Shown here piece by piece: positions 1 through 64,000 of a stretch of 64,000 nt of DNA (its first letter is position 1; each line of letters begins with the position of its first letter). The position numbers were made by a program, and so were the translations under genes. The notes below the pieces were generated by a model. It did no database searches. It had not been told where the DNA came from and saw only the letters and a program-made list of their open reading frames with translations. Source of the DNA: Malania oleifera (taxonomy: Eukaryota; Streptophyta; Magnoliopsida; Santalales; Ximeniaceae); contig NC_080422.1 of the NCBI RefSeq assembly GCF_029873635.1, positions 16,646,049 through 16,710,048 on the forward strand, in the 5' to 3' direction.

Positions 1-165
1 AGCTGCAAAGGATCCACTGTCTCTAACTATTCCATCCACAGGAAATCTTATCCTCTAGTCAGACGCTAGTGACCATTATTGGGGTGCTTTATTGCTTGAA
101 GAAAATGACGACCCCACTTAGTGGGCTAAGACTTGATTTTGTTGTTATTGTTGTTGTATTATCTA
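1..165 (+). repeat. SINE-like 3' tail
   Basis: The stretch ends with CCCCACTTAGTGGGCTAAG followed by a TTGTTGTT-rich tail near 137-157. This resembles the 3' end of plant Au-type SINEs, which finish with a short CCCAC..GTGGGA hairpin and a run of TTG units. A similar ending lies at 54820-54875 (CGACCCTACTTAATGAGG, then GTTGTTGTT). No pol III head is visible because the window starts inside the element. The family assignment is from memory. Confidence 0.4.
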
Positions 166-169
166 ATTT

Positions 170-290
170 GAAACTGAACCAAACAAATCAGTTAATCAAA
201 ATTTCGATTCGATTCGATTCAGTTTGGATTTTTTGATTGGTTCGGTTTTCAGATTGCTTTTGAACATCCCAAATGCCCACCCCTAGTAGA
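170..290. repeat. Fragment of a dispersed CCGAAT-rich MITE-like family
   Basis: It contains the AACTGAAC / GATTCGATTCAG / GGTTCGGTTTT phrases and ends in GCCCACCCCT. The same vocabulary and ending recur at 24370-24815, 27403-27870 and 38625-38985 (ending GCTCACCCCT). This copy is only the end portion. Confidence 0.35.
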
Positions 291-469
291 ACATGCAACC
301 ATGGTGATCCATATATATATATCAGCTGTCCAATCAATAAGAGCCCACCAATTATTGACCATTTGATCTATATATATATTTTTGGATTACGTACCGGGTT
401 TCCACGTGTCCGTTTTACGGTCCACGTGACTAAACCCGTGCCCCTTGAAGCCGACCTCACAACTCCAAA

Positions 470-590
470 AGGAGGTAAATTTCAAGAATTCAGGGGCGGA
501 AACGAACTCGGGCGGATTTGAACACCTGACCTCGTGAGAGGCACTCCTGAGCCTGCATTACCACCTGAACCACACCTTGGGGGTCCGTTT
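470..590 (-). repeat. tRNA-derived SINE head
   Basis: On the minus strand there is a pol III A box (TGGTTCAGGTGG, complement of 561-572) and, 37 nt downstream, a B box (GTTCAAATCC, complement of 514-523). This is the internal promoter of tRNA genes and tRNA-derived SINEs. The rest does not fold into a clear cloverleaf and there is no tRNA-like 3' end, so a SINE head is more likely than a tRNA gene. The body probably continues left towards about 400. Confidence 0.5.
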
Positions 591-688
591 GATCTATATA
601 TTGATCAACCTGCTGGTTGACTTTGTTGCTAGTATTGATGGTTTGTGTTTAAGGCATTGCAATTTGCAAAAAATACTAACTAAAATTG

Positions 689-724
<36 letters not shown>

Positions 725-1091
725 CTATATTTGAAAGCAAGAAATTAAATATTTTAAATTTAAATTTGTGTATTTAGAAAAATGATATTAATATAAAATT
801 ATATTATTATTATTTTTCAAACCTATGTAAATTTAAATTTATTATTTGAAATTTATACTCTTAAACACTATATTAATATTGGATGCTTTTGAAATTCATG
901 GAAGGGGAAAAGAAATATGGGTAGAATGATAGATTATTAAGCTACCCCTATTATCCCCATTTAGTATATAAATAATGAAATTACTTCAAATGCTAAAACA
1001 ATTTAAAAAGGAATATATTGTAATTTATTTTGTCATGTGACAAACTACAATGCTCTTAATTACTGACACAAATTAGCTATTACTACAACAC
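591..1091. other. AT-rich intergenic stretch with a (TA)n tract
   Basis: No coding signal is seen. A (TA)n microsatellite runs from 693 to 722, followed by low-complexity AAATTT-rich sequence. Confidence 0.6.
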
Positions 1092-1263
1092 GAGAAATTA
1101 TACAGGGGACTTCCCCCTTCACGTGTGTCTGTTTTCTTAATGTCAAACATGTGGCAAATTGATCCTAAATTCATTAATATAAAAAAGAGATACATTTTGA
1201 ATAAGTATATAATTAAAGAAACAAACACACGAACACATCGAAAAGGTCCCTGTATAATTTCTC
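1092..1263. mobile_element. Short MITE with near-perfect terminal inverted repeats
   Basis: The left end GAGAAATTATACAGGGGAC (1092-1110) is matched in reverse complement by 1246-1263, which reads GAGAAATTATACAGGGAC. The element is 172 bp, AT-rich and non-coding. No clear target-site duplication was found, so the superfamily is unknown. Confidence 0.55.
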
Positions 1264-1333
1264 CTCCTTCACAAACTCACATATACATATTGCATACATA
1301 AGCAAGCGTGATATATATATAAAACATGAATTT

Positions 1334-1668
1334 TAAAACATGAATTTACATCTTCAATTAGATTTGTGTAAAAGGAAGGAGAGAGAGCCCGATACACAAA
1401 GCTTATGCATATGTAGAATCCGAACAAGGAGTAAATCATGATTTATGTAAATATTTTAAAATTCAATATAATATACATTACAATATGTTATTACAAATTG
1501 AGATAGTGTTTAAAAACATGAATTCACATCTTCAATTAGATTTATGTAAAAAGGGAGAGAGAGAACCTAATACACAAAGCTCTCGCATATGTAGAATCCG
1601 AACAAGGGATAGATCATGATTTATGTAAATAATTTAAAAAATTCAATATAATATACATTATAATTTAT
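1334..1668. repeat. Tandem duplication, unit about 178 bp
   Basis: The block starting near 1334 (ACATGAATTTACATCTTC) is repeated from about 1512. Both copies contain the AATTAGATTT, GTAGAATCCGAACAAGG, ATCATGATTTATGTAAAT and AATATAATATACATTA phrases in the same order. They are separated by small indels. The block is non-coding. Confidence 0.7.
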
Positions 1669-2279
1669 TAAAATCGAAATGAATCTAATTATAAAAGCTG
1701 TAATTTACACTACCAAATTCAAGGTGAGTAAATACATTTTTTCATGTCGAGCTTTGATGGGATATGAGCTCAAATAAAGCCACCATTACCGGCTGTGCCT
1801 GCAGCTGTGTTTGCAAATGCACCCAAAGAAAATACATGCCTTTCCCTGCTGTATAGTTTGGATGCTCTCTCTCTCTCTCTTTCCAAGTTTGCAAAATCCC
1901 CAACATACATCAGGCGGAATAAAAGGAGAAAAGGCAAATCATTAAATAAGCAGATAGCATGAATTTCATAATCTGCTTGCCTGGGCAGCATCTCATTGAC
2001 TAAAGGGAATCATAAAAAAAACATTGAAAGGGAAATGATATTATGATTCAAAGATCACTTGTTTTCACAGAGCGATTTAAACACTTGAATGTGATTTCCG
2101 CAATATAATTAAGGGAAAACTACGACTCAAAAATCACGACCCAAAAAAAAATCATACAACCTTTTCTAAAATGAATGCATACATTGCTGTTTGAAGTTAG
2201 CCATACATCTCCAGCACCACTTTCCAAAAGATAGCTTTGTCTTCTTGGCTCACAAATACCAATTCCGTATGGCTACAAA

Positions 2280-5200
2280 TTACAGGATCTGGGCAGCTGT
2301 GTTCAGCTTTTCTGCCAAGCTTAGTTGTGTCCTTGTTATGCTTGACAAATAAAGCAAGAGTAGTTGGTCCTGCAAGTAATATAGAACAATTTAGAGTCAA
2401 GCGTTTGCCTAAATATACTACAACCCCCCTATATTGTAATTAGGCAGCTACTTTTGCAGGCCAAATCTAGCCAAAACCCCAAAACCAAGTTCAAATAGAA
2501 ATCATATTGGCAGCTTGAGTCAGTGAGCGACAAAACCTGAATCCCAGCCCAAACAGGTTGGACCTTGGGTAGGACTGCCAGGTTTACTCAAAGCCAACAG
2601 ATAAAAGTGTATATAAAATGCCAAAGTGGCTGTGCTTTTAAATTATGTCATAGGAGTCAAGTGTAATAATGGATAAAGTGATTTTCTCAAAGTTTTCCAG
2701 TACTTTCTATTAACCAAACCAGCCAGCATCATCCAACAAAACTGAAAATTAATTCAGCCTAAGTTTGTGTAAGCAAAGGCCAAGAACCTCCAGTTGCATG
2801 CGGGGTTGGCATACAACTGCACAGAAATAAAAATATCAATCTCTGTATGGGCTACAGCCAGTGCTGCTCGACACCCCTTAAATTTTACCAAGCCACCCAA
2901 TCTTAAGCCCTATTCATATTGGCCATTAAAATGATGTGTTAGCACACCCGGGAACTATCCCAACAAACTCCTAGATCACCAGAGCAAGCTTATCAGAGGA
3001 TAGAAAAATCTCTTCGGTGATCACAGAATTTTGAGTGCTTTACCTGTGAATCATGGGGGCCATCTCAGTCACTTGATGAAATCTTTCAGCTAGGTCCTTG
3101 GAAGGACCCCATACACAATTCACATTAAAAAATTGGGAAAACTTCTATTTTGGGTAATAGAAATGTAAGACTTCAATTTTAGATCATAGATCAATATGAA
3201 TAGTAACAACGCGGCCAAAAAATTGAAGTCATACCTGGAGACTGTCATTCACAAGCTTATCACAAGCATGTGGTGAGAGTTTTGGTACAGAGGCTACAGT
3301 CTCTGATATAAATCTCCCAATGCTATTATCTGGCGCGACACGTCCTTCCTAAAAGCAAAAATAAATATGAAATCAGATGGAAAAAACAGTTTAGAGCAAG
3401 CAAATAACGAAGAACCAGTTTACTCACCACTACATTGTCAACATATTTGTGGACATCATCAATCAGAGCTAGTAGCCGTTCCATTGAGGTTTCCATTCCT
3501 TCCAAATCACTTGGGAGCTTTTCTACCGTTGATGACTTCAGGATGTCAACTGCCATCAAGAAAACACTTAACCAACCATATTTTAAGCCATGACTATGAA
3601 TTGAATTAATCTAGTACAGCTTGGTAGGAGGATTTTCATTCAGTCATTAATAGTAAAAAGAATTTATATAACCAAAACATTAGTGGGCATTGTCCAGTGC
3701 ACAAATACAGAAGTTTTACACTGTACAAAAATTCCTTTTTTTGGGCAGGGCGGGGGGAGGGCGTTTCCTTGTGACCACTAATCGGCATGGATCTCTCTCT
3801 CTCTTTCCACACAGATACTGTGCAGAACAATTATAAGGGGAATTATGGAATTATGTAAATACATACACCCAACTCTCTCAGCTTCAATCATGCGTAAATC
3901 CAGAGGGATTTCCTGAAATTGGGCAGCAAGTTGTCTATCTCCAAGGGACAAACCGACAGACACAAAAGCTTTTATGGAAGCTTCTCCATTCGTGAATCCG
4001 GTATCAACAGTCAAATGAACTGGGTTTGGAACTTCTCTGGAATAGAATTCATGGATCAGTGCACTACCGCCTGTCACTCCAAAGCCAGTTGAATACCTGC
4101 AAGAATTGATGCAAGAATTGAAACCAACAAAATAGTATATAATAATTATTAGTAACAACTAAAAGAAAGTATACTTTAAACTTTCAACAATCAAAGAACT
4201 TATTGAACTATAATCTCTGGATTCTGGAAATGATCTTTAATATTCAAGCAGGAATGCTCTGCCAAGTGCGAAACAGTATCATAGATGTCAAAATCTAAGA
4301 ATCACTAACCAAAAAAAAAAAATACACAACAGAACAAAATAATCTACTTTAATTAGTAACTGCTAAAGGAAAATATCCCTTAAAATTTCAACAATCAGAG
4401 AACCTATGGAACTGTAATCTCTGGACTCTGGAAATGAACTTTAATGTTCATTGCAGGAATGCTCTGCCAAGTACTAAACAATCTCACAGATGTCAAAATC
4501 TAAGAATCACCAAAAAAATAAACAGAACAAAATAAAAGTAATATATATATACATATATGCTGAATTGTTGATGAATGTTGAATTGCCCATGAAATTTGAA
4601 CAACTGTGTTCATCAAATGATAATGGTTGGTGCCCACAGAAGAAGAAGAATATTTAGAAGCTAAGAACTGCCTTGAAAGCTGAACAACACCAAATAGGTG
4701 CTGTTCAATACACTCTGCAAGCAAACTAAATCCATTATTGAAGACAGCAACAAGAATCTCAGAGATGAATAAAGTTTTTAACCCCTATAACCTTATTCCT
4801 TCAATTTGTGCTGTTTTACTTGCAAAGAAAAGGAAAGAACATGACTTCATAAGCACATTTTGTGTAAATCATATGAAAAAAATGTCGAATCAAAGAATAT
4901 ACAAAAGAAAAGCATCAATTTAAAGTTGATTTTTAGAACTGGAAATTTTGAAACACTGCTGAAGTGATGTTTTCATGAGTAAACTTGTGACATTTAGAGA
5001 GTGCAGAGCATGAAATATGTAAATATCGGAAATTAAACAGCATAACCTATGCTGCAATGCCCATGGCACCAAGTTTCTTTTGAAATAAAACTTCTGCAAT
5101 TTTAAATCACCTGGACATCTTAGACAAAAGCCACCGAACTATTGTTCATGGAGCTAATCATGAGACTCCTAGCCCTTCTCCTAACTGAAATTGAAAAATC

Positions 5201-8200
5201 ACTTCAAATGAATAATGCACTTGATAATAAACAACTTTTTAAATGGCAAGGCTCCTAAACCTTGATTTTTACCAAAATAACAATTTGATGCACAAAAACA
5301 GGCCAGTAAATTGTTTTTATGCAAGTCACAACATTTAATTTACTTAACTTTTTCAATGCATAAGAAAACGTCAAACACTGGAGCAGACACTAAGATACCA
5401 CATGAACAAAAATATAACATAGAATTCCTGAACTAAATATCAGGATTCATTTAATTTCATGAAATCTTCTGCATCAATCTGGTACTGGAAACCAAATTCA
5501 AGCTTCACAACTAGCAAATAAAGATGAAGTTCAATCTCTAGACATAGAGAAACATAATATTTAAAAAGTCAACTCAAATTAAACATAAAAAAAAAAAAAC
5601 ATATTGACAAAAGATAATACATCTACAAATGTCTTCCATAAAAATTATAGACAATGATCATGTGCAAGGAATATTCATTAATTACTGAAATTTTTCTCCT
5701 GGTTTCTTTGTTGATTTGTCAAATACTCGACTGAATAATTAAATACTTATGAAGCAAAATACTTCCAGTAGAAAGATTTGCCACATAAACGATAACAAAA
5801 CCAACACGTACTATTGTCAATTTGTCATTTTCCTCACCCCTTCCCATGCAGCACTCAGCAAAACTTAGTGAGTAAAATTAGGCAGAATATTTTGTCATTG
5901 TGAGATATTCAACAGTCACAAACCAGCAAATTACTTCTAGCTTTTATCTTTTTTTCTTTTGTTTTGGTAAGATCCTAGGAAAACAAGATTATGAAAATAA
6001 TACCAACTGATATTAAACTAAAATCTTCTTCCATTCCAGTACCGAACCTAATGCACACATCTCATGCCCATCCAAAACAATGCTGTAGAAAATTTGTCAC
6101 CCAATTTGAGATAAGAACCTGGTACTCTCTCCCTCCCCCTTCCCCCTCCCCCTCTCCCTCTCCCTCTCACACACACACAAACAAACACATAAACACACAC
6201 AATCCACATACCAAATACCACAATGTTGTAAGAACACTTTAATATTCGCTAGATATGACTCATATGTGCTTCCATGTGAAACAAGGATTGGCACAAAATA
6301 CAAATTACAATGAGATGGCTAATATGCTATCTATGAGCAAGGTGACCAGGAAGCACCGACAAACCAAGAACCTCACATGAGTCACATCATCACCTGCCTA
6401 ACACTTGTTCAACATCTGTCAAAAACTAAATTAATTAATTAACTTTCTGACACAGCTTCCGCACAACCTGACACATTTTTGGACACAACTCTAAAATTTA
6501 TTAAAACAGTTTACAAATCTGTTGGCTTTTCTTGCATTTTTTTTTTTCTAGATTACTGCTTGTTCTTGGACCAATTTTTTTCATGCTCTGCATTGCTAGT
6601 TGCTTTTTGTTGTTTGCTCCTAGGCAATTTTTCATTATTTCTAATACCTTTATGATTATGCTATAAATCTGATGGTCTTTTATTAGATGTGTAGTGTCAA
6701 ATTATGAAATACGAAACATGGCAATGAATGTAGCTATGTAGATGAAATTTATTGGTAAAATGTACATCATTAATGCCTGTAATTGTTCATAATTTAATTT
6801 ACCATAATATCTTGCATCTAGACATGCCTGACTAGTTTGTTTTCAAAATTTATTAATTGGCATATCTTGACCCAGTAATATACTCATTTTCTTGAAAAAT
6901 GTCATACTGTCATATAGGAGTCATGTCATTGCTGTATCACGTGTTGATGTTGGTACTTCTTAGCTAGGTGATGCAAATTAGCACCCGCTTCTACTGTAAT
7001 ATGTGGTCTTTAACTTTCAGAAAAGCAAGCACATAAAAACTACCAGGGCTTATCAACAGTACGTTCTGAGATCTTGGTGCCAAAGAATGTGCACACAAAT
7101 ATATAGCAGTAGGTGTTCATGCTACATGACAACCCATTAACAAAAGGCTTTCGCAACATTTTATATAATATATGCAGATACAAGTTGTTATCACAATGAA
7201 GAATTACCATCCCACAATGACTTCCTTCTGGTTCACCTTCTGGTGGGATAATAACATATTGTGATGGTAATCAATATCCAAAGCAACCTGAAACAAGGGC
7301 AGCAAAAATTTAAACTTTTAAATAAAAGAATCAGATAAGTAGACTTAACTTTACAGATACCCAAAAAAAATGTACTCTTTTACCACATAGGAGAGCTAAC
7401 AATAAATGTCAGAAACACAAATGCAAGCAAAAGATCATCAAAAAAAGAGAAATGAAACACCATTTGGAGGGTACCAAAGGCATGATTCTCCAAGAAGTTG
7501 AAATTTCTTCTGTCTTCACTTTACTAAATGATTTAATGCCAACACTAGCAATAACTATGCTTTGTTTTTTTTCAGTAATAACTATGCCTAATTTTTTATG
7601 TGAGAAAATTTTTATTAACAACCAGGACAAAGTACAAAAAGTTTGAGGAAAAGATGTCCACATAGAACAATGATCAACGACCAAAAAGATAACAGAAGAG
7701 CTGCCCACCCAAAAGAAACCAAGAGAATGGCCTAAAAAGAAGCCAAGGATACCATTTCATCCCATAATGAACGTGGGCAAGATGCGCGCCTCCAAAGGTT
7801 CTCGCACTCCTATCAAGACAAATAGTCCAAATGATTGGGAAAACTGCCTCGTTCCATAAAATGTCCCTTTCTAATAGAACCAAAAGCCCTATAGCTCACT
7901 AGCAAGAGATCTCTCAAATTCCAAGGCATCACCCATGCTTCACAGAGATACAAAATGAGAGCATTACAAAGGTACAATGCCACCTTATAATGAAGAAGGG
8001 CAATCATTTCATTGGACTTGCCACACATCAAGCATGTGTTGGGACTGAGAGACATATATGGCCTTCTTATCTTCAACATTTTTTTTATTGGCAAAAGAGA
8101 GATTCTGGCCTTCATATCTCTAAAATGTCATGTGTATTAATTCTATCCAGCAACACAGTCCAAATGAAGGTCCAAATCTTCAAGGGAACCTTAGCCTTCC

Positions 8201-11200
8201 AAATGATTTGGCTTCAAGGGGAAGAAACCAGGGAAGGGGTTTTTAGGAGATGTGAGAAAAAATGATTTGGAGGGGAACAACCCTGAGGAATCACCCTCCC
8301 AAACTCTTTCATCCTCCCTATTGGAAAGTACGAAAAGGTCCAACAGAAAAGCAGTGCAGCAAACTCTTCAACCTCCCTTTTGTTGAGATACCTCAAGAAA
8401 TGGAAATCCAGCTAAATAATACCCTCCAGGAAGAAAAGAATGAGCTAATAGAAGCATCGCGAAGAGATAAAAGTTAGAACAGAGCTCCAAGGAAAACCCA
8501 CCCACCCCTCCCAAAAACAGATTCTGTTCCCATTGCACTTTGAAATGGGTGAGATGAAAGAATTGACACGCTACCTAGGGCACAAACTTCTAAGGGCGTG
8601 CAGAAGAGATAATACCACTTCCTCTATTCTCCACCACATTTTGAAGGAGCCTATATTTACTTATCACCTTGTGCCATAAGAAGTTCACTTCCAATTGAAA
8701 CATCCACAAGGACCACAATCATTTACCAATTAGGGAGATGCTTTTGGAAACCACGATGCCAAGCCCCGGTACCACTTTGGATTTGGGTTTTTTAACAACC
8801 TCGCAGCTAACCAAATGGTTCATCTTCCTCTCCCCAAAACCCGAACAGAGGAAATCACACCTCAGCTTCTCTAGCGCATCCGGCACCTTTAAGGGTACTC
8901 TAGAAAGAGAAAGAAGTAGCTAGGGATGTAGGAGAGTGAAGCACTGATGAGCATGACATGACCACCAAGAGATAAATATGCTCTCTTCCAACTCTCCAAT
9001 CTTTTACCCACCCTCTCAATCACTGAGTCCTAGAAGGCCAAGGAGTTTGGTTTGCCCCCAAGAGGGAAACCAAGATAAGAGAGCGACCGCTCAGGGGAGA
9101 CATGACCCACTAAGCATTTGAAGCTTTCTAGCTCCCTAGACAAGTTGGAGACCATGGTGCATGCCAACAATAACTATGCCTATAAAATCGATCATTTTGA
9201 GTTTCCTACCAGCACAAATGCACAAGGACATATTTGCACAAAACGTTATAATGGTCAATATGGAATACTCAAATACATAAATGTAATGGTCAATGTCTAT
9301 GTTGCATTGTGTTTGTATTCCATATAAATACCTAAGATTTGTAGAAATCATAATGATGTAGATCGGCAGGGAAGAAGTGGGGGAGGGGGGAGAGAGAGAG
9401 AGATGGGAAATCTAGAGTTTCTAAATTGTAACTACAAAATCTAATGTTCAATTACACAAACAGTGTAGTTACAATAAAAAAAATCCTAAAGAGAAAAAAT
9501 AAATTTACAAACTAATGGAAAAACTAAAACACCAAAAACAGCCCTAGATAACTAACATTTCTAAAATTTTACAAATTAATAAAATACATAATTTCTAAAT
9601 CCATGAGTAGAATATAAGTGACTAAAAAGATCCATAGGCACCATAGGCATGGGCAGTTATGTGCTAGAATGAAGCACGATTAGCACGAATTACTCATACC
9701 ATCATTAAGTTTTCTCCTTTTAAACAATCTTAGAGCTTTGTTTGAAACTAAGAAAAGATGAAGGAAAATTAATGAATGCAAGGCAATCCATTCTTATTTC
9801 TCTAGTTATCAAGTAAAACAAGAAAGAAAAAACAGTAAGTCAATAAAAAAAATATTAGCTGCAATGCTAGAACAATTGTGATTACAGTAGCTGTTCATCA
9901 ATGCCTTCCATCGTACTGGGGAAGGGGGTAGGCACATGAATTTTGGGCAGAAACCAAAGCAATGAAGGGATGAGATGGTACAATTGCCACAGGCGTGACT
10001 ACCCCTAGCAACTCTATTCAGTTTTACATGCGATTAACATTTCATTTCCAAAAAAATTTCAAGAAAGAGGGGGGAAAAAAGCATTAAAAACCATCTCCTT
10101 CTCCTTTTCTTTTATTTTTCCTAAGACCTTTGATCCAAATAGAGCCTAAAGGTCATTGACCACACCAAATTTCTTAACTAGGCATATTTGAAATACATGG
10201 CTAAAAAATAACAAAATAAAAAAACAACCACTAAAACTTGAGTCTCACTACAATTAACTAGTCACTCCTCATTTGTACATTATTTGACTCACGTTGCCAT
10301 TGCCAAAACCACATTAATCACCCTTCTCTCACCACATCTTCTATAATCACACAACACACCCTAAGCACTTCTCCATTTTAACCAATTAGCTTTAACTTAA
10401 TGTAATTACGTCTTCAATTTCTCCTTCAGACTGAATCATAGGTTCAAGTTATCAAATCTTTCTCGATCATCAAGTTTAATATTTCTCCAATGTCCCTCCA
10501 AATTGACAAAAATCAAATTTCATGCATTCGCTCTTATTTCTACTTTTTTAAAATTTCCAGAGCTTCTATTCATAACTCTAATTTACATGCTACTCCACCC
10601 TTAGGTTGTGTTTGGGAGCATGAATTTCATACTTTCAGGTTTGAAATTGTTCAAATTTGGATAAAACATGGTACAATTATTGCATTTAATAAAAATCAAT
10701 ACAAATCCAAATCTATAGTCTGAGCTCGAAGCTCCCAACATGTGATTAGTTTCATCGATCAAGACAATATCATCTGCAAAAAACATACACCATGGAACTT
10801 CGTTTTGGATATTCCAAGTAAGTTCATCCATCAATAAAGCAAAAAAGATAACGATTCAAATCCCTTGATGTAAATCTAACCTACGTGATTGGAAAATCTC
10901 TAAACTCATCTCATTGTACGTGTTCCTAACGACAACTATATACCAACTACACACTCCCTTCTTCTCAATAACTCTAACATAGAACTTTCCTAAGTACCGT
11001 ATTAGACTTTCTCTAAGCTAATAAAGAAATGTCCAAGTTGCTTTTCTTATTTTACATCTATATACTAAAATAAAGAATATATTCAAAATTGTGATAGCTA
11101 TTGTGGATTAAACTTTTGACTTATTCAATGAAGGAAAATGATAATTGAACAAAGACAATATTTAGAAATGGGGGTTTGATAAAGTCATTTTGGTTTTATG

Positions 11201-12787
11201 CACAAGAGATCAACCACATAAGCTATATATTTATTGGGAAGATAATGATAAAAATTTAGTTAAACATACTATTCTATTATCTACTATGCAATTACAAGCT
11301 TTGATTGGAATGCTACCTAGTCCTACAATCCTACACCTTTTACATTTTTTTTCTCTCAAATTTTTAGTTTTTTCCTTATTTGTAAATTCTACATTTAAGC
11401 CTTCCACTTAGGTTTCATTAGATACTTAATAAAATAGCTTCCTTTTATATCTTATTTCTTAACCAAAACACTATCGTTCTCATTTTCTATCTTTCTATGT
11501 TATGAAAGTTTTTGCTTTCTCTCTCTCTCTCTCTCTAACTCCATCAATTATAAATATATTTTTCCCATTCTTTAAAATCAAATCTAATATATGAATTATT
11601 ATATGCTCTACATTTAGTTTCATTATCTTTTTTTGGCATCTTTTCTTGCCTCTTTATATCATTCAAAGTTCTTCATATTTCTAGATTGTTTCCATGTCTT
11701 AAACCACATTTTTTTCATCTCAACTGCTTTTTGGATGTCTTGATCCAACCACCAATCCTCTTTACCAGTCACACATCTTCTTTTACAGTCACCTAAAACC
11801 TCTTTTACCCAGTCGCCTTCTTTAGTTATTTTATTTTCTCTCTTTAAGGTCCACAACCTAGTTCTCTTACATTGATTTATGAACCTTTAATCTTCCAAAA
11901 TTTACAGAATAATCCACTATAAAAACTAATGAATAGACAACCATAGTGTCATGATGTTGCATAGAATCACCAAAATCAAAAGATTTTGCTATTTCCACTT
12001 AGCTCATTCATGGATGATCCAATGTCACTGACAAATTGTATAAATGAAAGAGACATCACCAAATTCTTCTTATAGTTGGTATGTAATGTCAAATTGTCTT
12101 TCTTATATATTTCGTATTTGTTCAGATGTATAATAATGTGTTTCAAATCACTAATGATCTGCATCTTGAAACAAATGTTCCAAAGCACAGTTTTAGAGAC
12201 AAGCAACAAATTATGAATACTCTATTTGTTCATATGATTGCTTTTACACAGTTTGTACGTTACCACTTGGCGTCCTTAAACAAGGCATCATTTGGTTGCA
12301 GTTTTAGAGTTTTTCCCTAGCCTTTGAGAGCAAAAAACTGTATGCTGCTCGACTCAGAAAATACTTTCTAAATGCAAACAGAAGAGTACCTACGTTTTCC
12401 AATTCCCCCCACTAAAACGTCAGAAGTGATTCAAATTTTATTTTTATTGTATTCATACTTTACTCCGTTCTCTCGACGTATAAGGACATTTTGAAACAGA
12501 AACAAAACCATGAAAACCAAAAATAAAAAATAAATGCATAATGAGAAGCAGGAGAAGAAACTGACCTGATCGGAAAATTCGTTGTGGGGAACGGCGTAAG
12601 AGTTTCGAATCTCGACAGTGCCATCAGGCAAAATCGAACCGAGGAGAGTACCAATGACTCTCTCGGCTTGGTCAGGGCGTCTGACGTAGCAGTCGCAGAT
12701 GCTGAAAATCACCAATGGATGAACTTTGGCGGAAAAGCTCGTCGGTGATGGGAAGAACTGCAACACTGTCTGCGCGCTCGCCGCCAT
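2280..12787 (-). CDS. EIF3F: Eukaryotic translation initiation factor 3 subunit f (six coding exons)
   Basis: Coding exons, in gene order, are 12787-12566, 7287-7208, 4096-3867, 3549-3428, 3348-3235 and 2369-2280. Each intron begins GT and ends AG on the minus strand. The exons join in frame to 858 nt (285 aa plus TAA), close to the roughly 290 aa of plant eIF3f. The product is a subunit of the cytoplasmic eIF3 complex, which loads mRNA and initiator tRNA on the 40S ribosome. The N-terminal part (about residues 23-155) is an MPN domain: VHPLVIFSICDCYVRRPDQ, then GTLLGSILPDG and NSYAVPHNE. The JAMM metal-binding His-x-His is absent (VGWYSTGFGVTGG instead), as expected for this non-catalytic MPN protein. 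The C-terminus LSLAEKLNTAAQIL is the family hallmark. I chose the start at 12787 because MAASAQTVLQF aligns with plant homologues; an upstream in-frame ATG at 12913 would add 42 low-complexity residues. Introns 1 (5.3 kb) and 2 (3.1 kb) are long and repeat-filled. Confidence 0.95.
4149..4514. repeat. EIF3F: Tandem duplication inside EIF3F intron 2
   Basis: About 164 bp starting at 4149 (TTAGTAAC) recurs from 4353, offset by 204 bp. Shared phrases are TTTCAACAATCA, GTAATCTCTGGA or TATAATCTCTGGA, GCAGGAATGCTCTGCCAAGT and GATGTCAAAATCTAAGAATC. The copies have diverged by substitutions. They are intronic and non-coding. Confidence 0.75.
4515..7207. other. Remainder of EIF3F intron 2, no gene seen
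   Basis: It is AT-rich with no coding evidence. A pyrimidine and CA-rich low-complexity tract lies at about 6126-6205 (CCTCCCCCTTCC runs, then CACACA). Confidence 0.6.
7600..9140 (-). mobile_element. LINE (non-LTR retrotransposon) 3' fragment in EIF3F intron 1
   Basis: Reading the minus strand from about 9140 down gives decayed LINE ORF2. It starts with the segment after the RT catalytic core (LSYLGFPLGGKPNS, then LSLGGHVMLIRASLSYIPSY and MNHLVSCEVVKKP). It ends with the zf-RVT-like tail (MSLSPNTCLMCGKSNE, then EAWVMPWNLRDLLLVSY and IIWTICLDRSARTF). Frameshifts and stops are frequent. The element lies in the same transcriptional sense as EIF3F. A related copy occurs at 50750-51440. Confidence 0.75.
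10380..11880 (-). mobile_element. Second LINE fragment (different family) in EIF3F intron 1
   Basis: Minus-strand reading gives VTGKEDWWLDQDIQKAV near 11780-11730, typical of the endonuclease-to-RT linker. Further downstream it gives DELTWNIQNEVPWCMFFADD near 10830-10770, containing the RT catalytic FADD box. The order fits one LINE read 5' to 3' on the minus strand. It is heavily mutated, and a 141-bp insertion sits right after the RT box (10605-10745). It is in sense orientation relative to EIF3F. Confidence 0.65.
10605..10745. mobile_element. Small MITE nested in the intronic LINE
   Basis: This 141-bp block interrupts the LINE between CCACCCTTAG and the continuation at TTAGTTTCATCGATCAAG. 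TTAG flanks both sides (10601-10604 and 10746-10749) as a possible target duplication. The ends are imperfect inverted repeats (TGTGTTTGGGAGCAT versus the reverse complement of AGCTCCCAACATGTGA). A TTGGGAGCAT-like phrase also occurs at 52210. Confidence 0.45.
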
Positions 12788-12960
12788 TTCCGCCCTCGCT
12801 TTGATCCGTTTCCAGTGAGATACAGAGAGCACAATTACGGAAGGCGCGAGGGGTCTAGGGTTTGGGGTTTGGGACTCCACGCTCTCTCTCTCTCTCTCTC
12901 TGGAGGTGAGCAAAGAGAAAACCGCTTTGGGTCAAATTGTCATATTTACCGGCCCAACCA
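12788..12960 (-). promoter_or_regulatory. EIF3F: EIF3F 5' UTR / core promoter with telo-box and GA tract
   Basis: Upstream of the start codon on the minus strand is an AAACCCTA telo-box (complement of 12856-12863). This element is common in the 5' regions of plant ribosomal-protein and translation-factor genes. It is preceded by a (GA)n tract (complement of about 12882-12901), also typical of plant 5' UTRs. No convincing TATA box was found, as is common for housekeeping genes. The transcription start is not determined. Confidence 0.5.
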
Positions 12961-13289
12961 AAACACACTGTTTGTGTTTAAAGTTATGATTGGTTTGGGA
13001 ATATAAATTCTTAAGTATAAATTATTCTAAAAAAATATTTCCATAATTTATAAAAATATAAATTATCATAAAATGAATAATAATAAATTTGTAAATTTAA
13101 ATAAAAATAAATAATAAATAATTATTTTTAAATTTTACCATTAAAATATCTATTTCACCTAATTTCATTCTATTTCTTTGTATTGAATATCCAATTCGCA
13201 TATTGAAATCAAAATGAACTTTTGACAATTAACACATGAATGCGCATAAGTGGGTTTTAGTTCCAACACGTAATATCAAATCTAACATA
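12961..13289. other. AT-rich upstream region of EIF3F
   Basis: No gene or clear repeat is seen; it is mostly AAATTTATAA-type sequence. Confidence 0.5.
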
Positions 13290-13297
13290 TCCGAACA

Positions 13298-13700
13298 TAG
13301 GGTGGCAAAACGGGTTAATGGGTCAGGTTCGTAAAAGGTTATAAACTGGTCAGCGTTAAATGGGTTAAGGTTCGGGTTGACCTGTTTATTAACGAGTAAC
13401 TACTATATAAACCCAAATCTACCCATTTTATAAACGAATCATCCTTTTAAAAAATATAATTTATTCATTTTAAAAATGTTTAAACATTTCATATAAAATT
13501 ACATTTAAAAAAAAACACTCCTTCATTTTATTTTTAAACGAATGGGTGACCCAATCCGAACTAGCCTAATCCATTTAATAATCGGGTCGAGTTTGGGTTG
13601 ACCCGTTTATAAACGAGTTAACTTGTATTAAACTCAAAACCAATTTAAACAGGCGAGTCACAAGTTATCCGTCATATTTCGACCCGTTTTACCACCTTTA
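13298..13700. mobile_element. hAT-like MITE with 8-bp target duplication
   Basis: The left end TAGGGTGGCAAAACGGGT is mirrored at the right end, where the reverse complement reads TAAAGGTGGTAAAACGGGT. The 403-bp element is flanked by the direct repeat TCCGAACA (13290-13297 and 13701-13708), an 8-bp target duplication typical of hAT transposons. The interior is rich in GGGTTGACCCG-like phrases and non-coding. A truncated relative lies at 14696-14870. Confidence 0.75.
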
Positions 13701-13708
13701 TCCGAACA

Positions 13709-14398
13709 CCAACTAGAATGATCAATTGTCAAACTAAACAATTTGTGACAAGATGTAGATGGAGGTCATGCGTAGATCAAACCATAATGTTGAACCCTAT
13801 TCCGTTTTAATCGAAAACCCCCTAATTCAAAGCTCAAGATTACTTTTTTGGGTTTGGTTTAAATCTTAAACGAAAGTCGGTACGTACAATATTAAACAAC
13901 ATTTAATATTAAATTATATTCGAACTCGTTCAGATTTATATAAAATTCAAATTCATTAATCCAAACTAAAAGCAATCCAACCTTGCATTGCTTGATCATC
14001 CAGCAACATAAACTAAAAAGTCCAGCCACCAATTAAAGAATAAAAATATTAAATTAGCATGTGGCTATGGTCTCTTTAGTAACCCTAACCATAAGACATG
14101 GATGTCTCTTCTGATCTAATCTCTTTTTAGGTCATATCACAATGTCTTCTTAATTATAAAATGGGTCGGTCCAAATCACTTTTATAGAATAGAAGCACCA
14201 AAGAAATCACCTTTAAGGATATATATGCCCACACCATGTGCTACCTGCACCCATCCATCCATTAATTTAAATCAGAACATGGAAGGCAGAACTACTGATC
14301 TCCATGTTCTCTGAATATACGCTTGTGTTTCTAACTTGAAATTAATATTTGAACTAACACAGTCCCATGCATGCATTAATGCCATATCCAAATTAATT

Positions 14399-14450
<52 letters not shown>

Positions 14451-14695
14451 GCAGCTGCAGGATCATATGATGTTAGGTTTGTCAGTTATTTGCTTCCACA
14501 CTTCGCTGCAAATCTTCAGATGTATATACATTCGTATCTTCGTCTTGTAGATTCCAACCCTTCTAAAAAAATTTGAGTTAAAGATCTTGCTTAACTAAAT
14601 GTGATTGATGAGATTAATTATTGGTCAACTAATGTAAAGTTTAGTCCCAAAGCTATGGTTTTTCTTTCAAGGAATTTTGTTGTCAAATCGATGCG
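13709..14695. other. Intergenic region with a (TA)n microsatellite
   Basis: No gene was recognised. A perfect (AT)n tract of about 48 bp runs from 14401 to 14448. Confidence 0.6.
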
Positions 14696-14870
14696 TAAGG
14701 GTGGCAAAACGGATTGAAACTCGACGATGACTCGCTCATTTAAATTAGGTTTGGGTTTAATACAAGTTGACTCATTTATAAACAACGGGTCAATCCGAGC
14801 CCAACCCATTTGTTAAACGGGTTAGGCGGGTTTGGGCCAAGCACCTGCTAAGTGACCTGTTTAACTTACT
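14696..14870. mobile_element. Truncated copy of the GGGTGGCAAAACGG MITE
   Basis: It begins AAGGGTGGCAAAACGGATT, like the left end of 13298-13700. It carries the same GGTTTGGGTTTAA, TTTATAAAC and AACGGGTCA phrases. No matching right terminus is seen. Confidence 0.5.
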
Positions 14871-14969
14871 GTACATATATATAGACAACACGAGTAAAAA
14901 GGGGATTTCATGTAATTATCTTACTTTGTTTCTTTTCTTTCGTTTTTGTTTCGAGGAGGATATCGATGT

Positions 14970-15091
14970 TGTTAGGAACCTATGAGCATCCAGATCAAAA
15001 TGACACCAAGATTTTAACGTGGTTTGGTCAATAACGACCTATGTCCACGGAGCACACACCAAGTATTCACTATCTCGACGGAAAATATTAC

Positions 15092-15128
<37 letters not shown>

Positions 15129-15363
15129 TCCCTTCTTCCTCTCTGCTCTCTCTCTGAGCTTCTCTGTGCTCTCTCTGCACTGTCTATCCACACACTTACA
15201 ATTTCCACAGCCCTCAATTTATAGGCTTGGAATTTAAGTCATAATTAAATGAAATCAATTACAATTGGAAGTTATAAAGAAGAGTTTAATGGAGAGATAA
15301 ATTAAACCGCGTTTTATGACTCAGCAATGCGTCTCCAGCTATCTCCTGGCTCCACCTCTAACA
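14970..15363 (-). repeat. 3' LTR of the Copia element
   Basis: A 394-bp terminal repeat, starting TGTTAGGAACC and ending CTAACA on the plus strand. It contains a (CT)n tract at about 15096-15125 and is nearly identical to 18006-18397 apart from scattered substitutions. Confidence 0.92.
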
Positions 15364-15540
15364 ATCTCCCACTTGGAGACAGAGACGTCTCCTCAACCAG
15401 TATCATGAATAAATGATGTGCTCAAAATATGTGTATTCAAGCATGAAGAACAACTGAAGTTGAACACAATTTTAGTTTCTCTGTAGTCACAATCTTCCTG
15501 TCTGCTCGATTCCTACGGACTAATCTGATGACTGTCATCT

Positions 15541-15730
15541 TCACAACTGGTGTAAAAATGCCGGTTCAATCACTTCCTTTTGTTCAAAGCCTTTGACTAC
15601 CAACTGAGGCTTGTACCTTCTGGAGCCATCATGCTCATCTTCAATTCTATACACCCACTTGTTGTGAAGGCCTTTGGGCAACTTCCACATTCTATTGGAG
15701 GTGAAGGACTTCATCTCATCCTTCATCGCA
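15541..15730 (-). pseudogene. Copia reverse transcriptase N-terminal remnant
   Basis: The minus-strand product contains KGLHNKWVYRIEDEHDG and LVVKGFEQKE. This is the start of Copia RT, matching NKWVYRIKEEYDG and LVVKGFEQKKGIDYTD of the sister copy at 63500-63610. The reading departs from RT right after this, so the YxDD catalytic box and RNase H are missing. Confidence 0.8.
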
Positions 15731-15752
15731 AGCTCCCACTTGTTTGTATCTG

Positions 15753-16557
15753 CTACCTGACATGCTTCATCATAGCATTCGGGCTCTCTTCTATCTGTAG
15801 GAAGTAAGTAATCAATATACCTTCTATCTCATATATAAGATCGAGTAGATCTCCTAAGCTTCGGAGTTGGAGTAGGAGATGGTGGTGCAACGATGTGCTC
15901 CACTGGTTCCTCCACCTAAGGATTCTCGGTATTCTGCCCAACACATTTTGAGTGGACCAATTCTTGTCCCTTCTTCTTTGGGGCATGGGTGTTTATCTAG
16001 AATCTAATCCTCTTCTGTTTCCTAACTATACAATCCTCACACATGTCAATCTGCACTGACTGTAGACCACTCAATTTTTCCTTTGAGTGCATCACCCTGA
16101 GTCCCTTCTCGCTCATGTGACCAAGTCGTTGGTGCCAGATATTGTTGTCGTCATTTCTTGCAGCAACTAAAATAGACATGGAGGCATTGGAGATTAGAAA
16201 AAGTGTTCCGCTTTTCTTACCTCGTGCAATCGTTAGTACACCCTTTGAAACTTTCCATTCATCGCCAATGAATTTCATCGTGTATCCCTCATCTGTCAGC
16301 TGACCCACTAAGATCAAATTCTTTCTCAGGTCTGGAATATACCTAGCATCCTTCAGTTTCCATACTGAACCGTTTATACTGATTTTCACAACTCCCTTGT
16401 CGATTACGTCGCAAGGTTGATCGTTGCCAAGGTACACCTTACCAAAATTACCTGGTGTGTACTCCTCTAGGCAATCTCTGCAGCATGTGGCATGAAATAA
16501 GGCTCCGGAGTCTAAGACCCAATACTCCTGCTTGCTTTCCAAAGAGCAGATCAACAT
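15753..16557 (-). pseudogene. Copia protease and GAG-pre-integrase remnant
   Basis: The open stretch 16557-15997 (186 codons) contains the aspartic protease motif (YWVLDSGALFHATCCRDC, active-site DSG). Further on it contains the pre-integrase region (IWHQRLGHMSEKGLRVMHS, then CEDCIVRKQKR). In the intact family the integrase core follows; here it is lost and the text passes to a degenerate spacer at 15990-15753. Confidence 0.85.
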
Positions 16558-16559
16558 CT

Positions 16560-17364
16560 CATCATTCTCGGAAGCAATATTTGCTTCTGTCTTTGCCCTC
16601 GTCTCGAATTCTTTCTTCTGACTCCTGCACTAGTTCTTGTAATGACCAGTCTTTCCACAGTTCCAGCACTCAATAACTTTTGTACTCTGGGAACTTGTGT
16701 CATGAGTACCTCTGGGATTTCCAGATTTACACCATTTTGGCCTAGATCTGCCGCGATTGTTTGATCGTTCATGCCTGTTTCCTCTACCTCGACCCTCCAT
16801 GTTCAAGGCTGAACTCGAACTGGAGCCATGGTTCGACTGCATTCTCATTTCCTCCGTCAAAATCACGCTGACGACCTCATTGTATATAAGTTTCGATTTT
16901 CCTGAGGAGCTACTAATGGCAGTAACGACACTATTCCAACTTTTAGGCAATTGACTAAGAATCAGTAAAACCCGAATCTCATTATCAAACGTTATCTTGA
17001 CTGAGGTGAGTTGATCAGACAACTCATTGAAGTTATTCAAATGCTTGTTGAAACTCTCACCTGCAGACATGTTCATCATAAATAGTCTTTTCATGAGATG
17101 TACCTTGTTTGTAGCTGAAGTCTGCTCATACATATTAGAGAGCGCATTCATTAGAGACTTGGTGGATGTTATATGCTTGATATTGAATGCCACAGATTTC
17201 AACAACGTCATTTTGATGGCTCCGAGGGCTTTTCGATCAAGCAACACCCACTCGTCCTCGTTCATGGATGTTGGCTTACCCTTCAACGGTAAGTGCAAAT
17301 CCTTCCCAAATAAATAATGTTCTATCTGTATCTTCTAGAAACCGAAATTGTTTCTGTTAAACAT
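16560..17364 (-). pseudogene. Copia gag with two in-frame stops
   Basis: The ATG at 17364 starts MFNRNNFGF, followed directly by TAG where the family would be expected to read on (FGFWK-type). The frame then continues (DLHLPLKGKPTSMNEDEW, then MSAGESFNKHLNNFNELSDQ) to a CCHC zinc knuckle, CWNCGKTGHYKN. There a second TAG precedes the final Cys. The domain is the UBN2-type gag of plant Copia elements. The first stop is shared with the sister copy at 61024. Confidence 0.85.
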
Positions 17365-17990
17365 TTCGATTTTTCAGCTCTTTTCATTCAATATCATGAT
17401 TCACTGATCTAGAGATGGAATTAGCTCAAATGGATAGCACGGTTGGATCCGGAACGATTGAAAACTCTAGAAATGGTTCAAGTCGCTCGAAAAATGGACC
17501 CAAAACGACTCCGAAAAACTCAGTCAAAGTTTCAGTCAAACCTGGTCAAACTTTCTAACGTGGCACGTTCCTGCTGACGTGGCCTGGCTAGCGTGGCAAC
17601 TGACGCAACACCGCTAATGTGGCCGGTTCTAAGCAGCGGGTCGAATCCGGGTCGTGGATCGGATCTCGGTTCACCTGAGTTTGAGTCACCTGCAAGATCG
17701 GGTCTGGACGTGAATCGGGTCGGGTCGATATGGATTAGGCGAAGAGGACGCATGCAACACGTTGAGCGCGTGAGGGACTGGTCACCAGGGCGTGGCCGGC
17801 GCGTGGAGAGGCCTTTTGCTCCAGCAAGGCGTGTGGGCCTTCTACAGAACTCCGTTCGAGCTCCGGCTTGCACCCTTCTCTTTGTCTCAACGAGTTGAAT
17901 GCGATGGTGACCTCAAAACTTGGTTTTGATCTACTGGACAGAGTTCTGAATTTTGAGATCACTTTTGATTAGGCTTTCCTGCTCCAACCG
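17365..17990 (-). other. GC-rich untranslated leader of the Copia element
   Basis: This is the region between primer-binding site and gag. It is much more GC-rich than its surroundings. The open frames in it (for example 17532-17873) have no recognisable domain, and I treat them as chance frames in a leader. Confidence 0.6.
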
Positions 17991-18005
17991 GGCTCTGATA
18001 CCACT

Positions 18006-18127
18006 TGTTAGGAACTTTTGAGCATCTAGATCAAAGTGACACCAAGATTTTAATGTGGTTTGGTCAACAACAACCTACGTCCACGAAGCACACACCAAGT
18101 ATTCACTATCTCACCGGAAAATATTAC

Positions 18128-18162
<35 letters not shown>

Positions 18163-18397
18163 TCCCTTCTTCCTCTCTGCTCTCTCTCTGAGCTTCTCTA
18201 TGCTCTCTCTGCACTGTCTATCCACACACTTACAATTTCCACAGCCCTCAATTTGTAGGCTTGGAATTTAAATAATAATTAAATGAAATCAATTACAATT
18301 GGAAGTTATAAAGAAGAGTTTAATGGAGAAATAAATTCCACTACGTTTTCTGACTCAGCAGCTCGTCTCCAGTTGTCTCCTGACTCCATCTCTAACA
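18006..18397 (-). repeat. 5' LTR of the Copia element
   Basis: A 392-bp terminal repeat starting TGTTAGGAACTTT and ending TCTAACA, with a (CT)n tract at about 18131-18159. It is flanked on the inside by the primer-binding site and on the outside by the GATGT target duplication. Confidence 0.92.
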
Positions 18398-18402
18398 GAT
18401 GT

Positions 18403-20740
18403 CATCCTTTTTCTGTTGGTAATTTTCTTTTAGCTATATTTTGATGAATTTCTTATTCAATCAAAGGGGGTGGGTGTGGGGTTAAGAGGATACCTCAATA
18501 GTTAGAGTTTAGGACTAGCTATTCTAGGTTAGAGGCTCTTGTTCCCTAATTGATATTCGTATTTAAAGTTTAAAACTTTCATAGCTGAGGTCTCTAATTT
18601 TTTAATTCAAAGAGTAGAGGGAAGGAGTGAGGTTTCTAATATAAATTAAGAGAGTAGTGAGAAGGAGTATAAGATGGGAGATTGACTACTTTAAGTTATT
18701 TTAGTCTGATATGGACCTTCAATATATAATTGACTAGGAAGTTCTTATACATTTGATGTAAATTATAGATGTATAAGTATAAAAATCACAATCAAAATAA
18801 CCAAATAAGGGTTAAAAAGCTTGCCCGCTTGAAGATTAGATTATAATCATCCTCCATTTCTTTTGTCAGACCCAATAATTTTATATAATGAAAAATTGTA
18901 TGGCGATTTTATAAAATTATAAAAATTAATTTCATTTCAGTCCATTCCTTTTTTATCTACCAAACAAATCATTATATGCATAGCATCGTATGGTAATAGT
19001 TTTTTGAATTTTCAATAAAATAACTGTCAATTTTTTAATGACCAAAGGGTGAATTTTATCTATGAACTTTTTATTTTTAAAAGCAAAATTTGATCAAAAC
19101 ATGCCCGATAAAAAGTTCTTTGTTTTTTTTTAAAAAAAAAATTAGGATCCATTGAATTGTAGAAACTAATTTTATTTTTTATTTTGTTTTTTTACTAAAT
19201 TATAAAAATAGTTAAGTAAATTTTCAATTCAATATTTTTTTTATAAAATAAATAAAGAATAATGAAAAAATGTTAACACTATTTGCTTGCGAAAAGTTTT
19301 CTTTTCATTCTTAATTTTCAAATAGTTATAAAAATGTCACCCCACTTTCCAATTTTTTTAACTTCTATAGAAAAGCTAGATTTAATTCGCATGAATTATA
19401 CACATTGAGTTTTCTCTAAATTCACACAAATTCAAATTTAAGTCCCAAAATTATTAAGTTGACTTTGAAAATGTAAATGATACACCTTCATAATGGGCTA
19501 TGTCCATGGGTTTGACAATGTCATCGTGTGTTCATGAGTTTGGAAATGTCATCGAAAAACATAAAGTGTTCATGGGTTTGGGAATGTCATCGGAATTCAT
19601 TCACCAGTTATTCATTCGCCAATGCCCATTTTCCCTCTATTGAAGCCAATTTTTGTTCGGACTAATTCTGGACTCTAATTTTTGAATTTTAAATTAATAG
19701 ATGTATAAAAATCACAATCAAAATAACCAAACAAGGATAAAGAAACTTGCTAGATTATTATCATCCTCCCCATTTCTTTTGCCAAACCCAATAATCTTAC
19801 ATTTGAAAAACACAAAGTTATCAAATTATCTTAAATATGATAAAACATAATATCATTTTGAGTTTTAATTTTCGTAAACTTGAATGCTTTTAAATCTAAG
19901 AGTTGAGCCATATTTCTCCGGAGTAGCACAATTATTTGCTCCATATGATCTTCGATAGTTATAAACATTTTTTAGTTTATTAAAAGCTTAAACTCATCTT
20001 TCATCGCATGTCCCTTCAATTTTACTTTTCTCGAGGTTCAAACCCAGTACTTTCAATTAGTTCTCTTAAAATTTACTCAAATCTCATACAAGGATATTAT
20101 ACACGCAAAAGAAGAACGGGTGAATAAATTAAATTATGGAAAATCCAAAAGGTAAGTCGGTCTTACCTTGTGCGAATACGAAAGTTATATGTGCTTGCCT
20201 GATACTAAATTAACTATGTATCAAAATTTTGCCAGCACAAAGGGGGAGGATAGATTAAAAGGGAAGATGTCCAAGTCTTTCAAGCCAAAAAAGTCAACAT
20301 TTGCAAGCGAAATAATTGTTGGACCCTAAAGTCCTCAATTCCATAAATGAACACTATTGGCAATAAAAAAAATTATGTTAGACTATTTAATTACATTGTA
20401 TTTTAAATAGTGATTTATAGTTTTAAATCGTAATCGGTGTTTACATAGTTATTGCTGAATTTATTGAATTTAAATTATCATCCCAATTTTAAATATTTTT
20501 AATTACTTATTATTTAAAATAAAAAATTTAAATTTTGTTCCTCAGCTAGCATTTGTAGTGTTTGGGATCAAGGAAGAAGTCATACTATTTTTCTTTTTTA
20601 ATTTTACAAGATTCACAAAGTATCACAAAAATGAATCTCACCCTTTGTGTCAATGGACTTTAATTTGACTGCATCTAACTACAAATGGGCATGTGGCATG
20701 GTAAAACTAAATCCAGCCACTGGAGCATGGGGATCACATG
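18403..20740. other. AT-rich intergenic region upstream of IAA with duplicated blocks
   Basis: No gene was found. About 120 bp at 18770-18892 is repeated at 19690-19808 (shared AAAAATCACAATCAAAATAA, CATCCTCC and TTTCTTTTG phrases). Three 25-bp units ending ATGTCATCG occur at 19502-19526, 19530-19554 and 19568-19592. Confidence 0.65.
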
Positions 20741-21091
20741 GTCGGTTCCCGTTCACCTCATCGGACGGCCAGTATTAAACCCAACCAAATCATCAAGCGC
20801 CAACAGCCGTCGGATCTGTCCCACCCTCCAACTTATGATGCCGGGCTTTCCAGGTGATTGAGGTGGCAACGCGGCCCCACTTCTGTCTCACATGTCACCG
20901 ACCACTTAACCACGGTTGACCTGTCATTGCCCCCGGCCCCTTCTCCTCCGAAACTATGCCGTTTCATTCGCCCTCCGAAACTACGCCGTTTCATCCTCCA
21001 TTTCTCAAAACCTATATATCGCACTCACGCATTCAGATTCACTCTCCCCTTCGAAAAAAACACACACAAACAGAGAGTAGGAAAATTGAAA
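20741..21091 (+). promoter_or_regulatory. IAA promoter and 5' UTR
   Basis: A TATATA box lies at 21013-21018, 74-79 bp before the ATG. An auxin response element TGTCTC, the ARF binding site, is at 20884-20889. Base composition jumps from AT-rich to GC-rich at about 20740. A 22-bp unit (CTCCGAAACTA..GCCGTTTCAT) is present twice, at 20945-20966 and 20973-20994, differing by one base. Confidence 0.65.
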
Positions 21092-22552
21092 ATGGAGAAA
21101 GAAGGTTTCGGGCTGGATATAACGGAGCTCCGGCTGGGTCTCCCCGGCGGAGCGGATAGAAATGAGAAGAAGAGGGTGTTTTCGGAGATCGAGGGCGGGG
21201 GAAAGGACGGCCGGAAAGTGTCGTCGGCGACGCAGGATAAGAAGAGTAGTGAGGTGGTTGTGGGGTGGCCGCCGGTGTGCTCGTACCGGAGGAAGAACAG
21301 CTTTAACGAAGAGAAGGATATTAATAATGGGGGGAAGCTGTACGTTAAGGTGAGCATGGATGGAGCGCCGTTTCTCCGGAAGATGGATTTGACGAGTCAC
21401 CGGGACTACTCCGATCTTCTCCATGCTTTCGACCGCCTCTTTGATTGTTTTGGCATCGGTGAGTTTATTATGAATATACGTTCTTTTCTTTCTTTCTTTC
21501 TTTCTTCTCCTTCTTCTTTTTCTTTCTTTCTTTTTAATTATGTATATCCATATATGGTATTGCATGTTTCATTATTAATTAATCAAGGCATTATGCATTT
21601 AAGTTATAGTAGTAATTAAGCATAATATAAGATATGTCAGACACACATATATAGTGGTATGTGTGTTCTCTTTAATTAATAGGAAGAAAATGATATGTTC
21701 CTTTTTTGTTTTTTGCTTGAGGGTTCGGAAAAATTAGCATCAAGAACGAGGTTTTAAATTGTGCGAACTTAAACAAAATAGTATGAATTTTTGTTGTGTC
21801 CAAAAATTTTGAAATCAAAATTCTAGCAAATTCCATATTTCTAAATTTAATTTTCTCTATTTTAAGAGACATTCTAATAGTTAAAATTTAAAAATTTTAT
21901 ATTAATATTTTTAATATTTGTTTTTTTTAATTAACGAAGATCGACCGATTTACCTCTTTAAGAAGGCATTGAAATCAGGGGGCCATATATTTAAAAAAAA
22001 AAAAAGTAACATGAACAAAAAACTAAAATATAAAAGGTGACTTTTAATTCACCTTGGTACCTTTCAAATGGGAGCTTGAGGATTTGAGCCACCTAGGTGT
22101 GGACATAAGGTGCATCCCTAGGGTGGGACTATAAGAGGATTTTAGGTTTACATTAAAATTTTGAGCCCCCTATTTTTATTTTTATAAGGATGAAAAGGAT
22201 TTATAACTTTCTCAATGTTCCCAGCTTTCACTACATATGATTTGTCCCTAATTTAAAATATGAGATCTTCAATATAAAAACCCTAAAAATCTAACTATAA
22301 TATATTGACATACCCTCTTACCCACATGCTAATTAATATTCTCATTAGTATATATGTGATTAAAAGAACCTTCTAATAGTCAAATTTCTAAAACTTCAAT
22401 GCTTAAACACAAACAATTTGTTTAGAACTTAGAATCAAAGATTGGAAATAAGTTGGCTCGAGTGCTAACTTCTCGATCCGTTCCTTAATTTATTATACCT
22501 TACTTTTTTTCCTCATTTAATTATTTAAAAGTCAGTCATTTTTATATATGCT

Positions 22553-22583
<31 letters not shown>

Positions 22584-23797
22584 TTATTTATTTAATCTCT
22601 CTCTCTCTCTCTCTCTAAATTTCATCATTTCATCCAACTCGTCTGAATGTGTAAGATCAATTTAGGAATTTGAGCAAACAAACATAAATAAATAAATAAA
22701 TTAATTAATTAATAATAAGGGTATGTTTGGCATGCAGGTGAGGTGCTAGAGGATGCAGACAATTCTGAATACGTTCCCATCTATGAAGACAAAGATGGAG
22801 ACTGGATGCTGCTTGGAGACGTTCCATGGGAGTATGCCTCTCTCTCTCTCTCTCTCCACCCTAAGAGTACTACGACAAAATAATTTTATCTTAAACCCTA
22901 ATTTTTTCATTTTTTATATGGTTTATACATTTTAATTTTAGGAGACCTCAGTGATACTACAAAAATATTATTGACACTCGGTATTTACTTTATATGTATT
23001 AAATGATCATTTTATCCCTTAACTTTCACTTTTTAATTGAAAGAAAAAAAAAATATATACATTTATTATTTTATTGTGAAAAATCTATCGATAATTTTTT
23101 TATTTAATACATAAACAATTAAATGTGCAATGCATATATTTTTTAAAGCTAAGCTGACAATACCATCTATCTCAATACCAGTTTCACTGAGCAAAAAACC
23201 TTAATTTACCTCCTGCTTTAACTGTGGGTCCGACAGCGTGAGCGAGGAATTAGTCTGAATACCTCGTGACACCACCAGTGATCATACACCATGTTGTTGG
23301 ATGAGCCAGAATGTTAGAACATCCCATAACCAAAAAAAATAAAAGTGCGGTAACTATTCTAATTGTTAACCATGGTCAATATTTAGAGGGGGTCAACTAG
23401 GCAGCTCTGTTTTTTGTGACAAAGAAAAAAGGCTGTCGGAGAATGGAACATGTTTGTCATTGAGAAAAAAGGAAATGACATAATGGTCTTTTCCTACGCA
23501 TCATTACCCCCCATTCCCTGTTTTCTACCTTTGCCGACATAGCCATGATGGCGTCGACTGCCGAGTAAGATGACGAAATTGCCCTCCTCACCCCTAATCT
23601 CCATCAAGCCACGTCATCATTTCCATTTTGGGCGTAACTCACTTCTCAAATTTTCTAAAAATATGTTGATTGTGGTTGATTGCAGCATGTTCGTTGAATC
23701 ATGCAAGAGGCTGAGGATTATGAAGAGGTCGGAGGCCTTGGGTTTGGAGCTGCACCCCAAAAATTACCTAAGGTTAAAGACGAACGACGATGATTAA
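21092..23797 (+). CDS. Aux/IAA auxin-response repressor (three coding exons)
   Basis: Coding exons are 21092-21458, 22738-22831 and 23686-23797, with GT..AG introns, giving 190 aa. Domain I has the EAR repression motif LRLGL (residues 13-17), which recruits TOPLESS co-repressors. A KR pair follows at 27-28. Domain II has the degron [14 protein letters not shown] (about 56-69, core GWPPV 58-62), bound by TIR1/AFB-auxin for SCF-driven destruction. The C-terminal PB1 domain (about 82-170) has the basic face YVKVSMDG, with Lys86, and the acidic OPCA-like patch [10 protein letters not shown]. It mediates pairing with ARFs and other Aux/IAAs. A basic stretch [10 protein letters not shown] near 160-169 is a likely nuclear signal. 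It looks most like the IAA5/IAA6/IAA19 group by layout, but no tree was made. The start is favoured by the family-typical [19 protein letters not shown]. An in-frame upstream extension to 20858 exists but crosses the TATA box. Confidence 0.96.
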
Positions 23798-24185
23798 GAA
23801 TATTGGGGCACGAGTTGATTCTAAAGAGTTTAAGAATTTTACCATTTTTTTCTTCCGTCTCGTCTCGAGGACTTTCTTTTTTGTTTGATCATGTTTATTT
23901 CCGTTGTTAAGAAAAGATAATTCTTGTTTACGAGTATTAGACATTGGTTTTGTTTATATGACTCAAGCTAGAGGGGGAGACTTGAATTGCTTCCTCTTTA
24001 TATATATACATCGTATATTTTATGTATGTTTGACTCGTCAATTCGATCTTATATAAATGTGGGTCTTTTTTCTTTGCATAATTAGATATTTTGTTTTATT
24101 AATTTAGTTGAATTATTATCCTAATTCATCATTAACTATTTGATAGCAACAAATCAATTTATTTTGTACATATATAAAAAAATTT

Positions 24186-25333
24186 GTACTTTATTTATTA
24201 TTTTATCCACAATTTGACTGCAGGATTAATTCAATAACCTTTTTATTTTTTCTTATTGTTTTTGTTCTAACTTTTTTTTTTTTTTGTTTTGTTTCCTTGC
24301 TCACATAATTGGAAGATGTTTTTAAGTCAGATTAATCAACTTCTAAGCACAAAAAAAAAAAATCGCAAGTGAGCAATAGGGGCTCGCATTCGGTAGAATC
24401 GGTTCATTAACCGAATTAATCAAAAATTTTTGATTAAAAAAATCATTAACAGAACTGACTAAAATTTCATATTTAACCAAATTCAAGACCGACCAAACCG
24501 AATTTCAATTAAATCAATTAACCGATTTAATATTTCATATATATATATATATATATAATTTTAATATATATAATATATAAAAAACAAATAAAACTTTAGT
24601 ATATATATATATATATATATAAAATATTTTAATATATAATATATATAATTATTTATCATTAATTAATACTATTCGGTTAATTCAGTTAACCGAATTAATC
24701 AAACTAAAAACCAAAATTCAACAAAAAAAAAAAAATCAAACCGAACCGAATTGAATGAATTTACTCGGTTAACTTAGTTAATTCGATTTTAACTAAATTA
24801 CGTTTACCCCTTATTCGCATTTAGTGAAAATTTTATGGTGAAGAATAAATGAAGTAGACGAGAGTTACGATGGTTAAGCTACTTATTCCTATAAAAATCT
24901 TAGTGCATACTTTCCTTGGGCGTCCAAGAGGTTTCAAATAGAAAAATATATAATTAAATGTAAGTGGATTATAAAACCATTTCTGATATATAAATTTATA
25001 TTCAATGGTTAGGACTTCGACGTTCATTGTCAGTAAGGCATGAATAAAATTTTAGCTTAAAATGGAACAACATATTTAATATTAGCAACTAATTTTGATT
25101 ACATGGTGCACGTAACATTAAAAAAATTGTATTTTATTTATTATTTTATCCACAATTTGACTGTAGGATTAATTCAATAACCTTTTTTTTTTTATTGTTT
25201 TTGTTCTAACTTTTATTTCGTTTTTCACTTTTTTATCTTTTTTTTTTTTTTTTTTTGCTTACATAATTGGAAAATGCTTTTATGTCAGATTAGTCAACTC
25301 CTAAGCACGAAAAATTAAAATTTGCAAGTGAGC
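24186..25333. repeat. First copy and spacer of a tandem segmental duplication downstream of IAA
   Basis: 24186-24377 (TTTATTTATTATTTTATCC.., AATTTGACTG, ACATAATTGGAAG, TCAGATTAATCAACT, GCAAGTGAGCAATAGGGG) is repeated at 25128-25333. The second copy is broken at GTGAGC by the solo LTR and resumes at 27399 with TGAGCAATAGGGG. A CCGAAT-rich MITE follows the junction in both copies. Confidence 0.8.
24370..24815. mobile_element. CCGAAT-rich MITE-like element, copy 2
   Basis: It runs from AGGGGCTCGCATTCGG to TTTACCCCTT. The interior is dominated by GTTAACCGAATTAA-type self-complementary phrases and two (TA)n tracts (about 24538-24558 and 24600-24620). The end sequences (AGGGG..CCCCT) suggest terminal inverted repeats, but no target duplication was confirmed. 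Confidence 0.45.
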
Positions 25334-26466
25334 TGTAACGACTTGCTTATCTTAATATAAAAATATAATAAATTAAATGGTCAATCCAAAATCGTGGGTA
25401 TCGGGAACACCTGTCAAATACAGTGGAAACCTAAATAACAATAAATTTAAATCACATTTTCGTAACCATAAAATCCAAACTCCAGAGTTAACTACATTCC
25501 CAAATATCTGTATTTATATACAATCTCTCAAAAATACCAAAATAAACCTAAAATCTTACAACAAAAATCTCCTCATCCTAGATTAGAACTTACCCTTCTA
25601 GTAAGGAAGCTCAACTCACTCAGCAGCGGCACTGACCCGCTGGTCTCTCCGGGTTTTCTGAAAATCATTTAATATTCGGGGTGAGACACCTCTCAGTAAG
25701 TGTAGATAAATTAAAATCAGTTGTGTGACAACATGAATATTTAATGCTGTAATACTTATATCGTACATTTCACATACCATAAACATAAATCGTAATATGG
25801 TTTGATAAACATATAATTTCATACTTCCAAGTAATCATACTAATCATGTGTTAACTGATATAATCTATAATACTGAAAACTGCCCAAGATGTATAGTTAG
25901 TTGATGTTATGTATTACCCCCCATGACGAGTTGTGCAGCCCGAAGGCGGGACCCGACAATGGCTGGCCGCTCACTACCGAGTCAAAAATGTCTGTAATTA
26001 TGATGAACCCTCCACACCCTGGTCTGGACTGCAAGGTGGGCGCCTACACTCTACACTAAAAGTCACATCGACTATCCATCTCCCACCCCCTCGTGGTGTG
26101 GTTAGAACCAATCTGATCATAGATATCTGATCTATAAGCTACGGTGTCGTGCTCCTAAAACTGAACTAAACTAATATTCAGGTTCTGATAACATATAGTA
26201 TATAAACATATAATGTTTATCATAAATCAACTAATAGCATTTTCTAAATCTTACATTAACAAAATAATTATGGCCTCACGTCGAAAACATGAATAAATAC
26301 GGCCTCGCGCCGAATAAGATGAGTAAATACGACCTCGCGCCAAATATCAATTACGGCCTTGCGTCGAACATATCATATATTTTGAAATCATAATTTACTG
26401 TGTTTGTCATGTTATTCCTGAAAATATTTATCAACATTTTTTATATTGTAAGTCTAACTTAACATG

Positions 26467-26513
<47 letters not shown>

Positions 26514-27398
26514 CCACACGAATTGAATAAAACCATATATTCTGTTCTGAAATCACATTTCCTGTACAATTGTAGTATTTTCCCAAACTTACCTTTTTTT
26601 CAATTATATTCATATATCACATACTTTCTGAAAATTATTCTACTATTAAATAAAAGTAATTTCAATGGAAAGTGACTATTTTAATTTATCCCCTTACTTA
26701 AAAGCCCCTCTATAATACTGGTCTTACACCCGTAGGAAACTCTAAGCAGTACTCTGAAAATGATAATTTTCAGAACTAAACTTCAGTATTTATTCGAGTA
26801 CATCATTTCCTTCAACTGTGAAAAGACCAAATTTCGAATAAAAAGTCTTACCTCAACTCAGGGATGAATTCCAACTTACTTCCACCAACGATCCGGTCCG
26901 GTAGATTTGGAGAAAACTTCCCCAGGAGCATTGTGGTGGCCTCAGATCGTTGATTCGGTGAACGACGAAGTCGAAATTGAAGAGAGAGGAGAGAGAAACT
27001 GTAGGGAGGGTGAGAAAAGGAGTGATTTCTATTTTTCTGTGTTAAAAATCCGAATTTCAGCTATTTATAGGGCCGGATTTGTTGACGAGACACGTCACCT
27101 CGTCGACGAGTCCTGTAGAAAGTTCGTCGACGAACTTGCATCCTCGTCTATGAATTTCAGACTTCCAAAAATTCTCTCTCGGTATTTTCTCGTCCACGAA
27201 ACTTGGTTTCGTTGACGAGGCCCTCTTGTACCCTCGTCGACGAATCCCCTGCGTTCGTTGACGAGGACCTAATAAATTTCGTCAGTTATTACTCTCAAAA
27301 TGCAATGTTGTCAACGAAGTCTGCTGCCTCCTTTTGTTTTTGTTTCCATTTCCCTTCCTCTCTATTTAAATACCATTTTTATTATTCGGGTCATTACA
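25334..27398 (-). mobile_element. Ty3/Gypsy-type solo LTR, 2065 bp, with target duplication
   Basis: It starts TGTAACGAC and ends GTCATTACA, flanked by the 5-bp direct repeat TGAGC (25329-25333 and 27399-27403). Read on the minus strand it begins TGTAATGACCCG, like the Gypsy LTR at 29329. It has a TATAAATAG box (complement of 27061-27069), preceded by a cluster of TCGTCGACGAG-like palindromes (27081-27265). No internal genes, primer-binding site or second LTR remain, as after recombination between two LTRs. A short array of (C)GGCCTCGCGYCGAA units lies at about 26270-26365, and an (AAT)n tract at 26469-26511. Confidence 0.88.
27061..27265 (-). promoter_or_regulatory. Palindrome array and TATA box of the solo LTR
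   Basis: About eight copies of the 11-bp palindrome CTCGTCGACGA or one-base variants lie near 27081, 27100, 27123, 27143, 27190, 27208, 27233 and 27254. All are upstream of the minus-strand TATAAATAG at 27061-27069. The position fits a U3 enhancer; the binding factor is unknown. Confidence 0.6.
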
Positions 27399-27402
27399 TG
27401 AG

Positions 27403-27870
27403 CAATAGGGGTTTGTAATTTATGGTTGAGCATTCGGTTGGTTTAGTGAATTTGGTTATTTAACCAAAACTTTTCAATTAAAAATATTCGTTAACCGAAC
27501 CGACCAAAATATCATATTTAATCGAACTCAAAACAGACAGAACCGAATTTCAGTTAAATTAGTTAATCGATTTTAACCGATTTAGTATTTAATATATATA
27601 TATATAATATAAATTTTTAATATATAAATAAATATATATAATATAAATAGCACATACAAAATTTTAATATATAATATATAAAAAATAAACAAAATTTTAG
27701 TATATATATAATATATAAATATTTTGATATATAATATACAAATTATTTATTATTAATTTATATTATCCGATTAATTCAAAACCCAAAAATTGAACCGAAA
27801 ATTGAAATTCAACAAAATAAAAATCGAAACGAATCGAATAAATTTGTAATTGAACCAAACTGAATAAATT
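27403..27870. mobile_element. CCGAAT-rich MITE-like element, copy 3
   Basis: It follows the right side of the solo LTR and corresponds to 24370-24815 in the paralogous segment. It has GAGCATTCGGTTGG, AACCGAACCGACC and TAACCGATTT phrases with (TA)n tracts in the middle. Confidence 0.45.
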
Positions 27871-28085
27871 TGTAACTAAATCCATCGACGGTGATGTTTC
27901 CAAACAAAGAAACTTAAATTTGGAATTTGAATTTGAATTTGAAGATTAAGATGATTGTGGATAATTGGGTGTTGGATATTTAATTGAGGGTTAGGATATT
28001 AAATTGGTTGCATGTTTTATGATTTTGTCAGATATATTAAGACGTAGAGATTCTAAATTTGTCTCTATTATATATACACTTAGGG

Positions 28086-29182
28086 ATGGATCCTAGAGGT
28101 AAAGACGTGGATGAAGAAGGAGGAAGCGAGTTAGGAGCTTCCAGCGGGGATGAGATTGACACCTCCCGACTGTTGCAAGGAATAACTTGTCAGGGTAGAG
28201 AAGAAATGAGACGAGACTTCAGGGGATCAAGTTACCCGCCAGTGCACCAAGGTTGCACAATTGATCAATTCACCCGCCTAAAACCCTCATCTTTTGAGGG
28301 TGGTACTGACCCGATCAAGGCTGAGACATGGATGCAAGAGATGGAGAAGATAATGGCAGTGTTGAATTATACTGAGGAACAAAAGGTTCTTTTCGCAACT
28401 TTCAAGCTGGCCGGAGAAGTTGAACGGTGGTAGCACACAGTGAAGCTGTTCGAAGAACAGTGAGCGGTACCTGTAGCAATGACTTGGGGTCGTTTCAAGC
28501 AGGTCTTCTATGACCGATACTTTCCCGCTATCACCAGAAATGCAAAGGCGGAAGAATTTTTCAACCTAACTCAAGGGCGTCTCATTATTCAACAGTATGC
28601 TACTAACTTTTTGAAACTTTCTCGCTTCGCACCTTCCATGGTTCCAGATGAGTACCAAAAGGTGAGATGGTTTGCAAGGGGCCTGATAAGAGGATTCACG
28701 AGCATATGGTGTGTTTGCAGATTCAAAATTTCGCGGAACTAGTAGAGAAAGTTACTATTTCAGAGTTAAGTCTGTAGAGAGGTGCAGAGGCATCAGAACG
28801 AAAGAAAAGACATGTGCCTCCCCACCCCCAAGAAAAAGTAATATAAGGGTCGTGGAGGGGAGACAAAGATGTTGCAGGCCAGGGATCAGAAAGAAATGAT
28901 CGGGGACGACAAGGCAATTCGTCACGCCCTCACTGCCTTAGATGTAACCAGCGGCATTGGGGAGAATGCCGGAGTAGGGGTGTCGTATGCTATAGATGTA
29001 GAAAATATGGTCATATAGCTCAAGAATGTCAAGAACCGTTGAACAATGCACCAACTTCGAACCAGAACCAGAAGAACAATCTGGTGCCTCGCAGCGGCGG
29101 TACCCCAACACGTGTCTATATGTTAGGTACACCTGAAGGGGACAACGCTAAAGGAGCAGGTAACATGTCAACGTTAGCATAA
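28086..29182 (+). pseudogene. Ty3/Gypsy gag remnant
   Basis: It starts MDPRGKDVDEEGGSELGA and contains the retrotransposon gag domain (SSFEGGTDPIKAETWMQE, then LAGEVERWW, broken by a TAG at about 28431). It continues in a second frame (MTWGRFKQVFYDRYFP, then YATNFLKLSRFAPSMVPDEY). After a frameshift near 28700 it ends in zinc-knuckle sequence (CLRCNQRHWGEC and CYRCRKYGHIAQEC, about 28930-29035). The type resembles chromoviral Gypsy gags. Protease, RT, RNase H and integrase are entirely absent; the gag end is only 146 bp from the 3' LTR. The 5' LTR and primer-binding site are also missing. Confidence 0.85.
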
Positions 29183-29328
29183 GTTTTAATTTTGTTTGAC
29201 TTTGTATGATTTGATGTTGCATATATTTGAATTGATTGAAAGGTATGAATGTGGTTAGTTAACTTTTTAGTTGTGAAAATGGGTGATTAACGAATTTTGA
29301 GAGCGAAATTCTTTTAAGGAGGGGAGAA

Positions 29329-31555
29329 TGTAACAAACCGGAAAATTTTAACTATTTATAATAATAAGGAAGATAGTAAAAGGAAAAAGAGGAAATAAAA
29401 GAAAGGGAAAAGAAATTTAAAAAGGGGTAACAACCAGGCACTCGTCAATGAACTGAATTTTCTCGTCGACGAGCTATCGTCTGAGCCTCGTTGTTGAGTA
29501 TGCATGTCTCGTCGATGAAGGTTTATCGAGAGAGGTTCTTATATTTCTGAATTTCGTCGACGAGCTCCCGATTTCGTCCACGAACTATGTTCTTGGGTTT
29601 GTCGACGAGGCCACGTGGCAAGTTGCCTATAAATAGGCAAAAATTAGAATTTTAGCGAAGGATTTCATTTTTCTCTCTCTAAAAATGGTCTCTCTACCTT
29701 CTCTCTTCGAATCCGGCCCAATTTTAGCTCGATTTGATGATTAAAAGCTACCACGAGACTCTTGGGAAGATTCTCTGCAACATAGGTGGAGCAGATTTTT
29801 GGTTTAAAGTGCTTGGGAACCACTCCAAAATCAGGGCAAGTGAGATATTTTATGGTTTTATTATTATTTTGAAATATATGGAACCTAGGAAGTATTAAAC
29901 GAGCATTTTTCTAAGATTTGAATAAGTTTGGATTTTTGGAATACAGGGTCTCGTTTTTGTTTGATTTTAGGCTGAATCTCGAGGAGCAGGTAAGGGGAAA
30001 TACTTTATAACAGATTTTTATTAATTTTAAACTGGTTAATTTTGGGTATAAAATTCTATATATTTAGGTAAATTATTCTAAACGGTGTAGGCATTGAAAA
30101 TATTGTTTTTGAATATATATTATACTGGGAAAAAAATGTGTGGCATGAAAACAACTTTGATAATTAAATGGTTGTGGATGTTGTTTGATTTTGACTGATG
30201 TATACTGGTGGATACTGTTTGGATTGCGAATTCTAGTTGGTTGTGGATACTGTATGATTGTGTATACTGTGGTAGATGCGTGGATGTGCTTGAATGGTTG
30301 GTTTTGTTATTAATTTGTGTTGTGGTTCATGTAAATTGTGATATAGCGTTGGTAGTGGTATGAGGAGGTCGTTATATCATACCTGATATAACCGTCATAT
30401 AACGTTGGCAGTAGTATGAGGAGGTCATTATATGAGCGTTTATATTTGGGGGTAAAACATTGGTAGTGGTATGAGGAGTTTGTTTTACCTATTTACCATG
30501 AACAGGGTGGTTTGTGTTGTAATCTGTGTGATGATTAGTCTTGTGTGGATCGTGTAACCAGTGTGGTTGATAGTCCTGTGTGGACATGTATGTTGTATGT
30601 ATGATAGTCCTGTGTGGACCAGTCTTGTGTGGACATATATGTTGTATGTATGAGAGTCCTGTGTGGACGTTGCATTCTGTGTGGATATGAACTCTCTGTG
30701 GGTGTGAATGAAAATTGTATGACTGATACTGTGTGGATGTGGTATGCATATATGTGTAGAACTCTATGAGATGATTAACATTGGTTGTGTGTAACTTTAA
30801 TTGTTTAAATATTTATGGTAAAGTAGAATACTCTGCCCGAGGGCTTGCTGAGGAAGGCGAGTGCTTTGGTAATTAACTGTGGATACCAGAGTAGAGGGAA
30901 GCCACTTGTATGGGCGGGTGACTTTCCTTATTCTCAAAGACTTTACCTGGATACATAACTTAAGGGCTTACTGAGAAATGTGAGTGCCCTGGTGTTAGCA
31001 CTAGAGTAGAAGGAATCTACTTGTATGAACGGGTAGACTTCTTATTCTCGAGAATTATCAGTAAAAATAATTATGTATGTGTGTATGTGATTGGGTGATA
31101 GAGAAAACGATAATGTTGTGATTAAGGATGCATTTTCTCAACTGTTATAGATAGTAGATTTCAATTATATGTATATGTTGTAATTATATATTAAACACTT
31201 CAACCACACACTGTTGTAACTTATTTCTTCCTTATTGAGAGGTGTCTTACTCTGACGATTTATCAATCTTTTCAGGTCTTCCAGGTGATCGAGCTTAGAA
31301 AGCTCCAAGGCGGGGTAGTTTTGTGAATAAATAAAAAAGAACGGTTATGTGTATAGACGGTATTTGATATTTTGTCTTGATTACGTAATATGGAATATGG
31401 ATGGTTTTTTTATGGGTTGGCATATGTAGATATATATAGCACTCTATTATTTTGTTTGAAGTTATTTAATTAATTTCGCTGCGTGAATGGTATCAGAGAC
31501 GTATGATTGGTCTCATAACACCCCGAGCCCCACGTGGCAGGTCCGGGGTGTTACA
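29329..31555 (+). mobile_element. Gypsy 3' LTR, 2227 bp
   Basis: A polypurine tract (AAGGAGGGGAGAA, 29316-29328) immediately precedes TGTAACAAACCGG. The repeat ends GGGGTGTTACA at 31555. It carries TATAAATA (29628-29635) with CTCGTCGACGAG-type palindromes just upstream (29442-29610). Inside are degenerate repeats: GGTAGTGGTATGAGGAG units at 30350-30480, GTCCTGTGTGGAC units at 30530-30670, and a roughly 120-bp unit repeated at about 30840-31060. The next base enters decayed Copia sequence. Confidence 0.85.
29442..29635 (+). promoter_or_regulatory. Palindrome array and TATA box of the Gypsy LTR
   Basis: TCTCGTCGACGAG (29461-29473), TCTCGTCGATGAAG (29507-29520), TTCGTCGACGAG (29553-29564), TTCGTCCACGAA (29573-29584) and GTCGACGAGG (29601-29610) lie upstream of TATAAATA at 29628. 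The arrangement is the same as in the solo LTR. Confidence 0.6.
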
Positions 31556-32333
31556 TTATGTTTAACCACCAACCTAATATATCTCTTTTTAGAAATTTTG
31601 GTTGCGCTATATATGCTGCTATTGCACCTGCACAACAAAGTAAGATGAGACCACAACGTCGTCTAAGTATTTATGTTAGTTTTGATTCTCTTTCTTTCAT
31701 TAGATATCTTGAACCACTAACTAATGATCTTTTTAGAGCAAAATTTTCTAGATTGTCAATTTGATGAATCAGTTTTTCCGTTATTAGGAGAAGAAAAGGT
31801 AAAGGATTAAAAACACAAGAAATTTTTTGGGACACACTAACTTTGTCTAATCTTGATACACGCACAAATCAATGTGAACTTTAAGTTTAAAAAATAATTC
31901 ATTTGCAGAATGCTGCAAATCAATTGTCAGATGTTTTTACAGACACCAAAAGGGTCACTTAATCACATGTTTCAGTTGCAAATATTCTTGTCAGATTGAT
32001 TGTTCCCGAAGAACACCCAATGGGAACAGCAGCAAATCAATCTAAAGTGCGCTACAAGGGTGGTAGACCAAGGGGTGCAAAGGATACTATTCCTCGAAAT
32101 AAAAAGGAAATGAATAAAAGTGACACTCCAAAAGAATTCATTAACACTGAAGAAGAGGTTAAAAGAAATATAGATCAACAATCCCATTTTTTCACAGAAG
32201 CAACACCAGAAGTGGTTCCGGTATCGGAAAATTATGAGATCTCATTAAAATTTAGAAATATGCGGAGAAGAAATGAAGTTGTTATTGACAATGTGTTTGC
32301 ATATGCGATTGCTTAAGAAATTATTAATGATAA

Positions 32334-32718
32334 TGAGTCTGAGCCTCAAACTGTAGAAGAATGTCAATATCGAAATGATTGGCCAAAATGGAAAGAAGCA
32401 ATATAGACTAAGATAGACTCATTAGCCAAATATAAAGTATTTGGACCAGTAGCCCAAACACCTGAGAATGTCAAATTTGTTGGGTATAAATGGGTTTTTG
32501 TATGTAAAAGAAATGAAATGAATGACATTGTGAGATACAAGGCACGTCTTGTAGCACAAGACTTCTCCCAAATGCTTGGTATAGATTATAATGAGACCTA
32601 TTCCCTTGTTATGGATGCAGTTACTTTCAGATTTTTGATTAGTTTAACGGTTTCTGAAGGACTTGACATACGCCTCATGGACGTAGTAACGTCTTACTTG
32701 TATGGCTCATTGGAGAAT

Positions 32719-32759
<41 letters not shown>

Positions 32760-33530
32760 ATCCCTGAAGGATTTAAAATGCTTGAAGCATATAATCCAAA
32801 ACAACGACAAATGTATTTTGTTAAATTACAAAGATCCTTGTATGGATTGAAATAATCTGGACGAATGTGGTATAATTGTCTAAGTGAATATTTGTTGAAA
32901 ATTGGATATGAAAATAATCTTATCTGTCCTTGTGTTTTTATTAACAAGATAAATTTTAGATTTGCTATAGTTGCAGTTTATGTTGAAGACATAAACATAG
33001 TAGGAACTCCAGAAGAGATCTTAACGACTACTGACTACTTAATAACATAATTTGAGATGAAGGATCCTGGGAAGACAAAATTTTGCCTTGGTTTTCAAGT
33101 TGAACATTTAACAAGTGAAATTCTTATTCATCAATCATCTTATATAGAAAGAATCTTGAAACAATTTTATGTGGATAAATCTTATCCATTAAGCTCCCCG
33201 ATAGTTATTCGTTCACTTGATGTGAAAAATGATCTTTTTCGTACTCGAAAAGATGATGAAGAAATCCTTGGTCCTGAAGTACCCTATCTTAGTGCAATAG
33301 GAGTACTCTTGTATCTTGCAAATTGCACTAGACCAAATGTAGCTTTTGCGGTAAATTTGCTAGTAAGGTTTAGTTCTACACGAACTCAGAGACATTGGAA
33401 TGGAGTAAAACATGTCCTTCGTTATCTCCGTGGCACATCTGATGTGAGTTTGTTTTACCCAAAGGGAGTAAAGTTAGAATTGAAAGGATATGCTGATGCT
33501 GGATATCTTTCTGATTTATAAAGCTCGATT
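32334..33530 (+). pseudogene. Copia reverse transcriptase remnant
   Basis: It reads KFVGYKWVFVCKRNE, RYKARLVAQDFSQMLGIDYN, LMDVVTSYLYGSLENDIY, then a (TA)n expansion (32719-32755) that breaks the frame. Next come PEGFKMLEAYNPKQ, the catalytic-box region VAVYVEDINIVGTPEE and YLSAIGVLLYLANCTRPN. The expected YVDD is YVED, a change at a metal-binding Asp. Confidence 0.85.
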
Positions 33531-33609
33531 ATAAATAGATTATATCTTTACATGTGGTGATACTGCTATCTCATGGCAATTTGTAAACCAAACGATCACC
33601 GTTACCTTT

Positions 33610-33977
33610 ACAAACCATTTAAAATATTGACAGTTCACGAAACAAGTCGTGAATGTGTATGGTTAAGAATTATAATCCAACACATTAAATGGACAAGTGG
33701 ATTATCACTATAGAATGACATGTCAACAATACCGTATGAGGATAATGCAACATGTATTGCACAAATCAAAGGCGAGTACATAAAAGGTGATAGAACTAAA
33801 CATATTTCACCAAAGTTCTTTTACACTCATAAACTTCCAAAGAAAGGAGATGTTGACATTTGCAAAATTCATTCAAGTGACAGTTCAGCAGATTTATTCA
33901 CAAAAGTATTGCCAACTTCAATTTTCAAGAAGCATGTACATAACATTGGAATGCGACAACTTAAGGATATTTCTTAA
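33610..33977 (+). pseudogene. Copia RNase H remnant
   Basis: It contains YEDNATCIAQIKGEYIKGD and RTKHISPKFFYTHKLPKKGD. This is the C-terminal RNase H segment typical of Copia polyproteins, followed directly by the purine tract and LTR. Confidence 0.8.
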
Positions 33978-34354
33978 TTGATTATATTTTTTAGGGAAAA
34001 TATGAATATTGTGCTCTTTTTTCTTCATTAAGGTTTTGTCCTACAGGATTTTCCTTAGCGAAGGTTTTAACAAGACATATTCATAGTGTATAGTTATCTA
34101 AGAGGAAGTGTTGTAAAACATGTATATTTATGTGGATGACTATCTAGATAATAAGTTACAACCTTTGGTATGTCCACATAATGGTTCATTATGTGGTTAA
34201 CCTTTGGGATGCCAATGTATTTGCCTATATAAGGACATGCTTTATAACAAAATTAGATAATAAAATGATTAGCAACATCTACTTCTTGAAGAACTAGACT
34301 ATTGAATTTCTATAGTTCCAAAATTTTTTTCCTCTTTTTATTTCATTTACAACA

Positions 34355-35033
34355 AAAAACTCTCATTAATTTTTCATATATTTTGTTTTTCTTTTTTACA
34401 ATGCTCGGTAACTAAACACGAAAAGTTTAAGAAGATATTACTGTAAAAAATTATGAAAATAAAAATATATATAAAAACTAAAACTAGAAGCAAAATTTAA
34501 TTAAAACTAAAAATTTAAAACTGGTAAACTATTTGGTTAATATTTATAAAACTAATACAAATTAAAATTTTTTATTAAACGAATACTTAATTTTGTCCTT
34601 GGAGCAAATAAAAGTTAACATGTGATCTAAATAATAAAAACACAAAAAAAGAAGCATTATAATAAAAATGTAAATTGTTATAATTATTTACTTAATTGTT
34701 ATACTTTGAAATCCACTTATTAGCACTTAAAGAACAACCTTATTGTACCTGAAAATCAAAAAAAGAGTAAAAATGTTTTTAAATGACTGATTTTTTTTTT
34801 TTATAGAAAAAATTTATAAATTTTTTATTTAAATTATATTTTAAATTCTCATAGTCATTTTAATTAAAATTTATACATAAATTGAGTAACATAATTTGCA
34901 AAACTTAAGCATGTGTATTAAAGTTGTTGTTGCCGAAATCAAATGACTTTCGTAAATTGTTCCTTGATCGCGACCACCTAAAAAGAATCAAGCAAGAATG
35001 ACTTAGAGGACTCAAAATGTACTACAAGGGATC
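34355..35033. other. AT-rich intergenic sequence
   Basis: No gene is seen. It has A/T homopolymer runs and no recognisable repeat ends. Confidence 0.5.
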
Positions 35034-35231
35034 ACTTTGATTAGGGTTAGCTCTTCATAATATGGGGCCTTAGGCAAATGGTTTAATTAGGGGCCTTTAA
35101 TATTTTATTTAATTTTTATTTTTATTTAAAATTAATTTTTCTACCTTCTTGAGATGCAAAATCACTAATTAAAGTTCTATATTCAAGATTTTCAAGTATT
35201 TCTTTTTCTATTGATAACATAATCAATCCAT

Positions 35232-35990
35232 TTAATCTTTCTTATAACATAGTTGACACAAATAATTTTTTATAAGTTTAAGTTTTGAAAAACTTCTTTT
35301 TGAAGCTATTGTCGCATGTATTGTTAATAAAATTTTATAAGCAATAAATGTATTTGGAAAACAATTATCTTTTTTTATAAAGTTCAATATTTCAATTGGT
35401 GTACTTGTTTCTTCCAAATTTTCTTTTAAAATTCTCAAATCTGAAAATAAATCAAAACCATTAATATCTAAATGTGTTCCGCATTTTAAAATATTTTCAA
35501 GTGTTAAACATTTTTGTTTCAAATTATTCTCATCTAATGATTATAATATGTTTAAATCATATAAAAAACCAAAAATATTCTCATCTGTTTGAAATTGTTC
35601 AAGTCTACTCTCAAGTGAAATAATAGCTTGATCTATTATGTATAAGAAAAAATTAATCCTAACAGATTCTTCAGTTGAGTGTGTTGTATCATCATTGGCA
35701 TTCTCATTTTTTTTCCTACTAATTACACGTTTTTTACAAAATACATGTTCAATATTTGTTTCAAGTGCAATCTCTTTTCTTGAAATCATAGAAGATATAA
35801 ATCAATTTTCCCTATAATTTTTCAGAAAAACAATAAGACCTTTTAATTGATTAATGGCGACATCAATACGCATATATTTTGATTGTAAATTTTTACTAAC
35901 ACAAATATAAGAAAATAGTAAGTCATACCAAATAATCATTATTAGTAAGAATTCAAAATTTTCCATCTCATAAATTGTTATGATCATCAT
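35232..35990 (-). pseudogene. hAT transposase C-terminal remnant
   Basis: In gene order the pieces are 35990-35802 (WYDLLFSYICVSKNLQSKY, then RIDVAINQLKGLIVFLKNYR), 35789-35541 (RINFFLYIIDQAIISLESR, then FQTDENIFGFLYDL) and 35522-35232 (CFPNTFIAYKILLTIHATIA, then SKRSFSKLKLIKNYL). The last is the hAT dimerisation region, where family members read VASAERSFSKLKLIK. The type resembles plant ZMYM1-like/TTF hAT proteins. The N-terminal zinc finger part is gone. Stops separate the pieces. Confidence 0.8.
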
Positions 35991-36077
35991 TATTTATTTA
36001 TTTTTCTTCTATATTTTTAAAATGTCTTTCAAAAGAAACATCATTAGTTAGCATTTCTCGTATATCAATGCTATCAA

Positions 36078-36119
<42 letters not shown>

Positions 36120-36401
36120 TCATCTCTCGAATTGATTAGTCATCTTTTGTAGGATTTTCATCTTACTCATTTATAATTTGTTTAGAACTAGTAATAATTT
36201 TATCAATAGCTCCCTTTTATTTTCTTTTTCTTTTTTCATTTGTTATATTTGGATTCATATTTTCTCATTGACATAATTAAATTTCAAAATTAACACTATA
36301 TAAATTGACAAATTATGTAAACAAATAAAAATAAATTTAATAAATCTATAAAAATAATAGATTGAAACAATATAACCTGATTATTATTATAATTGCAAAT
36401 C

Positions 36402-36761
36402 TGTAGTGATTCAAAATAAATAAATAAATAAATAAATAAATATTATTAATTAAATAATATAATATAATATAATATAATATTATATATATATATATATATA
36501 TAAAAACTTTCAGGAAGGAAATTAGTTCCTTAAGGAGCCCCTCTCATTCAAATGTAGTGATTCAATAAAAAAATAAAAAATAAAAAATAAAAAATAAAAA
36601 ATTAATTATTATTAATTAAATAATATAATATAATAATATATTAATATAATAATCTATATTAATATTATAATATTATATTATATTAATATATTAATATGTT
36701 ATATTATATTATTTAATTAATAATTAATAATTATTTAATTAATTAATTTTGAATCACTACA
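36402..36761. mobile_element. Snap-back inverted-repeat element nested in the hAT element
   Basis: It has 15-bp perfect terminal inverted repeats, TGTAGTGATTCAAAA (36402-36416) and its complement at 36747-36761. A 5-bp direct repeat AAATC flanks it (36397-36401 and 36762-36766). A third TGTAGTGATTCAA occurs internally at about 36553, and from there to 36761 the sequence is almost a single AT-rich hairpin. It is non-coding. Confidence 0.65.
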
Positions 36762-37471
36762 AAATCGATCGGTGAGCAAGGCTTTAGAGATATCGGATTC
36801 TTGCCAGATACAACGCTCTAGCCTCAAAACTTCCAAAATCTAAAAAAAAATAGAAAAAAATTCAGAGTGAAAACAATATAAAAATAATGCACAAACACTG
36901 AAATTAAAATTAGGGTTGATGAAAATTATAGAGAGTCGAAGGTCCGGAAATGATAAACACGAGAGTTGGAGCAAAAATCACAGAGAGACCGAGAGATGAG
37001 AGTGAGTGAGAGTGTGTGAGATGGAGAGATTTTTTGAGAGATGGAGAGGCAGAAACAGTGAGATGGGGCGGGAATTATTGAGATTTTTATTGCATTTGAG
37101 AGAGTAGGATAGAGAGATGTGAGAACTATTGTTACATAATTGGAAATTGGCGAGAGTAATGAGAAAGAGTCAAAGAGAGGAGAGAAAATGCATGGGGAAT
37201 AGGAGAGAATAAAGAGGGCATGGGTTGGGTCCGTTGGGACTTAAATGTGAGAGAGAAATTTGTAAGTTGTCATGAGAATGTAAGGTTTTTGTGGGATGCT
37301 TTTTGAAAATTAAATAATTAAGAGATTTGGTATCTTTTAAGATTTACAAAATATATTAAATAATCCAAACCTACATTATATAAAATATACATAATTATGA
37401 GCCCCCCAAAATTTTGGGGCCCTAGGCAAGATATTCAATGTCCTATATAGTGAGCGGGCCCTGACTTTGAT

Positions 37472-38620
37472 ACCTAAGTAAGGGACTAATGGAAGACTCT
37501 GTATTGCAACAATAGAAAGAAGTAAAAATGAGTGCAATCCTTACCTCCTTTCCAAGTCTTTTTTTTATAGTGGTGGAGGTTGACCCTCCATCAATTCAAC
37601 ATTGATGGACATTATTGTGCTTGTGGAGGTTTTGAGTGTCGTCTTATAACTAATACACCCGAGATCCTCTAAACCATTTTATTTGTTTCTTCTTAGGTGG
37701 CCATAGTTGAAGAATGAAACAATTGAGATAGTGCGATTCCTGACAGCAACAAAAGTATTTTCGTTAGGTTGATAAAACAACTAAAAATCATAAAATCTAA
37801 TTTTTTTTAGTATTTTTCTAAAACAATTGAAAACCAACATTGCAAACAAAAAATTAGTAATGTAAACAAATGCATTATTAGAGTCTATTTTTTACTATGC
37901 AAAAATGAATGTAAAAAACGAAAAAATAGAAATGATACAAAATAGACCCTTATCCTTGTATATTTTCTTTTTTCTCAATGCTTAATCGAAGTTTCAAACA
38001 AACCTAATAAAAATTCTTATTTTCAAGAATTTTAAATCACTTCATATTAACTTTTGTATTCACATTGATTGGTGGGATTCAATTAATGAAGGGTTTTAAT
38101 TAATTTGATATCTCATTCTATTGTTCAAATTTTAGAACTCGAAATCCCTCACATATATTGCACTTGATATGATAAAATGACATATTTAGAAATAAAAAAA
38201 AGTACTAAAAAAGGGTTTGTAAAATTTAAAATTTAAAAAGAAAAAAATTTTAAAAAATAAAATGCCAAGGAAATCATAAAATAAATCGTATCGCATCCAC
38301 ATTTTTGCTTGATTGAAAATGAAAGAATTTATTATTAGAGATTCCATCCCTCATTTTTATTGGAATTCAAAAGATTTGTCAAGTTAATCCACGACACAAA
38401 CTCAAAGTCAAAAATTATGCATTTAAAAAACAAAAAACAAAAAAAAGAAAAAGAAAAAGGCAGCAGCTAGCAAAGCAATAAAACTTGGAATTCCCCCAAA
38501 CAGTACCCGATGTTCCCGTGCCAATCATGCCATGCCATGTTCTTCTTTTACTTTATTTCTTCATGCATGTTCCCATATTCTTCCTTCATATATATATAAA
38601 AGAAATCTACATTAATTCAA
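37472..38620. other. Intergenic sequence, no gene recognised
   Basis: 37472-37800 continues the sequence interrupted by the hAT insertion. The rest is AT-rich with A-runs (38215-38260, 38427-38460). Confidence 0.5.
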
Positions 38621-38624
38621 GTAG

Positions 38625-38985
38625 AAGTGAGTATAATTCGGTTCGATTTAGTTTTTATTTTTGTTGAATTTTAATTTTTGGTTTTCGATTCGATTTTTAG
38701 GTTCGGTTAACCGAATAGTATAAATTAATAATAAATAATTATATTTTATATATATTAAAAATACATTTTTATAAATATATTAAAATATTAAATCAGTTAA
38801 TTGATTTAACCGAAATTCAGTTCGGTCGGTTTTGGGTTCGATTAAATATGAAATTTCGGTTAATAAGATTTTTTAATAAAAAATTTTCAGTTAATGAGAT
38901 TTTTTAATCAAATTTTTTTATTAATTCAATTAATTGACCGAATTCACCGAACCAATAGAATGCTCACCCCTAAATTCAAGGTAAC
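38625..38985. mobile_element. CCGAAT-rich MITE-like element, copy 4
   Basis: It runs from GTGAGTATAATTCGGTTCG to GAATGCTCACCCCT. It is in the opposite orientation to the copies at 24370 and 27403 and contains GGTTAACCGAATAG and CAGTTCGGTCGGTTTT. This is the best-preserved GCTCACCCCT terminus of the family in this window. Confidence 0.5.
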
Positions 38986-40154
38986 AGAATCTAAGTATTG
39001 AGGATTTTTTTAAAATCTTTTTCCCCCTTTTGCGTGCTTTATCCAAATTAGATTTATTTGGCACATAAAAATAAAATAAATTTATTCTTTATAATTTTAT
39101 AAATTCATGGTATAAGTTTTTATTTTATTTTTTCATTCTAAATTCATTTCTTTCTAGTCTAATAAACATGCGATAAATTTAAATTTGATTGAATTTAAAC
39201 AAATGAATTTTACCCGAACTAAATATAACGTCTGAAATTTATGAATCCAAATATAATATAAAATAATTTATTAAGACCATATTTAAAAACGTGAAATTCA
39301 ATTGCACCTCATATTTGAATTTATCTATACCAGATGTATTTGCTCCAATTAGTCCAATACAAATCAAAATTTAAGAACTATCTTTCCCTACTTTCAATGT
39401 AATCTCTTGTATACAATTAACAATTAATATTTAGGGAACATTAGTGTTCTTATAGTTATGACAGCCTTCCCTAGCTACAATGTTCTCATAGAATTCATTA
39501 AGAAAGAAAAAAAGAAAGAGGGTCGTTGGTTGGTTGGTTCAAGGTTGACAAATTGTTTTATAGACGTTACTTTTTGTGGTATTGATTGAAAGTATTTTAA
39601 AATTGATTAGAGTAGTGGAAAGTTGAAGTCTAGTAATTGAAGTAGGGATGAAATAGTAGATCAACGGGTAGATTAGGGTTGGAGTGTTAATGGGGGATGC
39701 TCAAATTGATTTAGGTTTGAATTCAAGTTCATTTCGTTTACTTAGTGAATCTGTAAATAGATATTCGTACCATCCAATTGTAGAAATGAGTACATATTAA
39801 TATTTTGCAGTAAATTTATTTTTATTTTTTTAATTTTCTTTCATATTTCAATGTTTTGAGATGACCATTTATTTACTTATTATGTTACCGAGTCGGGATT
39901 TTAGTTGATTTGATTTTATAAGATAGGTCATCATTACTAGATTTCTTTTTCATTTAAACGTACGGGTTATGAGTCAACCATTGGTCCTTAATTAAATAAT
40001 ACTTGAATTTATTAAGAAATTATCAAACTTATAATTTTGGTACTAAATTAAATATTATATTTTAAATGCTTATTGCATCATTTTAAATTTCTATTTCAAC
40101 AAGTAAGCTTAGTCAATCCTTGGTCCCTAAAGAATTTTTTCATCAATTAATTAG
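38986..40154. other. AT-rich intergenic sequence
   Basis: No gene or repeat boundary was recognised. The last five bases (ATTAG, 40150-40154) precede a Copia LTR and may be half of its target duplication. Confidence 0.5.
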
Positions 40155-40607
40155 TGTTGTGTATAAACTTGTATATGCATAGTAGAATCTAAACGCAGCA
40201 ACCAATGAAGGACAAATATAGAAGACACACGCAGTATATCTGAAAGCAAGCATAATAACACAAAATTTACGTGGTTCGGTAATGCCTACATCCATGGGAG
40301 CAATTGGCAAAGGTTTTTATTATGTAAATGTCAAAGGAGACAATACAATACAATTCACAATGATCTTCTCTTCTACATACACTTGTATAGATAAAGTTTT
40401 CTTAGGAGGTTTCCCCCTAAAACCCAACCAACTTAACGTTTATTTTCAAATTTTAAATTCAACCTCGCTGCCCAAAAAAAAACCGTCGACGGTTTTAGAA
40501 AATCCATTGACGGTTTCAAATAGTACTGAAATACTACAACAGTTGAACTGCTGCATTTTGAATTTCTTTCATGCTTTCCTTTTGAATGTGAGCCATAATT
40601 CACAACA
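40155..40607 (-). repeat. Copia LTR of element A
   Basis: It is 453 bp. It carries AACCGTCGACGGTTTT and CCATTGACGGTTTC (40484-40520), GTCGAC-type motifs shared with other LTRs in this window. A GTGGTTCGGTAATGCCTACA block is shared with 46850-46870 and 50065-50090. Confidence 0.8.
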
Positions 40608-40708
40608 AACTCCACCTTGGCGAACATAAGCCCCTTAGGAGAAACCGAAAAACATGAACTCGCCGCTCCACCTTGAACTTGGAATGTTAGGTTGGGTTTG
40701 TCTCCCTT

Positions 40709-41170
40709 CTAGCATTTGGAGACATGAAACAAGTCCAAGCAATGCTTGAACTTTTTAGTAGTAACCGGTTTTGTCAAAATGTCTGTTGCATTTTCAGATG
40801 TGTGAACCTTCTCCAATACAAGTTCACCTAAAGTAATCAATTTTCGGACCCTGTGGAACCTTACATCAATATGCTTGGTTTTAGCATGATACTCTTGATT
40901 CTTTACCAAGTAGATAGCGCGTTGACTGTCACAACGTAGCACAATCCCACTTTACTGTATACCCAACTTTTTGACCAAACTGGTAAGTTATAAGACTTCT
41001 TTTGCAGCTTCGGCAATTGCCATGTATTCAGATTTAGTTGTAGACAATGCTACCAAGGATTGTACCATGGACCTCCAACATATAGGTCCTCCCACAAGGG
41101 TAAAGATATAACCTGTTGTAGACCTTCTGTCATCCATATCCCCTGCATAATCAACATCAACAAACCCCAC
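40709..41170 (-). pseudogene. Copia RNase H remnant (element A)
   Basis: In order: GFVDVDYAGDMDDRRSTTGY, WRSMVQSLVALSTTKSEYMA and IAEAAKEVL. After a break come LRCDSQRAIYLVKNQEYHAK, TKHIDVRFHRVRKLI and NATDILTKPVTTKKFKHCLD. This is a complete-looking Copia RNase H region interrupted by one stop/frameshift near 40950-40990. Confidence 0.85.
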
Positions 41171-41257
41171 AACTGATGGACTATCCTGTTACTTGTTGAT
41201 CATGATGTCATAACTAGAAGTACAACGTCAATATCTAAAAATCCATTTAATGACTTC

Positions 41258-42466
41258 CTAATATTGTCTACCCGGATTAGAGAAAAACTTACTCACCACA
41301 CTCACTGCATGTGTCAAGTTTGGTATTGCACACACCATGTCATACATTAAACTCCCCACGCTGCTAGCATAAGGGACCTTTGACATGTCTCGGATATCAT
41401 CATCCGTACTTGGGCATTCAACAGTAGAAAATTTAAAGTGACTCACTAAAGGCGTACATACTGGTTTAGCATCAGCCATGTTGAACCTTTTCAACACCTT
41501 CTCCACATAACCACCCTGAGATAATCACAACCTCCCTACAGTTTTGTCCTAGTGAATCTCCAGCCCAAGTATCTTTTTGGCTGGACCAATATCTTTCATG
41601 TCAAACTCTTTATGCACTTAATAGACTCTTTAACTAATTTACCTCAATTAAATCCTAAGCAACTATTAACATGTCATCGACATACAACTATAAGAAAATA
41701 AGAGAACCGTCATCAAGCTTCTTCACATACACACAATAGTCATGCTCACATCTTTTGTAGCCTATCATCATCATCATATAGGAATCAAATCTTTTGTACC
41801 ATTGCCTTGGAGACTATTTCAGCCTGTAAAGAGACTTCTTTAACTTGCAAACTAAGTGTTCTTACCCTAGTTCACTAAATCTCTCCGACTGTACCATATA
41901 ACTCAATTCCTCTAAGTCACCATGGAGAAATGCCGTCTTCACATCCATTTGTTCCAAATGCAAATCATAATGAGCTACTAACTCCAACACTACCCTGATG
42001 GAAGTGTGTCGGACCACAGGTGAAAAGATTTCATTATAATTTATTCCCTTTTTCTGTGACTAGGTGCTATTAACTATGCCTTGAATTTCTCTCCTTCATT
42101 TTCTGAAATTGCTTCATTTTTCCTATATACCCATTTGCAACCTATTGCCCTCTTCCCATTTGGAAGCTCCACCAACTCCCAAGTTTGATTTTTATGTAGT
42201 AATTCCATTTCCTTAATCATAGCACCAATCCACCTACCTTTCTCTTGGCTGTGCACTGCCTCTTGAAAAGTTGTTGGATCATTGCAATTGGTAATGAAAG
42301 CATAAAATACTAACTTTTCAAACTCATACCTTGGTAGTGGTCTGATAATGCGTTTGGATCTCCGTATAGGAATATTGTCGATTTGCTGGTTTCCCGAGTC
42401 AGAACCCTTTGCAACTGGAAGACCAAGATCATTATCATTGTCTTGAGTTTCTAACTCCACCTGCAC
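41258..42466 (-). pseudogene. Copia reverse transcriptase remnant (element A)
   Basis: 42466-42074 gives the linker and RT start (RRSKRIIRPLPRYEFEKLV, then NQTWELVELPNGKRAIGCKW). 42060-41560 is RT text with frequent stops. 41506-41258 ends with the RT connection (MEKVLKRFNMADAKPVCTPL, then VPYASSVGSLMYDMVCAIPN). Confidence 0.8.
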
Positions 42467-42470
42467 AACA

Positions 42471-42746
42471 TAATACCTTTAAATTTCAAATTTTTAATTC
42501 ATTTTCTCTCCTTTTTCTATTATTAAATTATGAAAATTATCCGGGCCTTTACATTAACCCTTTCGTTTTTCACTGTTTTACTGTTACTGGGCTGCGGTTA
42601 CACAAAACCGTTGATGGTTTTCTAGTCCCCCACCAAACCGTCGATAGTTTGGTCTGCACCAAAACATCTTCCAACTTTTTTATTTTTTCTTATTATTTAA
42701 ATTTTCTGGGTCTCTAAAGAAAGTCTCAGGAAGTCTGAGACTTCCT

Positions 42747-42784
<38 letters not shown>

Positions 42785-42930
42785 CATATATGTATAATAT
42801 TGTTATAATACTATATTATTTAATTAATAATTATTAATTAATTAATTAAATTTTTTATTTTTTATTTTTACACTTCCATGCATATTATTTTTGGGGTCTT
42901 TACATTCTCCCCTCCTTATAAAAATTTCTA
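42471..42930 (-). mobile_element. Gypsy LTR fragment with polypurine tract
   Basis: On the minus strand a purine tract (AAGGAGGGGAGAA, complement of 42905-42917) leads into TGTAAAGACCCC (LTR start at 42904). That matches the tract-plus-TGTAA junction at 29316-29331. The LTR piece contains ACCGTCGATAGTTTGG / AACCGTTGATGGTTTT motifs (42604-42654) and a (TA)n tract (about 42752-42778). A second TGTAAAGGCCCGG start-like phrase occurs at 42555 (minus strand). Confidence 0.6.
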
Positions 42931-42937
42931 CCCTACC

Positions 42938-43405
42938 GTCAGTGGTAGGGTACGTGGATGCTGACTACACAGGAGACTTGGATGAAGGGAGGTCTACCAC
43001 ATGGTATGTATTTACCCTTGTGGAAGAATGTGTTTGTTGGAGGTCTATGGTATAGTCACTCGTTGTTTTATCAACTACTGAGTCGGAGTACATGGTAGTG
43101 GCTGAGGCTGCCAAGGAAGTGTTGTGGCTTATAGGATTGGTCAGGGAGCTAGGTGTCCAACAAGGTGGAGTTCGACTGCAGTGTGATAGCCAAAGTGTCA
43201 TGTACTTAGTAAAGAATCAGGTGTACCATGCGAGGACAAAACACATTGATGTGCGATTTCATAGGATGAGGGAACTGATTGCTTCGGGTGAACTTCTACT
43301 TGAAAAGGTTCACACGTTTGACAATGCAACTGATATGCTGATGAAGCCAGTCACAATGGACAAGTTCAAGCATTGCTTAGACCTGATCAGTGTCTCCAGG
43401 TGCTA
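42938..43405 (+). pseudogene. Copia RNase H remnant
   Basis: It reads VVGYVDADYTGDLDEGRSTT, then, after an internal TAG, SLVVLSTTESEYMVVAEAAK, LQCDSQSVMYLVKNQVYHAR, TKHIDVRFHRMRELI and KPVTMDKFKHCLDLISVSRC. The final 104 codons (43092-43406) are uninterrupted. Confidence 0.85.
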
Positions 43406-44078
43406 GATGGGAGACGACCCCAATCTATTGTTTTAGGAGGAGCAGCGGTTATGCTTTTAGATTTCTCCTAAGTGGTGAATATTCGTCAAGGTGGAGATTA
43501 TTAGAAATGTGACTTATATTTGAGTGGAACGCATACAACGAGAAAGCATTGTGAAGCAAAAACAAGAGAGAAGTTTGCAGGAAGAAATTGTCGTTAGTTT
43601 GGGCGATGGTTTGCTCGACAGTTTCAGCCTTGAGGGATAACTGTCGACGGTTTCAGATAATCTGCATGGAATTGCTTTTGGCTTCAAACCATCGACGGTT
43701 TCGTTCGGCGCAAGTTACAATTTTACAATTTGGTGATCAGTAGATTGGGAGGATTAGAGGATTTTTCTACGGGGATTGCAATAGGGATGATTTAGATAGG
43801 TTCTAAGGTTCTTGTACGCTTAAGGTTCAATTATAATCATATATTGTAACCCTAGTTGTAAGCTTGACATTGTGATAGTGAAAATTTCAGTTGTTGTTCC
43901 TGTGGACATGGACACATTGTCGAACTACGTAAATCTTGTGTCTTTGATTATTGCTTTCGTTGATTCTCTTTGGGAGTGGTTGCTTATTCCTTATTGTTCA
44001 TCATTGAGTGCTTGCATTGCTTGTTCCATGATTGTTTCAAGTTTGTGTGAGACTTTTTGTTGCGCTCTTGCACCAACA
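42938..44078 (+). mobile_element. Copia 3' end fragment: RNase H plus LTR
   Basis: RNase H (42938-43405) is followed by the purine tract AAGGTGGAGAT (43488-43498) and an LTR of about 580 bp (43499-44078). The LTR has TATTAGAAATG at the start, probably a mutated TGTTAG, and CCAACA at the end. It carries CTGTCGACGGTTTCAG and CCATCGACGGTTTCG motifs. It lies in inverted orientation relative to element A of a similar lineage. Confidence 0.8.
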
Positions 44079-44149
44079 AATAGCATTAGGAAATAAAGGT
44101 GTACTGCAATTGCATGTTGTGTTGTACATAATATTATTAGAATGAATGC

Positions 44150-44345
44150 CCGTCAGTCGTCAAGATGACTTATTTGAGGAATTTGGAGAAGAAGATATGG
44201 TTATTGGAGAAGAAACGAATGCAAATGCCTCTCAACTTATTGAATATGATACTATCCTAACTATGCATCATGGCTCATAAACGTGATGAAATTGCTCGAA
44301 AGATGTGGGATGATTATAGTAATGAAGATCATAATTTTCAGTGAT
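44150..44345 (+). pseudogene. Possible tail of a transposase-like gene
   Basis: One frame reads RQDDLFEEFGEEDMVIGEE and then ASQLIEYDTILTMHHGS before a stop. Another overlapping frame reads KRDEIARKMWDDYSNEDHNF before a stop. The RDEIARKMW ending recalls C-termini of plant PIF/Harbinger-type nucleases, but I cannot confirm this. No terminal repeats were identified. Confidence 0.25.
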
Positions 44346-44604
44346 TGGTGTAACTTTATTGTAATAGAAAACTATGTGATTTCCATTTTTTTGTTATTGA
44401 TGGATTATTTCAATTTGTAAGAATTAATAGACTTATGTTGGTTTTTTTTTTTTATCTTTCAATGACTTTGTACTAACTACTTTCTTTGTTTTGGTCTTTT
44501 TATCATCTTTTATTTTTATTTTTATATTTATTACTTTATGGTAACATCCGTTTCAATTTTTTATTTTATTTTATAATAATGGTTGTATTACAACATATTA
44601 TTAA

Positions 44605-44862
44605 AAGGGCAAAAGACACTAACCTTATATGAGGTTTCAAAAATACCATAGATCTCTCATAAGGTTTGTCAAAAAGATGAATGCCACCTTAAAAAGACAT
44701 GTCTCTTTTTTTTTTTTGCAAAATATAAGATGAGATTTGTGTCTTTTTTAACAAATGAATTCTTAAAACATCAGTTAATGTTTATGAAAATTTTGAAACG
44801 CTAGGGAGGGTTTTATTTATTTATTTTTGTCAAATATTAAGGGAGGTCAGTGCCTTTTGCCC
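44605..44862. mobile_element. MITE with terminal inverted repeats
   Basis: The left end AAGGGCAAAAGACACTAACC is matched in reverse complement at the right end, where it reads AAGGGCAAAAGGCACTGACC. The element is 258 bp and non-coding, with internal TTTCAAAAATACC and TTTGTCAAAAAG phrases. The target duplication is unclear. Confidence 0.6.
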
Positions 44863-46404
44863 TTATTATAATTTCAAAAGATAAAGAAAAAAATTGAAAA
44901 CAAACAATCAAATAGACTTTATGTTTTAATTTTAATTTAAAAAAATGAAAAAAGACAACCAAACAGGTTTTTAGGTTTTATTTTCAGTTTCGAAAATAAA
45001 ACCAAATAGGTTGTAGGTTTTAGCTTTTAGTTTCTATTTTAAAATTTTAATCTTCATTTCATTTTTCAAATTTTTAAGAGTGAGACCAAACGGTCCTAAA
45101 CCACTTTGGTCACATGATTTGCATGGTACCACGGGGGTAATGAGTTACTCTACACGAGATTGATTATTCCCAACACATGGGTCCCACCTTCCTATGGTTA
45201 GCATAGCACATTATTATTATTGTTAGATTATTTTTGAAAAATTATAGCAATATATCACTGCCTGCATTAAGAATTTACCTAAAAATGAAATGAAATTAAT
45301 GAACTAGCAAATAAAATAAAATAAAATAAAATAAAAAGTTGGCATGTCAAATTGGGAGTTACAAATGTAACTTTTAATTTCTGAAAAAGCAAAAGTATAA
45401 GTCCACAAAAAATTTACCTGAAAATGCAACGAAACTAGAGAATAAAAAAAATGAAAATTTTATGACAAAAATATAAAATTTTGAAAGCTTATTTTATTCT
45501 ATATATGTTTTTATGTACCAAATAAATACTTGTGATGTTAAAATTATTCAAGCCCATGGTTAGTGTTTTTTTTTTAATAAATTACATTGCATATTGTAGA
45601 TAAGAATGAAGATAATTATCATATATTTTTGAGCTTTTAATTATAAGAAAAGATTTATTTCTAATTTCTATTTAAGCACAAATGACATAGTTTAAATTTA
45701 AATTTTATTTAATTGTATGTCACTATATCTATTATTTACTTATACTTCAAGGGGCAAGAAATGTCATCTCTTGCATATCTGTGACTTTGTTTATTACGAA
45801 AAAGAAAAATTTGAAACTTTTTAGTGGTATCATTGAGTTTAATTAAAAAAAATTATGAGCCAAGGAATAAATTTATAGAGACTTAATTGGTATTAAAAAC
45901 AAAAATGATAATTTAAGTAAGTATGGTTTTATAACAATAAAATTAATTCATTTTTTTTTTCTTCCTTTCAAAGAGATTATCATAGTTGTTCTTTTGTTTT
46001 TGTTTTATTTTGTTTTGTTTCAAACCATCATGATTTATGGTACGTCCTTTTCTTGCATGTTCCCACTCTACTATTCGACCAATAATGCTATGAGTCTTCT
46101 AATAGACATTCCAGTGATTAAAGATTGAAATATTCTTGTTAGAAGTCTTCGGCTCAGGGGGATGAGAAGGAATATGAAATGGGAGATGGGTTACCTCTAG
46201 CTCAAGTCCAGTATGAACTTTTAATCGATAAAAAAAATTAAAAAAATGTTATATGACACAGATTCATGTTAGAAGAATTTTATTTTAAAAATTATTTTTT
46301 AAAATAAATATTATTTAAGTTTAAATTCAACATTAGTTTTAATATTTAAAAAATTACTCCACGTTGCAAACCAAAACTTAAAATTGAGTACTTTTTAAAA
46401 TAAC

Positions 46405-46452
<48 letters not shown>

Positions 46453-46840
46453 TGTATATCTTTTGTATCCTAAAAAAGAGATTTCTAGACTTTGCATCTA
46501 ATTGAATTGTGGGAATATAACAAAATTTCCTTCATGAATCAAACTTAATTCAAATAGAGTTTTCTAAAACATATTAGACCCATGTTGCGAGTTGTTTCGG
46601 AAGCGATTCATCCTTCCCATATGCAGCATACAACTCTCTGTTATACTACTATATGTATATAAATTTATTTTCTAATTTTGACTAAGCATGCTTGTTTTCG
46701 CAACGTTATTTTATTTGGTAAAAAGAAAATGATTTCGCTTAAGATTTCAAAAATTTTAGGACTTCCTTTAAGGATTCACAAATTTAAAAAACTTTCCTAA
46801 AATTTGTTAAAAAAATATAAATCTTTATTTGTATACTTTT
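44863..46840. other. AT-rich intergenic sequence with microsatellites
   Basis: No gene is seen. An (AAAAT)n run lies at about 45308-45336 and a compound (TA)n(TATG)n tract at about 46408-46457. Confidence 0.55.
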
Positions 46841-47202
46841 TGGTTCGGCAATGCCTACATCCACGGAAGAAATCGACACAACAATTTCACTAAGAAATTA
46901 TAAATACACAATACACTTCTCAAAATGATCTCTCACTTCTCACAATACCCTCAGACAAGGATATATAGACTTTCCTTCAGAGGTTCCCCCCAAAAACCAA
47001 TCAACTTAACGTTCAAATTCAAATTTTGAATTTCTGTCTTGCAGCCCAGAAACCAAACCGTCGACGGTTTTCTAAAATTCTCTGAAACTATTGACAGTTT
47101 GAGATAATGAGAGTATGTTTCTGAAGTTCTCTGAAAATTTCAAAGAAACCGTTGACAGTTTCATAAGAGCCACAACAAACTATTGACAGTTTTCTCTCAC
47201 TT
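46841..47202 (-). repeat. Truncated 3' LTR of element B
   Basis: It aligns with the middle of the 49958-50496 LTR (TTCGGCAATGCCTACATCCA, then CTTAACGTTCAAATTC). It contains AACCGTCGACGGTTTTC plus three CTATTGACAGTTT / CCGTTGACAGTTT variants (47055-47200), with ATATATAG at about 46971. Confidence 0.8.
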
Positions 47203-48967
47203 CCAAGTCACCATGAAGAAACACCGTCTTCACATCCATTTGTTCCAAATGAAGATCATAATGGGCTACCAATCCCAACACAATTCTGATCGAAGTATGT
47301 CGGACCATAGGTGAAAAGATCTCATCATAATTTATTCTTTTCTTCTGTGAGTATCCTTTTGCCACCAACCGTGCCTTGAATTTTACTCATTCCTTTTCTA
47401 AAGTTACCTCCTTCTTCCTATATACCCATTTGCAACCTCTCGATCTGCCAAGTTTGGTTTTTATGAAGTGATTCCATCTCTTTAATTATTGCTCCTATTC
47501 ACCTACATTTTTCCTGGTCGTGCACTACCTCTTGAAATGTAGTTGGATCGTTGCAACTGGTAAGAAAAAAATAAGACACTAACTCTTCAAACCCATACCT
47601 TGGTGGAGGCCTGATAGTGCGTCTGGATCTCCATATCGAAAGATCGTCAACTTGCTGGTTTCCCAAGTTAGAACTCCCTGCAACCATAGGACCTTGATCA
47701 TTTCCGTTGTCCTGAGCTTCCAACTCCACCTATACAACATGTTCATCACTACTCCAACTTTTTGACTCCTATTTCTGTTCATAACACTCTTGAATACGCT
47801 TCACCATAACCTTTTCATCAAGGACTACATCCCTACTAATCACCACCTTGTTTGCCGTTGGGTCCCACAGCTTGTACCCCTTTTCACCCTTAAAACATCT
47901 CAAAAAGATGTAATGACAAGACTTCGGGTCAAGTTTAGACCTCTTTTTACTAGACACGTGAACATAGGCTGGACACCCGAATATTTTCAATTTGGAGTAG
48001 TCTACCATATTTCCTGTCCTTACCTCTTCTGCCACTTTACCCTTTAGTGACGCCCTTGGTGATCGGTTTATCAAAAACTAGTCATACTAACTGCCTCGAC
48101 TTAGAAGTTCTTCGGTAACCTTGCATTAAGCTTGAGACACCGAGTTTTTTCAGTCAGAGTCCGGTTCATCCTTTCTGCCACACCATTTTACTGAGGTGTC
48201 CAGCAAACGGTAAAGTGTCTCTTAATGTCTTGCTGCTCACAAAACTCCATAAACTGAGAATCAGTGTACTCGATTCTATTATCCAACCTCAAGCATTTGA
48301 TTCTTGTCCCTGTTTGGTTTTCTACTTCAGCCTTCCAAATCTTGAACCTAGCAAACGTATCAAACTTATGCCGCATGAAGCATACCCAGACTTTCTATGA
48401 GTAATCATCAATGAAACTCATATAATACACATGTCTATCCTTTGATGCAACTCTAATAGGGCCTCAAACATTGGAATGTACATAATCAAGAATACCCTTC
48501 GTTTTGTGAATAATTGACTTGAATTTTGCCCTGTTTTGTTTTTCGAGTACACAAATTTTGCAAAAGTCCAGCTGACATGATTTCAAAACCTTCAAGAGTT
48601 TTCTCTTGTGTAATTCCTTCATACCATGTTCCCCTATATGCCCAAGATGCATATGCCACAAGACAGTCTCATCAGATTCAGCATCTATGGCTGCAGCTCC
48701 ACCTACAACTGTAGTTCCCTGCAACGTGTAAATATTCCCATCTAACTTTTGCCCTTTCATCACTGTTAGATTTCCTTTCCAAACTTTCATAACCCCACCT
48801 TTGGACTTGTAATTGAAACCATTACAATCCAAAGTGCCAAGAGATATCAAACTCTTCCTCAACTCCGGTATGTGTCTTAAATTACTCAAAGTTCTCATAA
48901 CACCATCAAACATTTTTATCTTCACACTTCCTCTACCAATGACCTTACAAGAAACATTATTACCCAT
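47180..48967 (-). pseudogene. Copia protease-end, integrase and RT-start remnants (element B)
   Basis: 48967-48464 holds GNNVSCKVIGRGSVKIKMFD and the pre-integrase zinc region (HMHLGHIGEHGMKELHKRKL, CKICVLEKQ), ending DYVHSNV. The first integrase Asp is expected where Asn is read. 48376-47769 holds later integrase (CLRLDNRIEYTDSQFMEFC, where TDNG would be typical; then KLKIFGCPAYVHVSSKKRSK). 47729-47180 holds the linker and RT start (MVAKGYSQKKRINYDEIFSP, then QMDVKTVFLHGDLE), where the deletion begins. Stops are frequent. Confidence 0.83.
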
Positions 48968-48979
48968 AAGAACTGAACC

Positions 48980-49932
48980 TCAATTCACTAACCTATAAGT
49001 GCTGAACCACTCCTTGTTTGGAGTCACATGGTAAGAACATGCCGAGTCAAGTATCCAAGAGTCCGTAAGATTATCCGACCCCAATGAAACTAAAAGAACA
49101 CCACCATCGTTGCAAACTGAACGTCCTTCTTGAACCATATTCATTAATTTCAAAATCCCTTCATGCTTTTCAACATTTCCCTTCTTCCAATTCATACAAT
49201 CCGCTTTAACATGCCCATTTTTACGCATTTATAACACCATATTTCCTTTTTTTTTTTCTTGGATTGATAGCGGGATTTCTGAATTGACCCACTTTTGAAC
49301 TTTCTTTTGCCACGCTCATTATAACCTTTCACCACAAGTCCTTCTCCTTCATCTCATATTTTCATCCTTTGATGAAAATTCAGCAAGACACTTGTTACCT
49401 CTTCTAGATCAAGAGTCACTTTTCCCCACGTAAGAGTGGTAACCAGATTTTCATAGATATGAGTCGAAGGCAAAAAGTTTAATAACATCAAAACCTTATC
49501 ATCTTCATCGAACTTAACATAAACTCTCATCAAATAACTTATGATTTGATTAAAAGCGTTAATATGTTGATCTAAGTTTGATCCTTCATCCATCTTAAGT
49601 CAATAAAGATGCTGCTTAAGAAAAAGTTTATTGTTTAGTGATTTCGACATGTACCGGCTTTCCAACTTTTGCCATATAACCACTGGAGAATCCTCCTCCA
49701 TCACACGATAGAGAACTTCGTCAGCCAAACACAAGCGTATTGTAGAAGCAGCCATTGCTTTCAAATCTTCCCATGTTGCCTTATCCATTCCTTTTGGTTG
49801 AACGTCAAGTAGGGCTTTAGCCATTCCTTGTTGCACAAAAATATCCTTGACTCTTCTCTGCCATAAACCAAAATTTCTCACTCCATTGAATTTGACAATG
49901 TCAAATCTTGTAGAAGATGATCTCGATGCCAT
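48980..49932 (-). pseudogene. Copia gag and protease-start remnant (element B)
   Basis: It starts MASRSSSTRFDIVKFNGVRN at 49932 and continues through WQRRVKDIFVQQGMAKALLD and VIWQKLESRYMSKSLNNKL. After a stop at about 49600 it reads DEGSNLDQHINAFNQIISYL and VTTLTWGKVTLDLEEVTSVL. After another break come a zinc-knuckle end and the protease motif SWILDSACSYHVTP at about 49070-49030. Family copies have DSG; here it is DSA. Closely related to the gag at 57036. Confidence 0.85.
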
Positions 49933-49957
49933 GACAACAATCTCTTTGATACCAATT

Positions 49958-50496
49958 TGTTGTAATAAAGATCGGATTTAGGATGCATAGCGGAATAAAA
50001 CATAGTAAGCAACACAACCAGAATATAAGAAACAATAAGAACAACAACAACACGAGAATTTATGTGGTTCGACAATGCCTACATCCATAGAAGCAATGGG
50101 CATAACAATTTCACTAAGAAATTATAAAGTACACAATACAATTCTCAAAATGATCTCTCACTTCTCATAATACCCTTAGACAAGGATCGATATATAGACT
50201 TTCCTTTGGAGGTTTCCCCCCAAAAACCAACCAACTTAACGTTCAAATTCAAAATTTGAATTTCTATCTCATAGCTCAGAAACCAAACAGTCGACGGTTC
50301 TATGAAATTCTCTGAAACCGTCAACATTTTGAGATATCGAGAGCATGTTTCTGAAGGTCTCTGAAAATTTCAGTGAAATCGTCAACAGTTTCAGAAGTGC
50401 CACAACAAATCGTCGATGGTTTTCTCTCAGAAAACTATACCATGTTCTTCCCCTTGTGTAAATTAGTCAACAAGAAATGAGCCCCCATTCACAACA
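49958..50496 (-). repeat. 5' LTR of element B
   Basis: 539 bp, TGTTGTAATAAAG to TTCACAACA. On the minus strand CTATATATCGATC (complement of about 50185-50197) may be the TATA box. GTCGAC-type motifs (ACAGTCGACGGTTC, ACCGTCAACATTTT, ATCGTCAACAGTTT, ATCGTCGATGGTTT) lie upstream of it at 50287-50425. Confidence 0.85.
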
Positions 50497-50749
50497 AACA
50501 TATTAATGTAGATAATTATAAATTTAGATATACGAAAGACTAGGTAAAGCGAGAAACACGAATATTTCACTAGGAAGTTTAAATGTAGTCTATGCTGATT
50601 AATATGGACCGCGTGCATTTAACGTTAACTTCTTGCATAAGCAATTCCAGTACTTATACTGTCGAGACTCTACCAGCCACCTGGTCACTAGTCAGGGAAA
50701 TCCAGCCTTTTTGTTCTTCTAATTATTATTATTATTTTTTCTAAATTCA

Positions 50750-51440
50750 TTGTTGCTAAATTTTGTTCTAATAAGAGAAAATATATTAAAGACTGAAACA
50801 AAATTTCATAGATTAGAATAGAGGTGCTAACTCCAAAAAGATTAGAATAGAGGTGTCTTCAAATCCCTTTGAAGGTTGGACAGCAAAGCCCAAAAAATCC
50901 AAACAAATGGGCATGATGAAGCCAAGAAGACCACTCTTATCCCATAACAAACCATGGAAAAGTTGTATGACCCTTGAATGTTCTTGCATTCCTTACAATG
51001 CAAAGAGTCCATAAGATAGCAAAGACCACACCACTATATAGGATGCGACCCTTTCTACTTGAGCCAAAAACCCACTGTCTCATGAGTTAGAGATCTCACA
51101 CACTATAAGCCACCACCCAAGCTTCACCATAGCTAGAGTAGAGAGCAGCCCAAAGTTGGGTTGCCACCTAACAATGGAGGATAGAGTAAAAGGAAAAGGT
51201 GAGTGCTTGTTTTATTGGACGTGCAACACATGAAGCACACGTTTGGATTAAGAGACACGTAGCGCCTTCTTGTTTTTAACTAGTCATGCATATCAATCCT
51301 TTTCAAAGTTACACTCTAAATGAAGGCCCAAACTATCAGAGGAACCTTAGCTTTCCAAATGATGTCGCTCCAAGGAGAAAAAATGGGAGGAAGGGTTTTA
51401 AAGAGGCGTAAGGAAAAATATTTTAAAGAAAACAAACCTG
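50750..51440 (-). mobile_element. LINE 3' tail fragment
   Basis: DNA-level similarity to the intronic LINE at 7600-8260 is direct. TTGGACGTGCAACACATGAA with GCACACGTTTGGATTAAGAG parallels TTGGACTTGCCACACATCAA with GCATGTGTTGGGACTGAGAG, and AACCTTAGCTTTCCAAATGA parallels AACCTTAGCCTTCCAAATGA. It represents the zf-RVT tail on the minus strand and is not coding. Confidence 0.65.
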
Positions 51441-52180
51441 AAGTTTTTGGATGAATATGAATAGTATTACCTATCCATGTGCATTTAAAGAGCTAGCTAG
51501 CACGATAGTGCAGTTGCAAGTTCTGGTTCAATTCTTTAAATTAAAAGCATGGGCAATATATAAAGAGAGTTTGTAGTAGCTAGCTATCTCACTGATTTTC
51601 AGCATCCTTTATTTTTGCATGCACCAGCCGCCAACTACAGTCAATCCCAAGATTTGGAAATACGTGGTTACTAGAGGAAAGATTTACCCTAAAGAAGGGG
51701 AAGAAACAAAACTATACATGATTAGAATTATCGAATTGAAAAGGATCTTATACATGACATGAGCATCTTAACATCTTCAAATCACCCACAATATCTTTCA
51801 CAACCTAATCCCCAAAACTCAAAGTTATGCTTGAGCTAATTTTGTTTATGTACCAAGAGGGTAAAATAAAAGTGACTTAAAGGAGACACGTTATCCTCAA
51901 TAGACTAAATCGGCTAACCAAGAAGAAGTGTAATGTTGTCAAACTCTTGAAGCCCATGCTTACAATTTAAATGTGTAAGCAATCATATTCATTGTCTAAG
52001 AGTAACCAACCTTTGTCACAAGATCTAGCGACCAAATATCCAAAAAATACATAGCTAGACTGATGCTAACTATAAAATGCTTTTGTATTTCCCTAGAATT
52101 AATATTGCACAACTTCATTTTGAACAAGAAGTGGAGCCTATAAGATTCTTTTCTGAAACACTGCAGACCTTGTTATGGAG
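51441..52180. other. Intergenic sequence, nothing recognised
   Basis: No ORF with a recognisable domain and no repeat boundary was found. Confidence 0.5.
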
Positions 52181-52399
52181 TCACCAGAATTAAACTTGGG
52201 TTTTGCATTTGGGAGCATGGATTTTGAGGCTTAAATTTGAAATATGCATGTAAACCTTTTTTGAGACACCAAATTGACAATATGCATGAATTCACGGCCA
52301 GAGAATTACACTACACAAAAAGAACATAACAAATGCAACCTAATTCATGCAAAATTACCATACGGACATGAAATTCATAAGAGATGGGTAATACGATTG

Positions 52400-53050
52400 A
52401 CTGGAATCCTAGAATATCTAAATTTCTAGTGGAAAAGCACTTAAGAATATGCACACTGAAGAATGGCAATAAACAAGGAATGGTTTGAGAGAACTAAGTA
52501 TCTCTCCAAAGTCAAGATGTTGTCTTCCATTCACAAATGCACCAAACACACAAACTTCTTGCAGTAATCTCTCCCGCTTCCCCACTAGGATGTGCCCCAA
52601 AACAGCTCCTACGTGCTCTATTTATAGGCCATGCATGGTGGTGGAAATGGCATGTGAAATTTTGAATTTGAAATTCAAAATTTCAACTATCATAACTATC
52701 AATCAATAACCAATAATGATTTGGTTCATTGCTTGACACATGGCAACGACCAGGACACACGACACTCCCAAAATCTAAAATCAATCAGATCAAAGAATTT
52801 CAAAATTTGAAAATTAACTGGATTGGTTGACTGCTTATGGGATTGGTTGACCATTATTGGGGTGATGCCAAAAGTCTTAGCACATGTGCGAAAAAAGGGG
52901 AGGCACGGGGACCAGTTGACTGCCTTTAAGTGGCCGATTGACCGACCTGTACAATTTTCATTTTCTCTTTGTTTTAGCTCAATTCTTGAATTTTTCAGCT
53001 AAACTATAAAATGGTTGGTAAAAAAATTCCTATTGACAATAAGTATATGA
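52400..53050 (-). promoter_or_regulatory. LTR-like promoter region (boundaries not found)
   Basis: A minus-strand TATAAATAG (complement of about 52617-52625) has several TTGACY-containing repeats on its upstream side (GGTTGACTGC, GGTTGACCATTATTGG, AGTTGACTGCC, CGATTGACCGACC at 52815-52955). This repeats the motif-cluster-then-TATA layout of the confirmed LTRs here. No TG..CA ends, purine tract or primer-binding site were found, so LTR identity is only inferred. Confidence 0.3.
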
Positions 53051-53310
53051 CATATACTCACATAATTGTATGTATTGTACCAATTAATTCGTTAATTAAT
53101 TACATTATTAATTATATAATAGATATGTACCAAACCATTGATGTGTTAATAATTAATTATATAATTGTGTAATTATATGTAGGTAGATGCAATTGTATGT
53201 ACGTAATTAATTATGTGATTATGTATGTCTCATTCGATCCTTGAGGTGTATGCACAAATATTTAGATGTTTGTTTGTAATTATGTAATTGTACATAAGTA
53301 TATTAATATG

Positions 53311-53918
53311 TATCAATGTTTTCAAAGGTGAAGGTGTAAGGCGAGACATTTTAACCCTTAAGAGGTGAGGCGTAAGCTTTGAGGTGTTGAGGTGTAAGCC
53401 TTTTAAGAATAAGGAATATGTAAATAAAATTTATAAATTTTTAAAATAAGGAAAAATTAAGAAAATCACAAATATAATGTAAGAAAGAAATTATACATAC
53501 TTTGCAAATTACTTGTTGGCCGTTCAATAATTGCTAACATTAATTGTGACAACCGATAGTTATACTATTACAAAGTTCAAACTATTTTCATGATCTAAGA
53601 TACAACTCTCAATTATTTTGGAAAAATTGAGGCCCAAGAGTTCTAGAAATCAACTTATATTATGGAATTCCTCTTATACAAACATGTTGAAATTTTTAAA
53701 CCAATTCTTACTCGAAAATCACACGCCCAAAATGCGTAAGCCTCAACTGAAAAGGCGCAAAAGACGTGCCTTTTGTAAAAATGCAATAGTCTCAACATGA
53801 AATGCATTAGCCTTTTTGGAATTTGGCATTTTAGATTGAACCTCAAGGCATTTTAGGCATGTCGTGCCTTGAGGCGAGCCTCAAGTTAACCTTGATTGAG
53901 CCTTTTGAAACACTGATA
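53311..53918. mobile_element. MITE-like element rich in AGGCG/CGCCT
   Basis: The ends TATCAATGTTTTCAAAGG (53311) and the reverse complement of CCTTTTGAAACACTGATA (53901-53918) are imperfect terminal inverted repeats. Next to both are AAGGCG/CGCCTTGAGGCGAGCC-type stretches. It is 608 bp and non-coding. No target duplication was identified. Confidence 0.5.
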
Positions 53919-54179
53919 TGTTTGTATGTAAGTCTATACGTAAGTGCATAGACATGCATATTAACTAATTGCGCAATTGTGTGTGTATAGACATATATAT
54001 TGTGTAGTGCGGACACACACATACATATGTCCATCTACTTGAGGCGTGTGTAAGTATATAGATATAATTGAACATAATTAATGTGTGTATATATAAATTA
54101 ATTAACACTTGATTCTATATATTTTTTCAATCAATTTCTGTTTATATGTAAGCATAAGTTTCTGAAGAGAACTTCATCA

Positions 54180-54480
54180 AGATAGCAAGAAAATCTGAGC
54201 ACCCTGAGGACATGACAATCAAATTCTGGTGGTCAATCCTCAAGATTTTGGGTTAGGAGACGAGACTGACTTGTTGAGAGCAATATTGTCACAGAGCCAA
54301 AAAATAACCCTCAAGCATGAGCGAGAAGAGAGAGTGAAGAAGATATTGAGCAGTGCACAACCTCATCCTTACCACCAGATGGTTGTGCATCACATATGTG
54401 AGCTTCTTAGAGTGCATTATGGACTGCCTGCCCTCGCTGTGACCATCAAGACTGTGTGCCTCACCTAGTATTTTGGCGAT
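54180..54480 (+). other. Unassigned coding-like stretch
   Basis: The frame 54229-54468 gives ETDLLRAILSQSQKITLKHE, then SSAQPHPYHQMVVHHICELL and RVHYGLPALAVTIKTVCLT before a TAG. Composition looks more protein-like than the surrounding DNA, with few low-complexity runs. I do not recognise the family. It may be a gene fragment or a processed pseudogene exon; there is no intact gene model around it. Confidence 0.2.
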
Positions 54481-54739
54481 TAGCTCCATGCACTTTAAAA
54501 TTAAATGGGTGAATAGGTTTACCCATGTTTAAATGGGTAGGGACATAGATCAAGTTATTTTTATGTAAATGGGTCATTAATGACCTGATCCACTCTCACC
54601 CGTACCCATCCATAACATGCCTAGGCTGTACCATCCATGGTTTTGTCTCTCTGTGCATGGTTTTCAATGAAATTTTATAATTCTCCCTAGCAAGAAAACT
54701 AAATGATTATGTAATATTTTGGGAACATGAGTTTGTGAG

Positions 54740-54877
54740 CCACTATGAAGAGCTGTCATACTTCAAGTCGCCACTATTCTTTTTCATCTTTTGTTTATAT
54801 TTAGTGCAAAAGATTTATGTAACCGACCCTACTTAATGAGGTTAAAACTTAGTTTTGTTGTTGTTGTTGTTTTGGAA
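54740..54877 (+). repeat. SINE-like 3' tail, second copy
   Basis: It ends CGACCCTACTTAATGAGG, then TTAAAACTTAG and a (TTG)n tract (about 54854-54871), like 108-157. A further (TTG)n tract at about 55267-55286 may mark another tail. Confidence 0.4.
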
Positions 54878-56455
54878 ATTAAATTGGACAAGAACTGTGT
54901 CAAATAACATTCTCTTCTATTAGAGACTTAAATATACAATTATCAAAGGAATTGATTATGTTCCTCAGATTAAATTTTTTCACTTGAAAATTTTCATATG
55001 AACTAAGTGAAATAACTTTCTATGAATAAAAGTATGAGAAGATGCAGAAGTGTTCATACGTGGTCACCAACTGTGGATGTAAATTTTAAACAATCATGAA
55101 CAATCATGTTTCCTGATTGCTCTTGAACCTGGCTAGCTAGACAAATATTTCAGTCTTCTATTTGTTTACTACATGATTTTGCCAACTGCATGTATTTTTT
55201 TTTTAATTTTCCATTCCTTGGTCATCTGTAATATGGTCTGTATGTAATTAATAACTAATTTGAGCTTTGTTGTTGTTGTTGTTGTTTTTTTACTAATTTG
55301 ACTATTACTTATAGTCATGGTGAGCGTGTAATCAGACCATTTCATATCACAGCCACTACACAGCAACACAGACTGAACCATCAATGCATGAAAACCAAAG
55401 AAGCCAGAAGGGCTTATCAAATTTGCAGCATTTCAAATCTGAGGAGCCAACACTGGCCTGCTCTGTGAATCTCCATAGCAGCACCAAAATGGTGCTTGTA
55501 GGCAACGCAATAAGGATTGCTTTTTCAGCTTCCCGAGTTGTGGAGGTTGGAATCTGCCATCAATGTGGTCAGTAGGTCAGCTTCACATCCCCTTTTAATT
55601 TTTATTGGAATTTCTCTTAAGTTAGCCCAATATCTAAACCTTAAGCACATAATCAAAACTAAAATCACGGTTTGAGGAAACTTACATCGTTGTTCAGAAT
55701 TTCCAGAAAAATAAAAAATAAAAAAAAAGAGAAAGAGAAGTTCACTGTTCATTCAAAGAATAAACCAGAAATTAGAATCCATGGCCACACAAGCAAGACA
55801 TCTATAAAGTATATGGTCATTCCCAATTATTCCAAAACATCTCAAAGACATTATCTTGCTTGTTTATGTTGAAACACCAAATTACTTACAATTTGAGCTA
55901 AACAAGACTTCAAAGATTAATAGTTTCCATACTCCACAATCTAATTGAAAAAAAAATAAAATTTCAGCATACTTTAAGTTGAGCTAAATACATAAAATAA
56001 AATCCAATTTCATGGAAGATGGGCATGGCTACTACTGTACACAGTCATGCTGCCACCACTGAGACCACCATTTTGACCTTCCATTGATTCCAATTTTTTT
56101 TTAAACCTTTGCAGAGACTCGTATTATTTGTCAGTTGTGATTTGGGAGAAATTTTTGAAGAAAAAGAAGCAGCACCTCAGGAGCTATTTCAGCCTTGCCC
56201 AGAAGCAATGGCTGCTGCATTCGGCCATGGCGGCTACCCACATAGCCACCACACAGAAATCCAGATCTCAACACTCATGCGCAACAACCAAGAAAACACC
56301 AACCATCAGCAGGGGCTACCATTGTTGCTGCACTAACCCATGGAGAGCCCCACGCTGGCCTGTTCTATGCATCTCCATAGTCTACCCATGACTACCTTGA
56401 CGACTTGTCATATTCATATGTTTCATCATCGCTCCTAAAGATTCAGAGAAACAAT
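54878..56455. other. Intergenic sequence, nothing firmly recognised
   Basis: No domain was recognised. A CACTGGCCTGCTCTGTGAAT phrase at about 55455 recurs in variant form at about 56350 (ACGCTGGCCTGTTCTATGCA), both followed by CTCCATAG. That hints at a diverged duplicate. Confidence 0.4.
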
Positions 56456-57010
56456 TGTTGTTTATGGTGTGACTCTTATACTTGGAGTTTCATAAACAAG
56501 GGAAGGAAGAAGAACATGAAGGGGTTGCATAGCAGACACTTGTGGCACTCATCGACTAGTGCCCTGAGCTCATCGACAAGTAGATGCCCAGAGTTAGAAT
56601 TTCTCAGAATTGAAAACTCGTCGACGAAAGTATGGACACGTCGACGAGTGGTCTTCTTCGTATCGTCGACGAAGTCTTGTACTAGTCGACGAGTATCGCT
56701 TGGGCCACAAAGAGAAATTCAAAATTTGAATTTGGACGTTATGGTAGTTGGGTATTTGGAGGGAAACCTCCGAGAAACTTCTATTTATGTATTTCGGAAT
56801 GTATTTTGTTCATAGAGAACTTTGTAAGACTTGTGTATTGTTGTTCTTCACATTATAGTGAATATTGAGTGTCATTTGTTTTATTCTTATGTGATAAATT
56901 GTTGTTTCTCATCCATATTGGTTGTGTGTTGTTGAGGCTTGGTGATTTGTTGCAAATTTATATCTTTCGCTGTGTGTGTGAGTATCCTATACTTGATTCC
57001 AATCACAACA
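56456..57010 (+). repeat. 5' LTR of element C
   Basis: 555 bp with TGTTG..CAACA ends. GTCGAC palindromes cluster at 56551-56695 (ACTCGTCGACGAAAG, ACGTCGACGAGTGG, ATCGTCGACGAAG, TAGTCGACGAGTA), upstream of a weak CTATTTATG at about 56779. Confidence 0.88.
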
Positions 57011-57035
57011 AATTGGTATCAGAGCAATAGTTGTT

Positions 57036-57731
57036 ATGTCATCGGGATCATCTTCTACAAGATTTGATGTTGTCAAATTTGATGGAATTGGAAACTTTAG
57101 TTTGTGGCAGAGGAGAGTAAAAGATATTCTTGTGCAACAAAGATTGTCTAAGGCTCTACTTGGTGTTCAACCGGTTGGAATGGATGAGGCAATATGGAGA
57201 GAATTGGAAGTAAAGACCGTTTTTACAATACACTTGTATTTGGCCGATGAAGTTCTCTATCATGTGATGGAGGAGGATTCTCTAGTGATTGTGTGGCGAA
57301 ATCTTGAAAGCCGGTATATGTTTAAATGCTTGTCGAACAAATTATTTTCTAGGCAAAGATTGTATTGGCTTAAGATGGTTGAAGGTTTGGATTTGAACCA
57401 ACATATCAACATTTTTAATCAAATTGTGAGTGATTTGGCATGTGTTGATGTAAAGTTCGAGGAAGATAAAACATTGATGCTATTAAATTCCCTTCCTACT
57501 TCTCAAACTTATGAAAATTTGGTTACAACTTTTACATGGGGCAAAGATAATCTGAATTTGGAAGAAGTGACAAGTGCATTGCTTGGTTTTCATCAAAGAA
57601 TGGTGATTAGCAATGAAACTTCACATGGTGAAGGACTTGTTGTAGAAGGTAATCAAGAACATGGGAGACGTAAGTCCCAAGGAAATCTAGGTTGTAGTCC
57701 AGAAAAAGAAGAAGAGCATGAAATATTTTAA
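57036..57731 (+). pseudogene. Copia gag (element C), 231-codon open frame
   Basis: It starts MSSGSSSTRFDVVKFDGIGN a few bases after the primer-binding site. It continues with WQRRVKDILVQQRLSKALLG, VWRNLESRYMFKCLSNKLF, DLNQHINIFNQIVSDLACVD and VTTFTWGKDNLNLEEVTSAL. This is a UBN2-type Copia gag, open for its whole length apart from the missing zinc-knuckle end. The downstream text is frameshifted, so it is classed as part of a broken polyprotein. Confidence 0.85.
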
Positions 57732-59824
57732 GTGAGGTGAAATTTGGCATATAAGGCCGGAATGTCTGGAGTGGAAGAAAGGGAATTCTGAAAATCAGTA
57801 AGGCTCGTCAAAATCTGCGTATGTAGTGGAAGGAGATTTAGAATGCAATGATGGAAATATGTTGTGTATTTCTTCGGGTTCAGAGTGCCTCACAGAAGAC
57901 TCTTGGATTCTAGATACCTGATGCTCTTATCATATGACAACAAACAGAAAATGATTTGACACCTACAGGTTAGTCAATACTGGTTGTGTTTTAATGGGAA
58001 ATATTATTTCATGCAAAATACTTGGCATTGGAGATGTAAAAATAAAAATGTATGATGGTGTTGTAAGAACTATATATGATGTAAGGCATGTGAAAGGTCT
58101 AGGAAAGAATGTTATTTCATTGGGTATTTTAAATTGTAACGAGTATAGTTACAAGTCTGAAAAAAGAGAAATGAAGGTGTGTGAAGGCGATTTGATAGTG
58201 ATGAAAGGAAAAAAGATAAAGGGAAATATCTATGTACTGCAGGGTGTTATGGTTGTAGGTGGAGATGCAGTCATTGAATATGAATCAGTTACTTCGTGGT
58301 ATATGCAGTTGAAGCATATGGGTGACTACATATATTCATATGTTTGGAAACCGATGATGATAGCATCAAAGGAGAGACATATGTATTTTGTAAGTTTATC
58401 ACGAAGGGTCTTGGTGTACTTCATGCAGTGGTTGAGGTGGAGAACTAGATCGGGAGAGAAAACCTTATGTCAAACATAAGGGATTGAGTACGCTGGATTT
58501 GTTCAAGAAGTTTTGTGAGCAGGCAAGTTATATGCAGGGCTTGCAGGGTACTTCTTGGTGAAATTAGTGAGTATGGTGTATTTCTTGAGTAATTGATTAC
58601 CAAAGGTATCGCTAGATGGAAAAGTTGCAAGTGAATTGTGCACATGTTTTTGCTGTAGACTACTCAATTGTGAGTGGATGTCCACTGGCGCACTATTCTA
58701 GTGATGAAAGATTTAGGCTTGGTGTTTTGTTCAGACAGTACCTCTTTCTTTATTCACTAAGAAAGGAGGGTGCAAGCTGGGTGATCCTGTGGAAAACAAA
58801 GGGGTGATCGAGGACATGACTTTTTGTTGATAAAGTCAAGGGGAAGTGTACTCAGGTAAAGGAAGAGAAACAGAAATGCCAGAAAATTGTAGCAGCAACA
58901 ATCATGTTATTCACGTGGAGTTAGGGACCCAAGGTAGAAATATAGGGAGTTTTAACTTAGGTTAACAATATCATGGATTAAATGAGCTTGTGATGTAAAT
59001 GGAGCAACAGACTCAGGGCAGAGATGGCATTGATCATATTGCAGGGAGTTTCAGCTCGGGAGATCAGCAGAATCACTGTAAGCTCATGTGCACTATGAGA
59101 CCACTACTCAGGTGTGTGAGGTGGTGAGGCTTCCAATATGGAAGAGGGTGATAAGATGTAGTGGAGTGATATATTTGTTGTGTATGAATGACATGTTATT
59201 GGATGGAAATGTTTTAATTGAGGCTTTAATCAGTTGGAAACTACGATGAAAGGTTTTGACATGAATATGTTGGGTAGGGCCAAGATGGGTCTTGGTTTGT
59301 TGATTCACATGGACAAAATTGCAGGGAGATTGGTATTATCTCAGGGTGGTTTTGTGGACGGAACCGTAGGGAGACTTCGTTTGTCGTCTCAAGGGGGTTC
59401 TGTGGAGAATCATTGTGAAATGTCTACCGCTCGGTACCCAAGGACGGGCTGTGATGTCCGGAATATGTCAAAGCTCCTCCATGATTGTGTAAATGGGGTG
59501 TTTTACTATGCAACTGAGTGGACCGTTAGTTGTGAGATTTTTTGAAGACTATGCAGGGGGCTTTGGTGATATAAGGCTTGCAGCAGTGTTTGTTTATTAT
59601 TGTGGGAAGGCTTTTTTGGAAGCCTAGGGTAAAGTCTTCAGGTGATGAATCTACAACTACATCGGGATTGATGGTAGAAGCTGAAGCTGCCATCGGTAAG
59701 TTCAAGCGGTATTGCTTGGACTTGGTATTTGTATCCAAGTCTCAGAAGGGGGACATAAAGGTGGAGCAGTTCATATGTTTTTCAGTATTCTCCTAAGAGG
59801 GCATATAATCACTAAGGTGGAGAT
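57732..59824 (+). pseudogene. Decayed protease, integrase and RT/RNase H scraps (element C)
   Basis: The protease motif degenerates to SWILDT plus a stop (about 57902-57922). 57994-58479 gives GNIISCKILGIGDVKIKMYD and VRHVKGLGKNVISLGILNCN, then collapses into integrase scraps (YIYSYVWKP; LSTLDLFKKFCEQASYMQ near 58490). From about 58800 to 59700 only isolated phrases recall RT/RNase H (GCDVRNMSKL near 59450, EAEAAIGKFKRYCLDLVFVS near 59680). Large deletions are implied. Confidence 0.7.
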
Positions 59825-59925
59825 TGTTGTTTATGGTGTGATTCTTATACTTGGAGTTTCATCAAGGGAAGGAAGAAGAACGTGGAGGGGCTGCACAGCA
59901 GGCACTCATTGATGAGTGCCCTGAG
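59825..59925 (+). repeat. Start of the 3' LTR of element C
   Basis: 101 bp matching 56456-56567 (TGTTGTTTATGGTGTGA, CTTATACTTGGAGTTTCAT, GGAAGGAAGAAGAAC), cut at CCTGAG by the element at 59926. The remaining LTR should lie beyond the window. Confidence 0.88.
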
Positions 59926-60155
59926 TGTTAGAGCTGGAGCTAGAAGATAGCCAGGAGACAGCTGGAGACTCGTTGCAAGCTAGGAGCTGAGTCAGAAACG
60001 CGGTGGAATTTATCTCTCCATTATAACTTTCATTTGTAATTGATTTTATTTAATTATGATTTAAATTCCAAGCCCTATAAATAGAGGGCTGTGGAAGATG
60101 TAATTGTGTGTGCAGAAGTGTGAGAAGCTCAGAGAGAGCAGAGAGGAAGAAGGGA

Positions 60156-60214
<59 letters not shown>

Positions 60215-60334
60215 GTAATATTTTCCAAAGATAGTGAATACTTGGTGTGTGCTCTATTGACGTAGGTTGTTATTAAATGAACCACGTTAAATCTTTGGTG
60301 TCATTTTGATCTGGATGCCCACAGGTTCCAAACA
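59926..60334 (+). repeat. 5' LTR of element D
   Basis: 409 bp. The CCCTATAAATAGAGGG box at about 60074-60089 is a clear TATA region. A (GA)n tract at about 60160-60211 lies downstream, in the probable transcribed leader. The reverse complement matches the LTRs at 14970 and 18006. Confidence 0.88.
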
Positions 60335-60349
60335 AGTGGTATTAGAGCC

Positions 60350-61023
60350 AAGTTGGAGCAGAAAAGTCAGATCGAAAGTGATTCTAAAATCAGAGCTCTG
60401 TCCAGTAGATTGAAACCAAGTTTTGAGGCCACCATCGCATTTAGCTCGCCGAGACGAAGAGAACCGTGCAAGCCAAAACTCAAATCGAGTTTAAACGAAC
60501 CTTCACGCACCAACACGCGCCCCGCCGGAGCAGGACGCTTCGACACGTTCCGGTAACACGCAGGCGACCAGGCTCTCACGCGTTGCACACGTCATCCTCG
60601 CCCGATCCGCCTCGACCCGACCTAAAACCTGACTCATACCGGATCAACCCAAGATCTGGTTCCTGACCCAAGTTTGACCTCCGCCTCAGCGCCACGGCTT
60701 CTGCCACGTTATTAGTGGGCCCCACCCCTTGCCACGCCATCAGTGGGCTCCACCCCTGTCACATCATCTATGGGCCTACCCATGACACGCCATTAGTGGG
60801 CCCACCTCTGCCACAGCAGCAGGTGCCACGTCAGCAAGTTTGACGAGGTTTGGCCAAACTTTGACTGAACTTTTCAGAGTCTTTTTGGGTCCGTTTTTCA
60901 AGTGACTTGAATCATTTCTAGGGTTTTTGATCATTCTAGATCCAACCACACTATCTATTTGAGCTAATTCCATCTCTAGATCAGTGATACAAGATATCAA
61001 ATGAAAAGAGCTCAAAACTTGAA
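60350..61023 (+). other. GC-rich leader of element D with short tandem repeats
   Basis: Between primer-binding site and gag. Four degenerate copies of a unit like CCACGCCATYAGTGGGCCCA lie at about 60703-60815. No recognisable coding domain. Confidence 0.6.
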
Positions 61024-61790
61024 ATGTTCAACGGAAACAATTTCGGTTTCTAGAAGATGCAAATAAAATATTATTTGTTTGGGAAGGAATTGCACTTACC
61101 ATTGAAGGGTAAGCCAATATCCATAAACGAGAACGAGTGGGAGTTGCTTGATCGAAAAGCCCTCAGAGCCATCAGAATGACGTTGTCAAAATCTGTGGCG
61201 TTCAATATCAAGAATATAACATCCACCAAGTCTCTAATGGATGCACTCTCTAATATGTTCGAGCAGTCTTCAGCTGAAAACAAGGTACATCTCATGAAAA
61301 GACTATTTACGATGAACATGTCTGCAGGTGAGAGTTTTAGCAGGCATTTGAATAACTTCAATGAGTTTTCTGATCAACTCGCCTCAGTCGGGATAACGTT
61401 TGATAATGAGATTCGGGCCCTACTGATTCTCAGTTAGTTATCTGAAAGTTAGAATGGTGTCGTTACTGCCATCAGTAGCTCTGCAGGAAAATCAAAGCTT
61501 GTATACAATGAGGTCGTCAGCATGATTTGGACGGAGGAAATAAGAATGCAGTCGAACCATGGCACCACTTCAAGTTCAGCCTTGAATATGGAGAGTTGAG
61601 GCAGAGGAAACAGGAATGGATGATCAAATAACCGCGGCAGATCTAGGCCCAGATGGTCTAAATCTAGAAATGCCAGAGGTACGTAGGACATAGGTTCCTA
61701 GAGCACAAAAGTTATTGAGTGCTGGAACTATGGAAAGACTGGTCATTACAAGAACCAGTGTAGAAGTCAAAAGAAAGAGTACGAGATGAG
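61024..61790 (+). pseudogene. Copia gag (element D)
   Basis: The ATG at 61024 starts MFNGNNFGF, then TAG, then MQIKYYLFGKELHLPLKG, SINENEWELLDRKALRAIRM and MSAGESFSRHLNNFNEFSDQ. A second TAG is at 61435-61437 (family text LSQLP), and a TGA at about 61597 in the Arg/Gly-rich region. The zinc knuckle reads CWNYGKTGHYKNQC, so its second Cys is Tyr. A UBN2-type gag, not translatable as a whole. Confidence 0.85.
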
Positions 61791-63110
61791 GGCAAAGACG
61801 GAAGCAAATATTGCTTCCGAAAATGATGAGATGTTGATATGCTCTTTGGAGAGCAAGTAGGAGTCTTGGGTGTTAGACTCCGGAGCTTCATTCCATGCCA
61901 CTTGCAGCAGAGATTGCTTAGAGGGATATACATAAGGTAATTTCAGTAAAGTTTGTTTGGGCAATGATCAACCGTGCAACATTGCCGGTAAGGGGACTGT
62001 AAAGATCAAAATGAATGGGTCAGTATGGAAACTGAGAGATGTCAGGTATATTCCATACCTGAGGAAGAATTTGATCTCAGTCGGTCAATTGGCAGATGAA
62101 GGCTATAGCACATCTTTCATGGGTGATGAATGGAAGATTTCGAAGGGTGCATTGACAATTGCTCGAGGTAAGAAAAGTGGTACTCTTTATGTAACTCTTG
62201 ATACATGTATGTCTATTACAGTTGCTACAGGAAATGATGATAGCAACTTATGGCATCAACGACTCGGACACCTGAGTGAGAAGGGCTCAAGGTAATGCAC
62301 TCAAAGGGTAAGTTGAGTGATTTACAGTCGGTGCAGATTTACACATGTGAGGATTGCATATTTGGGAAACAAAAAAGAGTCAATTTCCAGACAAATATCA
62401 GTACCCCGAAGAAAGAGAGACTTGAGCTAGTCCATTCAAATGTGTGGAGACCAACAACCATTTGGTCTACAAGAGGAAAGCATTACTTCGTTACATTTAT
62501 TGATGATCATTCACGAAAGGTATGAGTTTACTTCCTGAAGTATAAATCTGATGTTTTTGATGCTTTTAGAATTTGGAAAGTGATGGTAGAAAATGAAACT
62601 GGTTTGAAAATCAAAAAGCTGAGAACAGATAACGGTGGAGAGTATGTTGACACTGAATTCAAGAAATTCTGCTATGAACATGGTATCAGAATGGAAAGAA
62701 CTGTGTCAGGTATGCCTCAACACAACGGCGTAGCAGAGTAGATGAATCAAACGTTGACAAAAAAAGCCAGAAGCATGCGTATGCAGTCAGGCCTGCCAAA
62801 GATGTTTTGGGCAGATGCAGTCAACACAGCAACTTATTTGATCAATAGAAGTCCTTTAGTACCATTGGACTACAGTCTACCTGAAGAAGTTTGGAGTAAC
62901 AAAGAGGTAAGACTTTCACATTTGAAAGTTTTTGATTGTGTCGTATATGTACATGATCATGTTAGGAATAAGTTGGATCCAAAATCCCAGAAATGCACTT
63001 TCATCTGTTATGGTGGAGATGAATTTGGATATCGCATTTGGGATGATGAAAACAAAAAGGTGATCAGAAGCATATATGTGATTTTTGATGAAAATGATGT
63101 GCAAGGATAG
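61791..63110 (+). pseudogene. Copia protease and integrase (element D)
   Basis: Protease SWVLDSGASFHATCSRDCL (about 61862-61920) keeps the DSG active site. Pre-integrase: LWHQRLGHLSEKG, then a one-base deletion near 62285, then CEDCIFGKQKR. Integrase core: LVHSNVWRPTTIWSTRGKHY, with Asn where the first catalytic Asp is expected; KLRTDNGGEYVDTEFKKFC (second Asp kept); and GVAE (62729-62738) before TAG at 62739. Stops are at 61858, 62523, 62739 and 63108. The C-terminal part is KVFDCVVYVHDHVRNKLDPK. Confidence 0.87.
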
Positions 63111-64000
63111 AAACACAAACGGGTCTACAGAGTCTGAAACAATCTTTGTAGATGTGGATGATGCTTTTAAAGGTGTAAGGACATGTCAGCAGAACACAGA
63201 GAATCCTCAGCAGCCTACTGAGATTTCTCAGGCAGAGGAACATGTGGAGCAGATTGTTACACCACCACCTCCTACTCCAACACCAGAGATTAGGAGATCT
63301 TCTCGGTAGTACATACCAAACAGGAGGTATGTGAACCATTTACTTCTTACAGATGGAGGAGAATCTGAATGCTATGTTGAAGCATGTCAAGCAGGAGATG
63401 TGAGTGAGTGGGAGCTTGCAATTAAAGACTAGATGAAGTCTCTTAACTCCAACAAAACATGGGAACTAGCTAAGTTGCCCAAAGGTAAGAAGGCTCTTCA
63501 AAACAAATGGGTTTATAGAATCAAAGAGGAGTATGATGGCTCTAGGAGGTACAAGGCTCGGTTGGTAGTTAAAGGCTTCGAGCAGAAGAAAGGAATTGAC
63601 TATACAGACATTTTTATACCAGTTGTGAAGCTGACAACCATCAGATCTGTTCTAAGTATTTTTGTCTCAGAGGGTTTACATCTTGAACAGTTAGACGTGA
63701 AGACAACATTTCTTCACGGTGATCTTGATGAGGAAATCTATATGCAATAGTCAGAAGGTTTCTTAGAAAAACGCAAAGAGAATCTTGTATGCAAATTGAA
63801 AAAAAGTTTGTATGGTCTCAAACAAGCTCTTAGACAGGGGTACAAGAAATTCGACAGCTGTATGCAAAGGAACAATTTTTCAGAAATGTAATGCCGACCA
63901 CTGCTGCTACTTCAAAAGGTATCGTGTTAGTTATATTATTCTACTGTTATATATCGATGATATGCTAGTCGTAGGATCAGATATAGAAGAGATCAATAAA
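63111..64000 (+). pseudogene. Copia reverse transcriptase, 5' part (element D)
   Basis: Linker RRSSR at 63295-63306, then TAG. RT begins MKSLNSNKTWELAKLPKGKK and ALQNKWVYRIKEEYDGSRR (63433-63560), then RLVVKGFEQKKGIDYTDIF and EQLDVKTTFLHGDLDEEIYM, followed by TAG at 63748. After a frameshift near 63885 the text is CNADHCCYFKRYRVSYIILL and LYIDDMLVVGSDIEEINK, holding the catalytic Asp pair. The window ends inside this domain. Confidence 0.87.

Follow-up and report, generated by a model that had tools for sequence, protein, structure and literature searches.

The closest described counterparts of the arrays reported here are the palindromic repeated motifs (RMs) found upstream of the TATA box in Sirevirus LTRs (Bousios et al. 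2010, PMC2829016). In the sections of that paper cited here, near-identical RMs recur in elements of very low sequence homology, and the RMs are called Sirevirus-specific and are absent from the paper's classic Copia set. In maize, the portion of PMC10760457 drawn on here reports that one and the same palindrome is the most frequent structured motif of Copia elements and of Helitrons, so that the sharing of a palindrome across superfamilies has precedent, and describes the cis-regulatory regions of several families as arrays of sometimes palindromic repeats. The Copia LTR promoter of Tnt1 carries several BII boxes, which are said to bind defence-induced factors (excerpt of PMC3316501).

The window, that is, the whole 64 kb stretch of DNA analysed, contains eight clusters of palindromes in the LTRs of Gypsy and Copia elements. 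The original prediction had reported such clusters around a shared GTCGAC core, and they proved to be real: GTCGAC occurs 15 times in the 64 kb, 14 times at the clusters then named and once (23553) elsewhere, as against a mean of 2.83 and a maximum of 6 when the window is dinucleotide-shuffled 100 times. A core common to both flavours of palindrome does exist, but its correct unit is the 8-mer CGTCGACG, with three CpGs; flavour 1 is (Y)TCGTCGACGA(R) and flavour 2 is AAACCGTCGACGGTTT. This 8-mer was seen 10 times where 0.04 copies were expected (mean 0.02 and maximum 1 in 100 dinucleotide shuffles), has the highest z among the 31,128 8-mers occurring in the window, and has 10 of its 10 exact copies inside the eight clusters, which make up 1.5% of the window. 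It also tops the 224 four-base palindromic 8-mers in array density, with 6 copies in 200 bp where the others reach at most 4. Allowing ≤1 mismatch raises the count to 27, of which 21 are inside clusters and 6 outside (18078, 21222, 21225, 23552, 25015 and 27883). Matches to YTCGTCGACGAR at ≤1 mismatch number 15 and are confined to three clusters (27.1, 29.5 and 56.6 kb), and the 12 matches to the flavour-2 palindrome at ≤3 mismatches are confined to five; flavour-1 matches at 2-3 mismatches also occur elsewhere in the window, one with 2 at 18076. A control repeat with LTR-like direct repeats (14969-18397; inverted relative at 59949-63646) contains no GTCGAC and a single 1-mismatch core, at 18078.

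Among the Gypsy carriers, E1 is a solo Gypsy-type LTR of 2065 bp on the minus strand (25334..27398, TGTAATGAC...GTCGTTACA), flanked by a 5-bp target duplication, TGAGC, at 25329-25333 and 27399-27403, and with a paralogous empty site near 24370. The interval 27081-27265, previously taken for the solo LTR itself, is the array only; this array (27078..27265, minus strand) holds eight flavour-1 palindromes at a sense centre spacing of 21,25,19,46,20,24,21, with TATAAATAG downstream of it (27061..27069, minus strand), and a further copy with 3 mismatches lies at 27307 in the same LTR. E2 comprises an internal remnant (28044..29182, plus strand) of Gypsy gag pieces broken by stops and a 3' LTR of 2227 bp (29329..31555, plus strand, TGTAACA...TGTTACA) preceded by a polypurine tract. 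Given that the LTR starts 146 bp after the gag remnant, there is no room for pol. Pfam identifies the remnant as Retrotrans_gag (E 5.5e-11) and zf-CCHC (E 5.2e-05), the zinc knuckle being present in two of the three pieces tested, and this Gypsy-type gag adjoins the LTR. The E2 array (29441..29609, plus strand) has seven flavour-1 palindromes at a spacing of 21,25,21,45,20,25, one of which (29487) has 3 mismatches, and is followed by TATAAATAG at 29628..29636 (plus strand). The E1 and E2 LTRs give two colinear BLAST matches, one of 95 bp (70.5%, E 7e-6) that vanishes once the palindromes are masked, and one of 49 bp (79.6%, E 0.004) that survives masking. The LTR piece E6 (42605..42650, minus strand) carries two flavour-2 palindromes; at its start, about 42905, it has a polypurine tract plus TGTAA similar to that at E2, and the sole basis of its weak, putative Gypsy label is this 14-bp match of polypurine tract and LTR start.

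The Copia carriers presumably form a Tork/Tnt1-like group, to which Pfam assigns a Copia-type gag only, with no finer lineage. E5 has a 5' LTR of 555 bp (56456..57010, plus strand, TGTTG...CAACA), followed by a primer binding site, TGGTATCAGAGC, at 57014 and adjoined by a Copia gag (57000..57728, plus strand; Retrotran_gag_2, E 1.5e-23). Its array (56548..56693, plus strand) consists of six palindromes at a spacing of 21,48,20,25,20, with a TATA-like TATTTATG at about 56782, and is of flavour 1 as at the Gypsy LTRs, in agreement with the original prediction. About 100 bp of the start of the E5 3' LTR is kept (59825..59925, plus strand; a different repeat matches from 59949), with one decayed palindrome at 59905 (CTCATTGATGAG). 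E4, assigned to Copia by DNA likeness to E5 (69.2% over 1351 bp), has a 5' LTR of 539 bp on the minus strand (49958..50496, TGTTG...CAACA), in which four flavour-2 palindromes occupy 50285-50422 (sense spacing 31,61,30), and an incomplete 3' LTR copy (46841..47199, minus strand) with four at 47055-47192. The Copia LTR copy E3 (40254..40607, minus strand, start TGTTGTGAATT at 40607) bears flavour-2 palindromes at 40480-40495 and 40501-40516 and a loose TATA-like TATCTATAC at about 40393. The Copia LTR E7 (43585..43701, plus strand) has flavour-2 sites at 43585 (5 mismatches), 43638 and 43686, so the cluster expected at 43.6 kb is present but mostly decayed, with two of the three sites at ≤2 mismatches. 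With Retrotran_gag_2 beside the 56.6 kb array and Retrotrans_gag plus a zinc knuckle beside that at 29.5 kb, the core is shared by two superfamilies, as had been claimed.

In Gypsy and Copia LTRs alike the clusters are in the upstream part, between the LTR start and TATA, which bears out their proposed location at the place of a U3 enhancer. In all six LTRs measured (E1, E2, E3, E4 5', E4 3' and E5) a TATA-like site lies downstream of the array, but the distance differs between the superfamilies. The palindromes had been described as lying right upstream of TATAAATA, and this holds for the two Gypsy arrays, which are 9 (E1) and 19 bp (E2) away, whereas in Copia the last palindrome is 89 (E5), 89 (E4 5'), 88 (E4 3') and 87 bp (E3) from the TATA-like site. 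The 87-89 bp offset covers four Copia LTRs of both flavours, although the Copia TATA pattern is loose (about 0.6 chance matches per 100 bp, one strand) and, since the four LTRs are related, the equality partly reflects shared descent. When the Copia LTRs are aligned, the last palindrome has homologous flanks and differs in flavour, with the core kept. The dyad symmetry of flavour 1 is limited to the inner 10 bp, the outer letters being symmetric in 9 of 21 cases vs 10.4 expected. Short spacers inside the three flavour-1 arrays are not clearly alike when compared with shuffles (P 0.22, 0.09 and 0.13, at low power because they are few and short), and TRF over the eight clusters found no tandem array except one 20-bp 10-mer at 50298, which argues that sites rather than units have been kept.

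CpG observed/expected is 1.00-2.64 in eight of eight clusters, vs 0.59 in the whole window and 0.0-0.68 in six other LTR parts sampled, although the E4 clusters are not CpG-rich in absolute number (4 and 7 CpGs per 138 bp). The copies in the window are CpG-decayed relics. The decay counts cover 21 flavour-1 and 15 flavour-2 copies picked by consensus likeness within arrays, and lean towards well-kept copies because poorer matches were left out (27307, 59905, and out-of-array matches of 2-5 mismatches). Between the two E4 LTRs, 16 of 64 positions within palindromes and 17 of 152 positions outside them are different, and the sites thus appear unprotected after insertion, as expected for dead copies.

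As far as the cited sections of PMC2829016 describe them, Sirevirus RMs resemble the present arrays in occurring as many dyad-symmetric copies in the upper LTR half, upstream of TATA, and in bordering CpG islands, comparable to the raised CpG values of the clusters here; the Vitis Sirevirus RM, CGGTCGACCG, even has GTCGAC at its centre, as here. On the other hand, the same sections give a CGG-CCG signature for 12 of 13 Sirevirus RMs, all but Tnd-1, and neither flavour here has it, flavour 1 lacking CGG-CCG and flavour 2 having CCG before CGG. They also limit RMs to Sireviruses, whereas the arrays here lie in Gypsy LTRs and a Copia group, and E2 cannot be a Sirevirus because its gag is Gypsy. 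Dyad-symmetric copies per LTR number 8 (E1), 7 (E2) and 6 (E5) for flavour 1 and 4 per E4 LTR for flavour 2; Sirevirus RMs are given as at least eight copies per element, and the LTRs with fewer here are decayed or cut. The structured palindrome of maize differs in sequence (CACCGGACNNNGTCCGGTG) and in superfamily pair (Copia/Helitron; PMC10760457, same portion, in which Gypsy is not mentioned), and the REM/CLSY3 docking motif, TTTTGCTTATNTTTTGCTTAT in the excerpt of PMC12270911, is unlike the palindromes here and was set aside. Among the matches listed, titles and abstract openings describe the motif in no LTR except for the Vitis RM (PMC2829016). On this comparison the general type is already described for Sireviruses, while the core here differs and is carried by both superfamilies.

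Two further systems bear comparison. The BII boxes, to our knowledge, are known from the Tnt1 family only, and their sequence differs from the palindromes here. The VANC motifs of VANDAL transposons are, like the arrays here, clustered and short, and turn over between families, but VANDALs are DNA transposons whose motifs are recognised by an element-encoded protein.

We consider the best reading, and a reasonably probable one, to be that the clusters are U3 promoter platforms of LTR retrotransposons for a shared dimeric host factor; among the options raised by the original prediction, a common host factor likewise fits best. Each palindrome would be a two-fold symmetric candidate site at which a DNA-binding host factor, or its paralogues, would sit as a dimer, with CGTCGACG as the core contact, and flavours 1 and 2 would be versions of a single site that differ in specificity. 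Binding to several such sites, set 20-21 and 25 bp or 30-31 bp apart, would be cooperative, and the bound array would drive transcription from the downstream TATA box. In this host, both Gypsy and Copia elements would use one factor class, through parallel evolution or a common array origin, and after insertion the sites would be CpG-methylated and then decay. What the sequence itself shows is that the sites are present, that they are enriched in the window, where they lie and how they are spaced, and that their decay is of the CpG type; the protein binding, cooperativity, activation, methylation and factor identity in this scheme we infer. It is favoured because exact copies of the top-z 8-mer are found only in these LTRs, the arrays sit between LTR start and TATA, CpG observed/expected is raised in every cluster, sites rather than units are kept, and the core of the last Copia palindrome stays while the flavour differs, and because the Sirevirus motifs (PMC2829016) and Tnt1 BII boxes (PMC3316501), as presented in the parts cited, offer precedents. 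It is weakened by the superfamily-dependent distance to TATA, by the looseness of the Copia TATA pattern and the relatedness of the four Copia LTRs, by the differences within the E4 palindromes, nothing protecting the sites after insertion, and by the weak Gypsy label of E6.

It is also possible, though rather doubtful, that a flavour-1 U3 array passed in one piece between LTRs of the two superfamilies, Gypsy and Copia, through template switching in reverse transcription, for instance, in which case the arrays would be homologous. We keep this exchange as a rival because the spacing matches: the spacer lengths of Copia E5 (9,36,8,13,8) are near-identical to those of the Gypsy arrays (E1 9,13,7,34,8,12,9; E2 9,13,9,33,8,13) and equal E1 m3-m8 within 2 nt, a fit that 255 of 200,000 random divisions of an equal total length also attain (1256 of 200,000 within 3 nt). 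Of 2000 shuffles, 1 attained the in-register similarity seen between the E1 and E5 spacers, as did 2 of 2000 random cuts, and the long spacer of E1 matches E5 as well as it does Gypsy E2 (61-73 vs 77-101 of about 42,640 window positions). These spacer comparisons are uncorrected for their number, three pairs in register and 14 in the long-spacer scan, in which the lowest fraction beyond E1-E2 and E1-E5 was 0.10. The E2-E5 spacers, however, are unlike (similarity reached by 145 of 2000 shuffles; long-spacer fractions 0.12-0.14), 12 of 120 permutations match the spacer order by itself, the layout is nearly mirror-symmetric, and position-specific outer letters agree in 3 of 12 cases for E1-E5 and 3 of 10 for E2-E5, but in 9 of 14 for E1-E2.

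BLAST does not fit the exchange as the spacing does. When six LTR pieces were compared in 15 pairs at a cut-off of E 0.05, both unmasked and with the palindromes masked, E1-E5 gave no match and E2-E5 only two 13-bp and one 38-bp match, each at E 0.043, so block homology of Gypsy and Copia LTRs was rejected by this measure. The other matches were E1-E7 (19 bp, E 0.001, outside the arrays), E2-E7 (24 bp, E 0.013), E4-E6 (27 bp, E 0.002, palindrome plus 11 bp, gone when masked), E6-E7 (20 bp, E 7e-4, gone when masked) and an 18-bp AT-rich match (E 0.008) in both E5-E6 and E4-E6. The suggested exchange of LTR parts is thus upheld by the spacer lengths and one long spacer, but not by the E1-E5 BLAST, the E2-E5 spacers or the outer letters. 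Somewhat less likely still is a portable U3 cassette with a fixed spacer code round the core, moved between Gypsy and Copia, in which flanking letters switch flavour in place; if true, core and position would be kept, in the manner of an arms race over a single regulator of the host.

We regard it as improbable that the self-complementary units act by folding the U3 transcript into hairpins, for RNA processing or as a small-RNA source, although an excess of small RNAs has been reported at the palindrome clusters of maize Sireviruses (portion of PMC10760457 citing Bousios 2016). In four of eight clusters the predicted folding was unusually stable (z -3.20, -3.90, -3.84 and -2.42, with none of 200 shuffles per cluster reaching the same stability), but this signal is automatic, because any set of mutually complementary palindromes folds so. 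A perfect palindrome, moreover, has no loop and is unable to fold on itself. Least credible by far is a neutral, functionless, minisatellite-like amplification of a CpG-rich unit: slippage can create repeated motifs inside LTRs, but the palindromes are alike where the short spacers are not, TRF found no real array, and one core recurs in two superfamilies at tight spacing.

Relatives were also sought elsewhere. Pattern scans of viral contigs returned 29 and 1 loci with a GC of 0.57-0.72 over the whole locus and 0.56 or more around the densest cluster, which we take as chance matches in GC-rich microbial DNA, and a scan of genome contigs returned 35 loci, 35 of 35 titled bacteria or archaea. 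Two Copia remnants used as protein queries yielded 14 and 7 candidate stretches, none of them confirmed, and an Rfam search gave no family at gathering score.

Palindrome arrays upstream of TATA had previously been reported, in the cited sections of PMC2829016, as a Sirevirus-only trait. The presence of one core in both LTR superfamilies of one host suggests convergence on, or trade of, a control element, and supplies a precise motif that can be counted, together with a rule of spacing, for seeking the host factor and testing promoter exchange genome-wide.

The original prediction was of a GTCGAC palindrome shared by LTRs of two superfamilies, and the stretches that it named contain 14 of the 15 GTCGAC copies in the window. 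A core is indeed common to both palindrome variants, which differ in their outer letters (flavours 1 and 2), but the true core is longer, CGTCGACG, and contains three CpGs. In this AT-rich DNA (GC content 34.7%) all ten exact copies of CGTCGACG lie inside the eight palindrome clusters of seven LTR elements or LTR pieces (E1-E7), clusters whose combined 979 bp make up 1.5% of the window, and with at most one mismatch 21 of 27 copies do so. No other of the 31,128 8-mers present reaches its z (10 seen, 0.04 expected; mean 0.02 in dinucleotide shuffles), and of the 224 palindromic 8-mers that use all four bases none forms an array as dense, all figures coming from one 64-kb window and n=7 elements. 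Given that the outermost letters of flavour 1 are no more symmetric than expected (9 of 21 copies against 10.4), we take TCGTCGACGA to be the dyad proper of that flavour. A lone flavour-2-like site with four mismatches lies at 27879-27894, outside any recognised LTR.

E1 spans 2065 bp of the minus strand (25334-27398). A solo LTR had been proposed for part of this stretch, and the 5-bp TGAGC duplications of E1 and a paralogous empty site at ~24370 confirm that it is one. The surrounding DNA is an old duplication (24174-24751 versus 25117-25333 plus 27399-27839; 80% and 72% alike), one copy of which received E1, the other being the empty site. Two colinear BLAST matches tie E1 to the LTR (2227 bp) of E2, which adjoins a broken Gypsy gag: one of 70.5% over 95 bp (E 7e-6) that depends on the palindromes and one of 79.6% over 49 bp (E 0.004) that is independent of them. 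The E2 LTR also holds, downstream of TATA, a 49-bp tandem repeat (30572-30668; ~2 copies at 93%).

E5, which belongs to Copia, has a 5' LTR of 555 bp, a Copia gag and ~100 bp remaining of its 3' LTR. The Copia element E4 is related to it (internal DNA 69.2% alike over 1351 bp, LTRs 81.8% over 77 bp), yet unlike its flavour-1 relative carries flavour 2, as do the further Copia copies E3 and E7; the Copia carriers are presumably Tork/Tnt1-like. From these assignments, flavour 1 is common to Gypsy (E1, E2) and Copia (E5). E6, predicted to be a Gypsy LTR piece, is a flavour-2 LTR piece whose Gypsy label is weak (its start resembles that of E2 through a 14-bp match), and flavour 2 is carried by Copia elements (E3, E4, E7) and might also occur in Gypsy (E6). 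The collections searched (pattern scans of viral and genome contigs; protein queries) yielded no relatives of these elements. Another repeat, whose LTR-like direct repeats measure 395 bp (92% alike), lacks GTCGAC; it lies at 14969-18397 with an inverted relative at 59949-63646, and one 1-mismatch core falls inside it, at 18078. The copy at 59949-63646 begins right after the broken E5 3' LTR, and the reading frames of this repeat look Copia-like.

In the sense of transcription, palindrome centres are spaced by 21, 25, 19, 46, 20, 24 and 21 nt in E1 (spacer lengths 9, 13, 7, 34, 8, 12, 9), by 21, 25, 21, 45, 20 and 25 in E2 (9, 13, 9, 33, 8, 13) and by 21, 48, 20, 25 and 20 in E5 (9, 36, 8, 13, 8). 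Both E4 LTRs show 31, 61 and 30, and E6 shows 30, a pattern from which E7 (53, 48) and E3 (21) depart. The last palindrome precedes a TATA-like site by 89 (E5), 89 (E4 5' LTR), 88 (E4 3' LTR) and 87 bp (E3) in four Copia LTRs, under a loose pattern with 0.6 chance matches per 100 bp; for Gypsy the distances measured are 9 bp (E1) and 19 bp (E2). Since these Copia LTRs are related, their equal offsets are partly due to descent; in their alignment the flanks of the last palindrome are alike and the core is kept, the outer letters differing by flavour. Between the E2 array and TATA lies a perfect GCCACGTGGC palindrome (29610-29619), which we take to be G-box-like. The stretch from array to TATA in Copia LTRs, with flavour 1 as with flavour 2, contains a near-palindrome rich in AT, AAATTCAAAATTTGAATTT or its reverse (56715-56733, 50245-50263, 47015-47033).

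Of the 21 changes in 21 flavour-1 copies, 14 are transitions of CpG type (C to T, or G to A, within a CpG), as are 26 of the 35 in 15 flavour-2 copies; such decay would fit site methylation following insertion. Between the LTRs of E4, 16 of 64 positions differ inside palindromes and 17 of 152 elsewhere, which argues that these copies are relics without constraint.

Among the open-access papers listed, judged by title or start of abstract, only PMC2829016 points to this motif in LTRs. That paper (Bousios et al. 2010) reports, for the LTRs of Sireviruses, palindromic motifs that are highly repeated and lie upstream of TATA next to CpG islands; it calls such motifs absent from classic Copia elements and gives the Vitis motif as CGGTCGACCG. 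As described there (PMC2829016), the Sirevirus motifs resemble the present arrays in layout but carry a CGG-CCG signature that our arrays lack, and ours occur in both Gypsy and Copia LTRs. Sharing across superfamilies has precedent, since in maize one palindrome is reported to be the most frequent in the structured regions of Copia elements and Helitrons alike (PMC10760457).

It is possible that the flavour-1 array is homologous between Gypsy and Copia LTRs. The E5 array agrees to within 2 nt with the six palindromes that end the E1 array; 255 of 200,000 random partitions of equal length fit as well, and for the order of spacers taken by itself 12 of 120 permutations do. Uncorrected for the three pairs compared, in-register spacer similarity is attained for E1-E5 in 1 shuffle and 2 random cuts out of 2000 each and for E1-E2 in 1 and 34, but for E2-E5 it is not significant (145 and 122). 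In long-spacer scoring (14 pairs, likewise uncorrected), the E1 long spacer resembles its E5 counterpart no less than its E2 one, equally good matches taking up 0.0014-0.0017 of window positions for E5 and 0.0018-0.0024 for E2, while the E2-E5 fractions are 0.12-0.14; other scoring of the three pairs gave 37 of 127,932 (E5) and 62 of 127,932 (E2) for E1. Against homology, BLAST finds no E1-E5 match at E 0.05 and only three for E2-E5, each at E 0.043, and the palindromes share their outer letters in 3 of 12 places for E1-E5 and 3 of 10 for E2-E5, compared with 9 of 14 for E1-E2.

That the repeated units instead fold as hairpins in the transcript is improbable: the four of eight clusters that were folded gave z of -2.4 to -3.9, but self-complementary repeats would fold together anyway. 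Because the sites are kept, the short spacers free and the spacing set, and because the array lies between the LTR start and TATA, we infer from sequence that it would serve as a platform to which a dimeric DNA-binding factor binds, and that this binding may activate the LTR.
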